64,000 nt of DNA from Chitinophaga niabensis (GTDB taxonomy: Bacteria > Bacteroidota > Bacteroidia > Chitinophagales > Chitinophagaceae). How positions within the stretch are numbered: the stretch's first letter is position 1; each line of letters opens with the position of its first letter. The notes under the pieces are model-generated. The model saw only the letters and a list, made by a program, of their open reading frames with translations. It was not told where the DNA came from and ran no database searches. The translations under genes were made by a program, and so were the position numbers. Positions 1-64,000 of the stretch are shown piece after piece. The DNA lies in the NCBI RefSeq assembly GCF_039545795.1, contig NZ_CP154260.1, positions 3,601,001-3,665,000 of the forward strand. The letters run 5' to 3'.

Positions 1-1064
1 AATACAAAACTGAGTGCTTCGTTCGGACGCCCTGTTTTTGCGACAGCTATAGCTACCATATAAAAAGCATCGTACCATATCCTTTTTGCCATATTCTTCG
101 GCTCATGCCGGATGCTCCTATTCAGGTATTCCATGGCTTTTTCGAAGTTCTCAAAACGTATATACTGGTATGCTATATTAGCATATAAAAAATTAGCAAA
201 TGCAAAATCCTGGTTAGCCTCCATGATAGCAATGGCTGTTTTACAATCAGCAAAAATATCCGCATAATCTCCTATAAAAGAGTCCAGGAATGAGAACACT
301 GAATAGTTATAATGAATATGTTTGAAACCCATTAATTTCTCCAGTTCTGTTACATGGAGTAACTGTTTTTTAACAGTGTCGTATTTTTGTTGAACAAAAT
401 AGATCTCATAGATGCCGGTTAACATTTTTATCATTGAAACCGTATCCCGTTGTTGCCGTACTAATTTAAGTGATTCATTAAAGTCAATTTCCTTCTGCGG
501 ATCGTCAAAGCCAGCCCCTGTCCCCCTGTTTGCCAATGCCCTGGCCAGTATCACCGGGTTGTTCGTTCTCCTGGCCAGGTTCACGGCCTGCGTAAAACAT
601 TGCTTACTTTTTTCAGGCTCTCCGCTTTGGAGATAGTATTTACCCAATAAGGTCAAAGCTGCATTCTGCCAATATACATCTCTGGTTTTATCCGCTTCAG
701 CTTTAGCGGAAAGGAAAAAGGGCAATGCGGCATCCAGGTCCTTTTTATGGGAGCCTGCTTTGAAAAGGTGAGAACTACCTTGCTTTAATAGAGATTTAAT
801 ATAATTGTCCGGACCATCAATATAATCCATGTCGTAATAGAGAGAATGAGGCAGGTTTTCTCCATCACTTACCATAATGGCCACACTGTCCATGTCCACC
901 CTGCCTTTCAGGCAAAAAAATACATAGGAAGTGGTGAGTTCTAATTGCAGTCGTTGAGTGGGAATGGAATAGCCAAAGGAGGATTTACCGGCTTGGGTTT
1001 GCCCAAAGACCGAAAGGGAACAAACGATAAAACAAAGGGATAAAAAAATAAGTACTGACTTCAT
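1..1064 (-). CDS. TPR-containing periplasmic or sensor protein (3' part beyond window)
   Basis: An open frame of 354 codons runs off the left edge; it begins with ATG at 1064 and an N-terminal signal peptide (MKSVLIFLSLCFIVCSL then a Gln after the cleavage region). The rest is helical, with the alternating Ala/Tyr/Leu pattern of tetratricopeptide repeats, for example near residues 115-190 and 265-350. The start lies 33 bases after the stop of a sigma-54-type response regulator on the same strand, so the two are probably co-transcribed. In Bacteroidota, proteins with this architecture often continue into a membrane helix and a histidine kinase. That would make this the sensor partner, but the kinase part lies outside the window and cannot be seen. 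It could equally be a plain TPR protein. Confidence 0.75.
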   Translation of the reverse strand, partial: MKSVLIFLSLCFIVCSLSVFGQTQAGKSSFGYSIPTQRLQLELTTSYVFFCLKGRVDMDSVAIMVSDGENLPHSLYYDMDYIDGPDNYIKSLLKQGSSHLFKAGSHKKDLDAALPFFLSAKAEADKTRDVYWQNAALTLLGKYYLQSGEPEKSKQCFTQAVNLARRTNNPVILARALANRGTGAGFDDPQKEIDFNESLKLVRQQRDTVSMIKMLTGIYEIYFVQQKYDTVKKQLLHVTELEKLMGFKHIHYNYSVFSFLDSFIGDYADIFADCKTAIAIMEANQDFAFANFLYANIAYQYIRFENFEKAMEYLNRSIRHEPKNMAKRIWYDAFYMVAIAVAKTGRPNEALSFV

Positions 1065-1097
1065 TTACCCTGTTTACTCTAATGTAAGCAATTATTC

Positions 1098-2498
1098 TTA
1101 ACTCTTTCTGGCAATGATCTCTTTTTCAATGCCCAGTTTCTTGATCCTTGAATTCAGGGTATTCACATTGATATCCAGTATTTCGGCAGCTCCTCCTTTT
1201 CCGGAGATCTTCCAGTTGCAGCTTTCGAGTACGGCCAGGATATGATCCCGCTCGTTCTCTATCATTGTTTTAAACTTGTTCTTATCATTAATGGCTGGAA
1301 CGGGGGCTAGTTTGGAAACAGGTATTTCTATCGATTCAATAACAGTACCGTTTGCCATCACTACATTCCGCTGAATGGTATTTTCCAGCTCCCTGATATT
1401 ACCGGGCCAGTTATATGCCATGAGCTTGTCCAGCGCCTCTTTTGAGAGTGTTGAAACTTTTCCATCGCTGTACTTCTTTAAGAAGTATTCTGCCAGTAAG
1501 GTGATATCTTCTTTTCTCTCGCGAAGAGAAGGTAACATTAAGGGGAATACGTTCAGGCGGTAATACAGATCTATACGGAAGCGCCCTGCTGCTACTTCTT
1601 CTTCCAGATCTTTATTTGTTGCGGCCAGTACCCTTACATTGATCTTTTGTGGTTTGCCGCCAATGGGTTCTATCTCTTTTTCCTGGAGTACCCTTAGAAA
1701 CTTAACCTGTAACTCAAGAGGCAACTCTCCTATTTCATCAAGGAAAATAGTACCCCCGTCTGCCAGTTCAAACTTTCCGGCCCTCCTTGCGATAGCGCCT
1801 GTGAAAGAACCTTTTTCATGACCGAACAATTCAGATTCGATCAGGTTGGCCGGTAATGCACCGCAATTGACAACAACAAAGGATTTATTCTTGCGGGTGG
1901 AATACTTATGAATGGAATGTGCGATCAATTCCTTTCCGGTGCCACTTTCTCCCAGGATCAACACAGAAGTATCCATGGGGCCAACCAACCGGGCCTGCTC
2001 CAATGCTTCCTTGAATTTTTTGCTTTTGCCAACGAGGTGACTGAATTCTGCAGGAAGCGCAGCTGGCAGGGATTTTTGTGATAAAGCCTGCATGGCACTT
2101 TCTTCCATCCTGTGTTTATGCAGGTACAGGGCTACATCCAGCATGATCAATACATCCTTTGCACGGAATGGCTTAACCATAAAGCCATACGGTTTGGTTG
2201 ATTTGGCCTCTTCCAGTATCTGCCTGTTGGAATTAGCAGACAGGTAAACAAAGGCCATGTTCTTATCATGCAGTATTTTCCCGAGGTCAATACCAGTACC
2301 TTCTCCCTGCAAAAAAATATCTACTAGTACAAGATCCGGTTTTTCCTTTTCTATTACTGACAGTGCAACGGCAACTGATCTCGCGATAGTACAGGTGGCA
2401 TATCCTGCGTTCGTGAGGATAACATTGAGTCCCTTTGCTTCAATGAACTGATCCTCTACAATTAAAATTTTCGCTTTCAATGGGCAACATTTTGTCAA
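1098..2498 (-). CDS. Sigma-54-dependent response regulator (NtrC family)
   Basis: 466 residues in the usual three parts. The receiver domain (about 8-125) has phospho-acceptor Asp60 and conserved Lys109. The AAA+ sigma-54 activator domain (about 153-390) has Walker A GESGTGKE at 183-190, Walker B FLDEIGEL and the sigma-54 contact loop as GSFTGA, a known variant of GAFTGA. The C-terminal Fis-type helix-turn-helix contains GGAAEILDINVNTLNSR. The family remodels RNA polymerase-sigma-54 at -12/-24 promoters after phosphorylation. The track start is TTG at 2498. A second TTG at 2480 would give the more typical N-terminus (KAKILIVEDQ directly after the start) and is equally possible. Its partner is probably the downstream TPR gene. 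The intergenic region behind its start carries a -24-like TGGCAC element facing the plus-strand cassette, a plausible target. Confidence 0.93.
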   Translation of the reverse strand: MTKCCPLKAKILIVEDQFIEAKGLNVILTNAGYATCTIARSVAVALSVIEKEKPDLVLVDIFLQGEGTGIDLGKILHDKNMAFVYLSANSNRQILEEAKSTKPYGFMVKPFRAKDVLIMLDVALYLHKHRMEESAMQALSQKSLPAALPAEFSHLVGKSKKFKEALEQARLVGPMDTSVLILGESGTGKELIAHSIHKYSTRKNKSFVVVNCGALPANLIESELFGHEKGSFTGAIARRAGKFELADGGTIFLDEIGELPLELQVKFLRVLQEKEIEPIGGKPQKINVRVLAATNKDLEEEVAAGRFRIDLYYRLNVFPLMLPSLRERKEDITLLAEYFLKKYSDGKVSTLSKEALDKLMAYNWPGNIRELENTIQRNVVMANGTVIESIEIPVSKLAPVPAINDKNKFKTMIENERDHILAVLESCNWKISGKGGAAEILDINVNTLNSRIKKLGIEKEIIARKS

Positions 2499-2644
2499 TG
2501 CAAATTACAAAAGTTCCATTTCTAAATCACAAAGTATTATTAATCAACCTTCTAATCATGCGTTTATTCAATAATTATTGATATAACAATAATTGATCCC
2601 CCGCTGTAAAAATTAAATTACTGCAAATCAGCCATCTAAAAAAA

Positions 2645-2660
2645 TGGCACAAGATTAGTC
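2645..2660 (+). promoter_or_regulatory. Candidate sigma-54 (-24/-12) promoter
   Basis: TGGCAC at 2645-2650 is a perfect -24 element. At the required spacing the -12 position reads TAGT (2656-2659) against consensus TTGC, keeping the first T and the G. The predicted start near 2671 is 17 bases before the ATG at 2688. It lies next to a sigma-54 activator gene. The poor -12 half makes this only a candidate. Confidence 0.4.
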
Positions 2661-2687
2661 TCGCGATCAGTCCTAAACCAATAAGCA

Positions 2688-2741
2688 ATGAAAAACAAAA
2701 CCATTTCCGCAACCTTTCACCTTAAACAGATCTTCTTATGA
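2688..2741 (+). CDS. Possible 17-residue leader peptide
   Basis: ATG at 2688 opens a 17-codon frame (MKNKTISATFHLKQIFL) whose TGA at 2739-2741 overlaps the ATG of the next gene as ATGA. This is the usual geometry for translational coupling. It lies directly behind the candidate sigma-54 promoter. There is no homology evidence, and the peptide has no run of one amino acid that would suggest attenuation. It may be a coupling ORF or chance. Confidence 0.3.
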   Translation: MKNKTISATFHLKQIFL

Positions 2742-3049
2742 AAAGTTTCCTGACCCTGATAGATGCACTGGCCGATGTTAAAAGCAGGGGCTATACGGAG
2801 GACTTCTCCGTTGAACCAAGCTGCCTCTACTGTGGCGACCTGGATATCCGCCTTTATCCTGAAGAATTTCATATCGACGAGGTCTACCGCTTTGAGGAAG
2901 ACTCTAATCCGGAAGACAACGCCGTGCTTTATGCCATCTCTTCCTCAGCAGGTATTAAAGGCACACTCGTAGATGGTTATGGAGCCTATGCGGAGAATAT
3001 GAATTTTGAGATGATCCAAAAACTAAGTGCACATGGAAGCCAAAATTAA
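2738..3049 (+). CDS. Small conserved protein of the family named phosphoribosylpyrophosphate synthetase in Bacteroidota
   Basis: 103 residues, acidic, soluble, with no signal peptide. The pattern RGYTEDF near residue 18, a CxxC-like CLYC at 29-32, an acidic YRFEEDSNPED stretch and YAISS...GIKGTLVDGYG are, from memory, typical of a short Bacteroidota family that databases label phosphoribosylpyrophosphate synthetase. It is far too short to be PRPP synthetase (about 310 residues) and has none of its PRPP-binding motifs, so the name should not be taken as a function. First full gene of the plus-strand cassette; its end overlaps the start of the next gene by 17 bases. Function unknown. Confidence 0.8.
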   Translation: MKSFLTLIDALADVKSRGYTEDFSVEPSCLYCGDLDIRLYPEEFHIDEVYRFEEDSNPEDNAVLYAISSSAGIKGTLVDGYGAYAENMNFEMIQKLSAHGSQN

Positions 3050-3461
3050 CATCGCAGAAAAAGGGCGGGAGGCATTAAAAACGCTCTTTAATATCGGCGC
3101 ATATTTAAGCAAATCTCCCATAGACGTAAATCTTCGCGAGCTTATTAATTTACGGGTATCCCAGGTCAATTCCTGTGCTTATTGTATTGACATGCACTAT
3201 AAGAGCGCAAAGGCAAAAGGTGAAACAGAAAAACGCCTGTATGGCCTGAGCACCTGGCGGCAGACCAACTGGTACAGTGATCGGGAAAAAGCTGCCTTCG
3301 CTTTTGCAGAAGCTGTTACAGCGGCTGCCATGAACGACAAGGTCTATAACAACGCCGCGTTATTCTTTTCTGAAGAAGAACTGGTAGACCTCACGCTGAT
3401 CATCACCACCGTCAATACCTGGAACAGATTCAACAATACGTTCAGTACTTCTCCTGAATAA
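3033..3461 (+). CDS. Carboxymuconolactone decarboxylase / AhpD-like protein
   Basis: 142 residues of the AhpD-like all-helical fold. The redox motif is Cys48-Ala-Tyr-Cys51 followed by His55, the pattern of alkylhydroperoxidase D relatives that reduce peroxides through a thiol pair. I use ATG 3033 instead of GTG 3027. Both lie inside the end of the preceding gene, so the two are translationally linked. A second protein with the same C48/C51/H55 arrangement is encoded at 25024-25461. In this cassette, next to a universal stress protein and an iron-sulfur flavoprotein, a role in peroxide or organic-hydroperoxide defence is a reasonable inference; substrate and reductant are not visible. Confidence 0.9.
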   Translation: MEAKINIAEKGREALKTLFNIGAYLSKSPIDVNLRELINLRVSQVNSCAYCIDMHYKSAKAKGETEKRLYGLSTWRQTNWYSDREKAAFAFAEAVTAAAMNDKVYNNAALFFSEEELVDLTLIITTVNTWNRFNNTFSTSPE

Positions 3462-3473
3462 CCGCTTAAAATT

Positions 3474-3641
3474 ATGCTTATGTTATCGCACAAAGACGAC
3501 CCGGCTAAATACGTGCCTCCGTCAAAAGAAATAGTGCCTTTACAAAGGCCTTTCCCGGAAGGGAATACCAGTGATGGAAGTGAATTCATGGATGATGCCA
3601 TTCACATGAATGAGGAACTGCCTCCTGAAGTAGAGGAGTAG
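3474..3641 (+). CDS. 55-residue acidic hypothetical protein
   Basis: A short frame starting ATG 3474 (or ATG 3480) and ending TAG 3639-3641, 12 bases after the AhpD-like gene and 42 before the YciI-like gene. The product is hydrophilic, rich in Pro and Glu (ends ELPPEVEE), with no membrane segment, cysteine or recognisable domain, so probably disordered. Placement between co-directional genes without room for a promoter supports it being expressed. I do not recognise the family; no function can be given. Confidence 0.5.
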   Translation: MLMLSHKDDPAKYVPPSKEIVPLQRPFPEGNTSDGSEFMDDAIHMNEELPPEVEE

Positions 3642-3683
3642 TACACCAAAACATCTTTTTTAATCATAAAAAATCAAATACCC

Positions 3684-4031
3684 ATGCAAGAATTCTTAAT
3701 CGCTATCCACAGGGATCTGACGGGCAAGAACCCCAAACCAACGCCAGAGCAAATGAAAGAAGCCATGAAACCTTACCAGGATTGGATCAGTAGCATTGCT
3801 GCGCAGGACAGACTGGTGAATCCACCAAAAAGATGGGATACAGATGGCCGGGTAGTCAAACCAGGTAATACAGTATCTACCGGGCCATATGCTGAGGTTA
3901 AGAAATCGATAGGCGGGTTGTTCCTGATAAGGGCTAATGACTATGAGGAGGCCGTTGAAATTGCTAAAGGCTGCCCCATCATTCAAGTGGGTGCGGTTGT
4001 GGAAGTGAGAATGGCGGTTCCTACAGTGTGA
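3684..4031 (+). CDS. YciI-like (YCII/DGPF family) protein
   Basis: 115 residues with the ferredoxin-like YCII fold. Features are MQEFLIAIHRD at the start, Pro-rich TPEQMKEAMKPYQDW, GPYAEVKKSIGGLFLIRANDYEEAVEIAKGCP and a closing VEVR strand. The GPYAE and GGxFxIxAxxxExAxxxAxxCP stretches are the signature. Family members are small dimeric proteins, mostly of unknown activity; some sit beside ECF sigma factors. Last member before a strong hairpin terminator, so it ends the first transcript of the cassette. No catalytic claim can be made. Confidence 0.88.
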   Translation: MQEFLIAIHRDLTGKNPKPTPEQMKEAMKPYQDWISSIAAQDRLVNPPKRWDTDGRVVKPGNTVSTGPYAEVKKSIGGLFLIRANDYEEAVEIAKGCPIIQVGAVVEVRMAVPTV

Positions 4032-4044
4032 GGAATTGCAAAAC

Positions 4045-4080
4045 AAAGTGCCTTTGCGTTCTGCAAGGGCACTTTTCTTA
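4045..4080 (+). terminator. Rho-independent terminator after yciI-like gene
   Basis: Stem arms 4048-4057 and 4063-4072 pair over 10 positions (one G-T), with a 5-base loop; A and T runs extend the stem outward and TTTTCTT follows. It lies between the YciI-like gene and the universal stress gene. Confidence 0.75.
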
Positions 4081-4091
4081 AATCTTGCGGT

Positions 4092-4928
4092 ATGAAAAAG
4101 ATCACTGTGGTATTTGATGGCTTACGCCTTTCCGAAAGTGCATTACAATATGCCATATTCCTGGGTAAAAAAGTATCTGCCCATATTTCTGCTCTTTTCC
4201 TGGATGACTTCACCTATAACAGCTACAATATGTATCAATTGATACGGGAGGGTGCATCGGAAAATGAAGTCAGGGATTTTGACCTGCGGGACAGGACGCA
4301 AAGGGGAACTGCAGGCCGGTATGTTGAAGCAGCTCTTCAACAGGCAGGTCTTTCCTGCAGTATACATCATGGCGGGAATATTGCCATACAGGATGTTTTA
4401 GAAGATAGTGTTTATTCTGACCTGATCATCGTGGATATTCATGAATCTTTCACGCAGGAAAAGAAATTACCTCCTACCCGGTTCATGAGGGACCTGCTGA
4501 CCGATACACAATGCCCTGTATTAATTATCCCCTCCACCTATCGTGAAATTTCCAAAGCTATACTCCTGTATGATGGAGAGCCTTCTTCTGTTTATGCTAT
4601 TAAAATGGCGGGGTACCTATTACCCTGGATCAACAGACTGCCGGCAGAAGTGCTCTCCATTAATAACAAAGAGGCGGTTGAACAATTGAATGACAACCGC
4701 CTGATGGATGAGTTTATGCAAACGTATTTCCCGGCGGCTCCCATCAAAGTGATGCAAGGGCCACCGGAAACCGTTATTGTGGACCAGTTGAAAGAACAGG
4801 AACCTGGCACTATGGTGATCTTAGGTGCCTACAGAAGAAGTGCTGTTTCCCGGTTCTTCAGAATGAGCATGGCCGATGTACTGATGAGCAACTTACAATT
4901 GCCTTTATTCATTGCACATAATAAATGA
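4092..4928 (+). CDS. Universal stress protein (tandem UspA-like domains)
   Basis: 278 residues, about twice the size of a single UspA domain. The first unit (1-150) begins MKKITVVFDGLRLSESALQYAIFLGKK and ends with a TQCPVLIIPS strand. The second (about 155-278) ends VILGAYRRSAVSRFF...LPLFIAHNK. The classical ATP-binding G-x2-G-x9-G(S/T) signature is degenerate: only the first Gly of the last domain is clear, so nucleotide binding is uncertain. Cytoplasmic. It follows a terminator, so it should have its own promoter; none with a full TAnnTTTG box is seen directly upstream. Its job here is probably general stress tolerance, in line with the neighbouring redox proteins. Confidence 0.88.
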   Translation: MKKITVVFDGLRLSESALQYAIFLGKKVSAHISALFLDDFTYNSYNMYQLIREGASENEVRDFDLRDRTQRGTAGRYVEAALQQAGLSCSIHHGGNIAIQDVLEDSVYSDLIIVDIHESFTQEKKLPPTRFMRDLLTDTQCPVLIIPSTYREISKAILLYDGEPSSVYAIKMAGYLLPWINRLPAEVLSINNKEAVEQLNDNRLMDEFMQTYFPAAPIKVMQGPPETVIVDQLKEQEPGTMVILGAYRRSAVSRFFRMSMADVLMSNLQLPLFIAHNK

Positions 4929-5013
4929 TCACAACAATACAGCTCCTTCCCCATCACGTTCAGGCTGCTCCCCCTCCGGCTCTCTCAATTCAGTAAGCAA
5001 TTGTTTAATTCCC

Positions 5014-5021
5014 TACATTTG
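5014..5021 (+). promoter_or_regulatory. -7 box TACATTTG upstream of FMN glutamate-synthase-like gene
   Basis: A perfect Bacteroidota -7 element (TAnnTTTG) 22 bases before the ATG at 5044. No TTTG is seen at the -33 spacing. It lies in the 115-base gap after the universal stress gene, which otherwise holds nothing I recognise. Confidence 0.5.
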
Positions 5022-5043
5022 CCATTGATTAAAAGAGACCAAC

Positions 5044-6630
5044 ATGCGTAAAGGATTTATCATTAGCGCAATCATAGGGATTATAGGCACTGCTTTGCTC
5101 GGCTACTTCGCAAGCCCCTGGTGGTATGTGATCCTGGCTATGATCGTGGCGCTGTTTATTATGGGCATTAATGATATGCGGCAGACCAAACATTCTATCA
5201 TGCGCACCTATCCTGTTTTTGGCAGAATGCGTTACTGGATGGAAGCATTGCGGCCTAAAATGTACCAGTACTTTGTGGAATCTGATATTGACGGGCGCCC
5301 CATTAACCGCATAGACCGCTCCACCATTTATCAGCGTGCTAAAAAAGAAATGGACACCATGCCTTTCGGTACACAACTGGATGTGTATGAGGAAGGATAC
5401 GAATGGATGAGCCATTCCATCTCTCCCAAAGATTTCCGTAACCTGGACCATAATCCGCGGGTGCTGATCGGCAACAAGGATTGCAAACTCCCTTATTCTG
5501 CCAGCATCTTCAATGTATCCGCCATGAGCTTCGGTTCTCTGAGCAGCAATGCGATTGAGGCATTGAATGCAGGTGCTAAGATCGGCAACTTTGCGCATAA
5601 TACCGGTGAGGGTGGTATCAGCCCTTATCACCTTAAACATAACGGGGATATTATCTGGCAGGTAGGCACAGGCTATTTTGGCTGCCGGGATGAAGATGGG
5701 AATTTTTCACCGGAACTATTCAGGCAAACATCTTCTGCGCCGCAGATCAGGATGATAGAACTGAAATTATCCCAGGGAGCCAAACCTGGTCACGGGGGTA
5801 TTCTGCCGGCTAAAAAGAATACACCGGAGATTGCAGCCATCCGGCACGTAAAAGCGGGCACTACAGTATACTCCCCTCCTTACCACAGCGCATTTAATAA
5901 CCCGCGTGAGCTGGTATTACTGCTTCAGCAGATGCGTGAATTGTCCGGCGGAAAACCCGTAGGTTTCAAATTATGTATCGGAAGGAAGAGTGAATTCATC
6001 GGCATCTGTAAAGCCATGATAGAACTGAACCTTTACCCGGACTTTATTACCGTGGATGGTGGTGAAGGAGGAACAGGTGCTGCACCACAGGAATTCTCCA
6101 ATCACGTAGGAGCGCCTTTACTGGATGGACTGGCTTTTGTGCATAATATCCTGGTAGGTTATGATATCCGGAAACATATCAAACTGATCGCTTCGGGTAA
6201 GATCCTTTCCGGTTTCCATATCCTCAGAGCCATCGCTTTGGGTGCAGATGCCTGTAACAGTGCACGTGCCATGATGATGGCCATCGGGTGTATCCAGGCT
6301 TTGCAATGTAATTCCAATAAATGTCCAACGGGCGTGGCTACACAGGATCCCGCTTTATCTATCGGGCTGGTAGTAGCTGATAAGAAACAGCGGGTAGCCA
6401 ACTATCATGAAGATACCGTGAAAACTTTCGTGGAACTGATGGGCGCCGCAGGTATTGATGATTATAAAAAGCTGACACGCTCACATATCTACCGCCGTGT
6501 ATTCATGAATGAGGTGAGGACTTTTGAAGATATCTTCCCATCCCTGGAACCCAGTGCGATCCTCAACAACAAAATTCCTGAAAAGTATAAACAGGATGTT
6601 GAAATGGCGCATGCAGACAGATGGTATTAA
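5044..6630 (+). CDS. Membrane-anchored FMN-binding glutamate synthase family protein
   Basis: 528 residues. Two membrane helices occupy residues about 5-40 (KGFIISAIIGIIGTALLGYF and WWYVILAMIVALFIMGI). The rest is the FMN/synthase TIM barrel of glutamate synthase, with SAMSFGSLS, AGAKIGNFAHNTGEGG, KPGHGGILPAKK, ITVDGGEGGTGAAP and a 3Fe-4S cluster site Cys416-x5-Cys422-x4-Cys427. The N-terminal glutaminase domain of GltB is missing, so ammonia must come from elsewhere or the reaction is different. Such stand-alone proteins are widespread in Bacteroidota and their substrate is not established. Cytoplasmic catalytic domain tethered to the inner membrane. Followed by a strong terminator; its own -7 box lies upstream. 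Confidence 0.92.
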   Translation: MRKGFIISAIIGIIGTALLGYFASPWWYVILAMIVALFIMGINDMRQTKHSIMRTYPVFGRMRYWMEALRPKMYQYFVESDIDGRPINRIDRSTIYQRAKKEMDTMPFGTQLDVYEEGYEWMSHSISPKDFRNLDHNPRVLIGNKDCKLPYSASIFNVSAMSFGSLSSNAIEALNAGAKIGNFAHNTGEGGISPYHLKHNGDIIWQVGTGYFGCRDEDGNFSPELFRQTSSAPQIRMIELKLSQGAKPGHGGILPAKKNTPEIAAIRHVKAGTTVYSPPYHSAFNNPRELVLLLQQMRELSGGKPVGFKLCIGRKSEFIGICKAMIELNLYPDFITVDGGEGGTGAAPQEFSNHVGAPLLDGLAFVHNILVGYDIRKHIKLIASGKILSGFHILRAIALGADACNSARAMMMAIGCIQALQCNSNKCPTGVATQDPALSIGLVVADKKQRVANYHEDTVKTFVELMGAAGIDDYKKLTRSHIYRRVFMNEVRTFEDIFPSLEPSAILNNKIPEKYKQDVEMAHADRWY

Positions 6631-6637
6631 AAACTTA

Positions 6638-6669
6638 AAGCCCGTACACAATGTACGGGCTTCCTTTTT
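6638..6669 (+). terminator. Rho-independent terminator
   Basis: An 11-bp perfect stem (6638-6648 with 6652-6662), 3-base loop, then CCTTTTT. It closes the FMN glutamate-synthase-like gene and overlaps the end of the convergent NmrA-like gene, so it may serve both strands. Confidence 0.85.
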
Positions 6670-7546
6670 AGAATGCAGCTGCAAATTCTTTTGCAAATTC
6701 CTCCAGTTTTGTTTTGCCTAATGGAATAGGTTCCTGCTTCTTATAATCTTCCTGTAACACACCTGTATGAATGCTGTTGTTCAATTGCAGGATATTGGTA
6801 ATAAAGAAGGAAGGTAATCCGGCCTGTTCCAAACCACTTTTCGTTTGTTCCTCAGTAAGTAACAGCCATTGCAGGTCCGGTTTGCCGATTGCTCTACCTA
6901 ACACACTGGCTACTTCACTGGCTGTGCGTTCATCGCTGATGATATAGCGGATGTTTTGTGTGGCAGTTGTTTTCTCCAGCTCTTCCGCAGCAACCGTGGC
7001 AATGTCTGCCGGAGCAACCATTACCAGTTTATCATCTCCACCATAGTTTGAACCGATGAAACCTGCTCCTTTGATCATATCTGCAAACCTGTAAAGATTT
7101 GGGTAGAAATATCCCGGGCGGAGGTGTGTGAGGGAAATGCCAGGCAACTGGTTCAGGATAATTTCCGCATGATGTGCACCCAGGATGAAGCCGGTGCCTT
7201 TATCCAAATGTGCACCATAGCTGCTGAGATGTACTACCCTCTTTATACCAGCCTGCTGAATGGCCTGTGCATAATTGCCTGCAAGCCTTTTGTAATACGC
7301 CACCTGATCTGTTTCCGTATAGCCGGGAGGCACCATTATATATACAGTATCTGCGCCAGTGAAAGTGTTTGTCAGAAACTCCCGGTCGTCCAGTGAGCCG
7401 ATGGCCGCTGTGGCCCCGAGTGCTTCGATCTCTGCTTTCTTTGCAGGATTGCTGCTGATAGTGGTTACCCTATGGCCTTTCTGTAACAGGTCTTTTATTA
7501 ATGGCAAGCCTATGTTCCCTAAGGAACCTGTTGTTATTATTTTCAT
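6668..7546 (-). CDS. NmrA-like NAD(P)-binding protein / atypical SDR
   Basis: 292 residues. A Rossmann fold opens with MKIITTGSLGNIGLPLIKDLLQKGH, where the glycine motif is TGxxGxxG. It continues with a phosphate-site SSNPAKKAEIE segment, TVYIMVPPG and a VVHLSSYGAH strand in place of the SDR YxxxK site, typical of the NmrA/QOR2 group. These act either as NAD(P)H-dependent quinone or azo reductases or as redox-sensing binders. Cytoplasmic. It follows the AraC-family regulator on the same strand by 66 bases and may be its target or co-transcribed with it. No specific substrate can be read. Confidence 0.88.
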   Translation of the reverse strand: MKIITTGSLGNIGLPLIKDLLQKGHRVTTISSNPAKKAEIEALGATAAIGSLDDREFLTNTFTGADTVYIMVPPGYTETDQVAYYKRLAGNYAQAIQQAGIKRVVHLSSYGAHLDKGTGFILGAHHAEIILNQLPGISLTHLRPGYFYPNLYRFADMIKGAGFIGSNYGGDDKLVMVAPADIATVAAEELEKTTATQNIRYIISDERTASEVASVLGRAIGKPDLQWLLLTEEQTKSGLEQAGLPSFFITNILQLNNSIHTGVLQEDYKKQEPIPLGKTKLEEFAKEFAAAF

Positions 7547-7612
7547 AACATAAAGGTCCCTCCTCCAGCGTTTTTCCCTGTAGCTAAATCTCAGATTGTT
7601 GTAGTCATTTCT

Positions 7613-8503
7613 TTAATTGAAAGAATTCCGGAATTCTACCGGAGAAAGACTGGTTTTGCTCTTGAATAATTTGCTGAATGACTGGGAATGTTCAAAGCCC
7701 AGCTCATACGCAATTTCACTAACGGTGAGGTCCGTAGTGGACAGTTTTTCCTTTGCCTTTTCGATCAGTTTATCGTGTATATGCTGTTGGGTACTTTGGC
7801 CGGTTAAGGTCTTCAGCATTACACTCAGGTAGTTGGGAGATACGTTTAATTCATTAGCAATGTACTGTACGGTGGGTATTCCATTTTCTTTCTGAAACCA
7901 GGAAGTAAGCACATCCTCCAGCTTCTCCAGGATCCTGTGATTACTGATCTTACGGGTGATGAACTGGCGCTGATAGAAACGTTCTGCATAGATAAGCAGG
8001 AGATCCAGCTGCGCAATGATCACATCCTGGCTGAATTTATCTATGCTCGCGTGATATTCCTGTGCGATGTTCTGTATCAGGCTAGTAATAGTCAGCTCTT
8101 CCTTTTCAGAAAGATGCAGGGCTTCATGAACCGCATAGCTGAAATACTCGTATTGTTTGATCTTTTTAGCCAGCGGGGTGTTCCATAAAAAGTCGGGATG
8201 CACGATCAGTAACCAGCCGGTATGGCTGAAATCGTCTGCTGCTTCTATAGAAAATACCTGGCCGGGGGAAATGAAGCTCATCAATCCTTCGTCAAAATCA
8301 TATACCTGCTGGCCGTACCGCATCTTGCAGTTAAAATTCCTTTTTAATGCAATGGAATAGAAATTATGTATAACGGTACCGGGTGAGCGTTTGATATCAT
8401 CGAAATTAACAACGCTGATCAGGGGATGCAGGGGTTTCGGCAGGTCCATATGCTGATGGTACTCGCTGATAGTCTTGATATTATGTGGCTGAGTGTTCTT
8501 CAC
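7613..8503 (-). CDS. AraC-family transcriptional regulator
   Basis: An N-terminal cupin-like sensing domain (about 15-180) has the Bacteroidota-typical opening EYHQHMDLPKPLHPLISVV. The C-terminal double HTH (about 195-296) contains YIANELNVSPNYLSVMLK and VSEIAYELGFEHSQSFSKLFK. No ATG lies at the N-terminus. I choose GTG 8503, because a perfect -7 box TACTTTTG ends at 8510 and would put the RNA start at or just before that codon; TTG 8512 is the alternative, giving 299 residues. Divergent from the AlkZ-like glycosylase gene and upstream of the NmrA-like gene. Likely a one-component switch for one of these; the ligand is unknown. Confidence 0.92.
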   Translation of the reverse strand: MKNTQPHNIKTISEYHQHMDLPKPLHPLISVVNFDDIKRSPGTVIHNFYSIALKRNFNCKMRYGQQVYDFDEGLMSFISPGQVFSIEAADDFSHTGWLLIVHPDFLWNTPLAKKIKQYEYFSYAVHEALHLSEKEELTITSLIQNIAQEYHASIDKFSQDVIIAQLDLLLIYAERFYQRQFITRKISNHRILEKLEDVLTSWFQKENGIPTVQYIANELNVSPNYLSVMLKTLTGQSTQQHIHDKLIEKAKEKLSTTDLTVSEIAYELGFEHSQSFSKLFKSKTSLSPVEFRNSFN

Positions 8504-8509
8504 GTCTTT

Positions 8510-8527
8510 CAAAAGTAATTATATTTG
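8510..8527. promoter_or_regulatory. Back-to-back divergent promoter (two -7 boxes)
   Basis: TACTTTTG on the minus strand (8517 to 8510) and TATATTTG on the plus strand (8520-8527) are both perfect TAnnTTTG boxes only 2 bases apart. The minus box has TTTC 20 bases upstream (-33-like). The first coding bases follow 6 bases (GTG 8503) and 8 bases (ATG 8536) after the boxes, so both mRNAs would be almost leaderless. Confidence 0.55.
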
Positions 8528-8535
8528 GGGGAAGT

Positions 8536-9549
8536 ATGAAAACCGAAGACATTATCCTTCAGCGGCTGCATACCCAGCAGCTGGCCAAACCTAACTATAA
8601 AGAAGCAGGAGAGGTAGTTTCCTGGCTCATTGCCATGCAGGCACAGGAGTATGCACATGCCAAATGGGCTATTCATCTCCGCTCCAAAGGACTAACAGAA
8701 AAGGCAATAGAACAATCCTTCAATGAGGGCATTTACCTCCGTACCCATCTCATGCGGCCTACCTGGCATTTTGTGCATCAGCAGGATATCCGCTGGCTGC
8801 TGCAACTCACTGCACCAAGGGTACATGCAGCCAATGCCTATTACTATAAACAACTGGAACTGGATACCAAATTGTTCTCCCGCAGTAATAAAGTACTGGA
8901 AAAAGCATTACAGGGCGGGAAACATCTGCAACGTACTGCTTTGGCAAAGGCACTAAAGGATGCTAAGATCATCGCTTCCGGGCCAAGGCTCGGTTATATC
9001 ATGATGTTTGCAGAACTGGAAGGGCTTATTTGCAGCGGCCCCCGGGAAGGCAAACAGTTCACCTATGCTTTGCTGGAAGAAAGGGTACCTCCTGTAAAAG
9101 CACTCAGCCGTTCAGAAGCGCTGGCGCAGTTTGTGCAAAGATACTTCACTACCAGGGGACCAGCTACTTTGCAGGACTTCGCTTATTGGTCCGGCTTAAC
9201 AATGAAAGATGCAAAAGAAGGCGCTGAGGCGCTTTCTGCGGACTTCGTTAAGGAAGGAGAATTAATATACCTCCCTGCTTCATTTGACAAGAAAGAAAAG
9301 ATCACACATACCTTCATTATGCCGGATTATGATGAATACGGCATGAGCTATAAAGACCGCCACGACATCTTCAACGAAGGCGCCCGTACCTTCTATTCCC
9401 ATATGATCATTGTGGATGGAAAGATTGCAGGTACGTGGAAAAAGAAGGACAATGACGGGCTGGATATGGACATATTCACAACACTGAACAAAACACAAAC
9501 AACAGCCTTAAAGAAGGCCACAGCGCGTTACCTGGCCTTTTGCAGGTAA
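8536..9549 (+). CDS. Winged-helix protein of the AlkZ/YcaQ DNA glycosylase family
   Basis: 337 residues, HTH_42 family, soluble. The N-terminal part carries Gln35-Ala-Gln37 in WLIAMQAQEYAHAKWAI. This matches the catalytic Q-x-Q motif of AlkZ-type glycosylases, which unhook or excise bulky alkylated bases; the YcaQ/AlkX branch has Q-x-D instead. LRTHLMRPTWHFV and TRGPATLQDFAYWSGL are further family stretches. ATG 8536 is preferred to in-frame GTG 8485, which would overlap the AraC gene and its promoter. AlkZ homologues protect producers of DNA-alkylating natural products or act as general repair enzymes; no biosynthetic genes are nearby, so general repair or environmental resistance is the better guess. 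Confidence 0.88.
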   Translation: MKTEDIILQRLHTQQLAKPNYKEAGEVVSWLIAMQAQEYAHAKWAIHLRSKGLTEKAIEQSFNEGIYLRTHLMRPTWHFVHQQDIRWLLQLTAPRVHAANAYYYKQLELDTKLFSRSNKVLEKALQGGKHLQRTALAKALKDAKIIASGPRLGYIMMFAELEGLICSGPREGKQFTYALLEERVPPVKALSRSEALAQFVQRYFTTRGPATLQDFAYWSGLTMKDAKEGAEALSADFVKEGELIYLPASFDKKEKITHTFIMPDYDEYGMSYKDRHDIFNEGARTFYSHMIIVDGKIAGTWKKKDNDGLDMDIFTTLNKTQTTALKKATARYLAFCR

Positions 9550-9591
9550 ACGGCACAAATATTGTACCCCAACCTCTTAAAACTACCCCAT

Positions 9592-9777
9592 ATGAATGTA
9601 AAACGCATCTTCGGCGCCGTCTTAACTGTTCTGGGTATTATAGGACTGATCTATGCCGGTTATGGCTTTGTTCAACACAGTGTCAAAACCCGTGAGTTAA
9701 TAGTAGTGGGGATCATCGGGTTGATCTTTTTCTTTTCGGGTATAGGGCTGGTGAAGAATACGAAGGATGAGGCATAA
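9592..9777 (+). CDS. Small two-helix membrane protein (DUF3185-like)
   Basis: 61 residues from ATG 9592 (upstream TTG 9562 is less likely). Two hydrophobic segments, residues 6-24 and 35-54, are separated by a short polar loop with HSVKTRE, and the tail is charged KNTKDEA. The glycine-rich LTVLGIIGLIYAGYGF and VVGIIGLIFFFSGIGLV resemble DUF3185-type inner-membrane proteins. Function unknown. It follows the glycosylase gene by 42 bases and is probably read through from it. Confidence 0.72.
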   Translation: MNVKRIFGAVLTVLGIIGLIYAGYGFVQHSVKTRELIVVGIIGLIFFFSGIGLVKNTKDEA

Positions 9778-9953
9778 GCCCATTACCTCACCTGGCAGTG
9801 ACCTTACTTCATACATTACTTTTACGGGTACTTTCAAAGGCTCTTTTGGCATGTTCCAACAGATGCCCGGGCTTCTTTAATACCCCATATAAATGTCTTA
9901 ATCCCCCCATGTCAAAGTCCGATTCACCCCCCTTCCGGGAAGTAACCGGACTT

Positions 9954-9961
9954 TACATTTG
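9954..9961 (+). promoter_or_regulatory. -7 box TACATTTG upstream of SRPBCC gene
   Basis: Perfect TAnnTTTG 35 bases before the ATG at 9997. The rest of the 219-base gap (9778-9996) holds only C- and T-rich sequence, with no clear hairpin and no -33 TTTG at the right distance. Confidence 0.5.
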
Positions 9962-9996
9962 TATTCCTATCTCATAACCATTTAAACTCAGTAAAT

Positions 9997-10494
9997 ATGA
10001 AAGGTCAGGATTTCACAACCAGTTTCCTGGTTGATAAAACACCACATGAGGCATTCGAAGCCATCACTAATTTCCGTGCCTGGTGGTCAGAAGATATCAA
10101 AGGAAGAACAAACATCCTTCATGAGGTTTTCCTTTATCAATATAAGGATATCCATCTGTGCAAGCTTAAGCTTATTGAGGAAGTTCCGGATAAAAAGCTG
10201 GTTTACCATGTTTTGGACAATCAATTCAGTGTATTTACAAAGGATAAAACAGAATGGATCAATACCCAGCTCGTTTTTGATATTTCAAGTGAAGACGGTA
10301 AAACAAAAGTAAAATTCACGCATGTGGGCCTCGTTCCGGAATATGAGTGTTATGAGGTTTGCCATGTTGCCTGGAGCACCTACATTAATCAGAGCCTGTA
10401 CAATCTGATCGCTACCGGCCAGGGACAGCCAACTCCTAAAGGAGAAGATGGTATAAACGCGGAGGTATTAAGAGAACGGAATTTAATCAACTGA
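9997..10494 (+). CDS. SRPBCC (START-like / AHSA1-type) domain protein
   Basis: 165 residues forming a single helix-grip domain. It opens KGQDFTTSFLVDKTPHEAFEAITNFRAWWSEDIKG and contains TQLVFDISSEDGKTKVKFTHVGLVPEYECY and a C-terminal long helix WSTYINQSLYNLIATG, all typical of the AHSA1-like SRPBCC group. These fold around a hydrophobic cavity and may bind lipids or small ligands. Cytoplasmic. Eleven bases separate it from the ICL/PEPM gene, so the two form an operon. The ligand cannot be read from the sequence. Confidence 0.88.
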   Translation: MKGQDFTTSFLVDKTPHEAFEAITNFRAWWSEDIKGRTNILHEVFLYQYKDIHLCKLKLIEEVPDKKLVYHVLDNQFSVFTKDKTEWINTQLVFDISSEDGKTKVKFTHVGLVPEYECYEVCHVAWSTYINQSLYNLIATGQGQPTPKGEDGINAEVLRERNLIN

Positions 10495-10505
10495 ACAGGA
10501 GAAAA

Positions 10506-11249
10506 ATGACAAACTACGAAAAGTTCCATCAGCTACACCATCAATCCACCCCGTTAATACTGGCCAACGTATGGAATGTGAAAAGTGCGCAAATAGCAGA
10601 AAAGAGTGGCTTCGCCGCAATAGCTACTTCCAGCGGGGCTATTGCTGAATCGCTCGGGTACAGGGACGGTGAGCAAATACCATTTGCGGAGTTATTATAT
10701 ATCATACAACGGATCAATGCCACTACGTCCATTCCCTTATCAGTAGACCTTGAAAGAGGATATTCGGATGATCCTGCAATATTGAATGATAACATTCAAA
10801 AGCTAATTGACAGCGGCGTTGCCGGTATAAACCTGGAAGATGCACAGGGAGAAGAGATCTATCTGAAAAAATTGAACCATATTAAAAACTACCTGGTCAA
10901 AACCAACCAGCAGTTATTTATTAATGCCAGAACAGACGCTTTCCTGCAAAAACTGCCAGCACCCCTGAAAACAACATTGATCAGAGCGGAACTATACAGA
11001 GAGGCGGGTGCCGATGGCCTGTTTGTACCTGGTGTTCAGGAGGCTGAAACAATTAAAGAGATCACCTCTTACACCACGCTGCCGGTGAATGTAGTTGGCG
11101 TTCCAAAAATTGCGTCCATTGCCGAATTAACAGATTATGGCGTAAAACGAATAAGCATGGCGGTATTATTATACAAAGCTACTTACAGGCATATGGAAAA
11201 ACTGGCGCAGGAAATTATGGATAAACAATCATTTGAAGCTTTATCTTAA
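10506..11249 (+). CDS. Isocitrate lyase / PEP mutase family protein
   Basis: 247 residues, a complete alpha/beta barrel of the ICL/PEPM superfamily. Features are LANVWNVKSAQIAEKSGF at the first strand, SSGAIAESLGY, metal-site Asp81 in SVDLERGYSDDP, Glu111-Asp112 in GINLEDAQG and FINARTDAF. The Cys-rich catalytic loop of true isocitrate lyase (KKCGH) is absent, so this belongs to the short branch related to 2-methylisocitrate lyase, oxaloacetate decarboxylase and PEP mutase; the reaction is not determined. Second gene of the SRPBCC operon, followed 4 bases later by the stump of an SDR gene. Confidence 0.9.
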   Translation: MTNYEKFHQLHHQSTPLILANVWNVKSAQIAEKSGFAAIATSSGAIAESLGYRDGEQIPFAELLYIIQRINATTSIPLSVDLERGYSDDPAILNDNIQKLIDSGVAGINLEDAQGEEIYLKKLNHIKNYLVKTNQQLFINARTDAFLQKLPAPLKTTLIRAELYREAGADGLFVPGVQEAETIKEITSYTTLPVNVVGVPKIASIAELTDYGVKRISMAVLLYKATYRHMEKLAQEIMDKQSFEALS

Positions 11250-11253
11250 AAAG

Positions 11254-11397
11254 ATGGACAGATTAAAAAATAAAGTAGCCCTGGTCTATGGTGGCGTGGG
11301 TAGTGCAGGGCTGGTCATAAACCAGCAAAAAAACAGCGGCTGTTTCAGCATTTCACTGAAACAGCCGCTATTTCCATACGTGGAATTTACAAATTAA
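11254..11397 (+). pseudogene. Truncated short-chain dehydrogenase start (about 21 codons left)
   Basis: ATG 11254 opens with MDRLKNKVALVYGGVGSAGLV, the start of a classical SDR: Arg-Leu-x-x-Lys-Val-Ala-Leu-Val, then a glycine-rich nucleotide loop. The likeness stops at about codon 21. The frame then runs through the terminator hairpin and ends TAA 11395-11397, overlapping the convergent lipoprotein gene by 4 bases. More than 90 percent of a normal 250-residue SDR is missing, including the YxxxK site. I read this as the remnant of a third gene of the SRPBCC-ICL operon, lost when the SusC/D side was joined on. A chance likeness is possible. Confidence 0.55.
11335..11369. terminator. Bidirectional terminator hairpin, 14-bp perfect stem
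   Basis: Arms 11335-11348 and 11356-11369 pair perfectly around a 7-base loop. An A-run precedes it (11327-11333), which serves as the T-tract for the minus strand, and ATTT follows on the plus strand. It separates the plus-strand SRPBCC operon from the end of the minus-strand SusC/D operon. Confidence 0.85.
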
Positions 11398-12812
11398 TTC
11401 TCCCTGATATAGATATCCGCAGGCACACCCGGAATACTATTCACCTGCTGCGGGTTTTCTCCATTATGCCCCACACTGGTATCCAGGTAATAGATACTTC
11501 CTTCCACACCGGCCACTAACAGGTTCCCGCCATTCAACACTTTCAGCATGGTCACTTTCTTTCCACCGAAAGTGGCATCCAGCGCCTTCACCTCATTGTT
11601 AACCGGGTTGTAGCGATAGATCTTATCGTTGGAAGAAAAGAAGATCACACCGATCGGGGAACTTTGCCATTTGGTATCCGGCATCAGCAGGCTGGCTGCG
11701 GGGAATTCTCTTTTATAAGAAGGCGTGAACGTTCTTTTATCTGCATTGAAATCAAGGCCAAACTTCAGTTCTATTTTCTTACCCACACTGTCCATCATGG
11801 CATAGAACTCATTATCCGTGAAGCGGGTCATGTAGAGCAGGTCCATTTTCAGGTTCTTGGGATCGAAAGAAGTGTTACCTAATACATTATAGCTGGTATC
11901 GAAGAATGCATTGGTGCTGAAGCGCAGGAATTGTTTTTTGGTGGCTTCAAAGCCAAAGAAATAACCATCGTTAGGGCGCTCATAAAGGTTATGCAGCACA
12001 TTGGGATGCAACTGGTAATTACCATCTACCGGTACTCCCCAAAAGCCGTAATAAGGCCAGAATGGTGCTGTTTCCGTAGCGCCGATGTACATTTTTCCAT
12101 TGAGGATAGCAGTGGTTACACCATTGATCATATTCAGGAAACTGTTCACCTTCAATACAGCAGGAGCGGTATAAAAGTTATCTGCCAGGTATTTGTTGCG
12201 TTGCAATGTGTTGGCATCAATCTGTACAGCACCGGTAGTGCCGCCGGTATAAGTGATCCAGAAAGAACTCAGCTGGTTCATGTAGAACTGGTTCCTTATA
12301 GGCACCAGTTGCATACCACCACCGGGCAATACTTCTTTGTTGATGGCATCATAGATATCAGGTTGTACCGTTCCATCAGGTTTAATGAAGGTGAGTACCG
12401 TTCTGTTGTTCTCATTGCTGAGCACCAGCACACCTCTTGTAAACTGTGTCTGCCCTTTGACAATAAACTTGAAGAAATATACCTGGCCGGTATTGTTATC
12501 CTTTACTTTCAGTAAAGCATTATAGCGGTTAGCGCCCAGGCCGAATACAATCCTCAATGATTGCCCCTCATAATCCACAGACATGGCCTTTTCCGGCACA
12601 TCTATCTTCCAGAAGCAGGAATAATCGTTTTTACCGGATTTCAGCTGTACTTCAGGGGTAATGATCAGGCTGTCTCCCACGATGGCTGCATAAGCAGTAT
12701 CCAGCCCTTTTACAACAGGATCCGGAATGTTGATGTAATCATAGTTGCCCTTGTCCTTGGCACAGGCGCCAAGGATGAACAACAGCAAAATATATAAGGA
12801 ATATTTTTTCAT
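11394..12812 (-). CDS. PKD-like family surface lipoprotein
   Basis: 472 residues. Lipoprotein signal with lipobox LGAC (Cys near residue 17), then KDKGNYDYINIPDPVVKGLDTAY. This is typical of the PKD-like lipoproteins that occur as the last gene of certain SusC/D operons. An Ig/PKD-like N-terminal region (about 30-130) is followed by a beta-propeller-like region with repeated FIKPDGT, LNGKMYIGATE, VLNGGNLLVAGVEGSIYYLDTS strands. Probably outer-leaflet, assisting capture by the SusC/D pair upstream (12829-18606). No catalytic motif. The operon ends here at the 14-bp hairpin. Confidence 0.85.
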   Translation of the reverse strand: MKKYSLYILLLFILGACAKDKGNYDYINIPDPVVKGLDTAYAAIVGDSLIITPEVQLKSGKNDYSCFWKIDVPEKAMSVDYEGQSLRIVFGLGANRYNALLKVKDNNTGQVYFFKFIVKGQTQFTRGVLVLSNENNRTVLTFIKPDGTVQPDIYDAINKEVLPGGGMQLVPIRNQFYMNQLSSFWITYTGGTTGAVQIDANTLQRNKYLADNFYTAPAVLKVNSFLNMINGVTTAILNGKMYIGATETAPFWPYYGFWGVPVDGNYQLHPNVLHNLYERPNDGYFFGFEATKKQFLRFSTNAFFDTSYNVLGNTSFDPKNLKMDLLYMTRFTDNEFYAMMDSVGKKIELKFGLDFNADKRTFTPSYKREFPAASLLMPDTKWQSSPIGVIFFSSNDKIYRYNPVNNEVKALDATFGGKKVTMLKVLNGGNLLVAGVEGSIYYLDTSVGHNGENPQQVNSIPGVPADIYIREN

Positions 12813-12828
12813 GTACGATCGTTAATAA

Positions 12829-13662
12829 TTATACAATGCGGTTACCATTCTCATCCCTGAAGTAGTATTTGTTATCTGCCGGGTTGAGCTCCATAACGTA
12901 CTTCTTTTCAGGATTGCTGATGCTGAAGAAATTATACTTCCCTCCTCCTATATCTTCCACGGTATATCCTTCTGCGGGATTAGCTGCTACCCATGAAATG
13001 GGATTGTTCAGGAAACTTCTGAAACGGCGGGTATGATATAGTGTTTTAGGTAATACTTCTGCATTAAAAACAGCAGGTAACTCTATAGTACCGGATGTTC
13101 TGATGAACAGCTCATGCTTCACGCGGGAATAGGCTCCCAGTTCGCCGGCCCAGGTATTCCACCATACCGGTTGCTCCAGGCGGTTGGAGAAGATCACCTT
13201 TGCCGTATCGAACGCAACGGTTGTAACTGCAAAATCTTTGGTGGCCGCCAGGCGGAACTTTATCTTAACAGAACCTGCCAGGAGTGCAGGGTCCTTGCTG
13301 TAGATAATGATGGGCACATTGGCACTGCCGGAATCAGCAGGAATGGTATATTCCGGTTCCAGGGCTTTATAGTGCGTGCCAGGTAATGCTGTGGTAGCAC
13401 TGTCTATTACCGTGAGTTTGAACTTCCTGTCCACAGACTTCCGCAAGCCGGAAATACGTACAGGTAAAAATATGGTATCAAAGGATTTCTCCGGGAAGAG
13501 GGCGAAAGAATAGAAAAAGCTGTCCACCCGTTTCTCTTTATCCTTTGGATCTGTAAAATCGAAGTATATATTGTCTGGCGACTGATACGTTAATTCAACT
13601 GCCTTTTTACAAGCACTCAAACAAACTGCGCCGAATAAACCAATCAGGAATAATTTTTTCAT
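12829..13662 (-). CDS. DUF4843 domain lipoprotein
   Basis: 277 residues from ATG 13662. The longer frame to 13719 is not used because its extra 19 residues would overlap the SusD gene and destroy the signal. Lipobox LSAC at Cys18, then KKAVELTYQSPDNIYFDF. Beta-rich body with PVRISGLRKSVDRKF, a motif area seen in DUF4843 proteins encoded directly after SusD. The C-terminus reads KYYFRDENGNRIV. Surface lipoprotein of unknown ligand; it lies 10 bases after the SusD stop and 16 before the PKD-like gene. Confidence 0.85.
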   Translation of the reverse strand: MKKLFLIGLFGAVCLSACKKAVELTYQSPDNIYFDFTDPKDKEKRVDSFFYSFALFPEKSFDTIFLPVRISGLRKSVDRKFKLTVIDSATTALPGTHYKALEPEYTIPADSGSANVPIIIYSKDPALLAGSVKIKFRLAATKDFAVTTVAFDTAKVIFSNRLEQPVWWNTWAGELGAYSRVKHELFIRTSGTIELPAVFNAEVLPKTLYHTRRFRSFLNNPISWVAANPAEGYTVEDIGGGKYNFFSISNPEKKYVMELNPADNKYYFRDENGNRIV

Positions 13663-13672
13663 CGCTGTTTTT

Positions 13673-15133
13673 TTATCTGTTACCGTATGCAATCTCATCA
13701 TCAGGGAATGGCAGTACAAATACTGCTTTGCTGGCCGGGATGCTTACGCCGGATTGTCCGGCAATAGGCATATTCAGGCGTTTGTACATATAAAAGATCT
13801 GGCCTTCGGAGAAGAACTCTTTACGTGCTTCTTTCACCAGTTCATTCATGAACACTGTTTTGGAAGGATCGCTCAGCTTAGTACCGATCCCCCTGTTCAA
13901 ACGAACGGTATTAAAATAATCCCATGCCTTGGTGGCATCTGTATCAAACGTACACTCTGCTGCGATGTAATACATTTCACTCAAACGCATGCAGGGCATC
14001 ATCAGATCATGGATGTTAGCATCAGGGTCCCTGGTGTATTTTACTACCCGCAGATAGGTACCGGTAGAACCGGATTGTTCCTGCAGCCATTGTTTATAAC
14101 GGAAATCATCTCCTCCTACGCCGCCGGTCTCATAGATATTCCGGCCCTCTGTTAATGTTACGTATAAGGCTGACTGGCCATTGGTGAGTACTTCCTTCAT
14201 CCTGTCCTGCATATTCGGTGCATAAATACCAAAGAGCAGTTCTTTATACAGGATCCTGTCTTTCTTCTCTTCATCAGGATTCAGGAAGTCTGCCTGTTTG
14301 GTGAAGGGGAATTTGTTGGAATTGATCACCTCCAGGGCATTGCTCAAAGCGTTTGTTTTGTCTCCTTTATAGAGATAAACCCTTGCCAGCTCTCCACAGA
14401 CTGCATAATAGTTCAGGCGGTGGCGGCGTACCTGCAGGAAGGTTTCTCCTTTGGTTTCCGTAGCGGTGTCTGTTTTAGGATAACCTACTTTATAACCGGG
14501 GGAAAGGATAGGATCGCTTTCTCTCAGTAATTCCTTTGCCGCCAGCAGGTCTTTCAGCATCAGGTCGATGGCTTCTCCTACTTTGAACAACGGTGGTACT
14601 TCTTTGCTGAATTTGGTTACATAGGGAATACCACTTCCATTTGCATTTGTAACATAGGAATCAGCAAAAAGGCGCAGTACATCAAAATGGCAGTAAGCAC
14701 GCATAGCCAGCGCTTCGCCTTTTATGATGTTGTAATTAACGGCAGTGAGGATGTTCTTCTTTTCATCAATATGCTCCAGGATGAGGTTGGCATTGGCCAC
14801 TACAGTGTACAGGCCTTCCCAGATCTGGTCCCTTCTTTGTACAAAACCATTCTCTTTACGGTTGAACTTCATCACCGCACCATATCCCCAGCTGTCAAAA
14901 ACATCGGTGCTGTAGTTCTGTGCAAATGCATCCAGGAAACCGTAAGTGAGTTCACGGCCATAGAGCTGCTCTTTGGCATTTTTGCTGTATAAGCCGTTGA
15001 GGGCTTCTTTAAAACCATCTTCAGAACTGAAAAGCGCGTCCTGGGACACTTCAGATTTGGGCTGTACATCCAGCCATTTGCTGCAGGATGCAAAAGCGCC
15101 TATGATGATGATGGATATAATATATTTCTTCAT
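13673..15133 (-). CDS. SusD/RagB family outer-membrane nutrient-binding lipoprotein
   Basis: 486 residues from ATG 15133. Lipobox ASC (FASCSKWLDVQPKSEV) followed by the canonical WLDVQPKSEVSQDALFSSEDGFKEA start of SusD. TPR-type helices with GEALAMRAYCHFDVLRLF and the C-terminal RLSEMYYIAAECTF...LNRGIG regions complete the fold. SusD lids the SusC barrel and delivers ligand. It lies 11 bases after susC. No glycosidase, sulfatase or polysaccharide lyase is in the operon, so the ligand may be peptide, metal chelate or other. Confidence 0.93.
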   Translation of the reverse strand: MKKYIISIIIIGAFASCSKWLDVQPKSEVSQDALFSSEDGFKEALNGLYSKNAKEQLYGRELTYGFLDAFAQNYSTDVFDSWGYGAVMKFNRKENGFVQRRDQIWEGLYTVVANANLILEHIDEKKNILTAVNYNIIKGEALAMRAYCHFDVLRLFADSYVTNANGSGIPYVTKFSKEVPPLFKVGEAIDLMLKDLLAAKELLRESDPILSPGYKVGYPKTDTATETKGETFLQVRRHRLNYYAVCGELARVYLYKGDKTNALSNALEVINSNKFPFTKQADFLNPDEEKKDRILYKELLFGIYAPNMQDRMKEVLTNGQSALYVTLTEGRNIYETGGVGGDDFRYKQWLQEQSGSTGTYLRVVKYTRDPDANIHDLMMPCMRLSEMYYIAAECTFDTDATKAWDYFNTVRLNRGIGTKLSDPSKTVFMNELVKEARKEFFSEGQIFYMYKRLNMPIAGQSGVSIPASKAVFVLPFPDDEIAYGNR

Positions 15134-15144
15134 CGTAATTAAGT

Positions 15145-18100
15145 TTAGAACCGGGTGGATAATGAGAAGGTGAAACTCCTGGCGAAGGGATAATCGATCC
15201 CCCTTTCTGTCTGCAGGCTGGACCAATAAGCCAGATCATTCAGGTTCAATGCAAAGCGGAGGCTTTTCATCTTCAAACGTTTATACCATTGTGCCGGTGC
15301 GTCATACGACAGGTACACGGATTTAAATTCCAGCCTGTTCTCTTCCTGTACAAAACGGGAAGTGGTACGTGTTGTGCTGAGGTCTTTAATGTCTTTATAG
15401 AAAGTATGATCACCTGGTTTCTTCCAGCGCAGTGCCAGCACCCTGCTATCCACATTGTATTTGGGATCTGCATTCTCCACCCTGTCAATCAACGTCTGGT
15501 TATAGATATCGCCACCTAAACGGGTATAGAAACTGAATTCTATCATGAAGTTCCTGTAAACGAAACTACCGCCGAAATAACCATCCAGGTCTGGCGTCTG
15601 ATCTCCCACAGCTACGGTGTTACGCACATCATATTCATAAGTAGTAGTGCCATCAGGACGAACAAAGATCTCTTTACCATTCTCAGGATCGATACCTAAG
15701 GACCTTACGGCGTAGATGGTATTGAGTGACTGGCCTTCCTTGTAACGCAGTAATGGTCTTGTTCTGGAGGCGGAGTCTGCTTGCTGCTTGTTATCCACTT
15801 CTTCATTATAACGTTTCAATGCATCAGAGATCTTGGTGATCACATTCGTATTGTGCCCCAGGTTACCGTTCAGGTTAAAGGACCAGTTCTTTCCACGCAG
15901 TACGTTTGCACGGAAATAGATCTCAAAACCTTTGTTCACCATTTCACCCAGGTTCTCTTTATACCTTGCAAAACCAGTGGAGGTAGGTACGTTCACATCT
16001 GTAAGCAGGTCTTTTGTGAGCTTGTGATAATAACGGGGAGACATATACAACCTGTCTTTAAACATCGAAACTTCCAGGCTCAGATCGTAGTTCTGCGTAC
16101 GCTGCCATTTCAGGGCGGAGTTGCCGTAATCTCTGAAGATAGCACCAACACCAGTGGAATACCAATCCGCATTGAAGTAGGTATAGGTGGTGTTGGAGAG
16201 GTAAGCCGGGAAGTTCACATCTCCTGTTAAACCTGTAGTGGCTTTTATTCTGAACTGATTGAAGATGGAATGCTGCATGAATTTCTCATTATGCAGGTTC
16301 CAGCCCAGGCCATAGGACCAGAAGGTAGCCATTCTTGAATCCTTTCCGAATTTGGAAGAACCATCTGTTCTTACTGTTCCATCCATCAGGAAGCGGTTCT
16401 GGTAAGAATAGTTAAAGGAAAGGAAAGCACCGATGAGGCGTTGTTCTGTTACCTCACCGGTTGGTGATCCATCTTTCTCGTAACTGCGGGCGAAGCTGAT
16501 ATCAGTAAAGCGGTCGTTAGTGAAACCCTGTGCCACTATATATTTATAGTTGGATTGCTGGGCCTGTATATTGGTACCCAGGGAGAAATTGAGGAAGTGT
16601 GACCCTTGTAATACTTTATTATAGTTCACGGTGAAATTTCCATCCACCTGTTGTTCGTCTATACTACTGAAATAATATTTGCCACGGTCTTTCAGATCAT
16701 TTCCGGAATACCAGTAGAACTCATTGCTGTTTGGAGAAACGAATTTATCCAGCGTAGCTTTACGTTTTGTTAAACTGATGGTACCATTGATCCTCCAGGA
16801 AGGGCTGGGATTATATTCCGCGGAGAACGCATCAATGAACTCCAGGTAATCCTGTTTATCAAAGCTGCCGGTGGTAGCTTCGTACAAAGGGTTCATTACA
16901 GGTGATAATACCCGGTCTCCGCTAACACGGTCTTCATTTGACAGATACTGCCAGGAATCTACTTCCCTCAGTATCCTGCCCAGTGAATCTGTTTTAGGAT
17001 AATAAGGGTTCATGCGCACATATTTGGAGAACTGCCCGTAAGGAGATTCCACTCCCTTCACCTGGGAAATGGTGAAGTTATTACGGAACATGAGTTTGTT
17101 GTTCTTCAGATTGTAAGCAAGACTGGTGGCAAGGCTGTAACGATCACGGCCGGAACCTTTCATCACACCATTATTAGTTTGATAACGGCCATCCACACCA
17201 TATCTTAAAGTAGGTGTACCACCCTGTAAGGAAATGGAATGTTTATGACCGAAATCGGTAGCCAGTGGCTGAGATAGCCAATAGGTGTTCACTCCACTGA
17301 GTACATTCCTTCTTTTCTGGTAGTACTTCCTTTCCAGGTCATCCGGATTTTCCACAGCATTGCTGGTATATAAGCCGGCCAGTTTTTCATATTCCAGTTT
17401 CTCGGAAGCATTCAATACTTTATAAGCCGTAAGGTCTGGTGTGGTTACATTCAGTTCATAATTGTAATACACTTCCAGCGCACCTTCTTTCGGTGTTTTG
17501 GTATTGATCACCACCACGCCGTTAGAAGCACGGGAGCCATAGATAGCAGTGGCTGCCGCATCTTTCAGCAAGGTGATCATTTCTATCCTGTTCACATCCA
17601 GGTCGTAGATGGTTTGAATACCTACCTGGTAACCGTCCATAATGAACATGGGCAGGTTGGTGATGGTAGCCAGCTGGTTGCGGGAAAGGAGTTGAGGATC
17701 TGTAGTAGCGGTGGTAGGCATTGCGGTAGCACCTCTTACATTGATATTAGGCAATGCATTGGGATTGGAACCTGCGAGGTTGTTCTCCACGATCCTGAAA
17801 GAAGGATCATAAGCCTGTATACTGGCCAGGATATTCTGCGGGTTGAAACGTTTGATCTCTTCTCCCGTAATTACAATCGCAGACCCTGTATAACTTTCTT
17901 TCTTTAGTTTCTGATAACCGTTCACAACAAAGTCCTTCATGGACTGCACATCGGTTAACAGCTTTATATCAATAGCGGTACGGTTATTTACTTTTACCTC
18001 CTGCGGTTTATAGCCGATGTAACTAAACACCAGTGTGGCATTGGTCGGAACGTTCGGCAAAGTGTACTTACCATTCTCATTGGTTTTAGCACCATTAAAA

Positions 18101-18606
18101 GTACCTTTCACTACTACTGTTACGCCCGGTAAGGGTACACCGGATTCTTCCGTTACCTGTCCGGTTACTGTAGGTTGCTGCTGCTGTGTGATACTTTCCA
18201 GCTGAAGTGGTTGCGCTGGTTCTGTCGCGGATACCTGATCTGCGATTTTTTTTTCGGTGCGCTTCTCTTTTTTGTAAATAATGAAATGGTCCTGTGCGGC
18301 CTGTTCCACTTCCAGCCCCATGGGGCGAAGGAAATTACTGAGATAGTCGATCAGCTTTTCGGCTGTAGGTTTTCCGGCAGGCTTTTGCGTGGTGATACCG
18401 TTGATAGTGTTACCGGTATAATTGATACGAACTTTGTAAAGCTGTTCCAATTCTGCCAGTATAGTCTTCAATGGCACCTGCCTGTTGTCCTGCACTTCCG
18501 TGCCTTGTACATTGTGAGCGGCTCCTGAAGCTGTACCTCCTTGTATCAGCAATGCCAGTGCCAGGCTTCCCAATACCCTTCGGGTTCCGGCGTAAAATTC
18601 TACCAT
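15145..18606 (-). CDS. SusC/RagA TonB-dependent transporter with STN signalling domain
   Basis: 1153 residues from ATG 18606 (GTG 18645 would add 13). Signal peptide, then an STN domain (about 40-115: VPLKTILAELEQLYKVRINY...FIIYKK) that can talk to FecR, a carboxypeptidase-regulatory-like Ig domain (TVTGQVTEESGVPLPGVTVVVKG), the plug with INVRGATAMP and AAATAIYGSRASNGVVVINTKTP, and a 22-strand barrel ending in Phe (SFTFSLSTRF). Energised by TonB-ExbBD from elsewhere. The STN domain and the upstream FecI/FecR genes indicate surface-signal-regulated expression. Confidence 0.95.
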   Translation of the reverse strand: MVEFYAGTRRVLGSLALALLIQGGTASGAAHNVQGTEVQDNRQVPLKTILAELEQLYKVRINYTGNTINGITTQKPAGKPTAEKLIDYLSNFLRPMGLEVEQAAQDHFIIYKKEKRTEKKIADQVSATEPAQPLQLESITQQQQPTVTGQVTEESGVPLPGVTVVVKGTFNGAKTNENGKYTLPNVPTNATLVFSYIGYKPQEVKVNNRTAIDIKLLTDVQSMKDFVVNGYQKLKKESYTGSAIVITGEEIKRFNPQNILASIQAYDPSFRIVENNLAGSNPNALPNINVRGATAMPTTATTDPQLLSRNQLATITNLPMFIMDGYQVGIQTIYDLDVNRIEMITLLKDAAATAIYGSRASNGVVVINTKTPKEGALEVYYNYELNVTTPDLTAYKVLNASEKLEYEKLAGLYTSNAVENPDDLERKYYQKRRNVLSGVNTYWLSQPLATDFGHKHSISLQGGTPTLRYGVDGRYQTNNGVMKGSGRDRYSLATSLAYNLKNNKLMFRNNFTISQVKGVESPYGQFSKYVRMNPYYPKTDSLGRILREVDSWQYLSNEDRVSGDRVLSPVMNPLYEATTGSFDKQDYLEFIDAFSAEYNPSPSWRINGTISLTKRKATLDKFVSPNSNEFYWYSGNDLKDRGKYYFSSIDEQQVDGNFTVNYNKVLQGSHFLNFSLGTNIQAQQSNYKYIVAQGFTNDRFTDISFARSYEKDGSPTGEVTEQRLIGAFLSFNYSYQNRFLMDGTVRTDGSSKFGKDSRMATFWSYGLGWNLHNEKFMQHSIFNQFRIKATTGLTGDVNFPAYLSNTTYTYFNADWYSTGVGAIFRDYGNSALKWQRTQNYDLSLEVSMFKDRLYMSPRYYHKLTKDLLTDVNVPTSTGFARYKENLGEMVNKGFEIYFRANVLRGKNWSFNLNGNLGHNTNVITKISDALKRYNEEVDNKQQADSASRTRPLLRYKEGQSLNTIYAVRSLGIDPENGKEIFVRPDGTTTYEYDVRNTVAVGDQTPDLDGYFGGSFVYRNFMIEFSFYTRLGGDIYNQTLIDRVENADPKYNVDSRVLALRWKKPGDHTFYKDIKDLSTTRTTSRFVQEENRLEFKSVYLSYDAPAQWYKRLKMKSLRFALNLNDLAYWSSLQTERGIDYPFARSFTFSLSTRF

Positions 18607-18693
18607 AGCTATTGATTTTGGTTGGTTAAGACATAGCAATGTCACCTCCCGTTTTTTCGGGACCCTCTAAAGTGTGACATGACGTTGGCTTAG

Positions 18694-19704
18694 TTAATTA
18701 TTACTGATCTTATATGTGTTTGTTCCTGTCTTATCTATATGCACCTCAAATGATCTCGATAGTGTTTTAAAGAACACATCGATATTGTCCATTGGTATAC
18801 TCCCCGTAAACGTTTGTCCGCTAAAGCTGGAATCCTCCAGTTGTATTGTAATGCCCATATTATCCTGCAGTGATCTGATCACTTCGGCAATAGGCGTTTC
18901 ATTAAAGCTTAATACTTTTTGCTGCCAGGAAGAATATACTTCCGGGTCTACTTTTTTGTTCACCAGTTCGGTGGTGGCGGCAGAATACACTACCATATCC
19001 CCTGCTTTCATGGTGATGGCAGGCTGGTTACTTTTCTTATTCAAGGTGAGCCTTACCACTCCGTTGGCTAACACTACCTGTGTTTTAATACGGCGGGTGT
19101 TCACATTAAATTCGGTACCTACTACCTGGATATCCACATCTTTTGTATGCACAACAAAGGTTTGGTTATTGCTTTGATGTGTAACGGAGAAGAAGGCCTC
19201 CCCTTCTATCCATATTTCGCGGGGATGTACCTGGTCCCAGTTATCCTTATAATGGATCTTTGAATTCACATTCAGTTTCACCACAGAATGATCGGGCAGC
19301 TCAATTGTTCTCAGTTCTCCCATGGCAGTCTGGTGATGCACCTCTGCACGGGGATAAAAGGTATAGGCCGCGAACACGGCTATGATCAATCCTATGAACG
19401 CAGCCGCATAAGGTATCCAGCGGCGATGCTTTTTGGGCATCTCCACTATTTTAGCTGCAGGGCGGTCCATGCTCTGCAATACTTTCGCCCATGTTTCTTC
19501 TTCGTCCTTTGCTGTGGCTGTATGCGTTGGCGTACAGATCAGCAGTAATATCTCCTTTGCTTTCACCACATCATCCTTCCTGTCAGGATTATTCAGCAGC
19601 CATTCGTTCCAGAAAGCGGCGGCTGTTTCATCCTGTTCCAGCACCCACTTGCGAAACATGGGATGCTCTAAATACTCTTGCGTCGTGAAATTTCTGAATG
19701 TCAT
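18694..19704 (-). CDS. FecR-family anti-sigma factor
   Basis: 336 residues. A cytoplasmic N-terminal anti-sigma part (1-90, with FWNEWLLNNPDRKDDVVKAKEIL), one membrane helix (about 98-118, IPYAAAFIGLIIAVFAAYTF), the periplasmic FecR domain (MGELRTIELPDHSVVKLNVNS...IWIEGEAFFSV) and a C-terminal DUF4974 (about 260-330, IAEVIRSLQDNMGITIQL). It relays ligand binding from the STN domain of SusC to FecI. Placed between fecI and susC with 57 and 87 bases to its neighbours. Confidence 0.94.
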   Translation of the reverse strand: MTFRNFTTQEYLEHPMFRKWVLEQDETAAAFWNEWLLNNPDRKDDVVKAKEILLLICTPTHTATAKDEEETWAKVLQSMDRPAAKIVEMPKKHRRWIPYAAAFIGLIIAVFAAYTFYPRAEVHHQTAMGELRTIELPDHSVVKLNVNSKIHYKDNWDQVHPREIWIEGEAFFSVTHQSNNQTFVVHTKDVDIQVVGTEFNVNTRRIKTQVVLANGVVRLTLNKKSNQPAITMKAGDMVVYSAATTELVNKKVDPEVYSSWQQKVLSFNETPIAEVIRSLQDNMGITIQLEDSSFSGQTFTGSIPMDNIDVFFKTLSRSFEVHIDKTGTNTYKISNN

Positions 19705-19761
19705 TATAGTTACTTAACAGATAAAGCAGGAAGTGAACAAAATCTTAGCGTTAATTTTCAC

Positions 19762-20433
19762 TTATTTTAAAAAAAAGAGTGAAAAGATTAGAAATGAGGT
19801 AATTATTAGTTTATCGCTGTGTTTTTTCAGGTAGTTGATGGCTTTGGACAGGAGCACATAGGTAGAATTCACACTAAGGTCCATAATAGCAGCTGTTTCT
19901 TTGGTATCCAGCCCTTCATAATAGCGCAGGTAGAGTATTTCTTTCTGGCGGCGGGGAAGCTGGTCCATGATCTTCCCCAGTTTGGCGCGCAGTTCCAGGT
20001 TGGATTGTTCTCCGATCAGTACTTCTTCCGGGGAGCTGGTGACGGAGGCGGTATTTTCGCCAAAGTGACCGGGGAGTTTTTTCTGTTGCTGGCTGGCGAT
20101 CTTCCTTTTCAGGCTGGCGAGGAGGTAATACCTGATGGAATCCGTTACGGAGAGGCGCTCCCTGCTTAACCAGATGGTGACGAAAAGATCGTGAATACAA
20201 TCTTTTACCAGCCCTTCGTCTGGTTGTAATTTCATGCCGTACTGATAGAGGGAATTGAAATATGTTTTATAAATGAACGCCAAAGCATCCTTATCACCTT
20301 CAATTACCTTACTCCATAGCGCTTTATCGTGCAGGTGGCCGTACAATTCGTCCCGGATTTTGATTTTGTTACTTTGTGTAAACGCTGCTAAAGATATGAC
20401 CCGCTTTGTTAGGATGCAAGCCCATTTCCCCAT
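19762..20433 (-). CDS. FecI-type ECF RNA polymerase sigma factor
   Basis: 223 residues. Region 2 is about 45-110 (DALAFIYKTYFNSLYQYGMKL...CIHDLFVTIWL); region 4 HTH is about 150-205 (LPRRQKEILYLRYYEGLDTKETAAIMDLS). A hydrophobic tail, IITSFLIFSLFFLK, ends the protein. ATG 20433 lies 27 bases from the divergent DEAD-box start, within that gene's -33 box, and the first 25 residues are not typical of the family. The true start may therefore lie a little downstream at a non-ATG codon. Activates the SusC/D operon 18606-11394 when FecR is triggered. Confidence 0.92.
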   Translation of the reverse strand: MGKWACILTKRVISLAAFTQSNKIKIRDELYGHLHDKALWSKVIEGDKDALAFIYKTYFNSLYQYGMKLQPDEGLVKDCIHDLFVTIWLSRERLSVTDSIRYYLLASLKRKIASQQQKKLPGHFGENTASVTSSPEEVLIGEQSNLELRAKLGKIMDQLPRRQKEILYLRYYEGLDTKETAAIMDLSVNSTYVLLSKAINYLKKHSDKLIITSFLIFSLFFLK

Positions 20434-20455
20434 ACGGCATTAAAGCTTACCTTTG
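20425..20455 (+). promoter_or_regulatory. Promoter of DEAD-box gene, nearly leaderless
   Basis: TTTC (20425-20428), 19 bases, then TACCTTTG (20448-20455): a -33/-7 pair with one mismatch to TTTG-N19-TAnnTTTG. The ATG at 20461 follows after 5 bases, so RNA should start at or within a few bases of it. Confidence 0.6.
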
Positions 20456-20460
20456 TGCCC

Positions 20461-21702
20461 ATGAAATTTGAACAATACCGCATATCAGAGGAGCTAAAGA
20501 GAAGTTTAGAAGAACTTGGGTTCAAACGCCCTACGGATATTCAATATAAGGCCATACCCTCCATCCTGAAAGGGGATGATGTATTAGCGATTGCTCAAAC
20601 CGGCACCGGTAAAACCGCTGCTTTTGCCATCCCCATCATCCAGTTATTACAACAACAAAGCCGTTCCCGCACCAAAGGAGAAGTGAAATGCCTCATTATG
20701 GTGCCTACCCGGGAACTGGCCGTACAGATAGGCGAAGTATTTAAAAAACTCGCCAAATATACCCGTGTGGATATTATGGGCCTTTTCGGCGGTGTAGAAC
20801 AGGAAGCCCAGATCGCCAAACTGGATAAAGGGGTAGACATCCTGATCGCCACACCCGGCCGGATGTTTGACCTGGTCAGCCAGGGGCACCTGGACCTCAG
20901 CCATGTACAGATCCTGGTGCTGGACGAAGCGGATCATATGCTGGACCTTGGTTTTATCAGGGATATCCGGGATGTACTGAAACACCTTCCCCGTATTCAC
21001 CAGACCCTCTTCTTTTCCGCTACCATTGATGAAGAGATTAAAGATATTGCCTATTCTGTGGTACGCAACCCCATCCGGATCCAGATCTCCCCGGAAGACC
21101 CCGTTTCCAGGAACGTGAGCCATTCCGTAGCCTATGTGTCTATGGACGATAAGCGCTTTTTCCTGGAAAGGCTGGTAAGGGAGTTCCCGGAGAATAAGAT
21201 CCTGGTGTTCGTAAGGACCAAAGTACGGGCAGAAAGGGTAGCCGCAGCCATGGAGCGGGTGAACATCAAAAGCCTCACCATGCATGGCGGTAAGGAACAG
21301 GGAGACCGGCTTACCGTAATGGACGAATTCAAAAAGGGGGAAGTGAAAGTACTGATCACCACAGATGTAAATGCCCGGGGCATTGATATCCCGGATGTGG
21401 AATACGTGGTGAACTACGATCTGCCGGATGAGCCGGAAAACTATGTGCACCGTGTGGGCCGTACAGGCCGCGGGGTAAAAAAAGGACAGGCTGTTTCTTT
21501 CTGCAGCGAGGAGGAAAAACCAGTGCTGGAAGCCATCCAGGCTTACCTGGGCAAACCCATCACTACCATGACCATTAATAAAGACGATTACCGGGAAACC
21601 ATCAGCTTTTCTGAGGAAACCCCTAACGATAACTGGAAGAAACTGATCGAGGACCACGAAAAAGCCACAAAAGATCTAAAACGGAAGAAGAAAAAGAAAT
21701 AA
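20461..21702 (+). CDS. DEAD-box ATP-dependent RNA helicase
   Basis: 413 residues. All motifs are present: Q motif near 20-28 (GFKRPTDIQ), motif I AQTGTGKT (45-52), Ia PTRELAVQ, II DEAD (155-158), III SAT, IV/V ILVFVRTK and TDVNARGIDIP, VI HRVGRTGR. It ends in a basic tail (KDLKRKKKKK) of the RhlE type that binds RNA. ATG 20461 is used; GTG 20455 is part of the -7 box. It unwinds RNA in ribosome assembly, mRNA decay or cold adaptation. Cytoplasmic. Independent of the neighbouring SusC/D operon. Confidence 0.96.
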   Translation: MKFEQYRISEELKRSLEELGFKRPTDIQYKAIPSILKGDDVLAIAQTGTGKTAAFAIPIIQLLQQQSRSRTKGEVKCLIMVPTRELAVQIGEVFKKLAKYTRVDIMGLFGGVEQEAQIAKLDKGVDILIATPGRMFDLVSQGHLDLSHVQILVLDEADHMLDLGFIRDIRDVLKHLPRIHQTLFFSATIDEEIKDIAYSVVRNPIRIQISPEDPVSRNVSHSVAYVSMDDKRFFLERLVREFPENKILVFVRTKVRAERVAAAMERVNIKSLTMHGGKEQGDRLTVMDEFKKGEVKVLITTDVNARGIDIPDVEYVVNYDLPDEPENYVHRVGRTGRGVKKGQAVSFCSEEEKPVLEAIQAYLGKPITTMTINKDDYRETISFSEETPNDNWKKLIEDHEKATKDLKRKKKKK

Positions 21703-21738
21703 TCTGCTATTTTTAAGATCAACTCTACACTTAAAAAT

Positions 21739-22527
21739 ATGATAAGATCTACTATCCTGATAGGGCTCTTCCTCCTATCCGGCTTAAGCCATTCCGCGTT
21801 TGCACAAAAGCCCGGCAAATGGGTACCCCTGTTCAATGGTAAAGACATTAAAGACTGGTTTGTAAAGATCCACCACCACGAGGTTGGCGAGAATTTTGGT
21901 AATACCTTCCGGGTGGAGGATAATATCATCAAGGTACGCTATGACCAGTATGGGGATTACAACAACCAGTATGGCCACCTTTATTACAAAACACCTTTTT
22001 CCTACTACCACCTGAAGCTGGAATACCGGTTTGTAGGGGAATGGTGCAAAACTGCCCCTGAGTATACTATCCTGAACAGCGGGCTGATGTATCATTCCCA
22101 GGACCCGCGTACCATGCCCAAAGAGCAGGACTGGCCTATTTCCATTGAAATGCAGTTCCTGGCCGGCCTTGGGGACGGAAAACCCCGCCCTACCGGCAAT
22201 ATGTGCTCTCCAGGAACGCATATCTTCTATAATGGTAAGCTGGATACCCGGCATTGCATCAATTCTTCCTCTAAAACCTATGAGGGGGAGCAATGGGTGA
22301 AAGCAGAGATCATTGTGCTGGGGGATTCCCTGATCACGCATATCATTAACGGGGATACGGTCATGCAGTACTCCAAACCGCAGATAGGCGGCCCCGTGGT
22401 AAACAACTATGATCCTAAGCAAAAACAGGACGGGAAAGCCCTCAAATCAGGGTTTATTGCCCTGCAGAGTGAGGGGCAGCCGATTGATTTCCGGAATATA
22501 GAAATTATGGTATTGCCTAAACCTTAA
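21739..22527 (+). CDS. Secreted DUF1080 (3-keto-disaccharide hydrolase) protein
   Basis: 262 residues. Signal peptide (about 1-23, ending SAFAQ), then the DUF1080 lectin-like jelly roll: WVPLFNGKDIKDWFVK, FRVEDNIIKVRYD, HLKLEYRFVGEW, NSGLMYHSQDP, ISIEMQFLAG and a final FIALQSEGQPIDFRNIEI. The family includes enzymes that cleave 3-keto-disaccharides and many uncharacterised members; this one is periplasmic or exported. Starts 36 bases after the helicase gene, and a strong terminator follows at 22656. Confidence 0.9.
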   Translation: MIRSTILIGLFLLSGLSHSAFAQKPGKWVPLFNGKDIKDWFVKIHHHEVGENFGNTFRVEDNIIKVRYDQYGDYNNQYGHLYYKTPFSYYHLKLEYRFVGEWCKTAPEYTILNSGLMYHSQDPRTMPKEQDWPISIEMQFLAGLGDGKPRPTGNMCSPGTHIFYNGKLDTRHCINSSSKTYEGEQWVKAEIIVLGDSLITHIINGDTVMQYSKPQIGGPVVNNYDPKQKQDGKALKSGFIALQSEGQPIDFRNIEIMVLPKP

Positions 22528-22558
22528 GAGAAGGATAAAGCAATGAGAGAGCATATCT

Positions 22559-22590
22559 GAGCCTATGTGAAGCCTATGTCGAGCCTATAT
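22559..22590. repeat. Three copies of a 10-base direct repeat (GAGCCTATGT-like)
   Basis: GAGCCTATGT (22559), AAGCCTATGT (22570) and GAGCCTATAT (22581) recur every 11 bases; TACCCTATT occurs twice further on (22603, 22625). It lies in the 237-base gap between the DUF1080 and epoxide hydrolase genes, before the terminator. About one helical turn spacing; no protein known to bind it. Confidence 0.5.
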
Positions 22591-22655
22591 CAGGTATCCG
22601 GCTACCCTATTTTGAGCCTTTGCATACCCTATTCCGGCATTTTGAACCATCCTGA

Positions 22656-22690
22656 AGCCTCCCGCATTATATTGCGGGAGGCTTTTTTTT
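22656..22690 (+). terminator. Rho-independent terminator after DUF1080 gene
   Basis: An 11-bp perfect GC-rich stem (22656-22666 with 22673-22683), 6-base loop and a run of eight T. Confidence 0.92.
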
Positions 22691-22735
22691 ATTTTCTGAA
22701 AAACCTACTGACATACTGCTGTCATATACACATTT

Positions 22736-22743
22736 TAAATTTG
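22736..22743 (+). promoter_or_regulatory. -7 box TAAATTTG upstream of epoxide hydrolase gene
   Basis: Perfect TAnnTTTG 21 bases before ATG 22765, right behind the terminator of the previous gene. No -33 TTTG at the expected spacing. Confidence 0.5.
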
Positions 22744-22764
22744 TGGTATAATCATTGAAACCGT

Positions 22765-23967
22765 ATGAAAAAGTTAATCAGCACCTTATTTTTAAGCATT
22801 GTATTGCTCCATTCATTTGCACAAAACAAACCTAACATGCAAACAGTAAAACCCTTTAAGATTGAAGTACCACAAAGCGTACTCGATGACCTGAAAGCCC
22901 GTCTCAAACAAACAAGATGGGCGGATGCACCAGAAAATGCCGGTTGGAACTATGGTACCAACCCGGATTACCTGAAAGAACTGGCAGACTACTGGGCTAA
23001 CCAGTACGACTGGCGTAAACATGAAGCCGCTTTGAACCAGTTTCCCCAGTTCATCACAGAAATTGACGGGATCAAGATCCATTTCCTGCACATTAAAGGA
23101 AAAGGCGCCAATCCAAAACCTTTGATCTTAAGTCATGGCTGGCCGGATTGTTTTTACCGTTATTACAAAGTGATCCCCATTCTGGCGGAACAGGGCTTTG
23201 ATGTGGTGATCCCCTCCATCCCCGGTTTCGGATTTTCAGACCATGTAGCCAAAAGCGTGGATGGCAGCGCTGAGATCTTTTATAAGTTGATGTCCGATGT
23301 GCTGGGGTATAAAACATTCCTGGCAGCGGGAGGCGATATGGGTACAGGTATCACTAAAGGCCTGGCGAATAAGTATCCTGAAGCAGTGAAAGCTATTTTC
23401 CTGACGGATGTAGGTTATCCGGATGGAACGGAAGATTGGTCCAAAATGTCTCCGGCCTTACAGCAATTCGGACAATTCATTCAACAATGGTGGTTTGCTG
23501 AAGGAGCTTACAATATGATGCACTCCACCAAACCACAAACGGTAGCTTTTGGGTTGAACGATTCTCCTGTAGGACTGGCTTCCTGGATATTGGAGAAATT
23601 CTACAGCTGGAGGTTTGAGCCTGCCAAAAATGATATTGAAAAGAACTTTACCAAAGATGAACTGCTGACAAATATTACCATCTATTGGGTAACGCAAACC
23701 ATTAACTCCTCTATGCGTACTTACCTGGAAACAGCCAGGGCTGGTTATTCCGGAGGACTGGAATCTGCCAAATATGTGAAAACACCAACCGGTGTGGCGC
23801 ATTTTCCCGGAGATGGTCCTTTGCCGAAAGAGTGGGCAGAACGGATGGTGAATGTAAAACGTTACACGGTATTCCCTGATGGCGGTCACTTTGCAGCATT
23901 GGAAAAACCAGATCTGTGGACGAAGGAGCTGATCACTTTCTTTTCGGATATAGATGTAAAGAAATAA
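22765..23967 (+). CDS. Secreted epoxide hydrolase (EHN-type alpha/beta hydrolase)
   Basis: 400 residues. Signal peptide ends FAQ at residue 20. An EHN N-terminal domain (about 28-135) has FKIEVPQSVLDDLKARLKQTRW, the oxyanion motif H124-G-W-P-D128, nucleophile Asp191 in GGDMG (canonical GGDWG) and catalytic His375 in GGHFAALE. Soluble homologue of microsomal epoxide hydrolase, adding water to epoxides; an exported form is unusual, but several Bacteroidota have one. Single-gene unit between two terminators. Substrate unknown. Confidence 0.92.
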   Translation: MKKLISTLFLSIVLLHSFAQNKPNMQTVKPFKIEVPQSVLDDLKARLKQTRWADAPENAGWNYGTNPDYLKELADYWANQYDWRKHEAALNQFPQFITEIDGIKIHFLHIKGKGANPKPLILSHGWPDCFYRYYKVIPILAEQGFDVVIPSIPGFGFSDHVAKSVDGSAEIFYKLMSDVLGYKTFLAAGGDMGTGITKGLANKYPEAVKAIFLTDVGYPDGTEDWSKMSPALQQFGQFIQQWWFAEGAYNMMHSTKPQTVAFGLNDSPVGLASWILEKFYSWRFEPAKNDIEKNFTKDELLTNITIYWVTQTINSSMRTYLETARAGYSGGLESAKYVKTPTGVAHFPGDGPLPKEWAERMVNVKRYTVFPDGGHFAALEKPDLWTKELITFFSDIDVKK

Positions 23968-23971
23968 AAAA

Positions 23972-24010
23972 ACAAAAGGGCCATTTCATGAAAAGAGATG
24001 GCCCTTTTGT
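23972..24010 (+). terminator. Terminator hairpin, 13-bp stem
   Basis: Arms 23972-23984 and 23998-24010 pair perfectly, with a 13-base loop and an A-run before and T-run at the end. It lies directly after the epoxide hydrolase stop and ends 10 bases before the Crp-like gene. Confidence 0.8.
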
Positions 24011-24020
24011 AATTTACAGT

Positions 24021-24605
24021 ATGGACTCACTTATAGATCAAGCCCTCCAGTCTTTTTCAGATCACTATATAGGCCTCTCCCCTGCCTGTGCCGATGCCTT
24101 CCGCGAAATTGCAGAACCAATCTCTGTTCCTAAAAACACCATACTCGTTACGGCTGGCCAGTATTCCGATAGTATGTTCTTCCTGCTTTCCGGGACCATC
24201 CGTGAATACTATCTCAAAGATGGAAAAGATATTACAGACTGGTTTGCCCGTGAACATGAATTCACCTGCGCCATCAATAGTTACTTCCGCAATGTTTCCA
24301 GTGAGCATTACACAGAAACCCTGCAACCCTGTGAAATGGTGCTGATGAGAAGACACTCCCTGATACAGCTCTGCGAGCAGTTTCATGAGTTTGAAACCCT
24401 TAGCCGAATGGCTGTGACCCGTATCATGTTACGCCTGCAGCGCAGGATCGTGAGCATTCAGTTTGAAACGGCTGCACAGCGGTATGCCAATCTTCTAAAA
24501 GTATTACCGGACATTACACAACGTGCATCGCTCGGGCACATTGCTTCTTTCCTGGGCATTACACAGGAAACATTAAGCCGCATCCGGTCTGCTCACAGAG
24601 GCTGA
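24021..24605 (+). CDS. Crp/Fnr-family regulator (cyclic-nucleotide-binding-like)
   Basis: 194 residues from ATG 24021; the longer frame from 23916 is rejected because it runs through the hydrolase end and the hairpin. The N-terminal cNMP-like beta-barrel (about 20-125, ISVPKNTILVTAGQYSDSMFFLLSGTIREYY) lacks the cAMP phosphate cassette (RxxSAxA-type), so it probably does not bind cAMP. The C-terminal HTH contains LGHIASFLGITQETLSRIRS. These single-gene Bacteroidota regulators are common and mostly uncharacterised. Its 3' end overlaps the convergent GNAT gene by 13 bases. Confidence 0.9.
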   Translation: MDSLIDQALQSFSDHYIGLSPACADAFREIAEPISVPKNTILVTAGQYSDSMFFLLSGTIREYYLKDGKDITDWFAREHEFTCAINSYFRNVSSEHYTETLQPCEMVLMRRHSLIQLCEQFHEFETLSRMAVTRIMLRLQRRIVSIQFETAAQRYANLLKVLPDITQRASLGHIASFLGITQETLSRIRSAHRG

Positions 24606-25024
24606 CTGAAGTGATGGGCGGAAATGAAATAACCTTCTTTATGATATACTTTATGCGCAGGATGTAACAGATGTCCTGAATCCAGCTGCACGGAATGGAA
24701 ACCGGCTGTTTTGGCTAATGACCTGATGTAACGCAGTAACAGAGAGGCATAACCTTTCCCCTGGTATTCCGGTAATGTGGCCAGATCATCAATATAAATA
24801 TGTTTACCGGAATGTAGTTTCTGCATGTAGCGGAAACCTGCGAAGGCTACAACCTTTGAGGGCTGATCATCTGCGTTGAGGTAAATGATGTGATAGTTTT
24901 CGCTCTGCATTTCTTTTACCTGTGCTACAATGTCTGTATGCAAAAGATGCGGGCGAAGGGAAAGGATCACTTCCCTGCAGGCTAATATAGCAGCATCGTC
25001 TGATGCGGTATGGACCGTTTTCAT
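24593..25024 (-). CDS. GNAT-family N-acetyltransferase
   Basis: 143 residues, one GNAT domain. Motif A is DDLATLPEYQGKGYASLLL with the acetyl-CoA loop Gln88-Gly-Lys-Gly-Tyr, followed by a VQLDSGHLLHPAHKVYHKEGY strand-helix end. Start codon overlaps the stop of the AhpD-like gene (TAATG), so the two are translationally coupled. Acceptor substrate not visible; small-molecule or drug acetylation is possible. Confidence 0.9.
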   Translation of the reverse strand: MKTVHTASDDAAILACREVILSLRPHLLHTDIVAQVKEMQSENYHIIYLNADDQPSKVVAFAGFRYMQKLHSGKHIYIDDLATLPEYQGKGYASLLLRYIRSLAKTAGFHSVQLDSGHLLHPAHKVYHKEGYFISAHHFSQPL

Positions 25025-25461
25025 TATTCAGGGATTCTGTGTGAGGAAACTCCAATGCGGTTCCAGGCATTGATGGCGATAATATGCATGAGCAGTTCTG
25101 CGGTTCCGGTTTTGCCGAAGTGTTCCAGTGCCTGCTGATACGTTTCTTCTGTTAAACCCTTTTGATGGATGAATGTAATTTCTTCCGTCATGGCCAGAAC
25201 GGTCTTCTCCTGTTCGGAGAATTGCGGGGCATCGCGCCATACGCTGATAAGGTAGATACGTTGTTCTGTTTCACCCAGTTCTCTTGCTTCAATAGTATGT
25301 TTATTAAGGCAATAAGCACAGCCGTTGATCTGGGAAGCCCTGATCTTAATGAGTTCCCGGTGAATGGGATCAATGCTGGTGGTGGTTTCAAATTTGTACA
25401 GGCCCAGCATGGCATTGTAGGCAGCGGGCAATATGTCTTTCAGGAGGAATCTTTCTTTCAT
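25024..25461 (-). CDS. Carboxymuconolactone decarboxylase / AhpD-like protein
   Basis: 145 residues, AhpD-like helical fold with C48-A-Y-C51 and His55 as in the copy at 3033-3461 (same spacing, different flanks), so a resolvable thiol pair. Peroxide or aldehyde detoxification is typical for the family. First gene of a two-gene operon with the GNAT protein. A -7 box lies 4 bases before its ATG and a TGGACCAT palindrome covers the region behind it, so it is probably repressor-controlled. Confidence 0.9.
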   Translation of the reverse strand: MKERFLLKDILPAAYNAMLGLYKFETTTSIDPIHRELIKIRASQINGCAYCLNKHTIEARELGETEQRIYLISVWRDAPQFSEQEKTVLAMTEEITFIHQKGLTEETYQQALEHFGKTGTAELLMHIIAINAWNRIGVSSHRIPE

Positions 25462-25465
25462 GGTA

Positions 25466-25473
25466 CAAATTTA
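25466..25473 (-). promoter_or_regulatory. -7 box TAAATTTG, 4 bases before ATG of AhpD-like gene
   Basis: Perfect TAnnTTTG on the minus strand. The remaining 4 bases (TACC) to the ATG at 25461 predict a leaderless mRNA. Confidence 0.55.
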
Positions 25474-25482
25474 AAAGGGCAT

Positions 25483-25525
25483 TGGACCATTTTTATAGTC
25501 CACATTTTAATTAACAGATGGTCCA
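25483..25525. promoter_or_regulatory. Candidate operator: TGGACCAT half-sites
   Basis: TGGACCAT (25483-25490), 4 bases, ATAGTCCA (25495-25502) form a near-perfect inverted repeat, and a third half-site ATGGTCCA occurs at 25518-25525. It sits over the -33 region of the AhpD-GNAT promoter and between it and the divergent glycosyltransferase gene. Half-sites of this GGACCA type are, from memory, used by some MocR-type GntR regulators; no such gene is in the window. Confidence 0.5.
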
Positions 25526-25584
25526 GTGATCATTTTTTGATCTGGATCAAAGGAAAGATCATTTGGCTGCAGCAACTTTGTGAC

Positions 25585-26934
25585 ATGGCAAAACGTTACC
25601 TCTTCACTGTGCTGCCCACCAATGACCTGGGATTACTGACACGCTCGCTGCCGGTAGCCAAAGCATTGCAGAAAAAAGGGAAGACCGTTATGTTCTCCCA
25701 TCCGGCCAGGGCTCCCCGCAAACTTATTGCAGATGCAGGTTTTGAGAACCTGCTGCCTACACATCCTTTGTATGAGATCAGCTTTAATGGTTTACACTGG
25801 AAAGATATTTTCACTTCTTCTGCAGTGAGGAACCATCATGGCGGTGCATTTAATTTCATAAAAGAACTGGTGAAGTCCATTCCTTACCGCGCAGCGCCGG
25901 CCAGCCATGAAATATGGGATATGGACCATGCCTTTGCCATCACGGGTTTACTGAATGCCAATTTCATCAAAGCGCAGTGTGAAGTATATATGCAGGTGAT
26001 CCGTGCATCTGCAGCAGATGTGGTGGTGGATTTCTGGAATCCTTTTGCCTGTATTGCAGCAAAGAAACTGGGCGTTCCGCTGATCACGATCAACCAGGGA
26101 GATGCATTACCCGGCACAAAAGGTTTTATCTGGTGGAAGGAAAGACCGGAGGGCACTCCTTCCGTTGTACCTGCCATCAATAAAGTATTACGTTCTTATG
26201 GGTTAGCGGCAATAAAACAGGTGGAAGAGATCACCAGGGGCGACCTGTCTCTTGTTACAGGCATGCCGGAAACAGATCCATTACAGGGAGATGATCATCG
26301 TTACATAGGCCCTTTGCTGTGGCAGGACTCGCGGATACCTCAGCCAGCCTGGCTACAGAACATACCGGACGACAAACCGCTTGTATGGCTGTATACCAGC
26401 AACCCTTCCTACAATGGCAGAAGCAGAATCTTTGATTCAGATAAAATGCTGCAGCCTTGCTTTGATGCACTGGCAGATGAAGATTATTATGTAGTGGTCA
26501 CAACAGGACATCATCCTTTGCCAAAATCCATTAAGGTGCCTGCGAACTTTATGCAGCTGCCTTATGTGCCGGGTTTATTTATGGCGGAAAGAAGTGATCT
26601 GCTGATCCATCATGGTGGCTATGGTTCCTGCCAGACGGGACTTTATTGCGGAACACCTTCTCTCATCTTCCCCACTTTTTCTGAACGGGAAAGTAATGCC
26701 AGGAGGATGCAGGCATTGGGTGCGGCAGAGTTTATACTACCACATGAGTATGCAGCAGAAACGATTAAAAATAAAGTCAAACAACTCATTCATTCACCTG
26801 CATATAGTACTGCAGCTAAAGCACATGGCAATCAACTGAAAAGTTATGGCGGTATTACAAAAGCCGTTGAGCTGATAGAACAATTTGTTCCGCCCAATGA
26901 CTGCGAGGGATGGCCGGAGTTCTTCTACAGATAG
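25585..26934 (+). CDS. UDP-glycosyltransferase (GT1, MGT-like)
   Basis: 449 residues from ATG 25585; the frame upstream to 25162 is antisense to the AhpD-like gene and rejected. GT-B fold: N-terminal Rossmann half (LFTVLPTNDLGLLTRSLPVAKALQKKGK) and C-terminal donor-binding half with DLLIHHGGYGSCQTGLYCGTPSL and FPTFSERESNARRMQALGAAEFI, the signature region of macrolide-type and related glycosyltransferases. It transfers sugar from a nucleotide donor to a small lipophilic acceptor; the acceptor is not known. Box CAACTTTG lies 4 bases before the ATG. Its 3' end overlaps the convergent EreA/ChaN-like gene by 10 bases. Confidence 0.88.
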   Translation: MAKRYLFTVLPTNDLGLLTRSLPVAKALQKKGKTVMFSHPARAPRKLIADAGFENLLPTHPLYEISFNGLHWKDIFTSSAVRNHHGGAFNFIKELVKSIPYRAAPASHEIWDMDHAFAITGLLNANFIKAQCEVYMQVIRASAADVVVDFWNPFACIAAKKLGVPLITINQGDALPGTKGFIWWKERPEGTPSVVPAINKVLRSYGLAAIKQVEEITRGDLSLVTGMPETDPLQGDDHRYIGPLLWQDSRIPQPAWLQNIPDDKPLVWLYTSNPSYNGRSRIFDSDKMLQPCFDALADEDYYVVVTTGHHPLPKSIKVPANFMQLPYVPGLFMAERSDLLIHHGGYGSCQTGLYCGTPSLIFPTFSERESNARRMQALGAAEFILPHEYAAETIKNKVKQLIHSPAYSTAAKAHGNQLKSYGGITKAVELIEQFVPPNDCEGWPEFFYR

Positions 26935-27971
26935 TCCTTTGCGAATAAGATAAGATCTGCACTGTTGCTCAACTTCCTGTTATTTACCTGTTGTGCGGGA
27001 AGAACAGTAGCCCGGCAGGAAGTATCCATGTATCTATTGTACAATGTGGCCAGTGTTTCTGCACGGAATAAACCTGTGTAGGGAATGATACCTTTAGGGC
27101 TGTAAGCATCTTTATAAACAGACATAAAGGTGAGCACCTTTCCTGCGAAATTATTTTCTTTCTTCAAACTATTAGGTAAGGATGAAGGGGTATTATAAGT
27201 AGTATGCGCCTGGCCAAAGAAACCTACAAAAGTAGTTATGTTGTTATCCCTCAAAGCCTCTGCCAGGTGACGGTACATTACTTTGTTCCGGGGAATGGCC
27301 CTTTGTGTAATAGGACAATCATTACGAACAATGCGGCTGACCAGCGGATATCTTTCTCCATACAATGCTTTCACGTCTTTATCTTTTGCACGGAATTCAG
27401 ATTGAATATAACACAGCAGTTCTTCAAACGCCGGATCAAATGCATTGAGTGTATGTGATGCTGCCATGCGGTTAAATACATCCTGCAAACTGGCAGGAAC
27501 GGGTGTTGCAACTGCCAGCACCCTCAGTACTTCTGTTCTTTCAAAATCAACGCCATGGATCACAAGGCGCTTCGCTGCAGGTAATGTAATATTATAGGCA
27601 TGCAGGCCTTTCCAGAAATCCTGGTAATGATGATCCGTATACACCAGGCCATGAATAAGCGCAGTATCGCCTGTTGTTAAATATTGATTGAAAAGATAAG
27701 CTGCAGCTATGCCCACTTCCATAAACACATCCTTTATGCCATATCCGGCATGCAGGTGTTTGATCAGGTGGAGCTTCCACTCGGGTTCAAAATGTACGTT
27801 ATGTGTTTCCCCGTAAAGGATGGCTTTGTAACGTTGCGGGGTCATCAGGCTGTCCATCAGCGATGTGTTGTACACCATCCGGTTGGAGCTGCCAATATAA
27901 GAGGCTGCACATTGTGCAGAAAGTTTGCCGGAGAGTAACAGGCAAATAATCAGGCTAATACAGGGCTTCAT
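26925..27971 (-). CDS. Secreted EreA/ChaN-like superfamily protein
   Basis: 348 residues. Signal peptide 1-19 (ends KLSAQ). The core has ILYGETHNVHFEPEWKLHLIKHL, the Gly-Glu-Thr-His motif shared by the erythromycin esterase (EreA), ChaN haem-binding and TIKI-type groups. It is followed by VFMEVG, VIHGVDFER and a FVGFFGQAHTTYN strand with the last conserved His. Periplasmic. Hydrolase activity is plausible because Glu and His of the EreA catalytic set are present, but macrolide esterase function is not shown. Convergent with the glycosyltransferase. Confidence 0.7.
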   Translation of the reverse strand: MKPCISLIICLLLSGKLSAQCAASYIGSSNRMVYNTSLMDSLMTPQRYKAILYGETHNVHFEPEWKLHLIKHLHAGYGIKDVFMEVGIAAAYLFNQYLTTGDTALIHGLVYTDHHYQDFWKGLHAYNITLPAAKRLVIHGVDFERTEVLRVLAVATPVPASLQDVFNRMAASHTLNAFDPAFEELLCYIQSEFRAKDKDVKALYGERYPLVSRIVRNDCPITQRAIPRNKVMYRHLAEALRDNNITTFVGFFGQAHTTYNTPSSLPNSLKKENNFAGKVLTFMSVYKDAYSPKGIIPYTGLFRAETLATLYNRYMDTSCRATVLPAQQVNNRKLSNSADLILFAKDYL

Positions 27972-28029
27972 GCTGGTTCAAATAGGATGGGTTGTGCTTC
28001 ACACCCATCCAAACATAAAGCTTTTTTAC

Positions 28030-28578
28030 TTATGAAGCTAAAGGCACTGCTTGTTTTGCAAAGAATTCTGCGATCTGCTCCCAGTTATCAAACCTGTTAT
28101 AATCCTCGTAATTGGCATTGTGCGGTTGGGAGAACAGCAACCTTTCGCCATTGAAATACTTAAGGTTCTTGTCGTAATCATCGATCATGTAATCTGCCTG
28201 CACAATGGTTTTAAGACCACAGAACACCATATTCTTCCAACTGATGAAGGGGAAGTGCTCATTCAGCCATTCTACTTTTTCTGAGAGGGATTGTGGAAAT
28301 TCTACCGCAGCGGAAACAATGAACACCTCGTATTCTTCCATCAGGGCCTTGATCGCTTCCTGGCTGCCAGGCATTACCGGGGCCGTTCTGAAGAAACCGG
28401 GGGTATGCAGGAACTCACGGATCAATTCTCCGTTGGAGAAACCTGTAGGTTCGGGTTTGCCATTCAGCTGTTCCACCGGCACCAGTTCTCCTGTGCGTTT
28501 TGCGTACCAGTCTATGTAATGGGAAACAATATCCGCCATTACGCCGTCCATATCTATTGCTATTCTTTTTCTTGCCAT
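28030..28578 (-). CDS. 5'(3')-deoxyribonucleotidase-like HAD phosphatase
   Basis: 182 residues, HAD fold of the NT5C type: Asp9-x-Asp11 in IAIDMDGVMADI (nucleophile and acid), a capping helix region with GFFRTAPVMPGSQEAIKAL, motif II VSAAVEFPQ and the metal site DYMIDDYDKN. Removes phosphate from (deoxy)nucleoside monophosphates in the cytoplasm. Promoter box TAACTTTG lies 16 bases upstream and is covered by a TGCAATATT palindrome shared with the divergent DeoR gene, so control by that repressor is likely. Confidence 0.9.
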   Translation of the reverse strand: MARKRIAIDMDGVMADIVSHYIDWYAKRTGELVPVEQLNGKPEPTGFSNGELIREFLHTPGFFRTAPVMPGSQEAIKALMEEYEVFIVSAAVEFPQSLSEKVEWLNEHFPFISWKNMVFCGLKTIVQADYMIDDYDKNLKYFNGERLLFSQPHNANYEDYNRFDNWEQIAEFFAKQAVPLAS

Positions 28579-28587
28579 ATTCTGCTA

Positions 28588-28658
28588 TTTATTGCAAAGT
28601 TATGCAATATTCGGTAATTCGCCAATAGGAAAACTGCAATATTTTACATAATATTGCA
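28588..28658. promoter_or_regulatory. Two TGCAATATT palindromes between nucleotidase and deoR genes
   Basis: Site 1: TTTATTGCA (28588-28596), 6 bases, TGCAATATT (28603-28611), covering the nucleotidase -7 box TAACTTTG (28595-28602, minus). Site 2: TGCAATATT (28635-28643), 6 bases, AATATTGCA (28650-28658), covering a deoR -7-like TAATATTG (28649-28656). TTATGCAATATT (28600-28611) and AATATTGCATAA (28650-28661) are an exact 12-base inverted pair. Both boxes lie 16 bases from their ATG. Confidence 0.7.
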
Positions 28659-28672
28659 TAAAACAGCAAAAG

Positions 28673-29419
28673 ATGTTAAGAGAAGAGCGCCTTGAATTCA
28701 TTCTCAGGAAGTTACAGACGGACCAGAAAGTGCTGCAAACGGAGTTAAGTAACGATCTGCAGGTTTCTGAAGATACGGTACGCCGGGACCTGGATTCCCT
28801 GGCGCAAAATGGCCTTTTAATAAAAGTGAGAGGTGGTGCCATCCCCCACTCCCCCAATCCATATCCTTTTAAAGAAAGATTGCAGTATCATGAAGATGAT
28901 AAGAAGAACATTGCCCGTAAGGCATTGAGCTTATTACATAATGGTCAGACGGTGATCCTCGATGGCGGTACTTCTACCCTTACCCTGGTGAAATTATTTC
29001 CGCCTAACCTCCAACTTACGGTTGTTACCAATAGTGTGCCTATTGTAGCACAGCTGATAGAACATCCCGGCGTGCAGGTGATCTTTACAGGAGGAAGGGT
29101 GAATAAAGATTCTCAGACATCCGGTGGACTGAACACCATCCGCACAATTCAAAACCTGCGGGCAGACCTCTGTTTCCTGGGTGTTTGCAGTTTACACCCT
29201 GATGCCGGTGTAACAGGACTTGATTTTGAAGAAGCAGAAGTAAAATCAGCGATGGTAAAGGCAGCAAATAAAGTAGTAGCGCTGGCTACCAGTGACAAGA
29301 TGGGCACCGGGGAGACTTTTAAAGTATGTGAGATCACAGATATTGATACCATTGTTACAGATAATCCTTCGCTGGAACTTTTTAATCCTTATATTAAGTT
29401 GGGTTTACAGGTGATGTAG
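28673..29419 (+). CDS. DeoR/GlpR-family transcriptional repressor
   Basis: 248 residues. N-terminal DeoR HTH (1-57: MLREERLEFILRKLQTDQKV...LQVSEDTVRRDLDSLAQNG) and a C-terminal ISOCOT-type sugar-phosphate sensor with VILDGGTSTLTLVKLF, VVTNSVPIVAQL, VIFTGGRVN and the conserved LGVCSLHPDAGVTG and ALATSDKMG. It senses a sugar phosphate. Divergent from the nucleotidase gene across two symmetric operators, so autoregulation is likely. Overlaps the convergent BrkB gene by 26 bases. Confidence 0.93.
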   Translation: MLREERLEFILRKLQTDQKVLQTELSNDLQVSEDTVRRDLDSLAQNGLLIKVRGGAIPHSPNPYPFKERLQYHEDDKKNIARKALSLLHNGQTVILDGGTSTLTLVKLFPPNLQLTVVTNSVPIVAQLIEHPGVQVIFTGGRVNKDSQTSGGLNTIRTIQNLRADLCFLGVCSLHPDAGVTGLDFEEAEVKSAMVKAANKVVALATSDKMGTGETFKVCEITDIDTIVTDNPSLELFNPYIKLGLQVM

Positions 29420-30341
29420 TTGTTTTTTCGGGGATAACACCTTTTGATTCCACTTCCACCTGTTCCACCCATACTGCATAGTTATTCGGGTAGATCCTTT
29501 CTCCTTTATGCTGTACATACTCGCGGGTAAAAGCAGCGCCGAAATACAGGATGGCTGCGGAATAATATACCCATACCAGTAAGATCACCAAAGAACCTGC
29601 TGCGCCATAGGTACTGCCGATACTGCTGTTACCGAGATAAAGCCCGATACCGAATTTACCCAGCATAAATAAAACGCTTGTTGTCATGGCCCCTACCCAT
29701 ACATGCCGCCATTTCACTTTTGCATCCGGCAATACTTTAAAGATCACGGCAAATAAAGCAGTAATAGTAATAAAAGTAACGATAAGGTTAACGATATAAA
29801 CAACAATAGCAGTAGGCAGCAGCGCACTCAGCCTGCTCATCAGCACTTCTATAATACCATGGATCACCAGTGATACCACCATCACAAAACCAAGACTGAT
29901 CACAAGAGAGAAAGACAATAAACGGGTGAGGACAATTTTCAACAATCCCTTTCCTTTTTTAGGTTTCGCTTTTAAACGCCAGATCAGGTTAATGGAATCC
30001 TGGATCTCTGTAAAAACCCCGGTGGCTCCGATGATCAGCGTAATAAGCCCTATAATGGCAGACCATCCGAGGTCGGTTGACAAGGCTGTGTTCTTAATGA
30101 TCTCCTGTATCTGCCCGGCGGCAGAGGACCCTAAAAGCCCCCGGAGCTCTCCATACAACTTCCCTTCTATGGCTTCCCTGCCCAGGAAGATATCACCGCA
30201 ATACAGGGCCACAATGATCATGGGCGCAATGGAAAATACCGTGGAATAAGCAAGGGAGGCACTTAATTTCAGGATCTTATCATCAATGAAATCGATGCCT
30301 GCGCATTTGAACATTTCCCACCAATGTTTTATAGCGTTCAT
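29394..30341 (-). CDS. YihY/BrkB-family inner-membrane protein
   Basis: 315 residues, six hydrophobic segments starting near residue 27 (LSASLAYSTVFSIAPMIIVALY). The family stretches are IIGLITLIIGATGVFTEIQDSINLIW, the polar loop KAKPKKGKGLL and the late IGLYLGNSSIGSTYGAAGSLVILLVWVYYSAAILYFGAAFTREY, a hallmark of BrkB/YihY. Once named ribonuclease BN in error; a transporter or membrane-organising role is likelier. Monocistronic; a terminator of the SusC/D2 operon lies behind its start. Confidence 0.92.
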   Translation of the reverse strand: MNAIKHWWEMFKCAGIDFIDDKILKLSASLAYSTVFSIAPMIIVALYCGDIFLGREAIEGKLYGELRGLLGSSAAGQIQEIIKNTALSTDLGWSAIIGLITLIIGATGVFTEIQDSINLIWRLKAKPKKGKGLLKIVLTRLLSFSLVISLGFVMVVSLVIHGIIEVLMSRLSALLPTAIVVYIVNLIVTFITITALFAVIFKVLPDAKVKWRHVWVGAMTTSVLFMLGKFGIGLYLGNSSIGSTYGAAGSLVILLVWVYYSAAILYFGAAFTREYVQHKGERIYPNNYAVWVEQVEVESKGVIPEKTTTSPVNPT

Positions 30342-30366
30342 ACAGCAGTGAATACAAAAACCCTGC

Positions 30367-30399
30367 TAAAAAAAATTCCCCGCCAGACGCCGGGGAATT
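30367..30399 (-). terminator. Rho-independent terminator of SusC/D2 operon (minus)
   Basis: Arms 30374-30382 and 30391-30399 pair perfectly (9 bp) with an 8-base loop. On the minus strand a run of eight T follows, about 36 bases after the SusD stop. Confidence 0.88.
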
Positions 30400-30434
30400 A
30401 TGCTTAGGTTACTGTTTCTCAACCGGGACGGGGG

Positions 30435-32111
30435 TTAGTTGCCCTCCCCGAAATTCGGACTTGTTTTATCAAACCATAAACGTTGTGTACTTAAAGAAGG
30501 AATACTTCTGTCTCCGGGTGTAAAGCCCTGATCCTGCTGGCTCTTCGTCCAGTTATTAGTATTGGTGCCTAATGGCGGTTCATTGATGGCATACCTGCGC
30601 GGAATGGGTTCATTCCAGGTATTACGTTTGTAATAGGTAGAAGTATTCTTTGGATAACCTGTTCTTCTGCAGAATGTAAAGGCTTCGTTACCCAATCTGT
30701 AGAAGTTGAGGTACTGCTGGATGTAAATACGTTCGAGGTTATTTACACCATTGAACTTCACATTTACATTGTTCTGATAAGCCAGCACTTCTGCATCACC
30801 ATTACCGGTAAGGCCGGTAGTGGATTCTGCTGCAACGGCAATGGCATTCATGGTTCTGATAGAAGATTCGATGCCCCTGTTATACCATTGCTCTGCGGTA
30901 CCTTTTGTATCAAAACCGGCACCATATCCTTTCTGAATGAACTCTGCAATATAGAAGCAGGTTTCTGCACGGGTTACCATGTAGTCCAGCATCTTTCCTG
31001 TTCTGAAATTACCGTAACGGGGAGCAAAGAACTTTTTATTGATAGGGCTGTACAAACGGTATTTGGTGAACTGGCTCACTTCAAATGCCGTTTTGTAAAA
31101 CGCAGCATTCACAGGGTCTGTTGTCCAGTCTGCAGGGCCGCCCTGGTATTGAACTAATGGGTCGTTGATATTAATGAAGGCCGGTAAGGTTTTGGCATAC
31201 TTCGTTAAAGAATCTTTGAAAGAGCCGGTGAGATCATTGGGTTGAAAATAAATAGGCAAACGCGGATCATTGGTCAGCTTCAGAAAGGTCATGATAGATG
31301 ATGTGGCAAAGCGCGGACTGCGGTAATCAATATCATTGCCGATAGGATTATGTTCCGGCCTGTCGTATACAAACTGGGAACCATCATCAATAGGCCCGAT
31401 AGCATTCTGCATCACTTCTTTGAAGATCCTTGTAGCAGCGGCTGCATCCTGCCTTTCATAACGTACGGCAATACGCAGTTTGAGGGTGTTTGCCAGTTTG
31501 GCCCAGCTGGCCCAGTTATTCTTATAAATGAAATCAGAGCTGCCAAAATTCACCTGTCCTGCTGCAGTACCGGATAATGAATCCACTGCATCCGTTAGTT
31601 CCTTCAGCCATGTATCGTAAAGTTTCTTCTGATCGTCATATACAGGCGTATACAATTGTTCTGTTCTTCCTTTGATAGCTTCAGTATAAGGCATAGACCC
31701 ATTCATATCTGTTACTTTCAATCCATGCAGCACCTGTACTACAACAGTAGCAGCGCGCATATTGCGGTAACGGGCCTTATCCGCTCTCTGTTCAATCTGT
31801 TTCCTGATCTCAAAGAGATTGGGCAGGATATTGCTGTAGTATACACCATACCTGCTATTGACATTCGTAGACAGTTCATAAGGATCTGTGGTCATGTGCT
31901 GTGAAAAGCGCAGCAACTGTTCCAGGTTTTCCCAGATCCATTCCGTACCCTGATAGGTTTCCAGGTTATCCAGGGACAAAGCAAATAATGCATTAAGATC
32001 CGGCGATGTTACTACGCTGGGATCTGTGTTGATATTCTCAAAATCCTTTGTACAGGAATTTACCAGCAGCACCGTTGCACTTATGAGGATGTATATGCGT
32101 AATTTTTTCAT
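30435..32111 (-). CDS. SusD-like nutrient-binding outer-membrane lipoprotein (SusD_2 type)
   Basis: 558 residues. Lipobox VNSC (Cys near 20), then TKDFENINTDPSVVTSPDLNALF, typical of the second SusD family (SusD_like_2). TPR-like helical body (VVVQVLHGLKVTDMNGSMPYTEAIKG), a Tyr-rich C-terminal region (YLNFYRLGNEAFTFCRRTGYPK). Outer-leaflet partner of the SusC at 32135-35860, 23 bases downstream of it. No enzyme is encoded in the operon; this subgroup is often linked with non-glycan or unknown substrates. Confidence 0.93.
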   Translation of the reverse strand: MKKLRIYILISATVLLVNSCTKDFENINTDPSVVTSPDLNALFALSLDNLETYQGTEWIWENLEQLLRFSQHMTTDPYELSTNVNSRYGVYYSNILPNLFEIRKQIEQRADKARYRNMRAATVVVQVLHGLKVTDMNGSMPYTEAIKGRTEQLYTPVYDDQKKLYDTWLKELTDAVDSLSGTAAGQVNFGSSDFIYKNNWASWAKLANTLKLRIAVRYERQDAAAATRIFKEVMQNAIGPIDDGSQFVYDRPEHNPIGNDIDYRSPRFATSSIMTFLKLTNDPRLPIYFQPNDLTGSFKDSLTKYAKTLPAFININDPLVQYQGGPADWTTDPVNAAFYKTAFEVSQFTKYRLYSPINKKFFAPRYGNFRTGKMLDYMVTRAETCFYIAEFIQKGYGAGFDTKGTAEQWYNRGIESSIRTMNAIAVAAESTTGLTGNGDAEVLAYQNNVNVKFNGVNNLERIYIQQYLNFYRLGNEAFTFCRRTGYPKNTSTYYKRNTWNEPIPRRYAINEPPLGTNTNNWTKSQQDQGFTPGDRSIPSLSTQRLWFDKTSPNFGEGN

Positions 32112-32134
32112 GTTGCTTCTTTTTCATGATGAAT

Positions 32135-35100
32135 TTAGAATCCGGCACGTATCGTAAATGCGAATGAACGTGTCATGGGCGGCACAAAGCCTTCTTCCTT
32201 ATTCACACTCGTCCTGTTTGAATTATTGGAGGCCGGGTTGAAATTATTCGGCAGGGTATTATATAAGTAGAACAGATCGCGGCCAATGAGGCTTACACCC
32301 AGGTTGTTCAGATGCAGTTTGGCGGCAATATTCTGCGGCAGCGAATAGTTAAGGGCCAGCTGACGAACAGAGATCCAGGAGTTTTCCACTACCCAGTAAT
32401 CTCCTACAGCTGTAGAGAAAGAGCCATAACGGTAAGCGAACTGCGGCAGGTGTGTGGGTGGTACATATCCTTTATCATATGCTTCCTTAAAGGTCATGCC
32501 CCCTACGTTAACGGAAGAACCATCCGGTTGTGTAATGGTTTGCCCGTTGTCAAATACACCATCCGGAATAATACCATCATCATAAGAGATATTCAGATCA
32601 TCCGCATACTTGCTGGTCCAGGAAATACCGCCATGATCTTTATCCCTTCCGAACAGGGAGCTTTTGAAGATACCGGTGTGTGTACCATAACGCATGGAAT
32701 GCATGACCATATCCCCTCCTATTTTAGCATCCAGCAATACATTCACGGAGAAGCTCTTAAAGCGGAAAGTATTATCCCAGCTGCCGCGGAAATCAGGATT
32801 AATATCACCTACATCCATCAGTACATTACTTCTTTTCGGGAAAGCTGCTCTTGCATCAGAACGCCAGTCCAGCACTACCTTTCCATTATTGGGATGGTCA
32901 ATGGGTTTGCCGGTGCCATCTACTGCCTGGTAGGCTTTGGAGTGAATGCGTGTTCTGATCACTCCATAAGCGCCACCTACTTTTGCATAAGGTATCTGGT
33001 CGTTGGAACCTAAACCCTCATCATCCAAAGCATAGTATTCACGATCGCCATAGAGCTCTATTATTTTATTACGGTTGCGGGAATAAGTGAGTGTAGAATT
33101 CCATTCAAAGTTCCTGGATTTTACCGGTGTACCATTCAGCGCAATTTCAATACCCGAGTTCTGGATATTACCTGCATTGATAAGCAGGTTGTTCACACCT
33201 GTTTCAGGTGCGGCAGGGATCCTGATGCCCTGGTTATAGGTATTATCCCTGTATACGGTTGCATCAATGCCAATGCGGTCATTCAGGAAACGCAGGTCAA
33301 TACCCACTTCCTTAGCGATCTTGCGGAGTGGTTTGATGTTCTTATCTACCACAAAGGACTGCCCTTTTTCATCCAGCATATAGGTGAGCAAAGGAAGATT
33401 GCCTCCTCCGGCTGTGGTAGTACCTCTCAGCTTGAAGCCCGCATTGATGATGAATGGATCCACATCTCCACCCAGAGCGGCGATGTTTGTTCTTAGTTTA
33501 CCGAAGGAAATGAACTTAGGCAGCTGGAATGTTTCTGTGAAGATCCAGGATAAGCTGGCTGCGGGATAATTAAAAAAATTATTACCTGAGCCATCAGAAT
33601 AAGTGAGTGCGGAAGACCAGTCACCACGCCAGGTGGTTTGCAGGAATAACTGATCTTTCCAGGCAAGGTCTGCACTTGCATAAATGGAATTCAGGGTTTT
33701 CCTTGGCCTGAAACCGCCGGTAGCAATAGGTGCTTTCTGGGAGTTCTCCACAAAGTAGTTATTGGGGAACAGCAGCCCACCGTCTGTTTGCGATTTGCTG
33801 AACGATTGGGTGTACCGTTGTTGTTCACCTCCGATGTACCCATTCAGCGAAAGGTCTTTGGTGAGCTGTTTGGTTACAAGGGCCATCCACTTCATGAGAT
33901 AGCTCCGTTTGTTGGAATGTTCCAGGCTGTAAAATCCTCCGGAGCCATTATCAGATCCGGTGAAGTTATAACCCTGCCCTAATTCCTTGGCATCATTCCG
34001 TACAGCCAGTGAACTGAAGTTCCCTTCCAGCTGTAACTTCAGCCAGTCAGTGATCGTAGCCGTCATTGTGAGGCGGCCACGGAACATCTGTTCTTCCTGC
34101 GTATAGGTATTTTCGAAGATCCTGAACCAGTAATCTGCACCAGGCACTACATTCGTTTCTGCAGGGTCCGTTACCTTAGGAACACCGCCTAATGAGCTGG
34201 TATACTTGCTGCGTTGTTTCCAGTACTTTGTATCATAGTTACGCGGGAAGATCCATATGAAGTTATTCAGGCCCAGCTGCGGGGGATTCACTCCTTTGAT
34301 GGAAGTATAATCTGCACCTGCATCAAAAGTAAGGAAGCTGGTAAGGTTATGAGTAGCTCTCAGCGAGAAAGCATTCTTGTTCAGCTTATTGCGGAAGTTG
34401 ATACCTTCTGCTTCGTTGCGGGAATAAGATAAACGGAAAGAAGATTTATCTGTAGCACCATCCACCGATACGCTGGTAAGGAATCCCAGGCCGGTCTGGA
34501 AGGCGTCCAGGTAATTGTTCGGCGCCGCTTTATATTCCGTCATGGTACCATCGTAGTTCAACACCTGCTGGCCTGCAAAACGCGGGCCCCAGTTTTCCAG
34601 CTCCCGGTTCTTTTGCGGATCGATATAAGGCTGACCGGCAGAATTAGTGGGGAATACTTTTGTTTGCCATGCTTCATTGGCTTTATAACCGGGGTCGCGG
34701 GTATCTGTAAAGAAATTACCTACGGAACCTCCGCCAAATTCATTCTGAAAATCAGGGCCGCGATAGGGATCCTGTATATTGATGGATTGGGATACACTTA
34801 CACCCCATCCTTTTTTCACCCGTCCTTTTTTAGTGGTGATCAATACTACGCCGTTGATTGCGCGGGAGCCATACAAAGCTGCAGCCGCGGAACCTTTCAG
34901 GATAGATACGCTTTCAAAGTCTTCCATGTTCAGGTTCTTCAGATCGTTCCCGAAGTCCCTGCCCTGTCCGTTGAAGGCATCATTATCCACAAACACCCCA
35001 TCAATTACAAAGATGGGCTGGTTATTCGTGCTCAGTGTAGAGTTACCACGGATCAGGATCCTGGAGTTGCCGAATAAACCGCCGGAACCCTGATCGATAT

Positions 35101-35860
35101 TGATCCCAGCTACTTTACCCTGTAAAGCGTTGATCGGGTTTACTTCATTGGTAGCTGCCAGTTCTGTACCTTTTACTTCCGTTACGGAAAAACCCAGCGA
35201 GCGTTTTTCCTTTCTTACACCTAAGGCTGTTACTACTACTTCTGCCAGGTCTTTTTTAGATTCCTGTAATACAATATCATAAGAAGCGGCAACACCTACT
35301 ACCAGTTCCTGCGTTTCAAAACCAATAGCTGTGAACACCAGCACGGCGCCTTCATTGGCTTCAATGGAAAAAGCACCATTGGCATCTGAAATAGCGCCTC
35401 TTGCCAAACCTTTCACGGCAACGCTTACACCGGGTATGGTAGTACCATCTGCTGCTTTTATAACACCGGTCACCTTTTTAAAGGCTGCGGGGGCAAAAGC
35501 ATCACCGGCCAGTACCATCTTCACACCATTTTTTGAAATGATGATCTGGTTGCCTACCACTTCGTAGGTTACTTTGTAAGGAGATAATAATTCTGTGAGC
35601 ACATCGCCAAGCCGTTCGTTCTGTGCATCCACGCTGACTTTGGTATTCAGTGGGATCGTTTGGGTGGCATAAGCGAATTTAACGGCAGCGGCTTCCTCAA
35701 TTTTAGCCAACACATTTTTGAGTCCTTTGTTGGAGATATTGAGCGTGATCTTTTTATCCAGCACCCCCTGCGCAGCAAAGGCCGGGCTAACAAGGGTTAC
35801 GAATAAAAATAACTTCAATAGCGCTACCCGCATAGTGAATGGGAAGGTATTCATACGCAT
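32135..35860 (-). CDS. SusC/RagA TonB-dependent transporter with STN domain
   Basis: 1241 residues (second ATG 35854 removes two). Signal peptide to about residue 29 (ends FAAQ). STN domain about 38-110 (ITLNISNKGLKNVLAKIEEAAAVKFAY), Ig-like TGVIKAADGTTIPGVSVAVKG, TonB-box region AEVVVTALGVRKEKRSLG, plug with NALQGKVAGINIDQGSGG, RILIRGNSTL, GSAAAALYGSRAINGVVLITTKKG and a barrel ending FAFTIRAGF. It imports an unknown ligand with SusD at 30435. STN and the upstream FecI/FecR pair suggest cell-surface signalling. Confidence 0.95.
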   Translation of the reverse strand: MRMNTFPFTMRVALLKLFLFVTLVSPAFAAQGVLDKKITLNISNKGLKNVLAKIEEAAAVKFAYATQTIPLNTKVSVDAQNERLGDVLTELLSPYKVTYEVVGNQIIISKNGVKMVLAGDAFAPAAFKKVTGVIKAADGTTIPGVSVAVKGLARGAISDANGAFSIEANEGAVLVFTAIGFETQELVVGVAASYDIVLQESKKDLAEVVVTALGVRKEKRSLGFSVTEVKGTELAATNEVNPINALQGKVAGINIDQGSGGLFGNSRILIRGNSTLSTNNQPIFVIDGVFVDNDAFNGQGRDFGNDLKNLNMEDFESVSILKGSAAAALYGSRAINGVVLITTKKGRVKKGWGVSVSQSINIQDPYRGPDFQNEFGGGSVGNFFTDTRDPGYKANEAWQTKVFPTNSAGQPYIDPQKNRELENWGPRFAGQQVLNYDGTMTEYKAAPNNYLDAFQTGLGFLTSVSVDGATDKSSFRLSYSRNEAEGINFRNKLNKNAFSLRATHNLTSFLTFDAGADYTSIKGVNPPQLGLNNFIWIFPRNYDTKYWKQRSKYTSSLGGVPKVTDPAETNVVPGADYWFRIFENTYTQEEQMFRGRLTMTATITDWLKLQLEGNFSSLAVRNDAKELGQGYNFTGSDNGSGGFYSLEHSNKRSYLMKWMALVTKQLTKDLSLNGYIGGEQQRYTQSFSKSQTDGGLLFPNNYFVENSQKAPIATGGFRPRKTLNSIYASADLAWKDQLFLQTTWRGDWSSALTYSDGSGNNFFNYPAASLSWIFTETFQLPKFISFGKLRTNIAALGGDVDPFIINAGFKLRGTTTAGGGNLPLLTYMLDEKGQSFVVDKNIKPLRKIAKEVGIDLRFLNDRIGIDATVYRDNTYNQGIRIPAAPETGVNNLLINAGNIQNSGIEIALNGTPVKSRNFEWNSTLTYSRNRNKIIELYGDREYYALDDEGLGSNDQIPYAKVGGAYGVIRTRIHSKAYQAVDGTGKPIDHPNNGKVVLDWRSDARAAFPKRSNVLMDVGDINPDFRGSWDNTFRFKSFSVNVLLDAKIGGDMVMHSMRYGTHTGIFKSSLFGRDKDHGGISWTSKYADDLNISYDDGIIPDGVFDNGQTITQPDGSSVNVGGMTFKEAYDKGYVPPTHLPQFAYRYGSFSTAVGDYWVVENSWISVRQLALNYSLPQNIAAKLHLNNLGVSLIGRDLFYLYNTLPNNFNPASNNSNRTSVNKEEGFVPPMTRSFAFTIRAGF

Positions 35861-35913
35861 ATTATTTTGGTTGACATTAAATTGTTCACTGTTATTCGCA
35901 GAACGGAATGGTA

Positions 35914-36948
35914 TTAATTACATCCCTGTCCTGTTATATTTATAGCTTCATCTATTATTTCATAATTAGCGCCCACAACCTTACACAATACCGTTAGTTT
36001 CTCGTAAAGGGATTCCTGGTCCAGCGCCACCGTTACCCGGCATTTGGCGAAGAGGGAATGGTTGTATTGTATATCTATCGCATACATCTTTGCCAGGCTG
36101 TCCAGTACATCGCCCACAGGTGCTTCATCATAGTTTAATACGGCAGGTGCCGGTACGGGGTTGGCCAATATGGCTACATCAGTAACATTCAGCTTCTGTA
36201 AAGTGTTCTGTTTCGCATTAAAAATAACCTGTTCATTCGGTAACAGGATAAATTGCTCTGTTGTACTTTCCTTGCGGGAAACGGCTACCTTTCCTGATCT
36301 TACGGCCACCACTATCTGCTCATTTCCTTTCACGCGGAAGCTGGTACCCAATACTTTGGTAATGATGTTACCACTATATACGTAAAAGGGGCGGTTAGCA
36401 TCGCGGGCTACTTCAAAAAAGGCCTCTCCTTCCAGGGATACTTCTCTTTTATCGCCAGACATGAGGCGGGAATAGTGTAAAGTACTGTTAGGACTTAAAG
36501 TAATACGGGTGCCATCCAGCAGGAAGAGTGTCTGCAAACCGGAACTGGTATTCCGGGCGGTTAATTCATGTTTGTTGATCTTTTGTACTACCAGGCCACT
36601 TTTTTCTGTTGTTTTAGTGCCAGATAAGGCAAACCATAATCCTCCTGTGCCTAATAATAATATTACAACAGCTGCAGCAACATAACGGCGCCAGTTCATC
36701 CGGCGCACCGGCGTTTCCAGCTGGCTTTGCAGATCATGCCAGATCTGGTCTGCCAGATCATGACTGTTTGCAGCTTCTTTTTCTGCTTCCCGTATGCTGC
36801 GGATCATTTTCACCATCGCCTCCCTGTCAGGATGCTGTTGCACCCAGTTCTGCCAGTGCGCGTTGTCCTCCGGCCGGGGGCTTAATACCCAGCTGATAAA
36901 TTCGTCATTCTGCAGCAATGCTTCCAGGTCCTGTTGTGAATACGACAT
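35914..36948 (-). CDS. FecR-family anti-sigma factor
   Basis: 344 residues. Cytoplasmic N-part (1-88), membrane helix about 89-108 (VAAAVVILLLGTGGLWFALSG), FecR domain (LQTLFLLDGTRITLSPNSTLHYS...SLEGEAFFEV) and C-terminal DUF4974 (NYDEAPVGDVLDSLAKMYAIDIQYN). Between fecI (62 bases) and susC (54 bases). Regulates the sigma factor at 37010-37591 according to the state of the STN domain of SusC2. Confidence 0.94.
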   Translation of the reverse strand: MSYSQQDLEALLQNDEFISWVLSPRPEDNAHWQNWVQQHPDREAMVKMIRSIREAEKEAANSHDLADQIWHDLQSQLETPVRRMNWRRYVAAAVVILLLGTGGLWFALSGTKTTEKSGLVVQKINKHELTARNTSSGLQTLFLLDGTRITLSPNSTLHYSRLMSGDKREVSLEGEAFFEVARDANRPFYVYSGNIITKVLGTSFRVKGNEQIVVAVRSGKVAVSRKESTTEQFILLPNEQVIFNAKQNTLQKLNVTDVAILANPVPAPAVLNYDEAPVGDVLDSLAKMYAIDIQYNHSLFAKCRVTVALDQESLYEKLTVLCKVVGANYEIIDEAINITGQGCN

Positions 36949-37009
36949 ACGAAAAGTTTAAGCGCTTTAATAAGTAGTGTACAACACCTGCCCCGGATAC
37001 TCAGTGGGA

Positions 37010-37591
37010 TCAGATTATTTTTAAGAAAAAAAGAAGAACCCCGGAACTAAGGAATTTCCGGAGGTGTAAAACCGCCCTGTGAAGCAGATTGGTGGCTGAT
37101 TGGTAATTAAGGCCCATGATGCTGGCCACGTCTTCTGTACTGCATCCCTGGAAAAAACGGAGGTTGATCACTTCCTGCTGGCGCTGGGGTAATTGGGAAA
37201 TAGCCCTTTGGATCTGTTCTTTCTGCAGATTTTCTGTTTCCCGGAGTAAAATGCTGGATTCTATATTAAGGGTGTCCGGCGCGTCCGGCACCTCTGACTG
37301 GTAACGTTGCTGCACTTTGGCATTGCGCATGAGTTTGTAACGGAGTGCTTTGAGCAGGTAGGCCTCTATGGAACGCGGGGGTTGGAGCTGCTCTTTCGAG
37401 CGCCATAATTCCATAAACAGATCCTGGATAGCATCCTTCACCACATTTTGTTCACTGGCAATCCGCATCCCATAGGCAATAAGCATATGGATATGCGTGC
37501 GATACAATAGTGCAAAAGCCTCCCGATCTCCATGTTTGAATTTTTCCCAAACTGTGTGGTCAGCCGGGCTTGGTATAACGTTTTGCGGCAT
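37010..37591 (-). CDS. FecI-type ECF sigma factor
   Basis: 193 residues. Region 2 about 20-85 (REAFALLYRTHIHMLIAYGMRI...AIQDLFMELWRSKEQL), region 4 about 125-175 (LPQRQQEVINLRFFQGCSTEDVASIMGLN). It ends with a hydrophobic tail SSGVLLFFLKII, like the first FecI of the window. Directs transcription of the downstream fecR-susC-susD block. ATG 37591. A terminator-like hairpin at 37664 shields it from the upstream GLPGLI-like gene. Confidence 0.94.
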   Translation of the reverse strand: MPQNVIPSPADHTVWEKFKHGDREAFALLYRTHIHMLIAYGMRIASEQNVVKDAIQDLFMELWRSKEQLQPPRSIEAYLLKALRYKLMRNAKVQQRYQSEVPDAPDTLNIESSILLRETENLQKEQIQRAISQLPQRQQEVINLRFFQGCSTEDVASIMGLNYQSATNLLHRAVLHLRKFLSSGVLLFFLKII

Positions 37592-37663
37592 TCCTGAATG
37601 GCAGCTTTCTGAAAAGTAAGGTAGGGATTATTTTTTGAAATATGTAGCCGTTACTGTTGTAAT

Positions 37664-37699
37664 AACCAGGGCGATCTCTTTTTAAAGACCGCCCTGGTT
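37664..37699 (-). terminator. Terminator-like hairpin after GLPGLI-like gene (minus)
   Basis: Arms 37664-37673 and 37690-37699 pair perfectly over 10 bp; the 16-base loop can pair further (TCT/AGA). Following bases on the minus strand are ATTAC, a weak T-tract. Confidence 0.6.
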
Positions 37700-37701
37700 G
37701 T

Positions 37702-38394
37702 TTATTTTGCCTCCTTCATGTTGCTGATCGTTTTCAAACCTTTAGGCGGTAATACATCTGCATCGGCCACTTGCTGGAATTGCACGGATGTGGCTTTGAA
37801 GGAGAAGACCTGGCTTTCCATTTCCAGCACCAGGCCTTTTTCAGTCATGAAGCCTAATGCTCCTCCCAGGATGGGAAGTGCCGTGGTATACCAGTAAACA
37901 GCCTTATCCTTACCTGATCCGGTGATCACCTTTTTACAATCGTAGCCCAGGATCTTGCGGGTTTCTCCTGTTTCTACTTCCTTTCCCTTAAGATCAAGCT
38001 TCACATTATTATTATCACCACCATCATTACCTTTCCCGGAAAGCAGGTATTCCTTATCCCCTACTTTTACGAGCTGGAAGTTTTTCTTTGCATCCATATC
38101 CACATATGTGACACCATTTTCATTCCCCATCTTTATCTGCACGTTTACATCTCCTTCTTCCTGCTCCATTCCTCCCTCACTGCTTTTCACCAACCCGTGC
38201 CGGCCTTTGAAAAGGAAAACAGCTTCCTGTTCCATAAATTCAGGGATAATATCTTTGTATTGCAGCTGATCCGGCTTGAGGCTGGCATGCACGTTCACAC
38301 GGATCTTATAATTGATCTTCCCCTGTGTGTTATCCTGTGCCATCAGTGGCAAACAGGACATGACAAAAATTACAAGTGCTGATAAATGTTTCAT
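37702..38394 (-). CDS. GLPGLI/DUF4412-like periplasmic protein
   Basis: 230 residues with signal peptide (ends LMAQ, residue 19). Starts GKINYKIRVNVHA, then beta-rich with KILGYDCKKVITG and TALPILGGALGFMTEKGLVLEME. The position and strand order match GLPGLI-type proteins, although the GLPGLI string itself is only loosely kept (GGALGF). These are regularly encoded next to TonB-type barrels, as here: its ATG lies 1 base after the barrel's stop. Probably a partner or lid of that barrel. Function unproven. Confidence 0.7.
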   Translation of the reverse strand: MKHLSALVIFVMSCLPLMAQDNTQGKINYKIRVNVHASLKPDQLQYKDIIPEFMEQEAVFLFKGRHGLVKSSEGGMEQEEGDVNVQIKMGNENGVTYVDMDAKKNFQLVKVGDKEYLLSGKGNDGGDNNNVKLDLKGKEVETGETRKILGYDCKKVITGSGKDKAVYWYTTALPILGGALGFMTEKGLVLEMESQVFSFKATSVQFQQVADADVLPPKGLKTISNMKEAK

Positions 38395-38395
38395 G

Positions 38396-41101
38396 TTATG
38401 CTTTTGGTTTTGGAAAAAATTTCAGTTTATAAATGATGCCGAGCATGCCATAACGGCCCAGCATATTGTTCCGCACATCTTCCAGGTAGCCGTTTCCGGA
38501 AGTACGCTGAATGCTTTTGTTCTGGTTAAGGAGATCGCGGCCATCCAGCCTCAGGGAGAAGTTCTTTCCCAATTGCTTTGTTAAGGATACATGCAGCAGA
38601 TACACGCTGGTATTGTAACCTGCAGCCAGACCGGTATTTGCATAGCCATCCCATTCCAGCTCCAGTACCATACTGGCGGGCAGGGTGAACATAGGGCTGA
38701 TGTTATAGTTGAAGGACCAGGATTGTTCTTTACGCTGATCAAAACGGCGGTTGTTATAACCGGCATTCCCTTTCAGCTGCAGGCTGATGTTTTTACCGAA
38801 ATAAGCGGAATACCCGGCTTCCGGCCTGAATGCCCAATTGGTAGCATAGTTAGGCTGTCCATTGGTATACCCGGTATTTTTTGTATAAAAAACACCTGCT
38901 CCAAAATTGATATAAGAACCGCTTTGCCCCGCCGGGAAAGAGAAACCGGCATCCATACCGGCATCATAATTCCCGTTTACATTGATGGGAGAAATCAATT
39001 GCCTTCCGGTGGTGGCATCAAACCTCACCTGGTTTACAATCTTCTGCCTTCCGAGGTTATATTGCATGCGGAGGTATTGTGAACGTTGCTGGTCTTTGCT
39101 GCTATTGCTGAAAGAAAGAGATACACGGTGATCAGATGACTGTTGCAGATCAGGATTTCCTTTACGCGTAACCATGGCTACAGAATTATCTTCCAGCGGC
39201 TGCAACTGTTCCATACCCGGCATACTTGCGGAAGTATTATAATTCAGCTCTAATTTGCGGAGGTTTGAAAAGCGGTATTGCAAATAGAGATGTGGCAGTA
39301 AGGCGGTAAAATCTTTTTCCACCTCATAACCCTTTCTGCTGGAAAGCCCATCCAGTTTATGCTGCTCAAATGCAGTACCCGCAGAGAACTCCAGCTTTTT
39401 ATACCGGGCAGATAAAAGAACGTCTGCCCTGTTCCTGAATGATGCTGTGCTGTAATTATCACTGAACCGCTCGTCTATTACTTTTGTATGTATGTCTTTT
39501 ACGATCTTGTCCGTAGCAGATGTGTTGTAATAGGCCTCTTCTGTAAGTTGCAGGCTGAGTATTTTACTGAGTGGCTCTGTGTAATTGATGCTTCCTGAAA
39601 AGCTGCCACTGGTGGATGTACTGTTTGTTTCCTGGTCCAGTTCTTCTGTGCGTGGTATATTGTAATAACGGCTACGGGTATGGTTCAGTGATGAAAACCT
39701 GTTCCTGTAGTAGTCAGGGGAAAGTGATATGGCCATGGTTCGCCCTTTCTTAGCAAACCTGTGCATCAAAAGAATATTCGCACCTGCGTGATCATTGGTG
39801 CTTGCAGAGCTGGTGGCCTGCGTACCTTCATTCAGCAGTGTTTTCCTGTCTATTGAGAAGGAACGGTATTGCTCGCTTTGGCTGTTAGTATAGGAACCGC
39901 TGTTTAGCCTGGGGGTTATATTAAGCGTGTTTTTATCATTTAGTGTGATCTCCGCAGACATCTCCAGCCGGTGTTCTTCATTCCTGTTACGGGTTGTACC
40001 TTCCTGCTGGTATATGTAAGAAGTATCTGCCAGGAAGTTCTGGCGGTCGCGGGCAAAGGTATTCCTGCTATCTGAGCCGTTGTGAAAATAGCTGCTACGC
40101 CATTTCAGCTTATCCCAGTCGTTATTGAAATTGAAACCTCCGTAGCGGATATCCGTATAACCGGCAGGCCTTAACAGGCTGGAAACATCTCCTCCGCCTA
40201 CACTCACTTTTACGCCTTTCATTTTCATCAGTTCTGCATATACAAAGGGTGGCAGGTTATCTGCCATTCCGGGATCTTTCATCATCATCTGTAACAGTTC
40301 TCCTCCTGTAAAGCCGGACCGGTTCACGTTGTTTGTTTTGGCCAGCAGGGAAAGCTGGCGTTCTCCACTGAAGCTATTAATGTTAGTACCGGCTTCATAA
40401 CGATCATTATTACCCAGGCTTCCGCTTACATTTCCGAACAATCCTCTTTTACGGTCTTTCTTTGTAACGAGGTTGATCACTTTCTTTTTGTTCCCATCTG
40501 CAATGCCAGTAAATTCAGCCATCTCACTTTGCTTATCCAGCACCTGCACTTTTGAGATCATGTCTGCCGGAAGGTTTTTAGTGGCCACTGTAGGGTCGTT
40601 ACCAAAGAATTCCTTGCCATCTACCAATACCTGTTGTACGGCATGGCCTTGTGCTTTGATACTGCCATCCCGGTCTACCCGTATGCCCGGGAGTTTCTGC
40701 AGGAGGTCTTCTACTACAGCATTTTCTTTTGTTTTGAACTTATCTGCATTGTATTCAATAGTATCTCCTTTCATACTGATGGCGGGGGCATCGTTGATCA
40801 CTACCACTTCTTTGAGGTCTCTTCCTCTTGCGGAAAGGAACAATGTATCCGGCAATCCTCCCGGTATACTGAAACGGGTGCGATGCGTGGGATAACCCAG
40901 ATAGGAAAGTGTAATACCGTAATCTCCCTGGGGGAGACCTGTTACTCTAAAATGTCCATCGTTGCCGGTGATGATGGAGGTATCCTTTGTACCGGTGATC
41001 AAAACAGAAGCACCGGATAGTGGTTTACGGGAAGTACTGTCTGCTACCACCTGGGCTTGCAGTGGTAAAGAGAAAAGCAGGCATATGAATAATTGTTTCA
41101 T
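38396..41101 (-). CDS. TonB-type outer-membrane beta-barrel protein (OMP_b-brl family)
   Basis: 901 residues. Signal peptide (about 1-17), carboxypeptidase-like Ig domain (KPLSGASVLITGTKDTSIITGNDGHFRV), plug region with LLQKLPGIRVDRDGSI and VLVDGKEFFGNDPTVATKNLPADMI, and a barrel with long NRN..YGS strands. Lacks an STN domain and has no SusD partner. It lies downstream of the HK/RR pair (77-base gap). A -7 box TAGCTTTG lies 4 bases before its ATG. Transport of peptides or metals is a family guess only. Confidence 0.9.
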   Translation of the reverse strand: MKQLFICLLFSLPLQAQVVADSTSRKPLSGASVLITGTKDTSIITGNDGHFRVTGLPQGDYGITLSYLGYPTHRTRFSIPGGLPDTLFLSARGRDLKEVVVINDAPAISMKGDTIEYNADKFKTKENAVVEDLLQKLPGIRVDRDGSIKAQGHAVQQVLVDGKEFFGNDPTVATKNLPADMISKVQVLDKQSEMAEFTGIADGNKKKVINLVTKKDRKRGLFGNVSGSLGNNDRYEAGTNINSFSGERQLSLLAKTNNVNRSGFTGGELLQMMMKDPGMADNLPPFVYAELMKMKGVKVSVGGGDVSSLLRPAGYTDIRYGGFNFNNDWDKLKWRSSYFHNGSDSRNTFARDRQNFLADTSYIYQQEGTTRNRNEEHRLEMSAEITLNDKNTLNITPRLNSGSYTNSQSEQYRSFSIDRKTLLNEGTQATSSASTNDHAGANILLMHRFAKKGRTMAISLSPDYYRNRFSSLNHTRSRYYNIPRTEELDQETNSTSTSGSFSGSINYTEPLSKILSLQLTEEAYYNTSATDKIVKDIHTKVIDERFSDNYSTASFRNRADVLLSARYKKLEFSAGTAFEQHKLDGLSSRKGYEVEKDFTALLPHLYLQYRFSNLRKLELNYNTSASMPGMEQLQPLEDNSVAMVTRKGNPDLQQSSDHRVSLSFSNSSKDQQRSQYLRMQYNLGRQKIVNQVRFDATTGRQLISPINVNGNYDAGMDAGFSFPAGQSGSYINFGAGVFYTKNTGYTNGQPNYATNWAFRPEAGYSAYFGKNISLQLKGNAGYNNRRFDQRKEQSWSFNYNISPMFTLPASMVLELEWDGYANTGLAAGYNTSVYLLHVSLTKQLGKNFSLRLDGRDLLNQNKSIQRTSGNGYLEDVRNNMLGRYGMLGIIYKLKFFPKPKA

Positions 41102-41105
41102 ACCG

Positions 41106-41113
41106 CAAAGCTA
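41106..41113 (-). promoter_or_regulatory. -7 box TAGCTTTG, 4 bases before the barrel gene ATG
   Basis: Perfect TAnnTTTG on the minus strand, then CGGT and ATG. The barrel gene therefore has its own promoter and an almost leaderless mRNA. Confidence 0.55.
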
Positions 41114-41178
41114 TTTCAGCGGATATGCGGAATGGGTTAACGGGTATGTATGTAGTGTTAATGAATGTTAAAGCTTTG

Positions 41179-41868
41179 CTAGGCGATCAATTTAAACCCT
41201 ACGCTGCGAACATTGATGATCTGTATAGAAGCATCCTGTTGCAGGTATTTACGGATGCGGGTGATGTAAACGTCCATGTTACGGGCATTAAAGAAACCAT
41301 CATCTCCCCAGACATTGAGTAACATGGCTTTCCGGGGAGTTATTGCATTCAGGTGATCCGCCAGCATTTTTAAGATATCCGTTTCCCGTTGTGAGAGCCG
41401 CCGTACTTCTCCTTTAAAGTTTAACTCCTGGCGGTGGCTGTCGAACACATAAGCACCGATCTGGTAAATACCATTACCGGCTGCTTTCTTTGTTTTTAAT
41501 TTCGAACGCCGCAACAGGCCCTGTACACGCAGTAATAATTCTTCGATGCTAAAGGGCTTTTTAATATAATCATCCGCGCCCACACTCAATCCGCGGAGCA
41601 CATCGGCGGTAGTGGTTTTGGCGGTGAGGAATACAATGGGAATTTCTTCATCCGTCATCCTGATCTCTTCTACCAGGGTGATGCCATCCTTTTTGGGCAT
41701 CATCACATCTACTACGCAAACCTCCGGGGAAAAGGAACGGAACATTTCCCAGCCCTCTTTGCCATTGGCGGCACAGCATACTTCAAAGCCGTTTAATTCC
41801 AGCGTTTCCCTGATCACGCTGGCCAGCACCTGCTCATCTTCTACCAATAACAGCCTGATCTTACTCAT
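41179..41868 (-). CDS. OmpR/PhoB-family response regulator
   Basis: 229 residues. Receiver domain (1-118) with Asp54 (CVVDVMMPKKDG), acidic pocket VEDEQ, switch Thr and Lys near 84/106. Winged helix (about 130-228) with LSQRETDILKMLADHLNAITPRKAMLLNVWGDDGFFNARNMDVYI. Start overlaps the kinase stop by 4 bases (ATGA). Likely controls the barrel-GLPGLI operon directly downstream. Confidence 0.95.
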   Translation of the reverse strand: MSKIRLLLVEDEQVLASVIRETLELNGFEVCCAANGKEGWEMFRSFSPEVCVVDVMMPKKDGITLVEEIRMTDEEIPIVFLTAKTTTADVLRGLSVGADDYIKKPFSIEELLLRVQGLLRRSKLKTKKAAGNGIYQIGAYVFDSHRQELNFKGEVRRLSQRETDILKMLADHLNAITPRKAMLLNVWGDDGFFNARNMDVYITRIRKYLQQDASIQIINVRSVGFKLIA

Positions 41869-43226
41869 GTTCCGGGTATTTTAAAGGTGAACAAACTTCC
41901 GCTGCCGGGCGTGCTGGATACTTTAATACTGCCACCCAGCCTGTTCACTAATTCCTTCACATAACTGAGCCCAAGGCCATAACCTTTCACATCGTGCAGG
42001 TTCCCTTGCGGCACACGGTAAAATTTATCGAAGATAAAAGGAAGGTGTTCTTTACTGATGCCAATACCATTATCTGTTACGCTAAAAAGGTAGCTGGTAT
42101 CCTGCTGCTTTACGCGCAGTTCTATCCGTTTCTCCGGCTTGTCTGCATATTTAATGGAATTATCCACCAGGTTGTTCAGGATCGTAAACAATGATTCCCG
42201 GTGCGTATGCACTACGGTTTCCGTTACTTCCATCACTGTGGTGATATAAACGCCGGGCAGGTGAATGTAACGTTGCTGCACCATATTGAGCACCTCCGGC
42301 AACAGTACTTCGTTACTTTCAGCCAACGCGGTACCGTTCTCCATTTTAGACAGGTTGAGGATTTCTTCTATATGCCCCTGTAATTTATTCAGTTCGTCTT
42401 TAGATAAGCGCAGGTATCTTTCCGTTTTGGTTTTATCATCCATCCCGTTATAGGTCAGCAGCGATTCATTAATGGTGCTCAGAATGGCTACGGGTGTTTT
42501 CAGTTCATGCGTGATATTACTGATGAAATCACTGCGCATGGCTTCCAGTGCTTTCTGCCGCATAATGATACGCCACAATGCCCATATACAGCCTGCAACG
42601 ATCAGCAATAAGACAAGGGAGATGATCACCGGTCCGCTCATCTTCTTCATGAGATAATTTCCCACACCGGAAAAACGGGCATGAAGCTGGTTATCCGGCT
42701 CTGATACAGACAAGGGTATACTAATGTGATATCCGGTAGTATCCGTCTTTTTTGCATAAGATAATTGAACTCCTACGGCAATACCTCGTGTAGCCAATTC
42801 TTTTCTGTAGGCTTTTAACACTTTTTGACTATCCGGCCGCAGCCCCGGGGTGTTGGACAATATGCCGGAAAGAAATGGCTGCAGGTTCTCGCGCGACATG
42901 GTAGTGGTACGGGCATCTTTCAAAGTGGATTCACGTAAGTTCATGGTATCAGAGGCTATAATAGTGCTGCTGAAGGTAATTTCATTGTCCTCCATTACAT
43001 CCCTGATGGCGCTGTCTATATCTTTGGGGGAGGAATGCAGCTGTTTCATCTGCAGGGTTACCAGGCTTTCCATAAAAGCCTGGTCATATGTATACTGCAA
43101 TACATCCTTCGCCTGGTTGTAAAAAGCCTTCCGCTGCTCCCTGTAGGTAGCCATCAGCCAGTACGTCTGGAATGCCAGCACAGTGAGTACAGTAGGCAAT
43201 ATGATCCACCAGATCCGTTTATACAT
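41865..43226 (-). CDS. Sensor histidine kinase (OmpR-type partner)
   Basis: 453 residues. Helix 1 about 6-25, periplasmic sensor about 28-196, helix 2 about 198-222, then HisKA with His240 in SNITHELKTPVAIL and HATPase_c with NLVDNSIKYADKP (N box), DNGIGIS (G1) and GYGLGLSYVKELV (G2). Resembles the RprX-like kinases of Bacteroidota. First gene of the kinase-regulator pair. -7-like TACATTTA lies 4 bases before its ATG. The signal is unknown. Confidence 0.95.
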   Translation of the reverse strand: MYKRIWWIILPTVLTVLAFQTYWLMATYREQRKAFYNQAKDVLQYTYDQAFMESLVTLQMKQLHSSPKDIDSAIRDVMEDNEITFSSTIIASDTMNLRESTLKDARTTTMSRENLQPFLSGILSNTPGLRPDSQKVLKAYRKELATRGIAVGVQLSYAKKTDTTGYHISIPLSVSEPDNQLHARFSGVGNYLMKKMSGPVIISLVLLLIVAGCIWALWRIIMRQKALEAMRSDFISNITHELKTPVAILSTINESLLTYNGMDDKTKTERYLRLSKDELNKLQGHIEEILNLSKMENGTALAESNEVLLPEVLNMVQQRYIHLPGVYITTVMEVTETVVHTHRESLFTILNNLVDNSIKYADKPEKRIELRVKQQDTSYLFSVTDNGIGISKEHLPFIFDKFYRVPQGNLHDVKGYGLGLSYVKELVNRLGGSIKVSSTPGSGSLFTFKIPGT

Positions 43227-43230
43227 GCCG

Positions 43231-43238
43231 TAAATGTA
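43231..43238 (-). promoter_or_regulatory. -7-like box TACATTTA, 4 bases before the kinase ATG
   Basis: TAnnTTTA, one mismatch from TAnnTTTG, on the minus strand followed by CGGC and ATG. Same close spacing as at the barrel gene. Confidence 0.4.
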
Positions 43239-43293
43239 CGTGCAGATCAGTATTCGTGCATCAATGTTTTAACACTCTTTAACAAATCTCCTG

Positions 43294-45534
43294 TTACTTT
43301 ATCACCAAAGGCGTTTCCACGCCTAACAGGTGCCGCACAAAGAAATTCCGCTTCCGCAACCTGCCATAAGGGCCTCCATCACTATGCCCCATTCCCGGGA
43401 TCGGTAAGAACTCAAACTCCTTATTACATTTGATCAGTGCATCCGCTACGCGGTAGGTAGATTCCGGTGGCACATTGGTATCTGCTTCTCCCACGATCAG
43501 CAGCAACTTGCCCTGTAATTTATCCACGTTGGTGATGTTGCTCTGCTCATCGTAATGTTTGCCAACAGGATACCCCATCCACTGTTCGTTCCACCATTGC
43601 TTATCCACCCGGTTATCATGGCAGCCGCAGGAAGAAACGGCCGCTTTATAAAACTCAGGATGGAACAGTAAAGCCGCCAATGCATTCTGGCCGCCTGCGG
43701 AGGTTCCATACAGGCCCACGCGGTTTGTATCTGCATAGGGGTATTTCGTGCCGAGGGCTTTCATCCATAAGATCCTGTCAGGGAAACCGGCATCTGCAAT
43801 ATTCTTCCAGCAAACATCATGAAAGGCTTTTGAACGGTTGGCTGTGCCCATACCATCTATCTGCACTACAATGAAACCGAGTTCTGCCATGCTTTGCATT
43901 TCCCCGAAAGTTCCCATGAAAGTTTTAGGCACAAAAGCATCATGCGGACCGGCGTAGATATTTTCAATGATGGGATATTTTTTGGCAGGGTCAAATTTAG
44001 AAGGCCTGCAAACAATGCCCCAGATGTCTGTAACCCCATCCCTTCCCTTTGCTACAAAAGGCTCTACCGGCGGTATGCCTGTTTTGAAAAATTCCGTAGC
44101 ATCTGCGCGTTCTATCTCCGCTATTTTCTTACCGTTACTGGTCAGCCGCAGTTCTGTAACAGGCGGCATATTCACCTGTGAATAGGTATCGAGATAATAT
44201 TTCTTATCATTAGAAAGCGCGATCACATGCTGCCCTTTTTCCGGTGTCATCTGTACCAGGTTTTTACCATCAAATCCAATGCGGTAGTAATGGATAAAAT
44301 AAGGGTCTTCACCTGCGTGCATGCCACTGGCCCTGAACCATATTTCTCTCTTCTTTTCATCCACACTATCAATGTTACGCACTACCCATTCTCCCTGCGT
44401 AATTGTATTTTTAATATTGCCGCTGAGGCCATCTATCAAATACAAATGCCGCCAGCCATCCTTTTCAGAGGACCATACTATTTCATTTGTAGCAGGTAGA
44501 TACTCCGTGAAGATGCGCGATTCATAAATAAAGGTTTTGGCTTTTTCATCCAGCAATGTACGTGTGGTCCCAGATTGTGCATCCACTTCAATGATCCTGA
44601 AACGCTGATGCCCTCGGTCTACTTTCTCATAGCTGAAATACCTTGGATCATCCTTGCGCCAATGTAATACAGGGGCTTCAAAAAAGTCCAGCAGTTCTGT
44701 GTTTACTTTTATGCCACTGCGTTGCCCAATGGGGAACAGGTGCATCTCATAAGTAGTGAAAGGATCGCCGGGTTGTTTGTAATTCTGCGAGCGTAATTGT
44801 CCGCGTTTAGTACCTGATACACTGGTGAGTACATAATATACCAGGGTATCCAGTGCAGGATTGGTAAGATAACCTACCAGATATTTGCTATCCGGGGACC
44901 AGGCCAACTCTGCATAAGGTTTTTCTTTAGTGCCATTGGTGGTATATTGTATGGTGTCTTTAGTTGCTGCGTTACGGATGAATACATTCCCTTCTTTGAT
45001 GAAGGCATGCCACTTCTTATCCGGCGATTCACTTTTTGTGGAAAAACTTTGCCAGCGGCTGCGGCGGAATACTCTATCCGGGTATACACGTTGAGGGAAA
45101 CTATCTTTCTTTGTGAGCTGATAGGTATTCAGATCACACTCCCAGTATTTCCCTTTTACTTCCAGCATGGCCGTTTTGGTACCGATATCCATCCGGGTGA
45201 TATTCAAACGCAGTGGGTCCTGTTCCAGGGCAGCAGCCAGTTTTGCATGATCAAATGCAGGGCGTTTTTTACCCGTGGCTGCATCTGCGAGGATGTATTC
45301 CTTTACTGAATCCTTGAGGGTGTTCACATACCAGAAACTCCGGCCATCTACAGACCAGTTAGCTCTCACCGTACTTTTGAATACAGTGTTCCGGCTGATG
45401 CTATCCAATAGGCGGGCATGTTTATACCGGCCTGTCATTTCCTCCTCATCCGGGTGGTAAGGGAGTTGTTGCGCGCTGAGGGAACTGGTCCGGATCAGCA
45501 GCAGCATGATACAGAAGAACTTATGCTTCAGCAT
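43294..45534 (-). CDS. S9B dipeptidyl peptidase IV-like secreted protease
   Basis: 746 residues. Signal peptide about 1-21 (ends SLSAQ). N-terminal DPP-IV beta-propeller (about 85-480, e.g. WSPDSKYLVGYL, SFYE-like VWSSEKDGWRHLYLID) and C-terminal alpha/beta hydrolase. Catalytic Ser612 is in GTSAGG, with Asp in VGEADTNVPPES and His in GMGHSDGG. Cleaves dipeptides, often X-Pro/X-Ala, from peptides in the periplasm or outside. Divergent from an amino-acid permease, which could take up the products. Confidence 0.93.
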   Translation of the reverse strand: MLKHKFFCIMLLLIRTSSLSAQQLPYHPDEEEMTGRYKHARLLDSISRNTVFKSTVRANWSVDGRSFWYVNTLKDSVKEYILADAATGKKRPAFDHAKLAAALEQDPLRLNITRMDIGTKTAMLEVKGKYWECDLNTYQLTKKDSFPQRVYPDRVFRRSRWQSFSTKSESPDKKWHAFIKEGNVFIRNAATKDTIQYTTNGTKEKPYAELAWSPDSKYLVGYLTNPALDTLVYYVLTSVSGTKRGQLRSQNYKQPGDPFTTYEMHLFPIGQRSGIKVNTELLDFFEAPVLHWRKDDPRYFSYEKVDRGHQRFRIIEVDAQSGTTRTLLDEKAKTFIYESRIFTEYLPATNEIVWSSEKDGWRHLYLIDGLSGNIKNTITQGEWVVRNIDSVDEKKREIWFRASGMHAGEDPYFIHYYRIGFDGKNLVQMTPEKGQHVIALSNDKKYYLDTYSQVNMPPVTELRLTSNGKKIAEIERADATEFFKTGIPPVEPFVAKGRDGVTDIWGIVCRPSKFDPAKKYPIIENIYAGPHDAFVPKTFMGTFGEMQSMAELGFIVVQIDGMGTANRSKAFHDVCWKNIADAGFPDRILWMKALGTKYPYADTNRVGLYGTSAGGQNALAALLFHPEFYKAAVSSCGCHDNRVDKQWWNEQWMGYPVGKHYDEQSNITNVDKLQGKLLLIVGEADTNVPPESTYRVADALIKCNKEFEFLPIPGMGHSDGGPYGRLRKRNFFVRHLLGVETPLVIK

Positions 45535-45549
45535 ATAACTGTTTTAATC

Positions 45550-45577
45550 TCCTGTAAAGTGGGCACATTTTACAGGA
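45550..45577. promoter_or_regulatory. Inverted repeat TCCTGTAAA-N10-TTTACAGGA
   Basis: A perfect 9-bp inverted repeat with 10-base spacer in the 155-base divergent region between the DPP-IV-like and permease genes, 16 bases behind the peptidase start. Candidate operator for a dimeric regulator; it could instead form a hairpin in the peptidase leader. Confidence 0.5.
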
Positions 45578-45676
45578 ATTGATTTACGCATTTTAACCAT
45601 AAGTGTACTGATTTTATCCTTTCAATTTTGAGCAGAAACGGTTAATAATTACAAAGTGTTCTCCTCTCCTGCTGGT

Positions 45677-45684
45677 TAGCTTTA
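45677..45684 (+). promoter_or_regulatory. -7-like box TAGCTTTA, 5 bases before the permease ATG
   Basis: TAnnTTTA (one mismatch from TAnnTTTG) at 45677-45684; ATG 45690 follows after 5 bases. Fits the close-spacing pattern seen at several other genes of the window. Confidence 0.4.
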
Positions 45685-45689
45685 CTTTA

Positions 45690-47069
45690 ATGAATAACTT
45701 TAAACCCTCCCTCAGCCTCTTAGACGCTACCATGGTAGTAGCAGGCAGCATGATCGGCTCCGGTATTTTTATTGTAAGTGCAGACATTACCCGGCTCACC
45801 GGAAGTTCCGGCTGGCTTTTGCTGGTATGGCTTATCACCGGCTTTATGACCCTCACGGCGGCATTGAGTTATGGAGAACTGAGTGCCATGTTCCCCAAAG
45901 CAGGCGGCCAGTATGTATACCTGAAAGAAGCCTACAATCCGCTAACGGGTTTTGTGTATGGATGGAGTTTCTTTACGGTGGTACAAACCGCTACCATTGC
46001 GGCAGTAGGTGTTGCCTTTGCTAAATTCACGGCTTATATTATTCCTTATTTCAGCGAAGACATTCTTGTGTGGAAGAACATTTCCCGGGCGCAGTTATTA
46101 TCTATCGCCGTGATCTTCCTGTTGACCTTTATTAATACCAGGGGTATCAAAAGCGGCAAACTGGTGCAGACCACTTTAACCCTTATCAAACTATTCAGCC
46201 TGGCTGCCCTGATCATTTGTGGCCTGGTGTTATTAAAACCGGATGTATGGGCTGCCAACTGGGAAAATCCCTGGCACCTGCATTCCATCACCACCACCGG
46301 ATCTTACACCATCATCGCAGCATTAGGTGCTATTGCAGCAGCTATGGTAGGTTCCATTTTCAGCAGCGATTCCTGGAACAATATCGCTTTCATTGCAGGA
46401 GAAGTAAAGAACCCGCAGCGCAACATTGGCCTCAGCTTATTCCTGGGTACACTGATAGTTACCTTCCTGTATATCCTCGCTAACATTACTTACATCGCGG
46501 TATTGCCTTTACAGGAAATTGCTTTTGCGGAGAAAGACAGGGTGGCCGTAGCAGCTTCGCATGTGATGTTCGGCAAAGCAGGAACTGTATTGATCGCGGC
46601 CATGATCATGATCTCTACTTTTGGCTGCAACAATGGCCTGATACTGGCGGGTGCCAGGGTATATTATACCATGGCCAATGATGGTTTGTTCTTCCGCAGG
46701 GCGGGGAAACTCAACCAGGCAGCCGTTCCTGAATTTGCTTTGTGGATCCAGTGTATTGTTGCCTGTGCCTGGAGTATCAGCGGTAAATATGGCCAGTTAT
46801 TGGATATGATCTCTTTTGTAGTAGTGGGTTTCTATATGCTTACCATTGCAGGCATTTTTATCCTGCGCAAAAAAAGACCGAATGCCGAACGCCCGTATAA
46901 AGCATTCGGCTACCCGGTACTACCCATCATTTATATTGTGATGGGCCTGAGTTTCTGTATCCTGCTGATCATTTACAAACCCGGTTTTACCTGGCCCGGA
47001 TTGCTCATTGCACTTGCAGGGATCCCTGTTTATTATCTTGTTACTTCGTCCCGAACTGGTAAACCGTAG
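45690..47069 (+). CDS. APC-family amino-acid permease
   Basis: 459 residues, twelve hydrophobic segments. The start SLLDATMVVAGSMIGSGIFIVSADI carries the substrate-site GSMIGSGIF motif of LAT/APC transporters; FPKAGGQYVYLKEAYNP and AFIAGEVKNPQRNIGLSLFLG are further family marks. Amino-acid uniport, antiport or proton symport across the inner membrane. Its substrate is not readable; the divergent dipeptidyl peptidase suggests use on peptide-derived amino acids. The 3' end overlaps the convergent galM-like gene by 29 bases. Confidence 0.93.
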   Translation: MNNFKPSLSLLDATMVVAGSMIGSGIFIVSADITRLTGSSGWLLLVWLITGFMTLTAALSYGELSAMFPKAGGQYVYLKEAYNPLTGFVYGWSFFTVVQTATIAAVGVAFAKFTAYIIPYFSEDILVWKNISRAQLLSIAVIFLLTFINTRGIKSGKLVQTTLTLIKLFSLAALIICGLVLLKPDVWAANWENPWHLHSITTTGSYTIIAALGAIAAAMVGSIFSSDSWNNIAFIAGEVKNPQRNIGLSLFLGTLIVTFLYILANITYIAVLPLQEIAFAEKDRVAVAASHVMFGKAGTVLIAAMIMISTFGCNNGLILAGARVYYTMANDGLFFRRAGKLNQAAVPEFALWIQCIVACAWSISGKYGQLLDMISFVVVGFYMLTIAGIFILRKKRPNAERPYKAFGYPVLPIIYIVMGLSFCILLIIYKPGFTWPGLLIALAGIPVYYLVTSSRTGKP

Positions 47070-48180
47070 TTTGTGTATAACGCTCGCCTGGTTTCAGGAT
47101 CACGTTAGGGAAAGAAGGCTGGTTCGGAGAATCAGGATAGTGCTGTGCTTCCAGGCAAAGCCCTGCGTTCTTGCCATATTTGGCTCCGTTACGGGTATGC
47201 TGTAAGCTGCCATCCAGGAAGTTACCGGTGTAGAACTGAATGCCGGGCTCTGAAGTAGAGATGGTCATCAGTCTTCCGCTGCCAGGATGATACAGGGTAC
47301 CGATCACGGCAAAACCTGATTTATCAAATACCCAGTTATGGTCGTATCCGCCTTTCACTTCTGCAATATGTTCACCAATACGGGTAGGCGCGGTGAAGTC
47401 CATTGGTGTGCCTTTTACCGGCTCTATTTTACCTGTTGGGATCAGCTTATCATTTACCGGTGTATAGCTGGGCGCATTGAGTTGCAGCACATGGTCCAGG
47501 ATCGTAGAATCCTTGCCGGCAGATAAGTTAAAGTAAGTATGCTGTGTGAGGTTCACCGGTGTTGGTTTACTGGTGGTAGCCACGTATTCCAGCTTCAGGG
47601 CATTGTCTGCCGTGAGGGTATAGATCACTTTGGCATCCAGGGCACCAGGATAACCTTCTTCGCCGTCCGCACTGGTATATTCCAGCAGGAGGCTGCTATC
47701 TCCGGGTAAAGGTGTCACTTTCCAGATCACTTTATCAAAACCTTTCAGGCCACCGTGCAGGCTGTTACCGTTATTATTGGCAGCCAGTTTATATTCGTTA
47801 CTATCTATTTTAAAGCTTGCATTGGCAATGCGGTTGGCATAACGGCCCACCAGGGTACCGAAATAAGGGTTGCCTGTTTGTACATATCCTGCGAGCGAAT
47901 CGTAAGAAAGCACCACATTCCCCGGTTCTCCATTTTTATCTTTTACAAGAATGTCTGTGATAACGCCCCCGTAATTCAGAACCTTTACTACCATGCCGCT
48001 GTCGTTTGTGAGGGTATATTGCAAAACTTCCTGGCCGCCCAGGTCGCCATAATGCACAGGTGCGGGCACAACGGTGGAATCTGCACTGGTCTTTTGCTCT
48101 GAGGACTGGTTGTTACAGGCTGAGGTAACAATCAGACTGCCGGTAATGATAGTCATAATCGTAGAGAGTTTTTTAAACAT
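47041..48180 (-). CDS. galM: Aldose 1-epimerase (mutarotase), lipoprotein
   Basis: 379 residues, a GalM beta-sandwich with catalytic-site motifs: LVGRYANRIANASF, NNNGNSLHGGLKGFDK, VNLTQHTYFNLSAG, GYDHNW and PGIQFYTGNFLDG. Exceptionally it begins with a lipoprotein signal (lipobox TSAC, Cys near 22), so it acts outside the cytoplasm and supplies the anomer for transport. Divergent from the GH127-araR-araBDA operon across 172 bases, which fits interconversion of arabinose anomers. Confidence 0.9.
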   Translation of the reverse strand: MFKKLSTIMTIITGSLIVTSACNNQSSEQKTSADSTVVPAPVHYGDLGGQEVLQYTLTNDSGMVVKVLNYGGVITDILVKDKNGEPGNVVLSYDSLAGYVQTGNPYFGTLVGRYANRIANASFKIDSNEYKLAANNNGNSLHGGLKGFDKVIWKVTPLPGDSSLLLEYTSADGEEGYPGALDAKVIYTLTADNALKLEYVATTSKPTPVNLTQHTYFNLSAGKDSTILDHVLQLNAPSYTPVNDKLIPTGKIEPVKGTPMDFTAPTRIGEHIAEVKGGYDHNWVFDKSGFAVIGTLYHPGSGRLMTISTSEPGIQFYTGNFLDGSLQHTRNGAKYGKNAGLCLEAQHYPDSPNQPSFPNVILKPGERYTQTTVYQFGTK

Positions 48181-48208
48181 GATGATCCTTGTTTAAGTGT
48201 TTGCGTGG

Positions 48209-48232
48209 TTAATCCTTAAATATCCGGATTAA
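48209..48232. promoter_or_regulatory. Inverted repeat TTAATCC-N10-GGATTAA between galM and GH127 genes
   Basis: A 7-bp perfect inverted repeat with a 10-base spacer that also contains the palindrome ATCCGGAT (48222-48229). TTAAGTGT upstream of it (48194-48201) recurs before araB (51442-51449). Candidate AraR or other operator; no direct proof. The rest of the gap is AT-rich with no complete TAnnTTTG box (TACTATTTG at 48297 is one base too long). Confidence 0.4.
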
Positions 48233-48352
48233 ATTCTAAAAAATCCAGACAAATATTTAAATTGTCAGTACCACATTTAATTATCAATATCTGTATACTA
48301 TTTGCGAAATATTGAAAAGTGGATCTTTGAATTGCATGCTAGCTTTATTCAT

Positions 48353-50686
48353 ATGAATAAACTGTTGATCGCCGTACTATTGTTGTTGAGCAGTATAACA
48401 GCATTTGCGCAATCCCTGGTACCGGAATGGAAAGATGCCCGTATTAAAATGCCTTTGCAGGCAAACATCCGGGCCTATGCATTTAACCTGGCGGATGTTC
48501 GTTTACTGGAAGGTCCTTTTCAGACGGCCATGCAGGCAGAAGCCAAATACCTTTTACAGATAGAACCGGACAGGCTCCTGTCTGATTTCCGTGCACATGC
48601 AGGCCTTACGCCCAAAGGAGAGAAATACGGGGGCTGGGAGTCTTCAGGGCTTGCAGGTCATTCCCTGGGGCATTACCTTTCTGCCTGTGCCATGCAGTAT
48701 GCCGCTTCCGGCGATACTGCCTTCCTGCATCGTGTAAATTATATCGTGGATGAACTGGAAGTTTGCAGGCGCGGGGGGTATGTTGGTGCTATTCCCAATG
48801 AAGACAGTATGTGGGCAGAAGTGAAAGCAGGCAATATCCGTACCCGTGGATTTGACCTCAATGGCGCATGGGCACCCTGGTATACTGTGCATAAGATCAT
48901 GGCCGGTTTGCTGGATGCCAATTTATACTGCGGTAATAAAAAAGCCCTGGTGATCAATGAAGGCATTGCCAACTGGGCGGGTACTATTATCCAAAACCTG
49001 AACCATGAGCAATTGCAGAAGATGCTGTTCTGCGAATATGGCGGCATGAGTGAAACCCTGGTGAACACATGGGCTTTAACCGGCAACAAAAAATACCTGG
49101 ACCTCAGTTACAAATTCTACGATACCCGCATACTGGATTCCCTGGCGGCAGGGATAGATATCCTCCCCGGCAAACACTCCAATACCCAGATCCCCAAAGT
49201 GATCGGGGGCATTCGCCGGCATGAGCTGAACCTCGATAAAAAAGATGCGGACATTGCCCACTTTTTCTGGAACACCGTTACCAAACATCATTCTTATGCC
49301 ACCGGCGGGAACAGCAATTATGAATATTTCGGCCCGGCAGATAAACTGAGCGAAACGCTTACGGACAACACCACAGAAACCTGCAACACGTATAATATGC
49401 TCAAGCTGACGCGCCATTTATTTGCGCTGAAGCCGGATGCCGCTTATATGGATTATTACGAAAAGGCCCTGTACAATCACATCCTGGCCTCCCAGCATCA
49501 TGAGTCAGGCATGGTCTGTTATTTCGTGTCCCTGCGGATGGGAGGCACCAAAGAATACAGTAACCCCTGGCATTCTTTCACCTGCTGTGTAGGCTCGGGC
49601 ATGGAAAATCATGTGAAATACGGGGAAAGCATTTATGCCCGCGGGGAAGACGGCAGTTTATATGTGAACCTCTTCATTCCCTCCACCCTGGATTGGAAAG
49701 AACGGGGCGTAAAGATTAAGCAGGAAACTACCCTGCCGGATATGAAGCTGACTATTACAGGATCCGGCTCCTTCCCTATCCGTATCCGCAAACCGCATTG
49801 GGTTTTAAAAGCAAAGATCCTTATTAACGATAAAGAACAGGTTTTATCACCTGATGCCAATGGCTACCTGGTACTGCAACGGAAATGGAAAAACGGGGAT
49901 GTGATCCAACTCAATTACCCGCAAACCCTTTATACGGAATCCATGCCGGACAATCCGAACCGCAGGGCTATCTTTTACGGCCCCACTTTACTGGCCGGCC
50001 TGCTGGGAGATAAAGAACCAGACCCCGTAAAAGGTGTACCTGTTATTGTAACAGATCAGGCCAACCCGGCCAGCTGGATGGATGCCTCTTTTGTAACAAA
50101 GGAAACGGGTATCCGCATGGTGCCTTTCCATGACACTAAAAATCAATACTATAGCGTATACTGGGATGTGTTCAGTCCTGCCGCCTGGGCAGAACAGCAA
50201 AAAGTGTATGAGGCACACAAAAAAGAGGCCCGGGAACTGGAGGACCTTACCCTGGATATCCTGCGGCCCGGGGAAATGCAGCCGGAGCGGGACCATGATT
50301 TTACCGGGGAAAAACTGCATACAGAAGAGGAACATGGAAAGAAATGGCGCATGGCAGCACCGGGAGGATTCTTCTCCTTCAACATGAAAGTACAGCCCGA
50401 AGGAGGCAATACCATTATATGCAGTTACTGGGGTATGGATAACCGGGGCCGGACATTTGACATACAGGTGAACGGGGTCACCATTGCCACGGAAGACCTA
50501 AATAAGTATAAAGCCAGCAAGTTTTACGATATTAGCTACAAAATTCCCGGGGAACTGACCAAAGGGAAAACCACCGTAACCATAAAATTTGCCCCTAAGC
50601 CACAAAACAGCGCAGGACCTTTATACGGAGTACGGATGATCAAAAACAAAACAATATTAACCACAGGATTAAAAGAGCACCAGTGA
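48353..50686 (+). CDS. GH127 beta-L-arabinofuranosidase
   Basis: 777 residues from ATG 48353 (signal peptide 1-20, ITAFAQ). (alpha/alpha)6 barrel start GPFQTAMQAEAKYLLQIEPDRLLSDFRAHAGL. The zinc/nucleophile cluster of GH127 (HypBA1: Glu338, Cys340, Cys417, Cys418) is matched by Glu342-x-Cys344 (TTETCNTY) and Cys411-Cys412 (FTCCVGSGMENH); Glu324 may match HypBA1 Glu322. Releases L-arabinofuranose from beta-linked arabino-oligosaccharides or glycoproteins in the periplasm. First gene of the arabinose operon; its stop overlaps araR by 4 bases (GTGA). Confidence 0.92.
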   Translation: MNKLLIAVLLLLSSITAFAQSLVPEWKDARIKMPLQANIRAYAFNLADVRLLEGPFQTAMQAEAKYLLQIEPDRLLSDFRAHAGLTPKGEKYGGWESSGLAGHSLGHYLSACAMQYAASGDTAFLHRVNYIVDELEVCRRGGYVGAIPNEDSMWAEVKAGNIRTRGFDLNGAWAPWYTVHKIMAGLLDANLYCGNKKALVINEGIANWAGTIIQNLNHEQLQKMLFCEYGGMSETLVNTWALTGNKKYLDLSYKFYDTRILDSLAAGIDILPGKHSNTQIPKVIGGIRRHELNLDKKDADIAHFFWNTVTKHHSYATGGNSNYEYFGPADKLSETLTDNTTETCNTYNMLKLTRHLFALKPDAAYMDYYEKALYNHILASQHHESGMVCYFVSLRMGGTKEYSNPWHSFTCCVGSGMENHVKYGESIYARGEDGSLYVNLFIPSTLDWKERGVKIKQETTLPDMKLTITGSGSFPIRIRKPHWVLKAKILINDKEQVLSPDANGYLVLQRKWKNGDVIQLNYPQTLYTESMPDNPNRRAIFYGPTLLAGLLGDKEPDPVKGVPVIVTDQANPASWMDASFVTKETGIRMVPFHDTKNQYYSVYWDVFSPAAWAEQQKVYEAHKKEARELEDLTLDILRPGEMQPERDHDFTGEKLHTEEEHGKKWRMAAPGGFFSFNMKVQPEGGNTIICSYWGMDNRGRTFDIQVNGVTIATEDLNKYKASKFYDISYKIPGELTKGKTTVTIKFAPKPQNSAGPLYGVRMIKNKTILTTGLKEHQ

Positions 50687-51393
50687 AAATATCTCATTAT
50701 TCAGGAAAGAACAAAATGCTGTTAGCGGTTGATTGCATCATTTTCGGATTCGATGGAACAGAATTAAAACTATTACTGATAAAAAGAGGATTTGAACCTG
50801 AGCAGGGCCGCTGGAGCCTCATGGGCGGATTTGTACAGCCGAAGGAAACATTGGATAATGCCGCTGCCCGCATCCTGCACGAACTGACAGGATTGAAGGA
50901 TGTATACATGGAACAACTGCATGCCTTCGGGGAAGTAGAACGCGATCCCATTGAAAGAACAGTATCCGTGGTATACACCAGCCTGATAGATATCAATGAG
51001 TATAAAAAACAGATCAATAACGACTTCCATTCTGAATGGTTCCCGCTGAAAAAGATACCATCCCTGATCTTTGACCACCGGGATATGGTGGAAATGGCAA
51101 AAGAAAAGCTGCGCTATAAAGCAGCCTTCCACCCCATTGTATTTGAAATGCTGCCGGAGAAATTCACCCTCCCGCAACTCCAAAGCCTGTATGAAGGGAT
51201 CTACGGCTCCCTGATGGACAAAAGGAACTTCTCCCGGAAAGTATTGTCAACCGGACTATTAATAAAACAGAAGGACAAGGAACGTTTAAGTTCCAAAAGA
51301 GGCGCTTTTTACTACAAACTGGATAAGCGCAAATACCAGACAAAATTCAATGCCTTCCTGAATTTTATTCCCAATCCCAACAATCTTAACTAA
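50683..51393 (+). CDS. araR: NUDIX-type transcriptional regulator AraR
   Basis: 236 residues. N-terminal NUDIX fold (about 10-145: LAVDCIIFGFDGTELKLLLIKRG, GGFVQPKETLDNAAARILHELTG). The Nudix box is degraded: REUXEE is replaced by RILHEL, so it should sense a ligand and not hydrolyse. The C-terminal winged helix (about 160-230) ends FNAFLNFIPNP. This architecture is the Bacteroidota AraR type controlling L-arabinose genes. GTG start 50683 gives a 4-base overlap with the GH127 stop; Met12 is the alternative start. Confidence 0.9.
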   Translation: MKISHYSGKNKMLLAVDCIIFGFDGTELKLLLIKRGFEPEQGRWSLMGGFVQPKETLDNAAARILHELTGLKDVYMEQLHAFGEVERDPIERTVSVVYTSLIDINEYKKQINNDFHSEWFPLKKIPSLIFDHRDMVEMAKEKLRYKAAFHPIVFEMLPEKFTLPQLQSLYEGIYGSLMDKRNFSRKVLSTGLLIKQKDKERLSSKRGAFYYKLDKRKYQTKFNAFLNFIPNPNNLN

Positions 51394-51472
51394 TTTTTTT
51401 TCCAGATAATGGAAAAGATGGGAATTTTTTTGCTACTTTACTTAAGTGTCGCATTGACAATAATAATTCCAC

Positions 51473-53104
51473 ATGAAAGATTCTTATGTAATAGGGGTAG
51501 ATTATGGCACAGATTCTGTCCGCTCCATTCTTGTAAATGCCCATACCGGGGAGGAGATCTCCGCAGCAGTATTTTATTATCCGCGCTGGAAGGATGGCCT
51601 GTATTGTGATGCCGCCAGGAATCGTTTCCGGCAGCATCCGCTGGACTACCAGGAAGGGCTGGAACATACTATCCGTACCTGTTTAAAACTGGCCGGGCCA
51701 GCTGCCGCCCGTGCGGTACGTGCTATTTCTGTAGATACAACAGGTTCCACACCGGTGGCAGTGGATGAAAGCGGAACGCCCCTGGCTTTAACCCCGGGAT
51801 TTGAACAGAATCCCAATGCCATGTTTGTGCTGTGGAAAGATCATACGGCTACAAAAGAAGCCGCGCAGATCAATGCGCATGCTGCCAGCTTTCCTGTAAA
51901 CTACCTGCAGTTTGTAGGCGGCATTTATTCCTCCGAATGGTTCTGGGCCAAACTCCTGCATGTTTTAAGAGTGGATGAACAGGTGCGCAGCGCCTGCCAT
52001 TCCTGGGTGGAACATTGCGACTGGATACCTTTCCTCCTTACAGGCGGCACACATATTTCTCAAATGAAACGCGGTACCTGCAGCGCAGGACATAAAGCAT
52101 TGTGGGCTGCGGAATTTAATGGCCTGCCGCCGAATGAATTCTTTTCTTCGCTGGACCCACTGCTGAACTGTTATACCTCCCGCCTCTTCTCACAAACCTA
52201 TACGGCAGATAAAGCCGCAGGGCACCTTGCTCCCGCATGGGCAGAACGCCTTGGTCTTTCTACGGAAGTACTGGTAGGTACCGGCGCATTTGATGCACAC
52301 ATGGGAGCTGTTGGCGGTCAGATAGAACCTTATCATCTCAGTAAAGTAATGGGCACTTCTACCTGCGATATGCTGGTAGCGCCCGTGGATGAAGTAGCCG
52401 GTAAACTTGTGAAAGGTATCTGCGGACAGGTACCAGGCTCTGTGATCCCAGGTATGATGGGTATGGAAGCAGGCCAGAGTTCTTTCGGCGATGCCTATGC
52501 ATGGTTCAGAGACCTGCTTAGCTGGCCACTCCAATATTTTAAACAACCTGCGGATATCATTGAGCAACTCATACCGGAATTGACTAAACAGGCAGCATTA
52601 ATTCCTCCGGAAGAACATACCGGCATTGCACTGGATTGGCTGAATGGCAGACGCACACCGGATGCCAATCAATTGCTCAAAGGTGCCATCACTGGTTTAG
52701 ACCTTGCCAGCAGTGCCCCACAAATATTCCGTTCCATTATTGAATCCACCTGCTTTGGCGCCAAAGCGATTGCAGACAGGTTTAACCAGGAAGGGATTCC
52801 TGTAAAAGGCCTGATAGGTATGGGAGGCGTAGCAAGAAAATCACCACAGATCATGCAGATCATGGCGGACGTAATGAATATGCCATTGCGCATTCACCGT
52901 TCTGATCAAACCTGCGCAGCCGGTGCAGCGATGTTTGCTGCTACAGTAGCAGGGATCTATGATAAAGTAGAAGATGCAATGCAGGCCATGGGGCAGGGTT
53001 TTGACATTACTTATCACCCCAATCCCGCACATGCGGCCATCTATGCAAAACGTTATCAGCAATACCAGGCATTAGGAAATTTCATCGAACAACAAACCGT
53101 ATGA
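51473..53104 (+). CDS. araB: Ribulokinase
   Basis: 543 residues, FGGY kinase. N-terminal VIGVDYGTDSVRSILVNAHTGEE (ATP-side phosphate loop), ISVDTTGSTPVAVDE, MGTSTCDMLV, the second FGGY half with GLIGMGGVARKSPQIMQIMADVM and CAAGAAMFAATVAG. Phosphorylates L-ribulose to L-ribulose 5-phosphate. Length as in enteric AraB (about 560). Stop overlaps araD by 4 bases. The upstream 79-base gap has the TTAAGTGT motif. Confidence 0.96.
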   Translation: MKDSYVIGVDYGTDSVRSILVNAHTGEEISAAVFYYPRWKDGLYCDAARNRFRQHPLDYQEGLEHTIRTCLKLAGPAAARAVRAISVDTTGSTPVAVDESGTPLALTPGFEQNPNAMFVLWKDHTATKEAAQINAHAASFPVNYLQFVGGIYSSEWFWAKLLHVLRVDEQVRSACHSWVEHCDWIPFLLTGGTHISQMKRGTCSAGHKALWAAEFNGLPPNEFFSSLDPLLNCYTSRLFSQTYTADKAAGHLAPAWAERLGLSTEVLVGTGAFDAHMGAVGGQIEPYHLSKVMGTSTCDMLVAPVDEVAGKLVKGICGQVPGSVIPGMMGMEAGQSSFGDAYAWFRDLLSWPLQYFKQPADIIEQLIPELTKQAALIPPEEHTGIALDWLNGRRTPDANQLLKGAITGLDLASSAPQIFRSIIESTCFGAKAIADRFNQEGIPVKGLIGMGGVARKSPQIMQIMADVMNMPLRIHRSDQTCAAGAAMFAATVAGIYDKVEDAMQAMGQGFDITYHPNPAHAAIYAKRYQQYQALGNFIEQQTV

Positions 53105-53802
53105 AAAGTAAATACCAGCAATTGAAAGAAACCGCCTATGCCGCTAATATGCAATTACCGGCACTGGACCTGGTGCTTTTTACTTTCGGTAATGTGAGCG
53201 CTGCAGATCAGAACCTTGGTGTATTTGCCATCAAACCCAGTGGTGTGCCTTATACGGAACTCACTGTTGACAGTATGGTGATCGTGGATTTTGAGGGCAA
53301 TACCGTTGAAGGTGATCTGCGTCCTTCCTCTGATACCCGTACACATGCCGTATTATACAAACACTGGAAGAACATCGGCGGCATTGTGCACACACATTCC
53401 CTCTATGCCACAGCATGGGCACAAACCTTACAGGACATCCCCATCTATGGCACCACACATGCAGATCATACCACGGCAGACATTCCATGCGCTCCTCCTA
53501 TGTCTGACGAAATGATAGCCGGCAACTATGAATACCAGACCGGCTTCCAGATCATGCAGGCACTGGAAGAAAGAGGAATGAACTACGAAGAAGTGGAAAT
53601 GATCCTCGTAGGCAATCATGCTCCTTTCACCTGGGGGAAAACAGCTGAGAAAGCAGTATACAACAGCGCAGTACTGGAAAACATTGCTCATATGGCATTC
53701 CTTACGCAACAGATCCGCCTGGATGCACCACGCTTAAAGGATGCACTGATCAAAAAACATTATGAACGAAAACATGGCCCGGATTCCTATTACGGCCAAT
53801 AA
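53101..53802 (+). CDS. araD: L-ribulose-5-phosphate 4-epimerase
   Basis: 233 residues, class II aldolase fold. Zinc ligands in GGIVHTHSLYATAWAQ (His-x-His) and the third His near VGNHAPFTWG; phosphate site GNVSAAD and KPSGVPY; GTTHADHT active-site stretch. Converts L-ribulose 5-phosphate to D-xylulose 5-phosphate for the pentose phosphate pathway. Length equals E. coli AraD (231). Ten bases separate it from araA. Confidence 0.96.
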   Translation: MKSKYQQLKETAYAANMQLPALDLVLFTFGNVSAADQNLGVFAIKPSGVPYTELTVDSMVIVDFEGNTVEGDLRPSSDTRTHAVLYKHWKNIGGIVHTHSLYATAWAQTLQDIPIYGTTHADHTTADIPCAPPMSDEMIAGNYEYQTGFQIMQALEERGMNYEEVEMILVGNHAPFTWGKTAEKAVYNSAVLENIAHMAFLTQQIRLDAPRLKDALIKKHYERKHGPDSYYGQ

Positions 53803-53811
53803 ACTTTAAAC

Positions 53812-55314
53812 ATGAGTGAACTTAAGCAACTGGAAGTATGGTTTGTAACCGGAAGTCAGCACCTATATGGAGAAGAAACATTATTACAGGTAGCGGAACA
53901 CGCAAAGGTGATCGCAGCAGCGCTGAATGATTCACCGGAAATACCGGTATCCATCGTTTGGAAACCTACGCTGAAATCAACAGAGGAGATCAGCCACCTC
54001 ATCGTGGAAGCCAATAGCACCAAACAGGTGATAGGGCTCATAGCATGGATGCATACCTTCTCCCCTGCTAAAATGTGGATAGGCGGACTGAAGGCTTTGC
54101 AAAAACCTTTATTGCACCTGCACACACAGTTCAACCGTGATATCCCCTGGGGCACTATAGACATGGATTTCATGAACCTCAACCAGAGTGCGCATGGCGA
54201 CCGGGAATTTGGTTTCATGGTGAGCCGTCTGCGTATGAACAGGAAAGTAACAGCAGGCCACTGGCAGGACCCCGAAGTGATCAAAGATATCAATGCCTGG
54301 ACACGTACTGCAGCAGGCTGGCACGACTGGCAGGGTGCACGTTTTGTACGTTTCGGTGACAACATGCGTTTTGTGGCGGTAACAGATGGTGATAAAGTAG
54401 AAGCAGAATACAAATTCGGTTATTCTGTAAATACACATGGCATCGGCGATCTCACCAAGGTGATAGATGCTGTGAGTACACATGCTGTAGATGTACTCGT
54501 AAAAGAATACGAAGACCGTTATGCATTGGCCAGTTCTTTACGCAAAGGCAATGAACAGCATGCTGCATTACGGGAAGCCGCACGCATTGAACTAGGTTTA
54601 CAGGCGTTCCTGGAAGACGGGAACTTCAAAGGTTTTACAGATACATTTGAAGACCTGCATGGCATGCAGCAATTACCGGGCATTGCCGCGCAACGCCTCA
54701 TGGCAAAAGGTTACGGCTTTGCGGGAGAAGGAGACTGGAAAACGGCCGCATTGGTACGTGCCATGAAAGTAATGGGCAGCGGCCTGCCGGGTGGCAACTC
54801 CTTCATGGAAGACTATACCTATCATTTCAACCCGGATAACTCCATGGTACTGGGCTCACACATGCTGGAGATCTGCGAATCCATTGCAGAAGGCCAAGCT
54901 TCCTGTGAAATACATCCTTTGGGCATTGGCGGCAAATCAGATCCCGTTCGCCTGGTGTTCAATGCAGCAGCAGGCCCTGCCCTGAATGCTTCCATTGTGG
55001 ATATGGGCAACCGCTTCCGCTTAATTGTCAATGAAGTGATGGCGGTTAAACCCATGCATAATTTACCTAAACTTCCTGTAGCAAGGGTGCTCTGGAAACC
55101 TTATCCTGACATGAAAACAGGTTGTGCCGCATGGATCCTTGCAGGAGGTGCACATCATACCTGTTACAGTCAGAATTTAACTTCTACACAGCTGGAAGAC
55201 TTTGCGGAGATCGCGAACATAGAATGTGTGCTGATCGATAAACATACCCAACTCCGGCAACTGAAAAATGAATTACGATGGAATGAAGCGGCCTACATGA
55301 TCAATCCAAAATAA
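53812..55314 (+). CDS. araA: L-arabinose isomerase
   Basis: 500 residues, the same length as E. coli AraA. Typical start [17 protein letters not shown], manganese-site Glu in [26 protein letters not shown], then the metal-site Glu in [11 protein letters not shown] and His in [12 protein letters not shown]. Converts L-arabinose to L-ribulose, first intracellular step. Cytoplasmic. Confidence 0.97.
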
Positions 55315-55331
55315 TAATCAGCCAACACGTT

Positions 55332-57020
55332 ATGAGCAATCACCTCGCATTATCAGACTATCTGGTGTTTATCACCTATTTCCTGCTTGTTGCTTCCTTT
55401 GGATACTGGATATACCGCAGAAAGCAAAAGGCTTCCCTGAACACAAAAGACTTCTTCCTGGCAGAAGGCTCCCTTACCTGGTGGGCCATCGGCGCATCCC
55501 TCATTGCTTCCAATATTTCCGCGGAGCAGTTCATTGGTATGAGCGGAGAAGGATTTTTTGTGGGCATAGCCGTCGCGGCTTATGAATGGATCGCAGCCAT
55601 TGCACTGATCATTATTGCAGTATGGTTCATCCCGGTGTACCTGAAGAACAAGATCTACACCATGCCGCAATTCCTGAAAATGCGGTATAATGAAACGGTA
55701 GCGCTGATCATGGCGGTGTTCTGGTTGTTCCTCTATGTGTTTGTGAACCTTACTTCCATTCTCTACCTGGGTGCTGTGGCCATCAATGGACTGGCCGGCG
55801 GAGAATACCTGCATGTTATTATGTTAGGGCTGGCATTCTTTGCACTGATCATTACCCTTGGCGGTATGAAAGTGATCGGCTATACGGATGTGATACAGGT
55901 AGCTGTACTGATCATCGGCGGGCTGGCCACTACTTATCTTGCCCTTACCATGGTATCGGAAAAGTTCGGTCTTGGCAGCGATGCCATTGCTGGTTTTAAA
56001 GTAATGATGAAGGACGCACCGGAGCATTTTAAAATGATCCTGCCTAAACCTACAGCAGCATCTACCCAGATTGAAATTGACAGGTATGTGGTGCTCCCCG
56101 GTATTGCCATGTATTTTGCAGGCCAGTGGATCGTGAACCTCAATTACTGGGGCTGTAACCAATATATCACACAACGTGCGCTGGGTGCTAACCTGGAAAC
56201 CGCCCGTACCGGCATCCTCTTTGCAGGTTTCCTGAAACTGATGATGCCTGTGATAGTAATGCTGCCTGGTATTGCTGCATATGTATTATACAAGAATGGT
56301 CACCTTCCCCAACTGGAAGGCGGCAGTAAGGATGGTGCGTATTCCGCTATCCTGGGCTTTCTTCCCAATGGGCTGAAAGGTTTATCCATTGCCGCATTAA
56401 CCGCTGCCATTGTGGCTTCGCTGGCTGGTAAGGCCAATAGTATCTCTACTATTTTCACGCTGGATATTTACAAGAAATACTTTGATAAAGAAGCAGATGA
56501 GAAAAAGCTGGTATGGGTCGGCAGGGCTACCATCTGGCTGGCGATGCTCATTGCCGTGATCTTTACCTGGGAGGACCTGCTGGGCATAGGGGGTGAAGGA
56601 GGATTTACCTTTATCCAGAAATATACCGGGTTTATCAGTCCCGGGGTATTTGCGATGTTCATCCTGGGTATGTTCTGGAAAAGGACTACCGGGGTAGCAG
56701 CCATTGCAGGTGTGCTTACCGGGTTCCTGCTCTCTGTTTTCTTCAATAGTTTTGCTGTGCCTATGTTTGGCACCAACACTTTATTCTATACCGCTTATCC
56801 TGATGGTAAGGGTGGTTTTGTGATCCCCTTCCTCATCTGTATGGGCCTCTCCTTCCTGTTCACCATGATTGTGATGGTATTGCTCAGTCTTGCCGGGCCA
56901 AAGGTAAATCCAAAGGCATTTGAACTGGATAAGGAGATGTTTAAACTGAAGCCCACCACGATTGTAATGATTGTGTTAACATTGATGATCCTTACGGCGT
57001 TGTACGCAAAATTCTGGTAA
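55332..57020 (+). CDS. SSS-family sodium:sugar symporter, probably for L-arabinose
   Basis: 562 residues, 14 predicted membrane helices. SGLT signature: DFFLAEGSLTWWAIGASLIASNISAEQFIGMSGEGF, with the Asn and Gln that line the sugar site in vSGLT-type proteins; SLAGKANSISTIFTLDIYKKYF is the conserved SSS helix 10 motif. Sodium-driven uptake of L-arabinose is inferred from location, 17 bases after araA. The outer-membrane gate is not encoded in the window. Confidence 0.93.
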   Translation: MSNHLALSDYLVFITYFLLVASFGYWIYRRKQKASLNTKDFFLAEGSLTWWAIGASLIASNISAEQFIGMSGEGFFVGIAVAAYEWIAAIALIIIAVWFIPVYLKNKIYTMPQFLKMRYNETVALIMAVFWLFLYVFVNLTSILYLGAVAINGLAGGEYLHVIMLGLAFFALIITLGGMKVIGYTDVIQVAVLIIGGLATTYLALTMVSEKFGLGSDAIAGFKVMMKDAPEHFKMILPKPTAASTQIEIDRYVVLPGIAMYFAGQWIVNLNYWGCNQYITQRALGANLETARTGILFAGFLKLMMPVIVMLPGIAAYVLYKNGHLPQLEGGSKDGAYSAILGFLPNGLKGLSIAALTAAIVASLAGKANSISTIFTLDIYKKYFDKEADEKKLVWVGRATIWLAMLIAVIFTWEDLLGIGGEGGFTFIQKYTGFISPGVFAMFILGMFWKRTTGVAAIAGVLTGFLLSVFFNSFAVPMFGTNTLFYTAYPDGKGGFVIPFLICMGLSFLFTMIVMVLLSLAGPKVNPKAFELDKEMFKLKPTTIVMIVLTLMILTALYAKFW

Positions 57021-57041
57021 ACTTTTTGTAATTATGTCGCC

Positions 57042-57941
57042 ATGATAAGTGCATTGATGATCATCGGCAGCATAATTGCCCAACCGGATACCAGCATTAT
57101 ACTTTCTGAACAATCAGAACACCGTGTAGCCATTGCTGATATCAATACGAAGAAAATTACCTGGGAATGGAAACCAGCATCTTCCAACGTAAAACCGGAG
57201 CATGCCAAATGGTTTTCCAGTATCAGTGATGCCAAACTGGTGTATGACGGGAAATATGTGCTCACGGTTGCCTCCGGTGGCGGCGTGGCATTGATCCGTA
57301 TTGCGGATAAGAAAACCGTGTTCTATGCTTACGCAGGTGGCAATACCCACTCCGCGGAGTTACTGCCGGATGGAAATATTGTTGCGGCGTCCAGCCATGG
57401 GAATTTCCTGATGCTGTTTAAAGTGGATACCCTCCATTTCCCGGAGAATGTATATACCAAAAAGGTGTTCATTGAATTCGGGCATAATGCGGTGTGGGAC
57501 AATAAACGCCAGCTGTTATGGTCTGCGGGGCTGAGCCAGTTGAAATCTTTCACTTATAATTTCAATTGTTTGCAACCGGATCTGGTACTAAAAGATTCCA
57601 TTCCCCTCGAAGGCACTGAAGCGCATGATCTCTTTCCCGTTTATGGAAAAGATGCTTTGTGGCTGACCAATAACGAAGGGGTGTACCAGTTTGATATTGC
57701 AACAAAGAAGATCACAAGGGCGGATGTACCACAAAGTAAAATAAAGAGCGTATCATCCGGCCCTGCAGGTTATCCGGTGATTGTGCTGCAGCCTAATGAA
57801 TCCTGGTGGTCCAATGAAGTGCTGGATGCACAAGGCAAGCCGGTATTTAGTCAGAAGGGATTGAGGATCTACAAGGCGCGCTGGAACCTGGTGAATACAT
57901 TCAGTTATCCGGCGAATGATGTAATAAAAGTTTGCAAATAA
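57042..57941 (+). CDS. Secreted beta-propeller-like protein (DUF6528-like)
   Basis: 299 residues. Weak signal peptide (MISALMIIGSIIAQ), then WD-like repeats: HRVAIADINTKKITWEW, KYVLTVASGGGVALIRIADKKT, NTHSAELLPDGNIVAASSHGN, HNAVWDNKRQLLWSAGL. It resembles DUF6528 proteins, about which little is known. Last gene of the arabinose operon, before the 112-base inverted repeat. May bind a glycan or an arabinose-containing product; no catalytic motif is seen. Confidence 0.72.
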   Translation: MISALMIIGSIIAQPDTSIILSEQSEHRVAIADINTKKITWEWKPASSNVKPEHAKWFSSISDAKLVYDGKYVLTVASGGGVALIRIADKKTVFYAYAGGNTHSAELLPDGNIVAASSHGNFLMLFKVDTLHFPENVYTKKVFIEFGHNAVWDNKRQLLWSAGLSQLKSFTYNFNCLQPDLVLKDSIPLEGTEAHDLFPVYGKDALWLTNNEGVYQFDIATKKITRADVPQSKIKSVSSGPAGYPVIVLQPNESWWSNEVLDAQGKPVFSQKGLRIYKARWNLVNTFSYPANDVIKVCK

Positions 57942-57952
57942 CTCATATAGAA

Positions 57953-58064
57953 AAGGGGGCGTCTCAAAAGTAATTTGATGAGCTTGAGAATCGCGTAAAC
58001 GAAGATTCTCTCCATCAGGTACCCGTGTAAAATCAAGTTAAAATTACTTTTGAGACACCCCCTT
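57953..58064. repeat. 112-base element with 24-base inverted ends and an inner hairpin
   Basis: Left end 57953-57976 and right end 58041-58064 are inverted copies with one mismatch (23 of 24). They enclose an inner hairpin (GAGAATC 57985-57991 with GATTCTC 58004-58010, flanked by GATG/CATC). Both ends start with a G-run (GGGGG) then GTCTCAAAAG or its T-variant. It sits between the convergent arabinose operon and the DUF885 gene. It can act as a strong bidirectional terminator. The ends also look like transposon-type terminal repeats, but no target duplication is visible. Confidence 0.75.
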
Positions 58065-58084
58065 CCTTTTGCAGGTTATTGATC

Positions 58085-59803
58085 TTATAGTTTGTAAAAC
58101 TTCCAATTCGTAGTAAAATCCTTCTTCAGGGGCTGCTTCAGCAATATCGCTCTTACCATTTCCACCGGCATCGAATTCTCCCGGATAATAGCATCATGGA
58201 ACTGCTGATACGTCATCTTACCACTATCTACCAACTCCTTTTTGAGTGCTTCAAACTGTAAGCCACCGATCATATAAGCGATCTGGTACAGCGGCCCATA
58301 ACCACCTGTAAAAGAACGGCGCACCTCTCCTTCTGCATTCGCCCTTTCATGATTCACCCGGTCCACCAGGAAATCGATGCATTGTTGTGGCGTCCATTTA
58401 TTGGTATGATAGCTGAGGGAAAAGATGATCCTTGCGCAACGGTGCATGCGCCAGAACAACATACCCATACGGTCTTCCGGTGTAACAGGGAATTTGAGGT
58501 CCCACAGTAAACGTTCCCAGTATAATGCCCAGCCTTCCGTCCAGAAGGGTGTATCAAAGTGGCGGTAAGATCTGTAACGATCGTTCATGAACTGTTGCAT
58601 GGCATGGCCCGCCAGTAACTCATGATGTACTGTAGCCCTGGAGAAATGAGGATTATTGCCCCGCATGCTCATCATTTTATCATCGTGCTGCATGGTGTTG
58701 GTGGGATAGGAAATAATAAATTCCTCTCCGCCCAAAAAGAAAGGGCTAACCAGCTGACGCTCCGGCGCCATCATACTCATACGCCAGGTTTCTTCTGCCA
58801 GTGGTGGTATGGTGATCAGGTTGTTCTTTTTGATAAAGGCAACAGATTCCTCATACAACTTCATCATAGCCTCCGGTTGTTTGGAAGGCGGCACATAAGC
58901 GTTCTTCACCTTTTCCATGGCAGCTTTCCAGTTATCACCAAAACCCATTTCGCGGGAAGCTTTCAGCATTTCTGCATCACACCAGGCAAACTCCTTATTA
59001 GCGATGGTAATAAGGTCTTCTGGCGTATAGGGGATCATTTCCTCCTGTAATTGGCGGATCAGCTCTTCCCTGCCGATGGGATTGCCAATGATACCACTGC
59101 CGTCATCTTTCTGGGATACGGCGCTTTTGCCTTTGCTGCTGAGCGCATTGGCGTAATCATTCAATAAACTATCCAATCGTTTATAAGGGGCAGGGATCCA
59201 CCAGCTGAACAAAGGATCATAACCATTGTAAAAATCAAACGTACTCTTGATGGCCTGCTGCATGCCTCTCGCAACACCCGAAGCTCTGCGGCTGAGGGCT
59301 AAAGGCATGGAACTGTCTTTCCGCAATAATGCTTTGGCGGCTATAACATCTTTGGCCAGGATATTCAATTCGCCGGCGAGCTTTTCAGCATCCGGTGCAG
59401 TACCCCGGCGGCGCATTTTCTCTACTGCATACAATCTGTCTGCAAATGGGAACCATTGCTGTACATCCTTATACTCTTTCCGCTCCTGCTCCAGCTGAAA
59501 CAGTTCATCCTTCAGATCACGCTGGAACAGCACGTAATCCACGGCAGAACCAGTGGGCAGTTTGGAGAAATCCAGTTTCGCCAATCGTTTTACATATTCA
59601 TCCTGCAATACCGTCATCCGCTCTCTGCGTTCAGGAGAGTTACGGACAAAATAGAAACGGTTCAGCGCCCCTCTGTCTGCATAGTACTGCACCATGATAT
59701 TGTTCACTTCACTGGATTGGTTATACAGGTCAGTATCCTGCGATTGTGCATAGGTGGTAAACTGTACCAGTAACAAACAGATACAGCATAAGGATTTTCT
59801 CAT
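58085..59803 (-). CDS. DUF885-family exported metallopeptidase
   Basis: 572 residues from ATG 59803 (the frame to 59833 overlaps the preceding gene). Signal peptide ends YAQ (about 20). Zinc-type motif HHELLAGHAMQ, the DUF885 H-E-x-x-(P/A)-G-H site, with the downstream Glu in FWTEGWALYWE as third ligand, then MHRCARI and GGYGPLYQIAYMIGG. Periplasmic. Last gene of the hydroxyproline operon, 10 bases after the oxidoreductase stop, so a role in releasing hydroxyproline-containing peptides is an attractive inference, not shown. Confidence 0.85.
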   Translation of the reverse strand: MRKSLCCICLLLVQFTTYAQSQDTDLYNQSSEVNNIMVQYYADRGALNRFYFVRNSPERRERMTVLQDEYVKRLAKLDFSKLPTGSAVDYVLFQRDLKDELFQLEQERKEYKDVQQWFPFADRLYAVEKMRRRGTAPDAEKLAGELNILAKDVIAAKALLRKDSSMPLALSRRASGVARGMQQAIKSTFDFYNGYDPLFSWWIPAPYKRLDSLLNDYANALSSKGKSAVSQKDDGSGIIGNPIGREELIRQLQEEMIPYTPEDLITIANKEFAWCDAEMLKASREMGFGDNWKAAMEKVKNAYVPPSKQPEAMMKLYEESVAFIKKNNLITIPPLAEETWRMSMMAPERQLVSPFFLGGEEFIISYPTNTMQHDDKMMSMRGNNPHFSRATVHHELLAGHAMQQFMNDRYRSYRHFDTPFWTEGWALYWERLLWDLKFPVTPEDRMGMLFWRMHRCARIIFSLSYHTNKWTPQQCIDFLVDRVNHERANAEGEVRRSFTGGYGPLYQIAYMIGGLQFEALKKELVDSGKMTYQQFHDAIIRENSMPVEMVRAILLKQPLKKDFTTNWKFYKL

Positions 59804-59813
59804 GATCAAAGGT

Positions 59814-61061
59814 TTAAAAACGTTCAGGAGCAAAAGGGGTTATATCCATACTCAGTGCCTGCTCGTTCACCAGCTCGCTGACGAGCTTTCCGGTACCTGC
59901 ACCCAGGCTCAGCCCCAGCATGGAATGCCCGGTAGCTAATATGCAATTATCAATGCGTTTTAATCTTCCAATGTAAGGCAGTCCGTCTGCTGAACAGGGG
60001 CGGTATCCGAACCATACCTGTTCTTTCGGTGGCAGCGGAATATCATAATCCGGCAAAAAGTTCTTCACGGAGCGCAGGATGCCTTTCACCCTGTTCATAT
60101 CCGGCGGCGCATTCAGGGAGGTGATTTCCATGGTGCCGCCAAAACGGATCTTGTTTCCGTCCATCGGCGTGATAGCTACCCTGCCTTCCATGAGGATGGC
60201 GGGATGATTCAGTTTATAGGGCGCATTTTCATAGGTAATGGAATATCCCCTGCCTGCAGCCATAGGTAATTTCACATCTACCAACGCAGCCATTTCACGG
60301 CTCCAGGAACCGGTTGCGATCACCAGCATATCAGTTTCGTATACGCCTTGCCGTGTTTTCACCCGTTTGATCTTTCCCTGTTCCTTTTCAATGCTTTCCA
60401 CTTCCTGCCCGGGCACAAAGGTGACATTGCTTTTGGACCGTAAATATGCCAGCAGGTTATGCATGAGTTTATTGGGATAGAGATGTGCATCACATTTAAA
60501 ATACACCGCTCCCCTGATATTCAGTTTTGTTTGCGGCTCCATGGCCTGCACCTGTTCTGCGTTCAGATATTCCGCATCCAAACCAAGTTCCTTTGCTTTC
60601 TCTACGGTATGATGTGCATGCAGTGCATTGGCTTCCGACTGGAAGAGATCCAGCAAACCTTTCTGTTCATAAGCAAAATCAAACTCCGGCTGACGCAGCC
60701 ATGTTTCATACCATCCTTTACTGAGTACGGCAATGTCCCGCAACGGAACGGCGCTTCTTTCCACATGTGCTGCATTGGCGCTGCGGATGAACTTCAATCC
60801 CCAGTCTATCAGGTCCATGCTTAATCTTGGTTTCACGTAAAAGGGGCTTTGCGCGTTCAGCATCCATTTCAATCCCTGCTTTACGATACCGGGCGTAGCC
60901 ATGGGCACAAAGTGGCTGGGGCATACATATCCCGCATTGCCGTAAGAGCAATTATCCGAAAGATCTCCTTTGTCAATGATCGTTACATCCCAACCGCTTT
61001 CCTGCAGAAAATAAGCGGAGCTTAAGCCAATGATCCCACCGCCGATAACAGTACATTTCAT
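59814..61061 (-). CDS. FAD-dependent D-amino-acid (D-hydroxyproline) oxidoreductase
   Basis: 415 residues, DAO fold. FAD dinucleotide motif GGGIIGLSSAYFLQESG at residues 7-23; GNAGYVCPSHFVP, ATGSWSREMA and the C-terminal FGYRPCSADGLPYIGRL...GHSMLGLSLGAGTG are DadA/LhpB-type regions. In the hydroxyproline pathway it oxidises cis-4-hydroxy-D-proline to delta1-pyrroline-4-hydroxy-2-carboxylate. The neighbouring epimerase makes that substrate. It lies downstream of the epimerase across the duplicated junction (see 61059). Confidence 0.9.
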   Translation of the reverse strand: MKCTVIGGGIIGLSSAYFLQESGWDVTIIDKGDLSDNCSYGNAGYVCPSHFVPMATPGIVKQGLKWMLNAQSPFYVKPRLSMDLIDWGLKFIRSANAAHVERSAVPLRDIAVLSKGWYETWLRQPEFDFAYEQKGLLDLFQSEANALHAHHTVEKAKELGLDAEYLNAEQVQAMEPQTKLNIRGAVYFKCDAHLYPNKLMHNLLAYLRSKSNVTFVPGQEVESIEKEQGKIKRVKTRQGVYETDMLVIATGSWSREMAALVDVKLPMAAGRGYSITYENAPYKLNHPAILMEGRVAITPMDGNKIRFGGTMEITSLNAPPDMNRVKGILRSVKNFLPDYDIPLPPKEQVWFGYRPCSADGLPYIGRLKRIDNCILATGHSMLGLSLGAGTGKLVSELVNEQALSMDITPFAPERF

Positions 61062-61155
61062 GCTTTTTATTTATTACTTACAAAACCTGGAAACCACCCG
61101 GATCAACGCCGATAGTATTTCATGCTTTGTTTATTACTTACAAAACCTGGAAACC
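61059..61155. repeat. Imperfect tandem duplication of the epimerase-oxidoreductase gene junction
   Basis: TTATTACTTACAAAACCTGG occurs at 61071-61090 and again at 61131-61150, exactly 60 bases apart; similarity reaches beyond, into the epimerase end (CCGGATCAA) and the oxidoreductase start (TTTCATGC). Read on the minus strand, the upstream copy is the real end of the epimerase gene. It is followed by a dead copy of the oxidoreductase start (ATGAAATAC at 61123), then a second partial epimerase end and the true ATG at 61061. Confidence 0.85.
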
Positions 61156-62151
61156 ATATGCATAAGGATCATCATCCGGATCAATACTAATGGTATTGTA
61201 TCCATAGACCCTGGCCCATCCTTCAATACTTGGCCTGATAGCGGCTTTCCCGGCTACAGATGTTTCTTCTTCAATGCGGCCGGTGAAGCGGGAACCGATA
61301 ATACTTTCATGAATGAATTCATCTCCTTTCTTCAGTTTCCCTTTTGCATACCACTGTGCCATGCGGGCAGAAGTTCCGGTACCACAGGGAGAACGGTCTA
61401 TGGCCTTATCTCCGTAGAACACGGCATTACGGGCAGTGGATGCGGGGTCCAGTACAGCACCCGTCCATAACACATGCGAGCAGCCATTGATCGTTGGATC
61501 ATCAGGATGAACGAAAGTATATTTATCATTGATCCTTTTACGGATCTCCCTGGCCCATGCAATCAGCTTATCCGCACTGTAATGTTCCAGCCCTGCAAAG
61601 TTCTTTTGTACATCCACAATGGCGTAGAAATTACCGCCATAGGAAACATCAAACACCAACTCTCCCAACTCCGGGCAATCTACGGTGAGTTCTGTGGCTT
61701 CCAGGAAAGAAGGCACATTGGTGAGCTTCACTGTTTTCACTTTATTGCCGATGGTGGTATAAGAAATGTTCACCAGTCCTGCCGGGGCTTCCATGCGAAC
61801 GGTGCCATGTGTTTTAGGTAACAGTAATCCCTCTTCGATAGCGATGGTGATGGTACCGATAGTACCATGCCCGCACATGGGCAAACAGCCGCTGGTTTCA
61901 ATGAACAACACGGCTACATCGTTCTGCGGATCATGGGGAGCATACAGGATACTGCCGCTCATCATGTCATGGCCGCGGGGTTCAAACATCAGTCCTTTTC
62001 GGATCCAGTCGAATTCTTCCAGGAAGTGCTGACGCTTTTCGCTCATGTTATTACCAGTGAGGGTGGGCCCTCCTCCTGCCACTACGCGGACCGGGTTACC
62101 ACAGGTATGAGCATCAATACAGAAAAAAGTCTTTTTACGCGCAGGCTTCAT
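61138..62151 (-). CDS. 4-hydroxyproline 2-epimerase (proline racemase family)
   Basis: 337 residues, two lobes. Catalytic pair Cys93 (MCGHGTIG) and Cys256 (PCGTGTSA) are both present, which indicates epimerase or racemase; the trans-3-hydroxyproline dehydratase branch has Thr at the second position. FCIDAHTCGNPVRVV and HVLWTGAVL are further family marks. Converts trans-4-hydroxy-L-proline to cis-4-hydroxy-D-proline in the cytoplasm. 19 bases after the aldehyde dehydrogenase stop; its 3' end has been duplicated downstream. Confidence 0.93.
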   Translation of the reverse strand: MKPARKKTFFCIDAHTCGNPVRVVAGGGPTLTGNNMSEKRQHFLEEFDWIRKGLMFEPRGHDMMSGSILYAPHDPQNDVAVLFIETSGCLPMCGHGTIGTITIAIEEGLLLPKTHGTVRMEAPAGLVNISYTTIGNKVKTVKLTNVPSFLEATELTVDCPELGELVFDVSYGGNFYAIVDVQKNFAGLEHYSADKLIAWAREIRKRINDKYTFVHPDDPTINGCSHVLWTGAVLDPASTARNAVFYGDKAIDRSPCGTGTSARMAQWYAKGKLKKGDEFIHESIIGSRFTGRIEEETSVAGKAAIRPSIEGWARVYGYNTISIDPDDDPYAYGFQVL

Positions 62152-62169
62152 CTTTCTAAAGTAATAAAA

Positions 62170-63585
62170 TTATACATTCTTCCACTCATTGTTCACCGTA
62201 CGCCAGATCCCGCGGGGGTTGGCATTCTGCAATTCCTCCGGCAGCAGGGCATCCGGGAAACCCTGGAAGCAAACAGGCCGCACCCATCGCTGGATGGCAG
62301 AGGTACCTACAGAAGTGAAACGGGCATCGGAGGTAGCCGGGAAAGGTCCGCCATGCACCATGCTGCTATTTACTTCCACACCGGTTGGCACTTCATTGAT
62401 GATCACCCTTCCGGCCAGGGAAGTTTGCAGGGAAATAATATCCCGGTGTTCGGCAAGGTCTTTATCTGTACCCATGATGGTAGCTGTCAGTTGCCCTGAA
62501 ATGCTTTGCAGCACTTTGATCAACTCTGCTTTATCCGCACATTCCACTAATAAAGAGAATGGTCCAAAAACCTCTTCCCGGAGATGCGGAACAGCTAAAA
62601 ACTCAGAAGCTTTGACCGTGGCAATGGCAGTTGCCGGCTCTCCATCTCCTTTATAGACAACGTATGGCAACATCTCCGTTAGTCCCTGCTGATAATTCGT
62701 ATGAATTCCTTCATGCAGCATAGGCATTGGTGTTACCTGGCTTACTTCTTCTCCTAACTGAGACAGGAACGCTTTCAGCGCAGGACTTTTGATACCCAGC
62801 AATAAACCCGGGTTGGTACAGAACTGCCCCATTCCCAGGGTAACAGAACCTGCCAGTTTTTTAGCCAGTGCTGCTCCATTTTGCGTTAAGGTATCCGGCA
62901 ATAATACCACAGGATTGATACTGCTCATCTCCGCAAACACGGGAATCGGCTTTTCTCTTTCTGCAGCATATCGCATTAAAGCAGTGCCTCCGTTGAAAGA
63001 GCCGGTGAAACCAACACCTGTTGTATTGGGATGCATCACCAGTTCTTTACCGGTTGTATTACCCGGGCCCAGCACATGTTGCAAAGTATGTTCCGGCATA
63101 CCGGACAAACGGATCGCTTCCTGAATGGCATTGTATACCAGTAAAGAGGTACCGGCATGTGCAGAGTGCCCTTTTACCACAACCGTGGAGCCGGAAGCCA
63201 ATGCGCTCGCCGTATCCCCTCCCGCTGTTGAAAAAGCAAAAGGAAAATTACTGGCACCGAACACTACCACAGGACCAACAGGGATCAGCATCTTTCGGGT
63301 ATCCGGTTTGGATGGCTGGTTATCAATAGCCGCGGCTACCCAGCTGCCTTCTGTGATATAGGCAGCAAACATTTTCAACTGACCTGTCGTACGCGTGATC
63401 TCATTATTGAGCCTGGGTAAAGGCAGATGCGTTTCTTCATGTGCCTTTGCTGTAAGTTGTTCCCGTTTGGCTTCTATCTGCTCCGCGATCTTCTCCAGGA
63501 ACTGCGCACGTTGTACAGGCGTTGTTTTACTATACACCTCAAATGCAGCTTTCGCCTGCTGCATGATCTCTTTTATCTCACTCAT
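62170..63585 (-). CDS. 2,5-dioxovalerate (alpha-ketoglutarate semialdehyde) dehydrogenase
   Basis: 471 residues, ALDH fold: nucleophile Cys256 (MGQFCTNPG), general base Glu219 (FAEMSSINP), coenzyme region FGASNFPFAFSTAGGDTASALASG. Belongs to the KGSA-dehydrogenase type seen in hydroxyproline and pentose/hexarate oxidation. Oxidises 2,5-dioxopentanoate to 2-oxoglutarate, last step of hydroxyproline catabolism. Overlaps the preceding lyase gene by 4 bases (ATGA). Confidence 0.92.
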   Translation of the reverse strand: MSEIKEIMQQAKAAFEVYSKTTPVQRAQFLEKIAEQIEAKREQLTAKAHEETHLPLPRLNNEITRTTGQLKMFAAYITEGSWVAAAIDNQPSKPDTRKMLIPVGPVVVFGASNFPFAFSTAGGDTASALASGSTVVVKGHSAHAGTSLLVYNAIQEAIRLSGMPEHTLQHVLGPGNTTGKELVMHPNTTGVGFTGSFNGGTALMRYAAEREKPIPVFAEMSSINPVVLLPDTLTQNGAALAKKLAGSVTLGMGQFCTNPGLLLGIKSPALKAFLSQLGEEVSQVTPMPMLHEGIHTNYQQGLTEMLPYVVYKGDGEPATAIATVKASEFLAVPHLREEVFGPFSLLVECADKAELIKVLQSISGQLTATIMGTDKDLAEHRDIISLQTSLAGRVIINEVPTGVEVNSSMVHGGPFPATSDARFTSVGTSAIQRWVRPVCFQGFPDALLPEELQNANPRGIWRTVNNEWKNV

Positions 63586-64000
63586 GGTCTTGTTGCAATG
63601 GCATGATCAATTACTTTCAGGATACGTTCCCTTTCTTCTCCTATCAGTGCAAGGCGGGGTGCTCTTACATACTCGCTGCCTATACCTGCACGTGTTTCCG
63701 CCAGCTTGATGTATTGTACCAGTTTGGGATGAATATCCAGTTCCAGCAAAGGCATGAACCACCTGTACAATGGCAGCGCCTCCTGGATCTTTCCGGCTTT
63801 GATCAGTTTATATAAGTTAACGGTTTCAACAGGAAAAGCACATACAAGCCCAGCAACGAGCCCGTCTGCCCCTGTTACCAATTCTTCCAGCGTTAAGGTA
63901 TCTACGCCGCAAAGGATCTTAAAACGGTCTCCAAACCGGTTTTGCATGCGGATCACATTCGTCACATCACGTGTGGATTCTTTCACGGCTTCAATGTTCT
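63582..64000 (-). CDS. DHDPS/NAL-family lyase, probable pyrroline-4-hydroxy-2-carboxylate deaminase (5' part beyond window)
   Basis: 139 codons are visible, running off the right edge. The first visible residues are N-I-E-A-V-K-E-S, the strand 6 segment of the DHDPS/N-acetylneuraminate lyase barrel carrying the Schiff-base lysine. ILCGVDTLTLEELVTGADGLVAGLVCAFPVETVNLYKL and a helical end follow. By context it would deaminate delta1-pyrroline-4-hydroxy-2-carboxylate to 2,5-dioxovalerate. The active-site Tyr is outside the window. GTG at 63986 is internal and not a start. Confidence 0.85.
   Translation of the reverse strand, partial: NIEAVKESTRDVTNVIRMQNRFGDRFKILCGVDTLTLEELVTGADGLVAGLVCAFPVETVNLYKLIKAGKIQEALPLYRWFMPLLELDIHPKLVQYIKLAETRAGIGSEYVRAPRLALIGEERERILKVIDHAIATRP

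Follow-up and report, generated by a model that had tools for sequence, protein, structure and literature searches.

The ribosome studied in Bacteroidota hides its anti-Shine-Dalgarno (anti-SD) sequence. SD-independent initiation is reported as the rule in this phylum (PMC6847099, PMC10783764), and in Flavobacterium johnsoniae the distance from the -7 promoter box to the RNA start was given as 4–5 nt (PMC6847099). Of the leaders reported for this species 87% were >10 nt (PMC6847099), about 3.7% of 5′ UTRs in Bacteroides thetaiotaomicron were <10 nt (PMC7366714), and 5.5% of Flavobacterium psychrophilum mRNAs were leaderless (PMC9723704). The general idea of leaderless genes in the phylum is already in print (PMC3160421, PMC5397173); one set of computed predictions, which was confined to Pribnow-like boxes and acknowledged this as a limit, placed them in 1 of 37 Bacteroidetes/Chlorobi genomes (2.4%; PMC3160421). 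In Mycobacterium and Deinococcus, leaderless mRNAs were reported for >20% and up to 60% of genes (PMC9031893).

A stretch of 64,000 nt from Chitinophaga niabensis (GCF_039545795.1, NZ_CP154260.1, positions 3,601,001–3,665,000 of the forward strand), here called the window, was analysed together with 80 further stretches, giving a sample of 1.664 Mb (23%) of the 7.2-Mb genome and 1014 called genes. Spacing was counted as the bases between the end of a TAnnTTTG box and the start codon, and boxes at spacings of 4–8 were designated near. Like B. thetaiotaomicron, F. psychrophilum and F. johnsoniae, this member of the same phylum has the same -7 box and, by prediction, some leaderless mRNAs or very short leaders. 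Such mRNAs were measured, and rare, in Bacteroides and Flavobacterium, whereas here the near class would make up about a third of the recognisable promoters (as counted in genes whose recognisable box lies no more than 100 nt away), as judged by sequence only. Mycobacterium and Deinococcus are resembled in a (here predicted) AUG at or very near the mRNA 5′ end and in a large gene share, but the box here is the Bacteroidetes -7 TAnnTTTG, and the alternative to it, a leadered mRNA, has no SD. In Mycobacterium and Deinococcus the leadered mRNAs are mostly SD-led. Leaderless mRNA is a known kind, and its abundance, the spacing gap and the lineage pattern are new; TAnnTTTG spacing, the gap and a lineage split within the phylum appear in the available text of neither computed study (PMC3160421, PMC5397173).

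Near boxes in the window

The original prediction named eight near boxes, five perfect and three with one mismatch, and all their positions and spacings proved exact. Perfect boxes were TATATTTG (8520..8527, + strand), 8 bases before ATG 8536 of an AlkZ-like glycosylase; TACTTTTG (8510..8517, - strand), 6 bases before GTG 8503 of an AraC-type regulator; TACCTTTG (20448..20455, + strand), 5 bases before ATG 20461 of a DEAD-box helicase; TAAATTTG (25466..25473, - strand), 4 bases before ATG 25461 of a carboxymuconolactone decarboxylase family protein; and TAGCTTTG (41106..41113, - strand), 4 bases before ATG 41101 of an outer-membrane beta-barrel protein. A G at the second n, as in the 41101 box, is reported as rare among measured promoters (PMC6847099). 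Boxes with one mismatch were TACATTTA (43231..43238, - strand), 4 bases before ATG 43226 of a histidine kinase; TAGCTTTA (45677..45684, + strand), 5 bases before ATG 45690 of an amino acid permease; and CAACTTTG (25573..25580, + strand), 4 bases before ATG 25585 of a glycosyltransferase-like gene. The last had been counted in the class but is probably not a member, because CAnnTTTG showed no enrichment at 4–8 (1 vs 2.4 expected). For the 45690 box, the type TAnnTTTA was enriched at 4–8 in the sampled genome.

Four of the five genes proposed as examples with longer leaders had perfect boxes: TAACTTTG (28595..28602, - strand), 16 bases before ATG 28578; TAAATTTG (22736..22743, + strand), 21 bases before ATG 22765; TACATTTG (5014..5021, + strand), 22 bases before ATG 5044; and TACATTTG again (9954..9961, + strand), 35 bases before ATG 9997. 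The fifth, 28673, had no perfect box within 70 nt.

With the starts chosen by our own gene caller, 3 of 42 genes in the window were near (8536, 20461 and 41101; shuffle mean 0.175, maximum 2). Two of the five perfect cases fell outside this count because the caller missed the gene 25024–25461 and favoured ATG 8449 over GTG 8503 for the AraC-type regulator. GTG 8503 was assigned by hand as an exception to ATG, and it aligned with ATG in orthologues (e.g. L192, L196 and L198).

Box spacing and promoter character in the sampled genome

Among the 1014 sampled genes, spacings of 4, 5, 6, 7 and 8 were found before 18, 10, 4, 4 and 3 genes, respectively, with the peak at 4. The lower edge was sharp (no gene at 0–3), no gene fell at 9–11 and three at 12–14, and a second, broad group began at ~15 bases; the gap at 9–14 in called genes had a P of 4.7e-10. 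Enrichment of the 4–8 spacing over a shuffled control had been set beforehand as the test; run on 23% of the genome, it gave 39 near genes against a mean of 3.19 and a maximum of 10 in 200 dinucleotide shuffles. These were 3.8% of all called genes, a rough percentage because our caller misses genes.

The excess was also seen without gene calls, when ATGs opening at least 60 codons were counted 4–8 bases past a box: 60 were found from 776 boxes, and control motifs gave 8 from 868, 22 from 724 and 13 from 680. In this count the 9–14 zone was at control level (22 vs 17–21), with no depletion. Of the 18 single-mismatch box types, 16 had no clear excess at 4–8; the exceptions were TAnnTTTA (23 vs 3.6 expected, including 10 at spacing 4 and 7 at spacing 5) and TAnnTTAG (7 vs 1.25 expected).

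The near boxes shared the AT-rich upstream element of the leadered boxes and had promoter character. The A+T content at the five positions 4–8 nt upstream of the box was 0.754 for near boxes, 0.752 for leadered boxes and 0.457 for 222 intragenic boxes. The form TAHHTTTG was present in 36 of 39 near boxes, which together with the AT-rich element near -18 matches promoters of sigma-A (sigma-ABfr type). A -33 TTG was weak in both promoter groups (7/39 near and 5/66 leadered boxes; 15/222 intragenic), and a -33 TTTG element is reported as little evident in F. johnsoniae too (PMC6847099). A genome-wide pattern demanding the -33 TTG diluted the signal (86 vs 61 in the reversed control) and was dropped.

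All 39 near genes started with ATG, compared with 872 of 972 (P 0.027), and no in-frame start was present upstream in 27 of them.

Orthologues and lineages

Five orthologue searches found no match at the set thresholds in 28, 25, 23, 27 and 46 of 59 genomes, and at most 30 loci were read per search. The helicase orthologues showed both groups: in 79 loci the nearest perfect box was at 4–7 in 11, at 8–16 in none, at 17–25 in 19 and at 30–52 in 11, and was absent from 38. Its spacing of 5 at 20461 was identical in the relative G163. The helicase protein itself was matched in 18 of 24 further genomes. Of 13 other loci of the histidine kinase, 11 had a perfect near box, at 4 in seven and at 7 in four, and one more had TATCTTTA at 4; the start codon was 3 codons further upstream in 10 of the 11 perfect-box loci.

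Other near boxes were kept less evenly. The perfect box of the 8536 glycosylase was absent in the nearest relative, G163; among more distant orthologues it was at 4 in two (L168 and L172) and only at 22–26 or beyond in three (L166, L181 and L185). Orthologues of 25461 and 41101 bearing a perfect box were mostly leadered: those of 25461 all were, among the matches listed (19, 30, 37 and 39), and for 41101 the box was at 5 in G163 (L252) and at about 21–24 in several more distant ones. The leadered genes 5044, 22765 and 28578 had spacings of 22, 20 and 16 in G163, where 9 boxes were found at 4–8 before 220 genes. Conservation of the near class is partial: some relatives retain it or switch it as a whole, and others have lost it. 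The near class was strong in the window's class, in Cytophagales and in family f22; in most of the other sampled families it was weaker or missing.

Alternative explanations and a proposed mechanism

That TAnnTTTG merely matches AT-rich upstream DNA by chance or composition is scarcely credible. The motif is short and occurs 47 times in the window on both strands, but none of the 200 shuffles exceeded 10, against 39 observed, and six control motifs had no peak at 4–8. Chance is refuted for the near class; it may still explain individual members, e.g. 25585. Misplaced start codons are a very unlikely alternative, by which the true starts would lie downstream behind ordinary leaders, leaving the box-adjacent ATG unused. 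A next in-frame ATG was found within 5 codons in 3 of 39 near genes, and Pfam left the start unfixed for 23 of the 36 near proteins scanned, in which no match began by residue 12 (in the other 13 one did). Start calling, however, was blind to upstream sequence, its median confidence was 3.26 for near genes versus 1.87 for genes without a box, and the next in-frame ATG was at least 11 codons off in 36 of 39. The conserved N-termini of the helicases and the joint shift of box and start codon in the kinase orthologues also argue against misplacement, which would leave the peak at 4–5 and the empty spacings 0–3 and 9–11 unexplained.

The near boxes could instead be secondary or inactive, with the real promoters further upstream and the genes leadered. 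Read-through is possible: 34 near genes had a called upstream neighbour, which was on the same strand in 21 and, in 5 of those, <20 nt away; such close neighbours were, however, no commoner than in genes without a box (5/34 vs 169/828). Distant promoters are improbable, given the AT-rich promoter element of the near boxes and the finding of another perfect box at 12–100 in only 1 of 39 near genes; in the helicase orthologues the box was either near or at least 17 bases away, as if one promoter moves.

The data are best read as two groups of housekeeping (sigma-A-type) promoters, of which the near one very probably gives leaderless or near-leaderless mRNAs read from a 5′ AUG. The original prediction of a distinct near-leaderless class was supported, with predicted RNA starts, by the strong enrichment at 4–8 and the almost empty 9–14 zone in called genes, and the strength of the class depended on lineage. 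In the near group the box ends 4–8, mostly 4–5, bases before the start codon; polymerase starting 4–5 nt past it, as published for Flavobacterium, would place the mRNA 5′ end at the AUG or at most ~4 nt upstream. By analogy with leaderless mRNAs elsewhere, the ribosome and initiator tRNA would then be placed directly on the 5′ AUG. Boxes of the second group, at least ~15 bases away, would give leaders of the usual SD-less kind, about 10 nt long or longer. Intermediate leaders would be selected against because they are, presumably, too long for 5′-AUG recognition yet not long enough for loading that depends on a leader. The near boxes had also been taken to need an SD-independent route of initiation; SD-independence is already the rule in the phylum, and therefore the route required would be a leader-independent one.

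We lean towards a joint reading in which the Chitinophaga lineage, Cytophagales and f22 run both leaderless 5′-AUG and SD-less leadered initiation, leaders of ~5–10 nt are forbidden, and single genes switch by promoter moves of ~15–20 nt. If so, leaderless mRNAs would serve that third of recognisable promoters, including those of DNA-repair and RNA-modification genes, as a predicted second way of starting protein synthesis and a natural comparison for translation start after loss of SD use. The 5′-end maps found for the phylum were those of Bacteroides and Flavobacterium, where leaderless mRNAs are rare (none among the literature matches listed was for Chitinophaga or near relatives), and in a large branch nearby their use appears to be routine. 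The proposed forbidden leader length is open to direct reporter testing, and gene-start annotation could gain from the rule that TAnnTTTG or TAnnTTTA ends 4–5 bases before ATG.

The composition of codons 2–7 of near genes was unremarkable by eye. The first 45 nt of these genes folded more weakly than those of genes without a box (-4.30 vs -5.78 kcal/mol, P 0.01).

Spacing of the -7 box before start codons

The window spans positions 3601001-3665000 on one 7.2-Mb contig. On re-reading its sequence, the eight -7 boxes (TAnnTTTG or one-mismatch forms) that the original prediction had placed 4-8 bases before start codons were all exact in position and spacing (bases from box end to start codon). 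Its longer-leader examples were exact in four of five cases; 28673 had no perfect box within 70 nt. The genes behind the eight boxes were all ordinary, encoding an AlkZ-like glycosylase, an AraC-type regulator, a DEAD helicase, a carboxymuconolactone decarboxylase family protein, an outer-membrane barrel, a glycosyltransferase-like protein, a histidine kinase and an amino acid permease.

Eighty stretches of 20 kb from the C. niabensis genome were analyzed together with the window (1.664 Mb, 23%), and 1014 genes were called by a script scoring coding potential and start-codon type, the box never being consulted. No TAnnTTTG box ended 0-3 bases before these genes, 18 ended at 4, 10 at 5, 4 at 6, 4 at 7 and 3 at 8; none lay at 9-11, one each at 12, 13 and 14, 9 at 15-17 and 27 at 18-22, after which the tail fell. 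The 39 genes with a box at 4-8 (near genes) compared with a mean of 3.19 and a maximum of 10 in 200 dinucleotide shuffles, the kind of enrichment that the original prediction required. Six control motifs (five rearrangements of the box and its reverse complement) gave no peak at 4-8, their counts being 3-8 over the first ten positions and at most 12 in the bins that followed. TAnnTTTA peaked at 4-8 like TAnnTTTG (23 vs 3.6 expected) and TAnnTTAG was also enriched there (7 vs 1.25). CAnnTTTG was not enriched at 4-8 in the sampled genes (1 vs 2.4 expected), and thus the one-mismatch example at 25585 was unsupported.

ATGs opening at least 60 codons were also counted downstream of each of 776 boxes of the stricter form TAHHTTTG, without gene calls. 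At 4-8 there were 60 (20 at spacing 4), compared with 8 after 868 sites, 22 after 724 and 13 after 680 for three control motifs, and therefore the near peak was independent of gene calls. In the 9-14 zone 3 boxes were found before called genes against 30 expected from the flanking rate (P = 4.7e-10), an emptiness that leans on the gene calls, since the count made without them was at control level with no depletion (22 vs 17, 21 and 17).

Promoter character and predicted messages

Over the five bases that precede the box by 4-8 nt, A+T content was 75.4% in the near group and 75.2% in the leadered group (box about 15 or more bases away), compared with 45.7% for 222 boxes inside genes; a Flavobacterium johnsoniae study describes an AT-rich element near -18, in the same place (PMC6847099). 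C directly followed the box in 21/39 near and 33/66 leadered cases, and a -33 TTG was weak in both groups alike. A second perfect box at 12-100 was found for only one of the 39 near genes.

All 39 near genes started with ATG, vs 872/972 of the others (P = 0.027); in 27, reading back in frame met a stop before any other start codon, and 36 had their next in-frame ATG at least 11 codons downstream. Among 36 near proteins scanned, 13 had a Pfam match starting by residue 12, including MutS domain I (residue 9), RecR (8), CdaA (10), DNA alkylation repair enzyme (10) and short-chain dehydrogenase (12); for the remaining 23, Pfam was little informative on start position.

The near-start boxes are thus a real observation. 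If RNA starts 4-5 nt beyond the box, as given for F. johnsoniae (PMC6847099), spacing 4 would make the A of AUG the first transcribed base, and spacings 5-8 would leave leaders of 0-4 nt. The empty positions 0-3 fit, because RNAs made from boxes there would not contain the complete start codon, and the gap at 9-14 points to poor translation of messages with leaders of about 5-10 nt. Elsewhere, as a review describes, 70S ribosomes load directly on a 5' AUG (PMC9031893); the same route might serve in the C. niabensis lineage. Judged from box positions, this is a known kind of message, leaderless mRNA, predicted in unexpected abundance. After background subtraction ~36 near boxes were left, with 64 at 9-59 and 14 at 60-99, so that, of the promoters recognisable within 100 nt, roughly one in three would be of the near type. 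In published RNA studies, ~3.7% of B. thetaiotaomicron 5' UTRs were shorter than 10 nt (PMC7366714), F. psychrophilum had 5.5% leaderless mRNAs (PMC9723704), and 87% of F. johnsoniae leaders were longer than 10 nt (PMC6847099); these are RNA data, whereas the third in C. niabensis is a sequence estimate.

Conservation and lineage distribution

The distinct near-leaderless class of the original prediction was supported as a property of the lineage, and not something peculiar to the window; this analysis adds the evidence from spacing, the gap and the contrast between lineages. Relatives with protein matches to window genes nearly all bore the same-genus label, and the best named matches of the DEAD-box helicase were Chitinophaga genomes (identity up to 86%; the matches may not include the source genome or one very close to it). 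Upstream sequence was available for 79 of 80 helicase loci, which are related, so that counts are not independent: the nearest perfect box lay at 4-7 in 11, 8-16 in none, 17-25 in 19 and 30-52 in 11, and 38 had none. In 13 further histidine kinase loci, a perfect box lay at 4 in seven and at 7 in four; of the other two, one had TATCTTTA at 4 and the second, a distant paralogue, carried TAATTTTA at 9. The start codon of most of these loci was three codons farther upstream than that of the window gene, indicating that the box moved with the start codon. Orthologues of other window genes searched were mixed (near, leadered or without a perfect box) among the loci listed; one AraC-type orthologue (L192) had a box with a spacing of 17 when counted to the aligned ATG; should the ATG slightly upstream of it be the start, the spacing would be 11, which falls in the gap.

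Between C. niabensis and a near relative (G163), N-terminal comparison was possible for 71 sampled genes, of which nine had a perfect box no more than 50 nt away in at least one of the genomes. The helicase (5 in both) and a GATase-like gene (8 in both) kept near spacing, and four leadered genes kept theirs within 1 nt. The histidine kinase had a perfect box at 4 in G163 and TACATTTA in the window; the AlkZ gene had no perfect box in G163. One gene (L136, 11303-12292, minus strand), with the box at 25 in C. niabensis and at 5 in G163, apparently switches between the two arrangements.

Whole-genome counts of TAHHTTTG-N4-ATG and of the N10 form were compared for 118 genomes from the phylum, N10 being an impure background in genomes with short leaders. 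The C. niabensis genome had 134 vs 37; N4 exceeded N10 in all 29 genomes labelled with its family, order or class (2346 vs 1131), and the other 89 gave 2189 vs 1686 (2047 vs 1655 without family f22). This family (G027, G059, G086, G101, G105 and G113), outside the window's class, was strongly enriched (142 vs 31), the highest ratio among families sampled. Families f10 (116 vs 61) and f19 (80 vs 49), also outside, were raised too, so the pattern is one of degree rather than all-or-none. Ratios were low in the three largest families outside the class (f14, 1.09, P = 0.07; f15, 1.28, P = 0.02; f21, 1.28, P = 1e-4), and their N18-22 counts exceeded N10, as expected for leadered promoters. Among named genomes, seven Chitinophaga, Flavihumibacter and [Flexibacter] gave 668 vs 284, seven Cytophagales 394 vs 185, one Saprospiraceae 115 vs 64, five of Bacteroidales/Marinilabiliales type 366 vs 320, and five other MAGs ratios of 1.0 to 1.9. 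By gene calling, 9 near boxes preceded 220 genes in G163, and none preceded 188 genes in Plebeiobacterium (P = 0.0013 vs the C. niabensis sample), where 17 leadered boxes lay at 12-45.

Divergent gene pairs

At window positions 8503-8536, the start codons of the divergent AraC-type regulator and AlkZ-like glycosylase genes were just 32 bp apart, and their -7 boxes, both predicted to give near-leaderless messages, stood back to back with 2 bp between, so that the two promoters may be mutually exclusive. Divergent MutS and SpoU-type methylase genes (L108, 15852-19067), 84 bp apart, both had a box at exactly 4. The divergent promoter region at window positions 28578-28673 carried repeated AATATTGCA / TTGCAATA elements, a possible regulator site, partly kept in G163.
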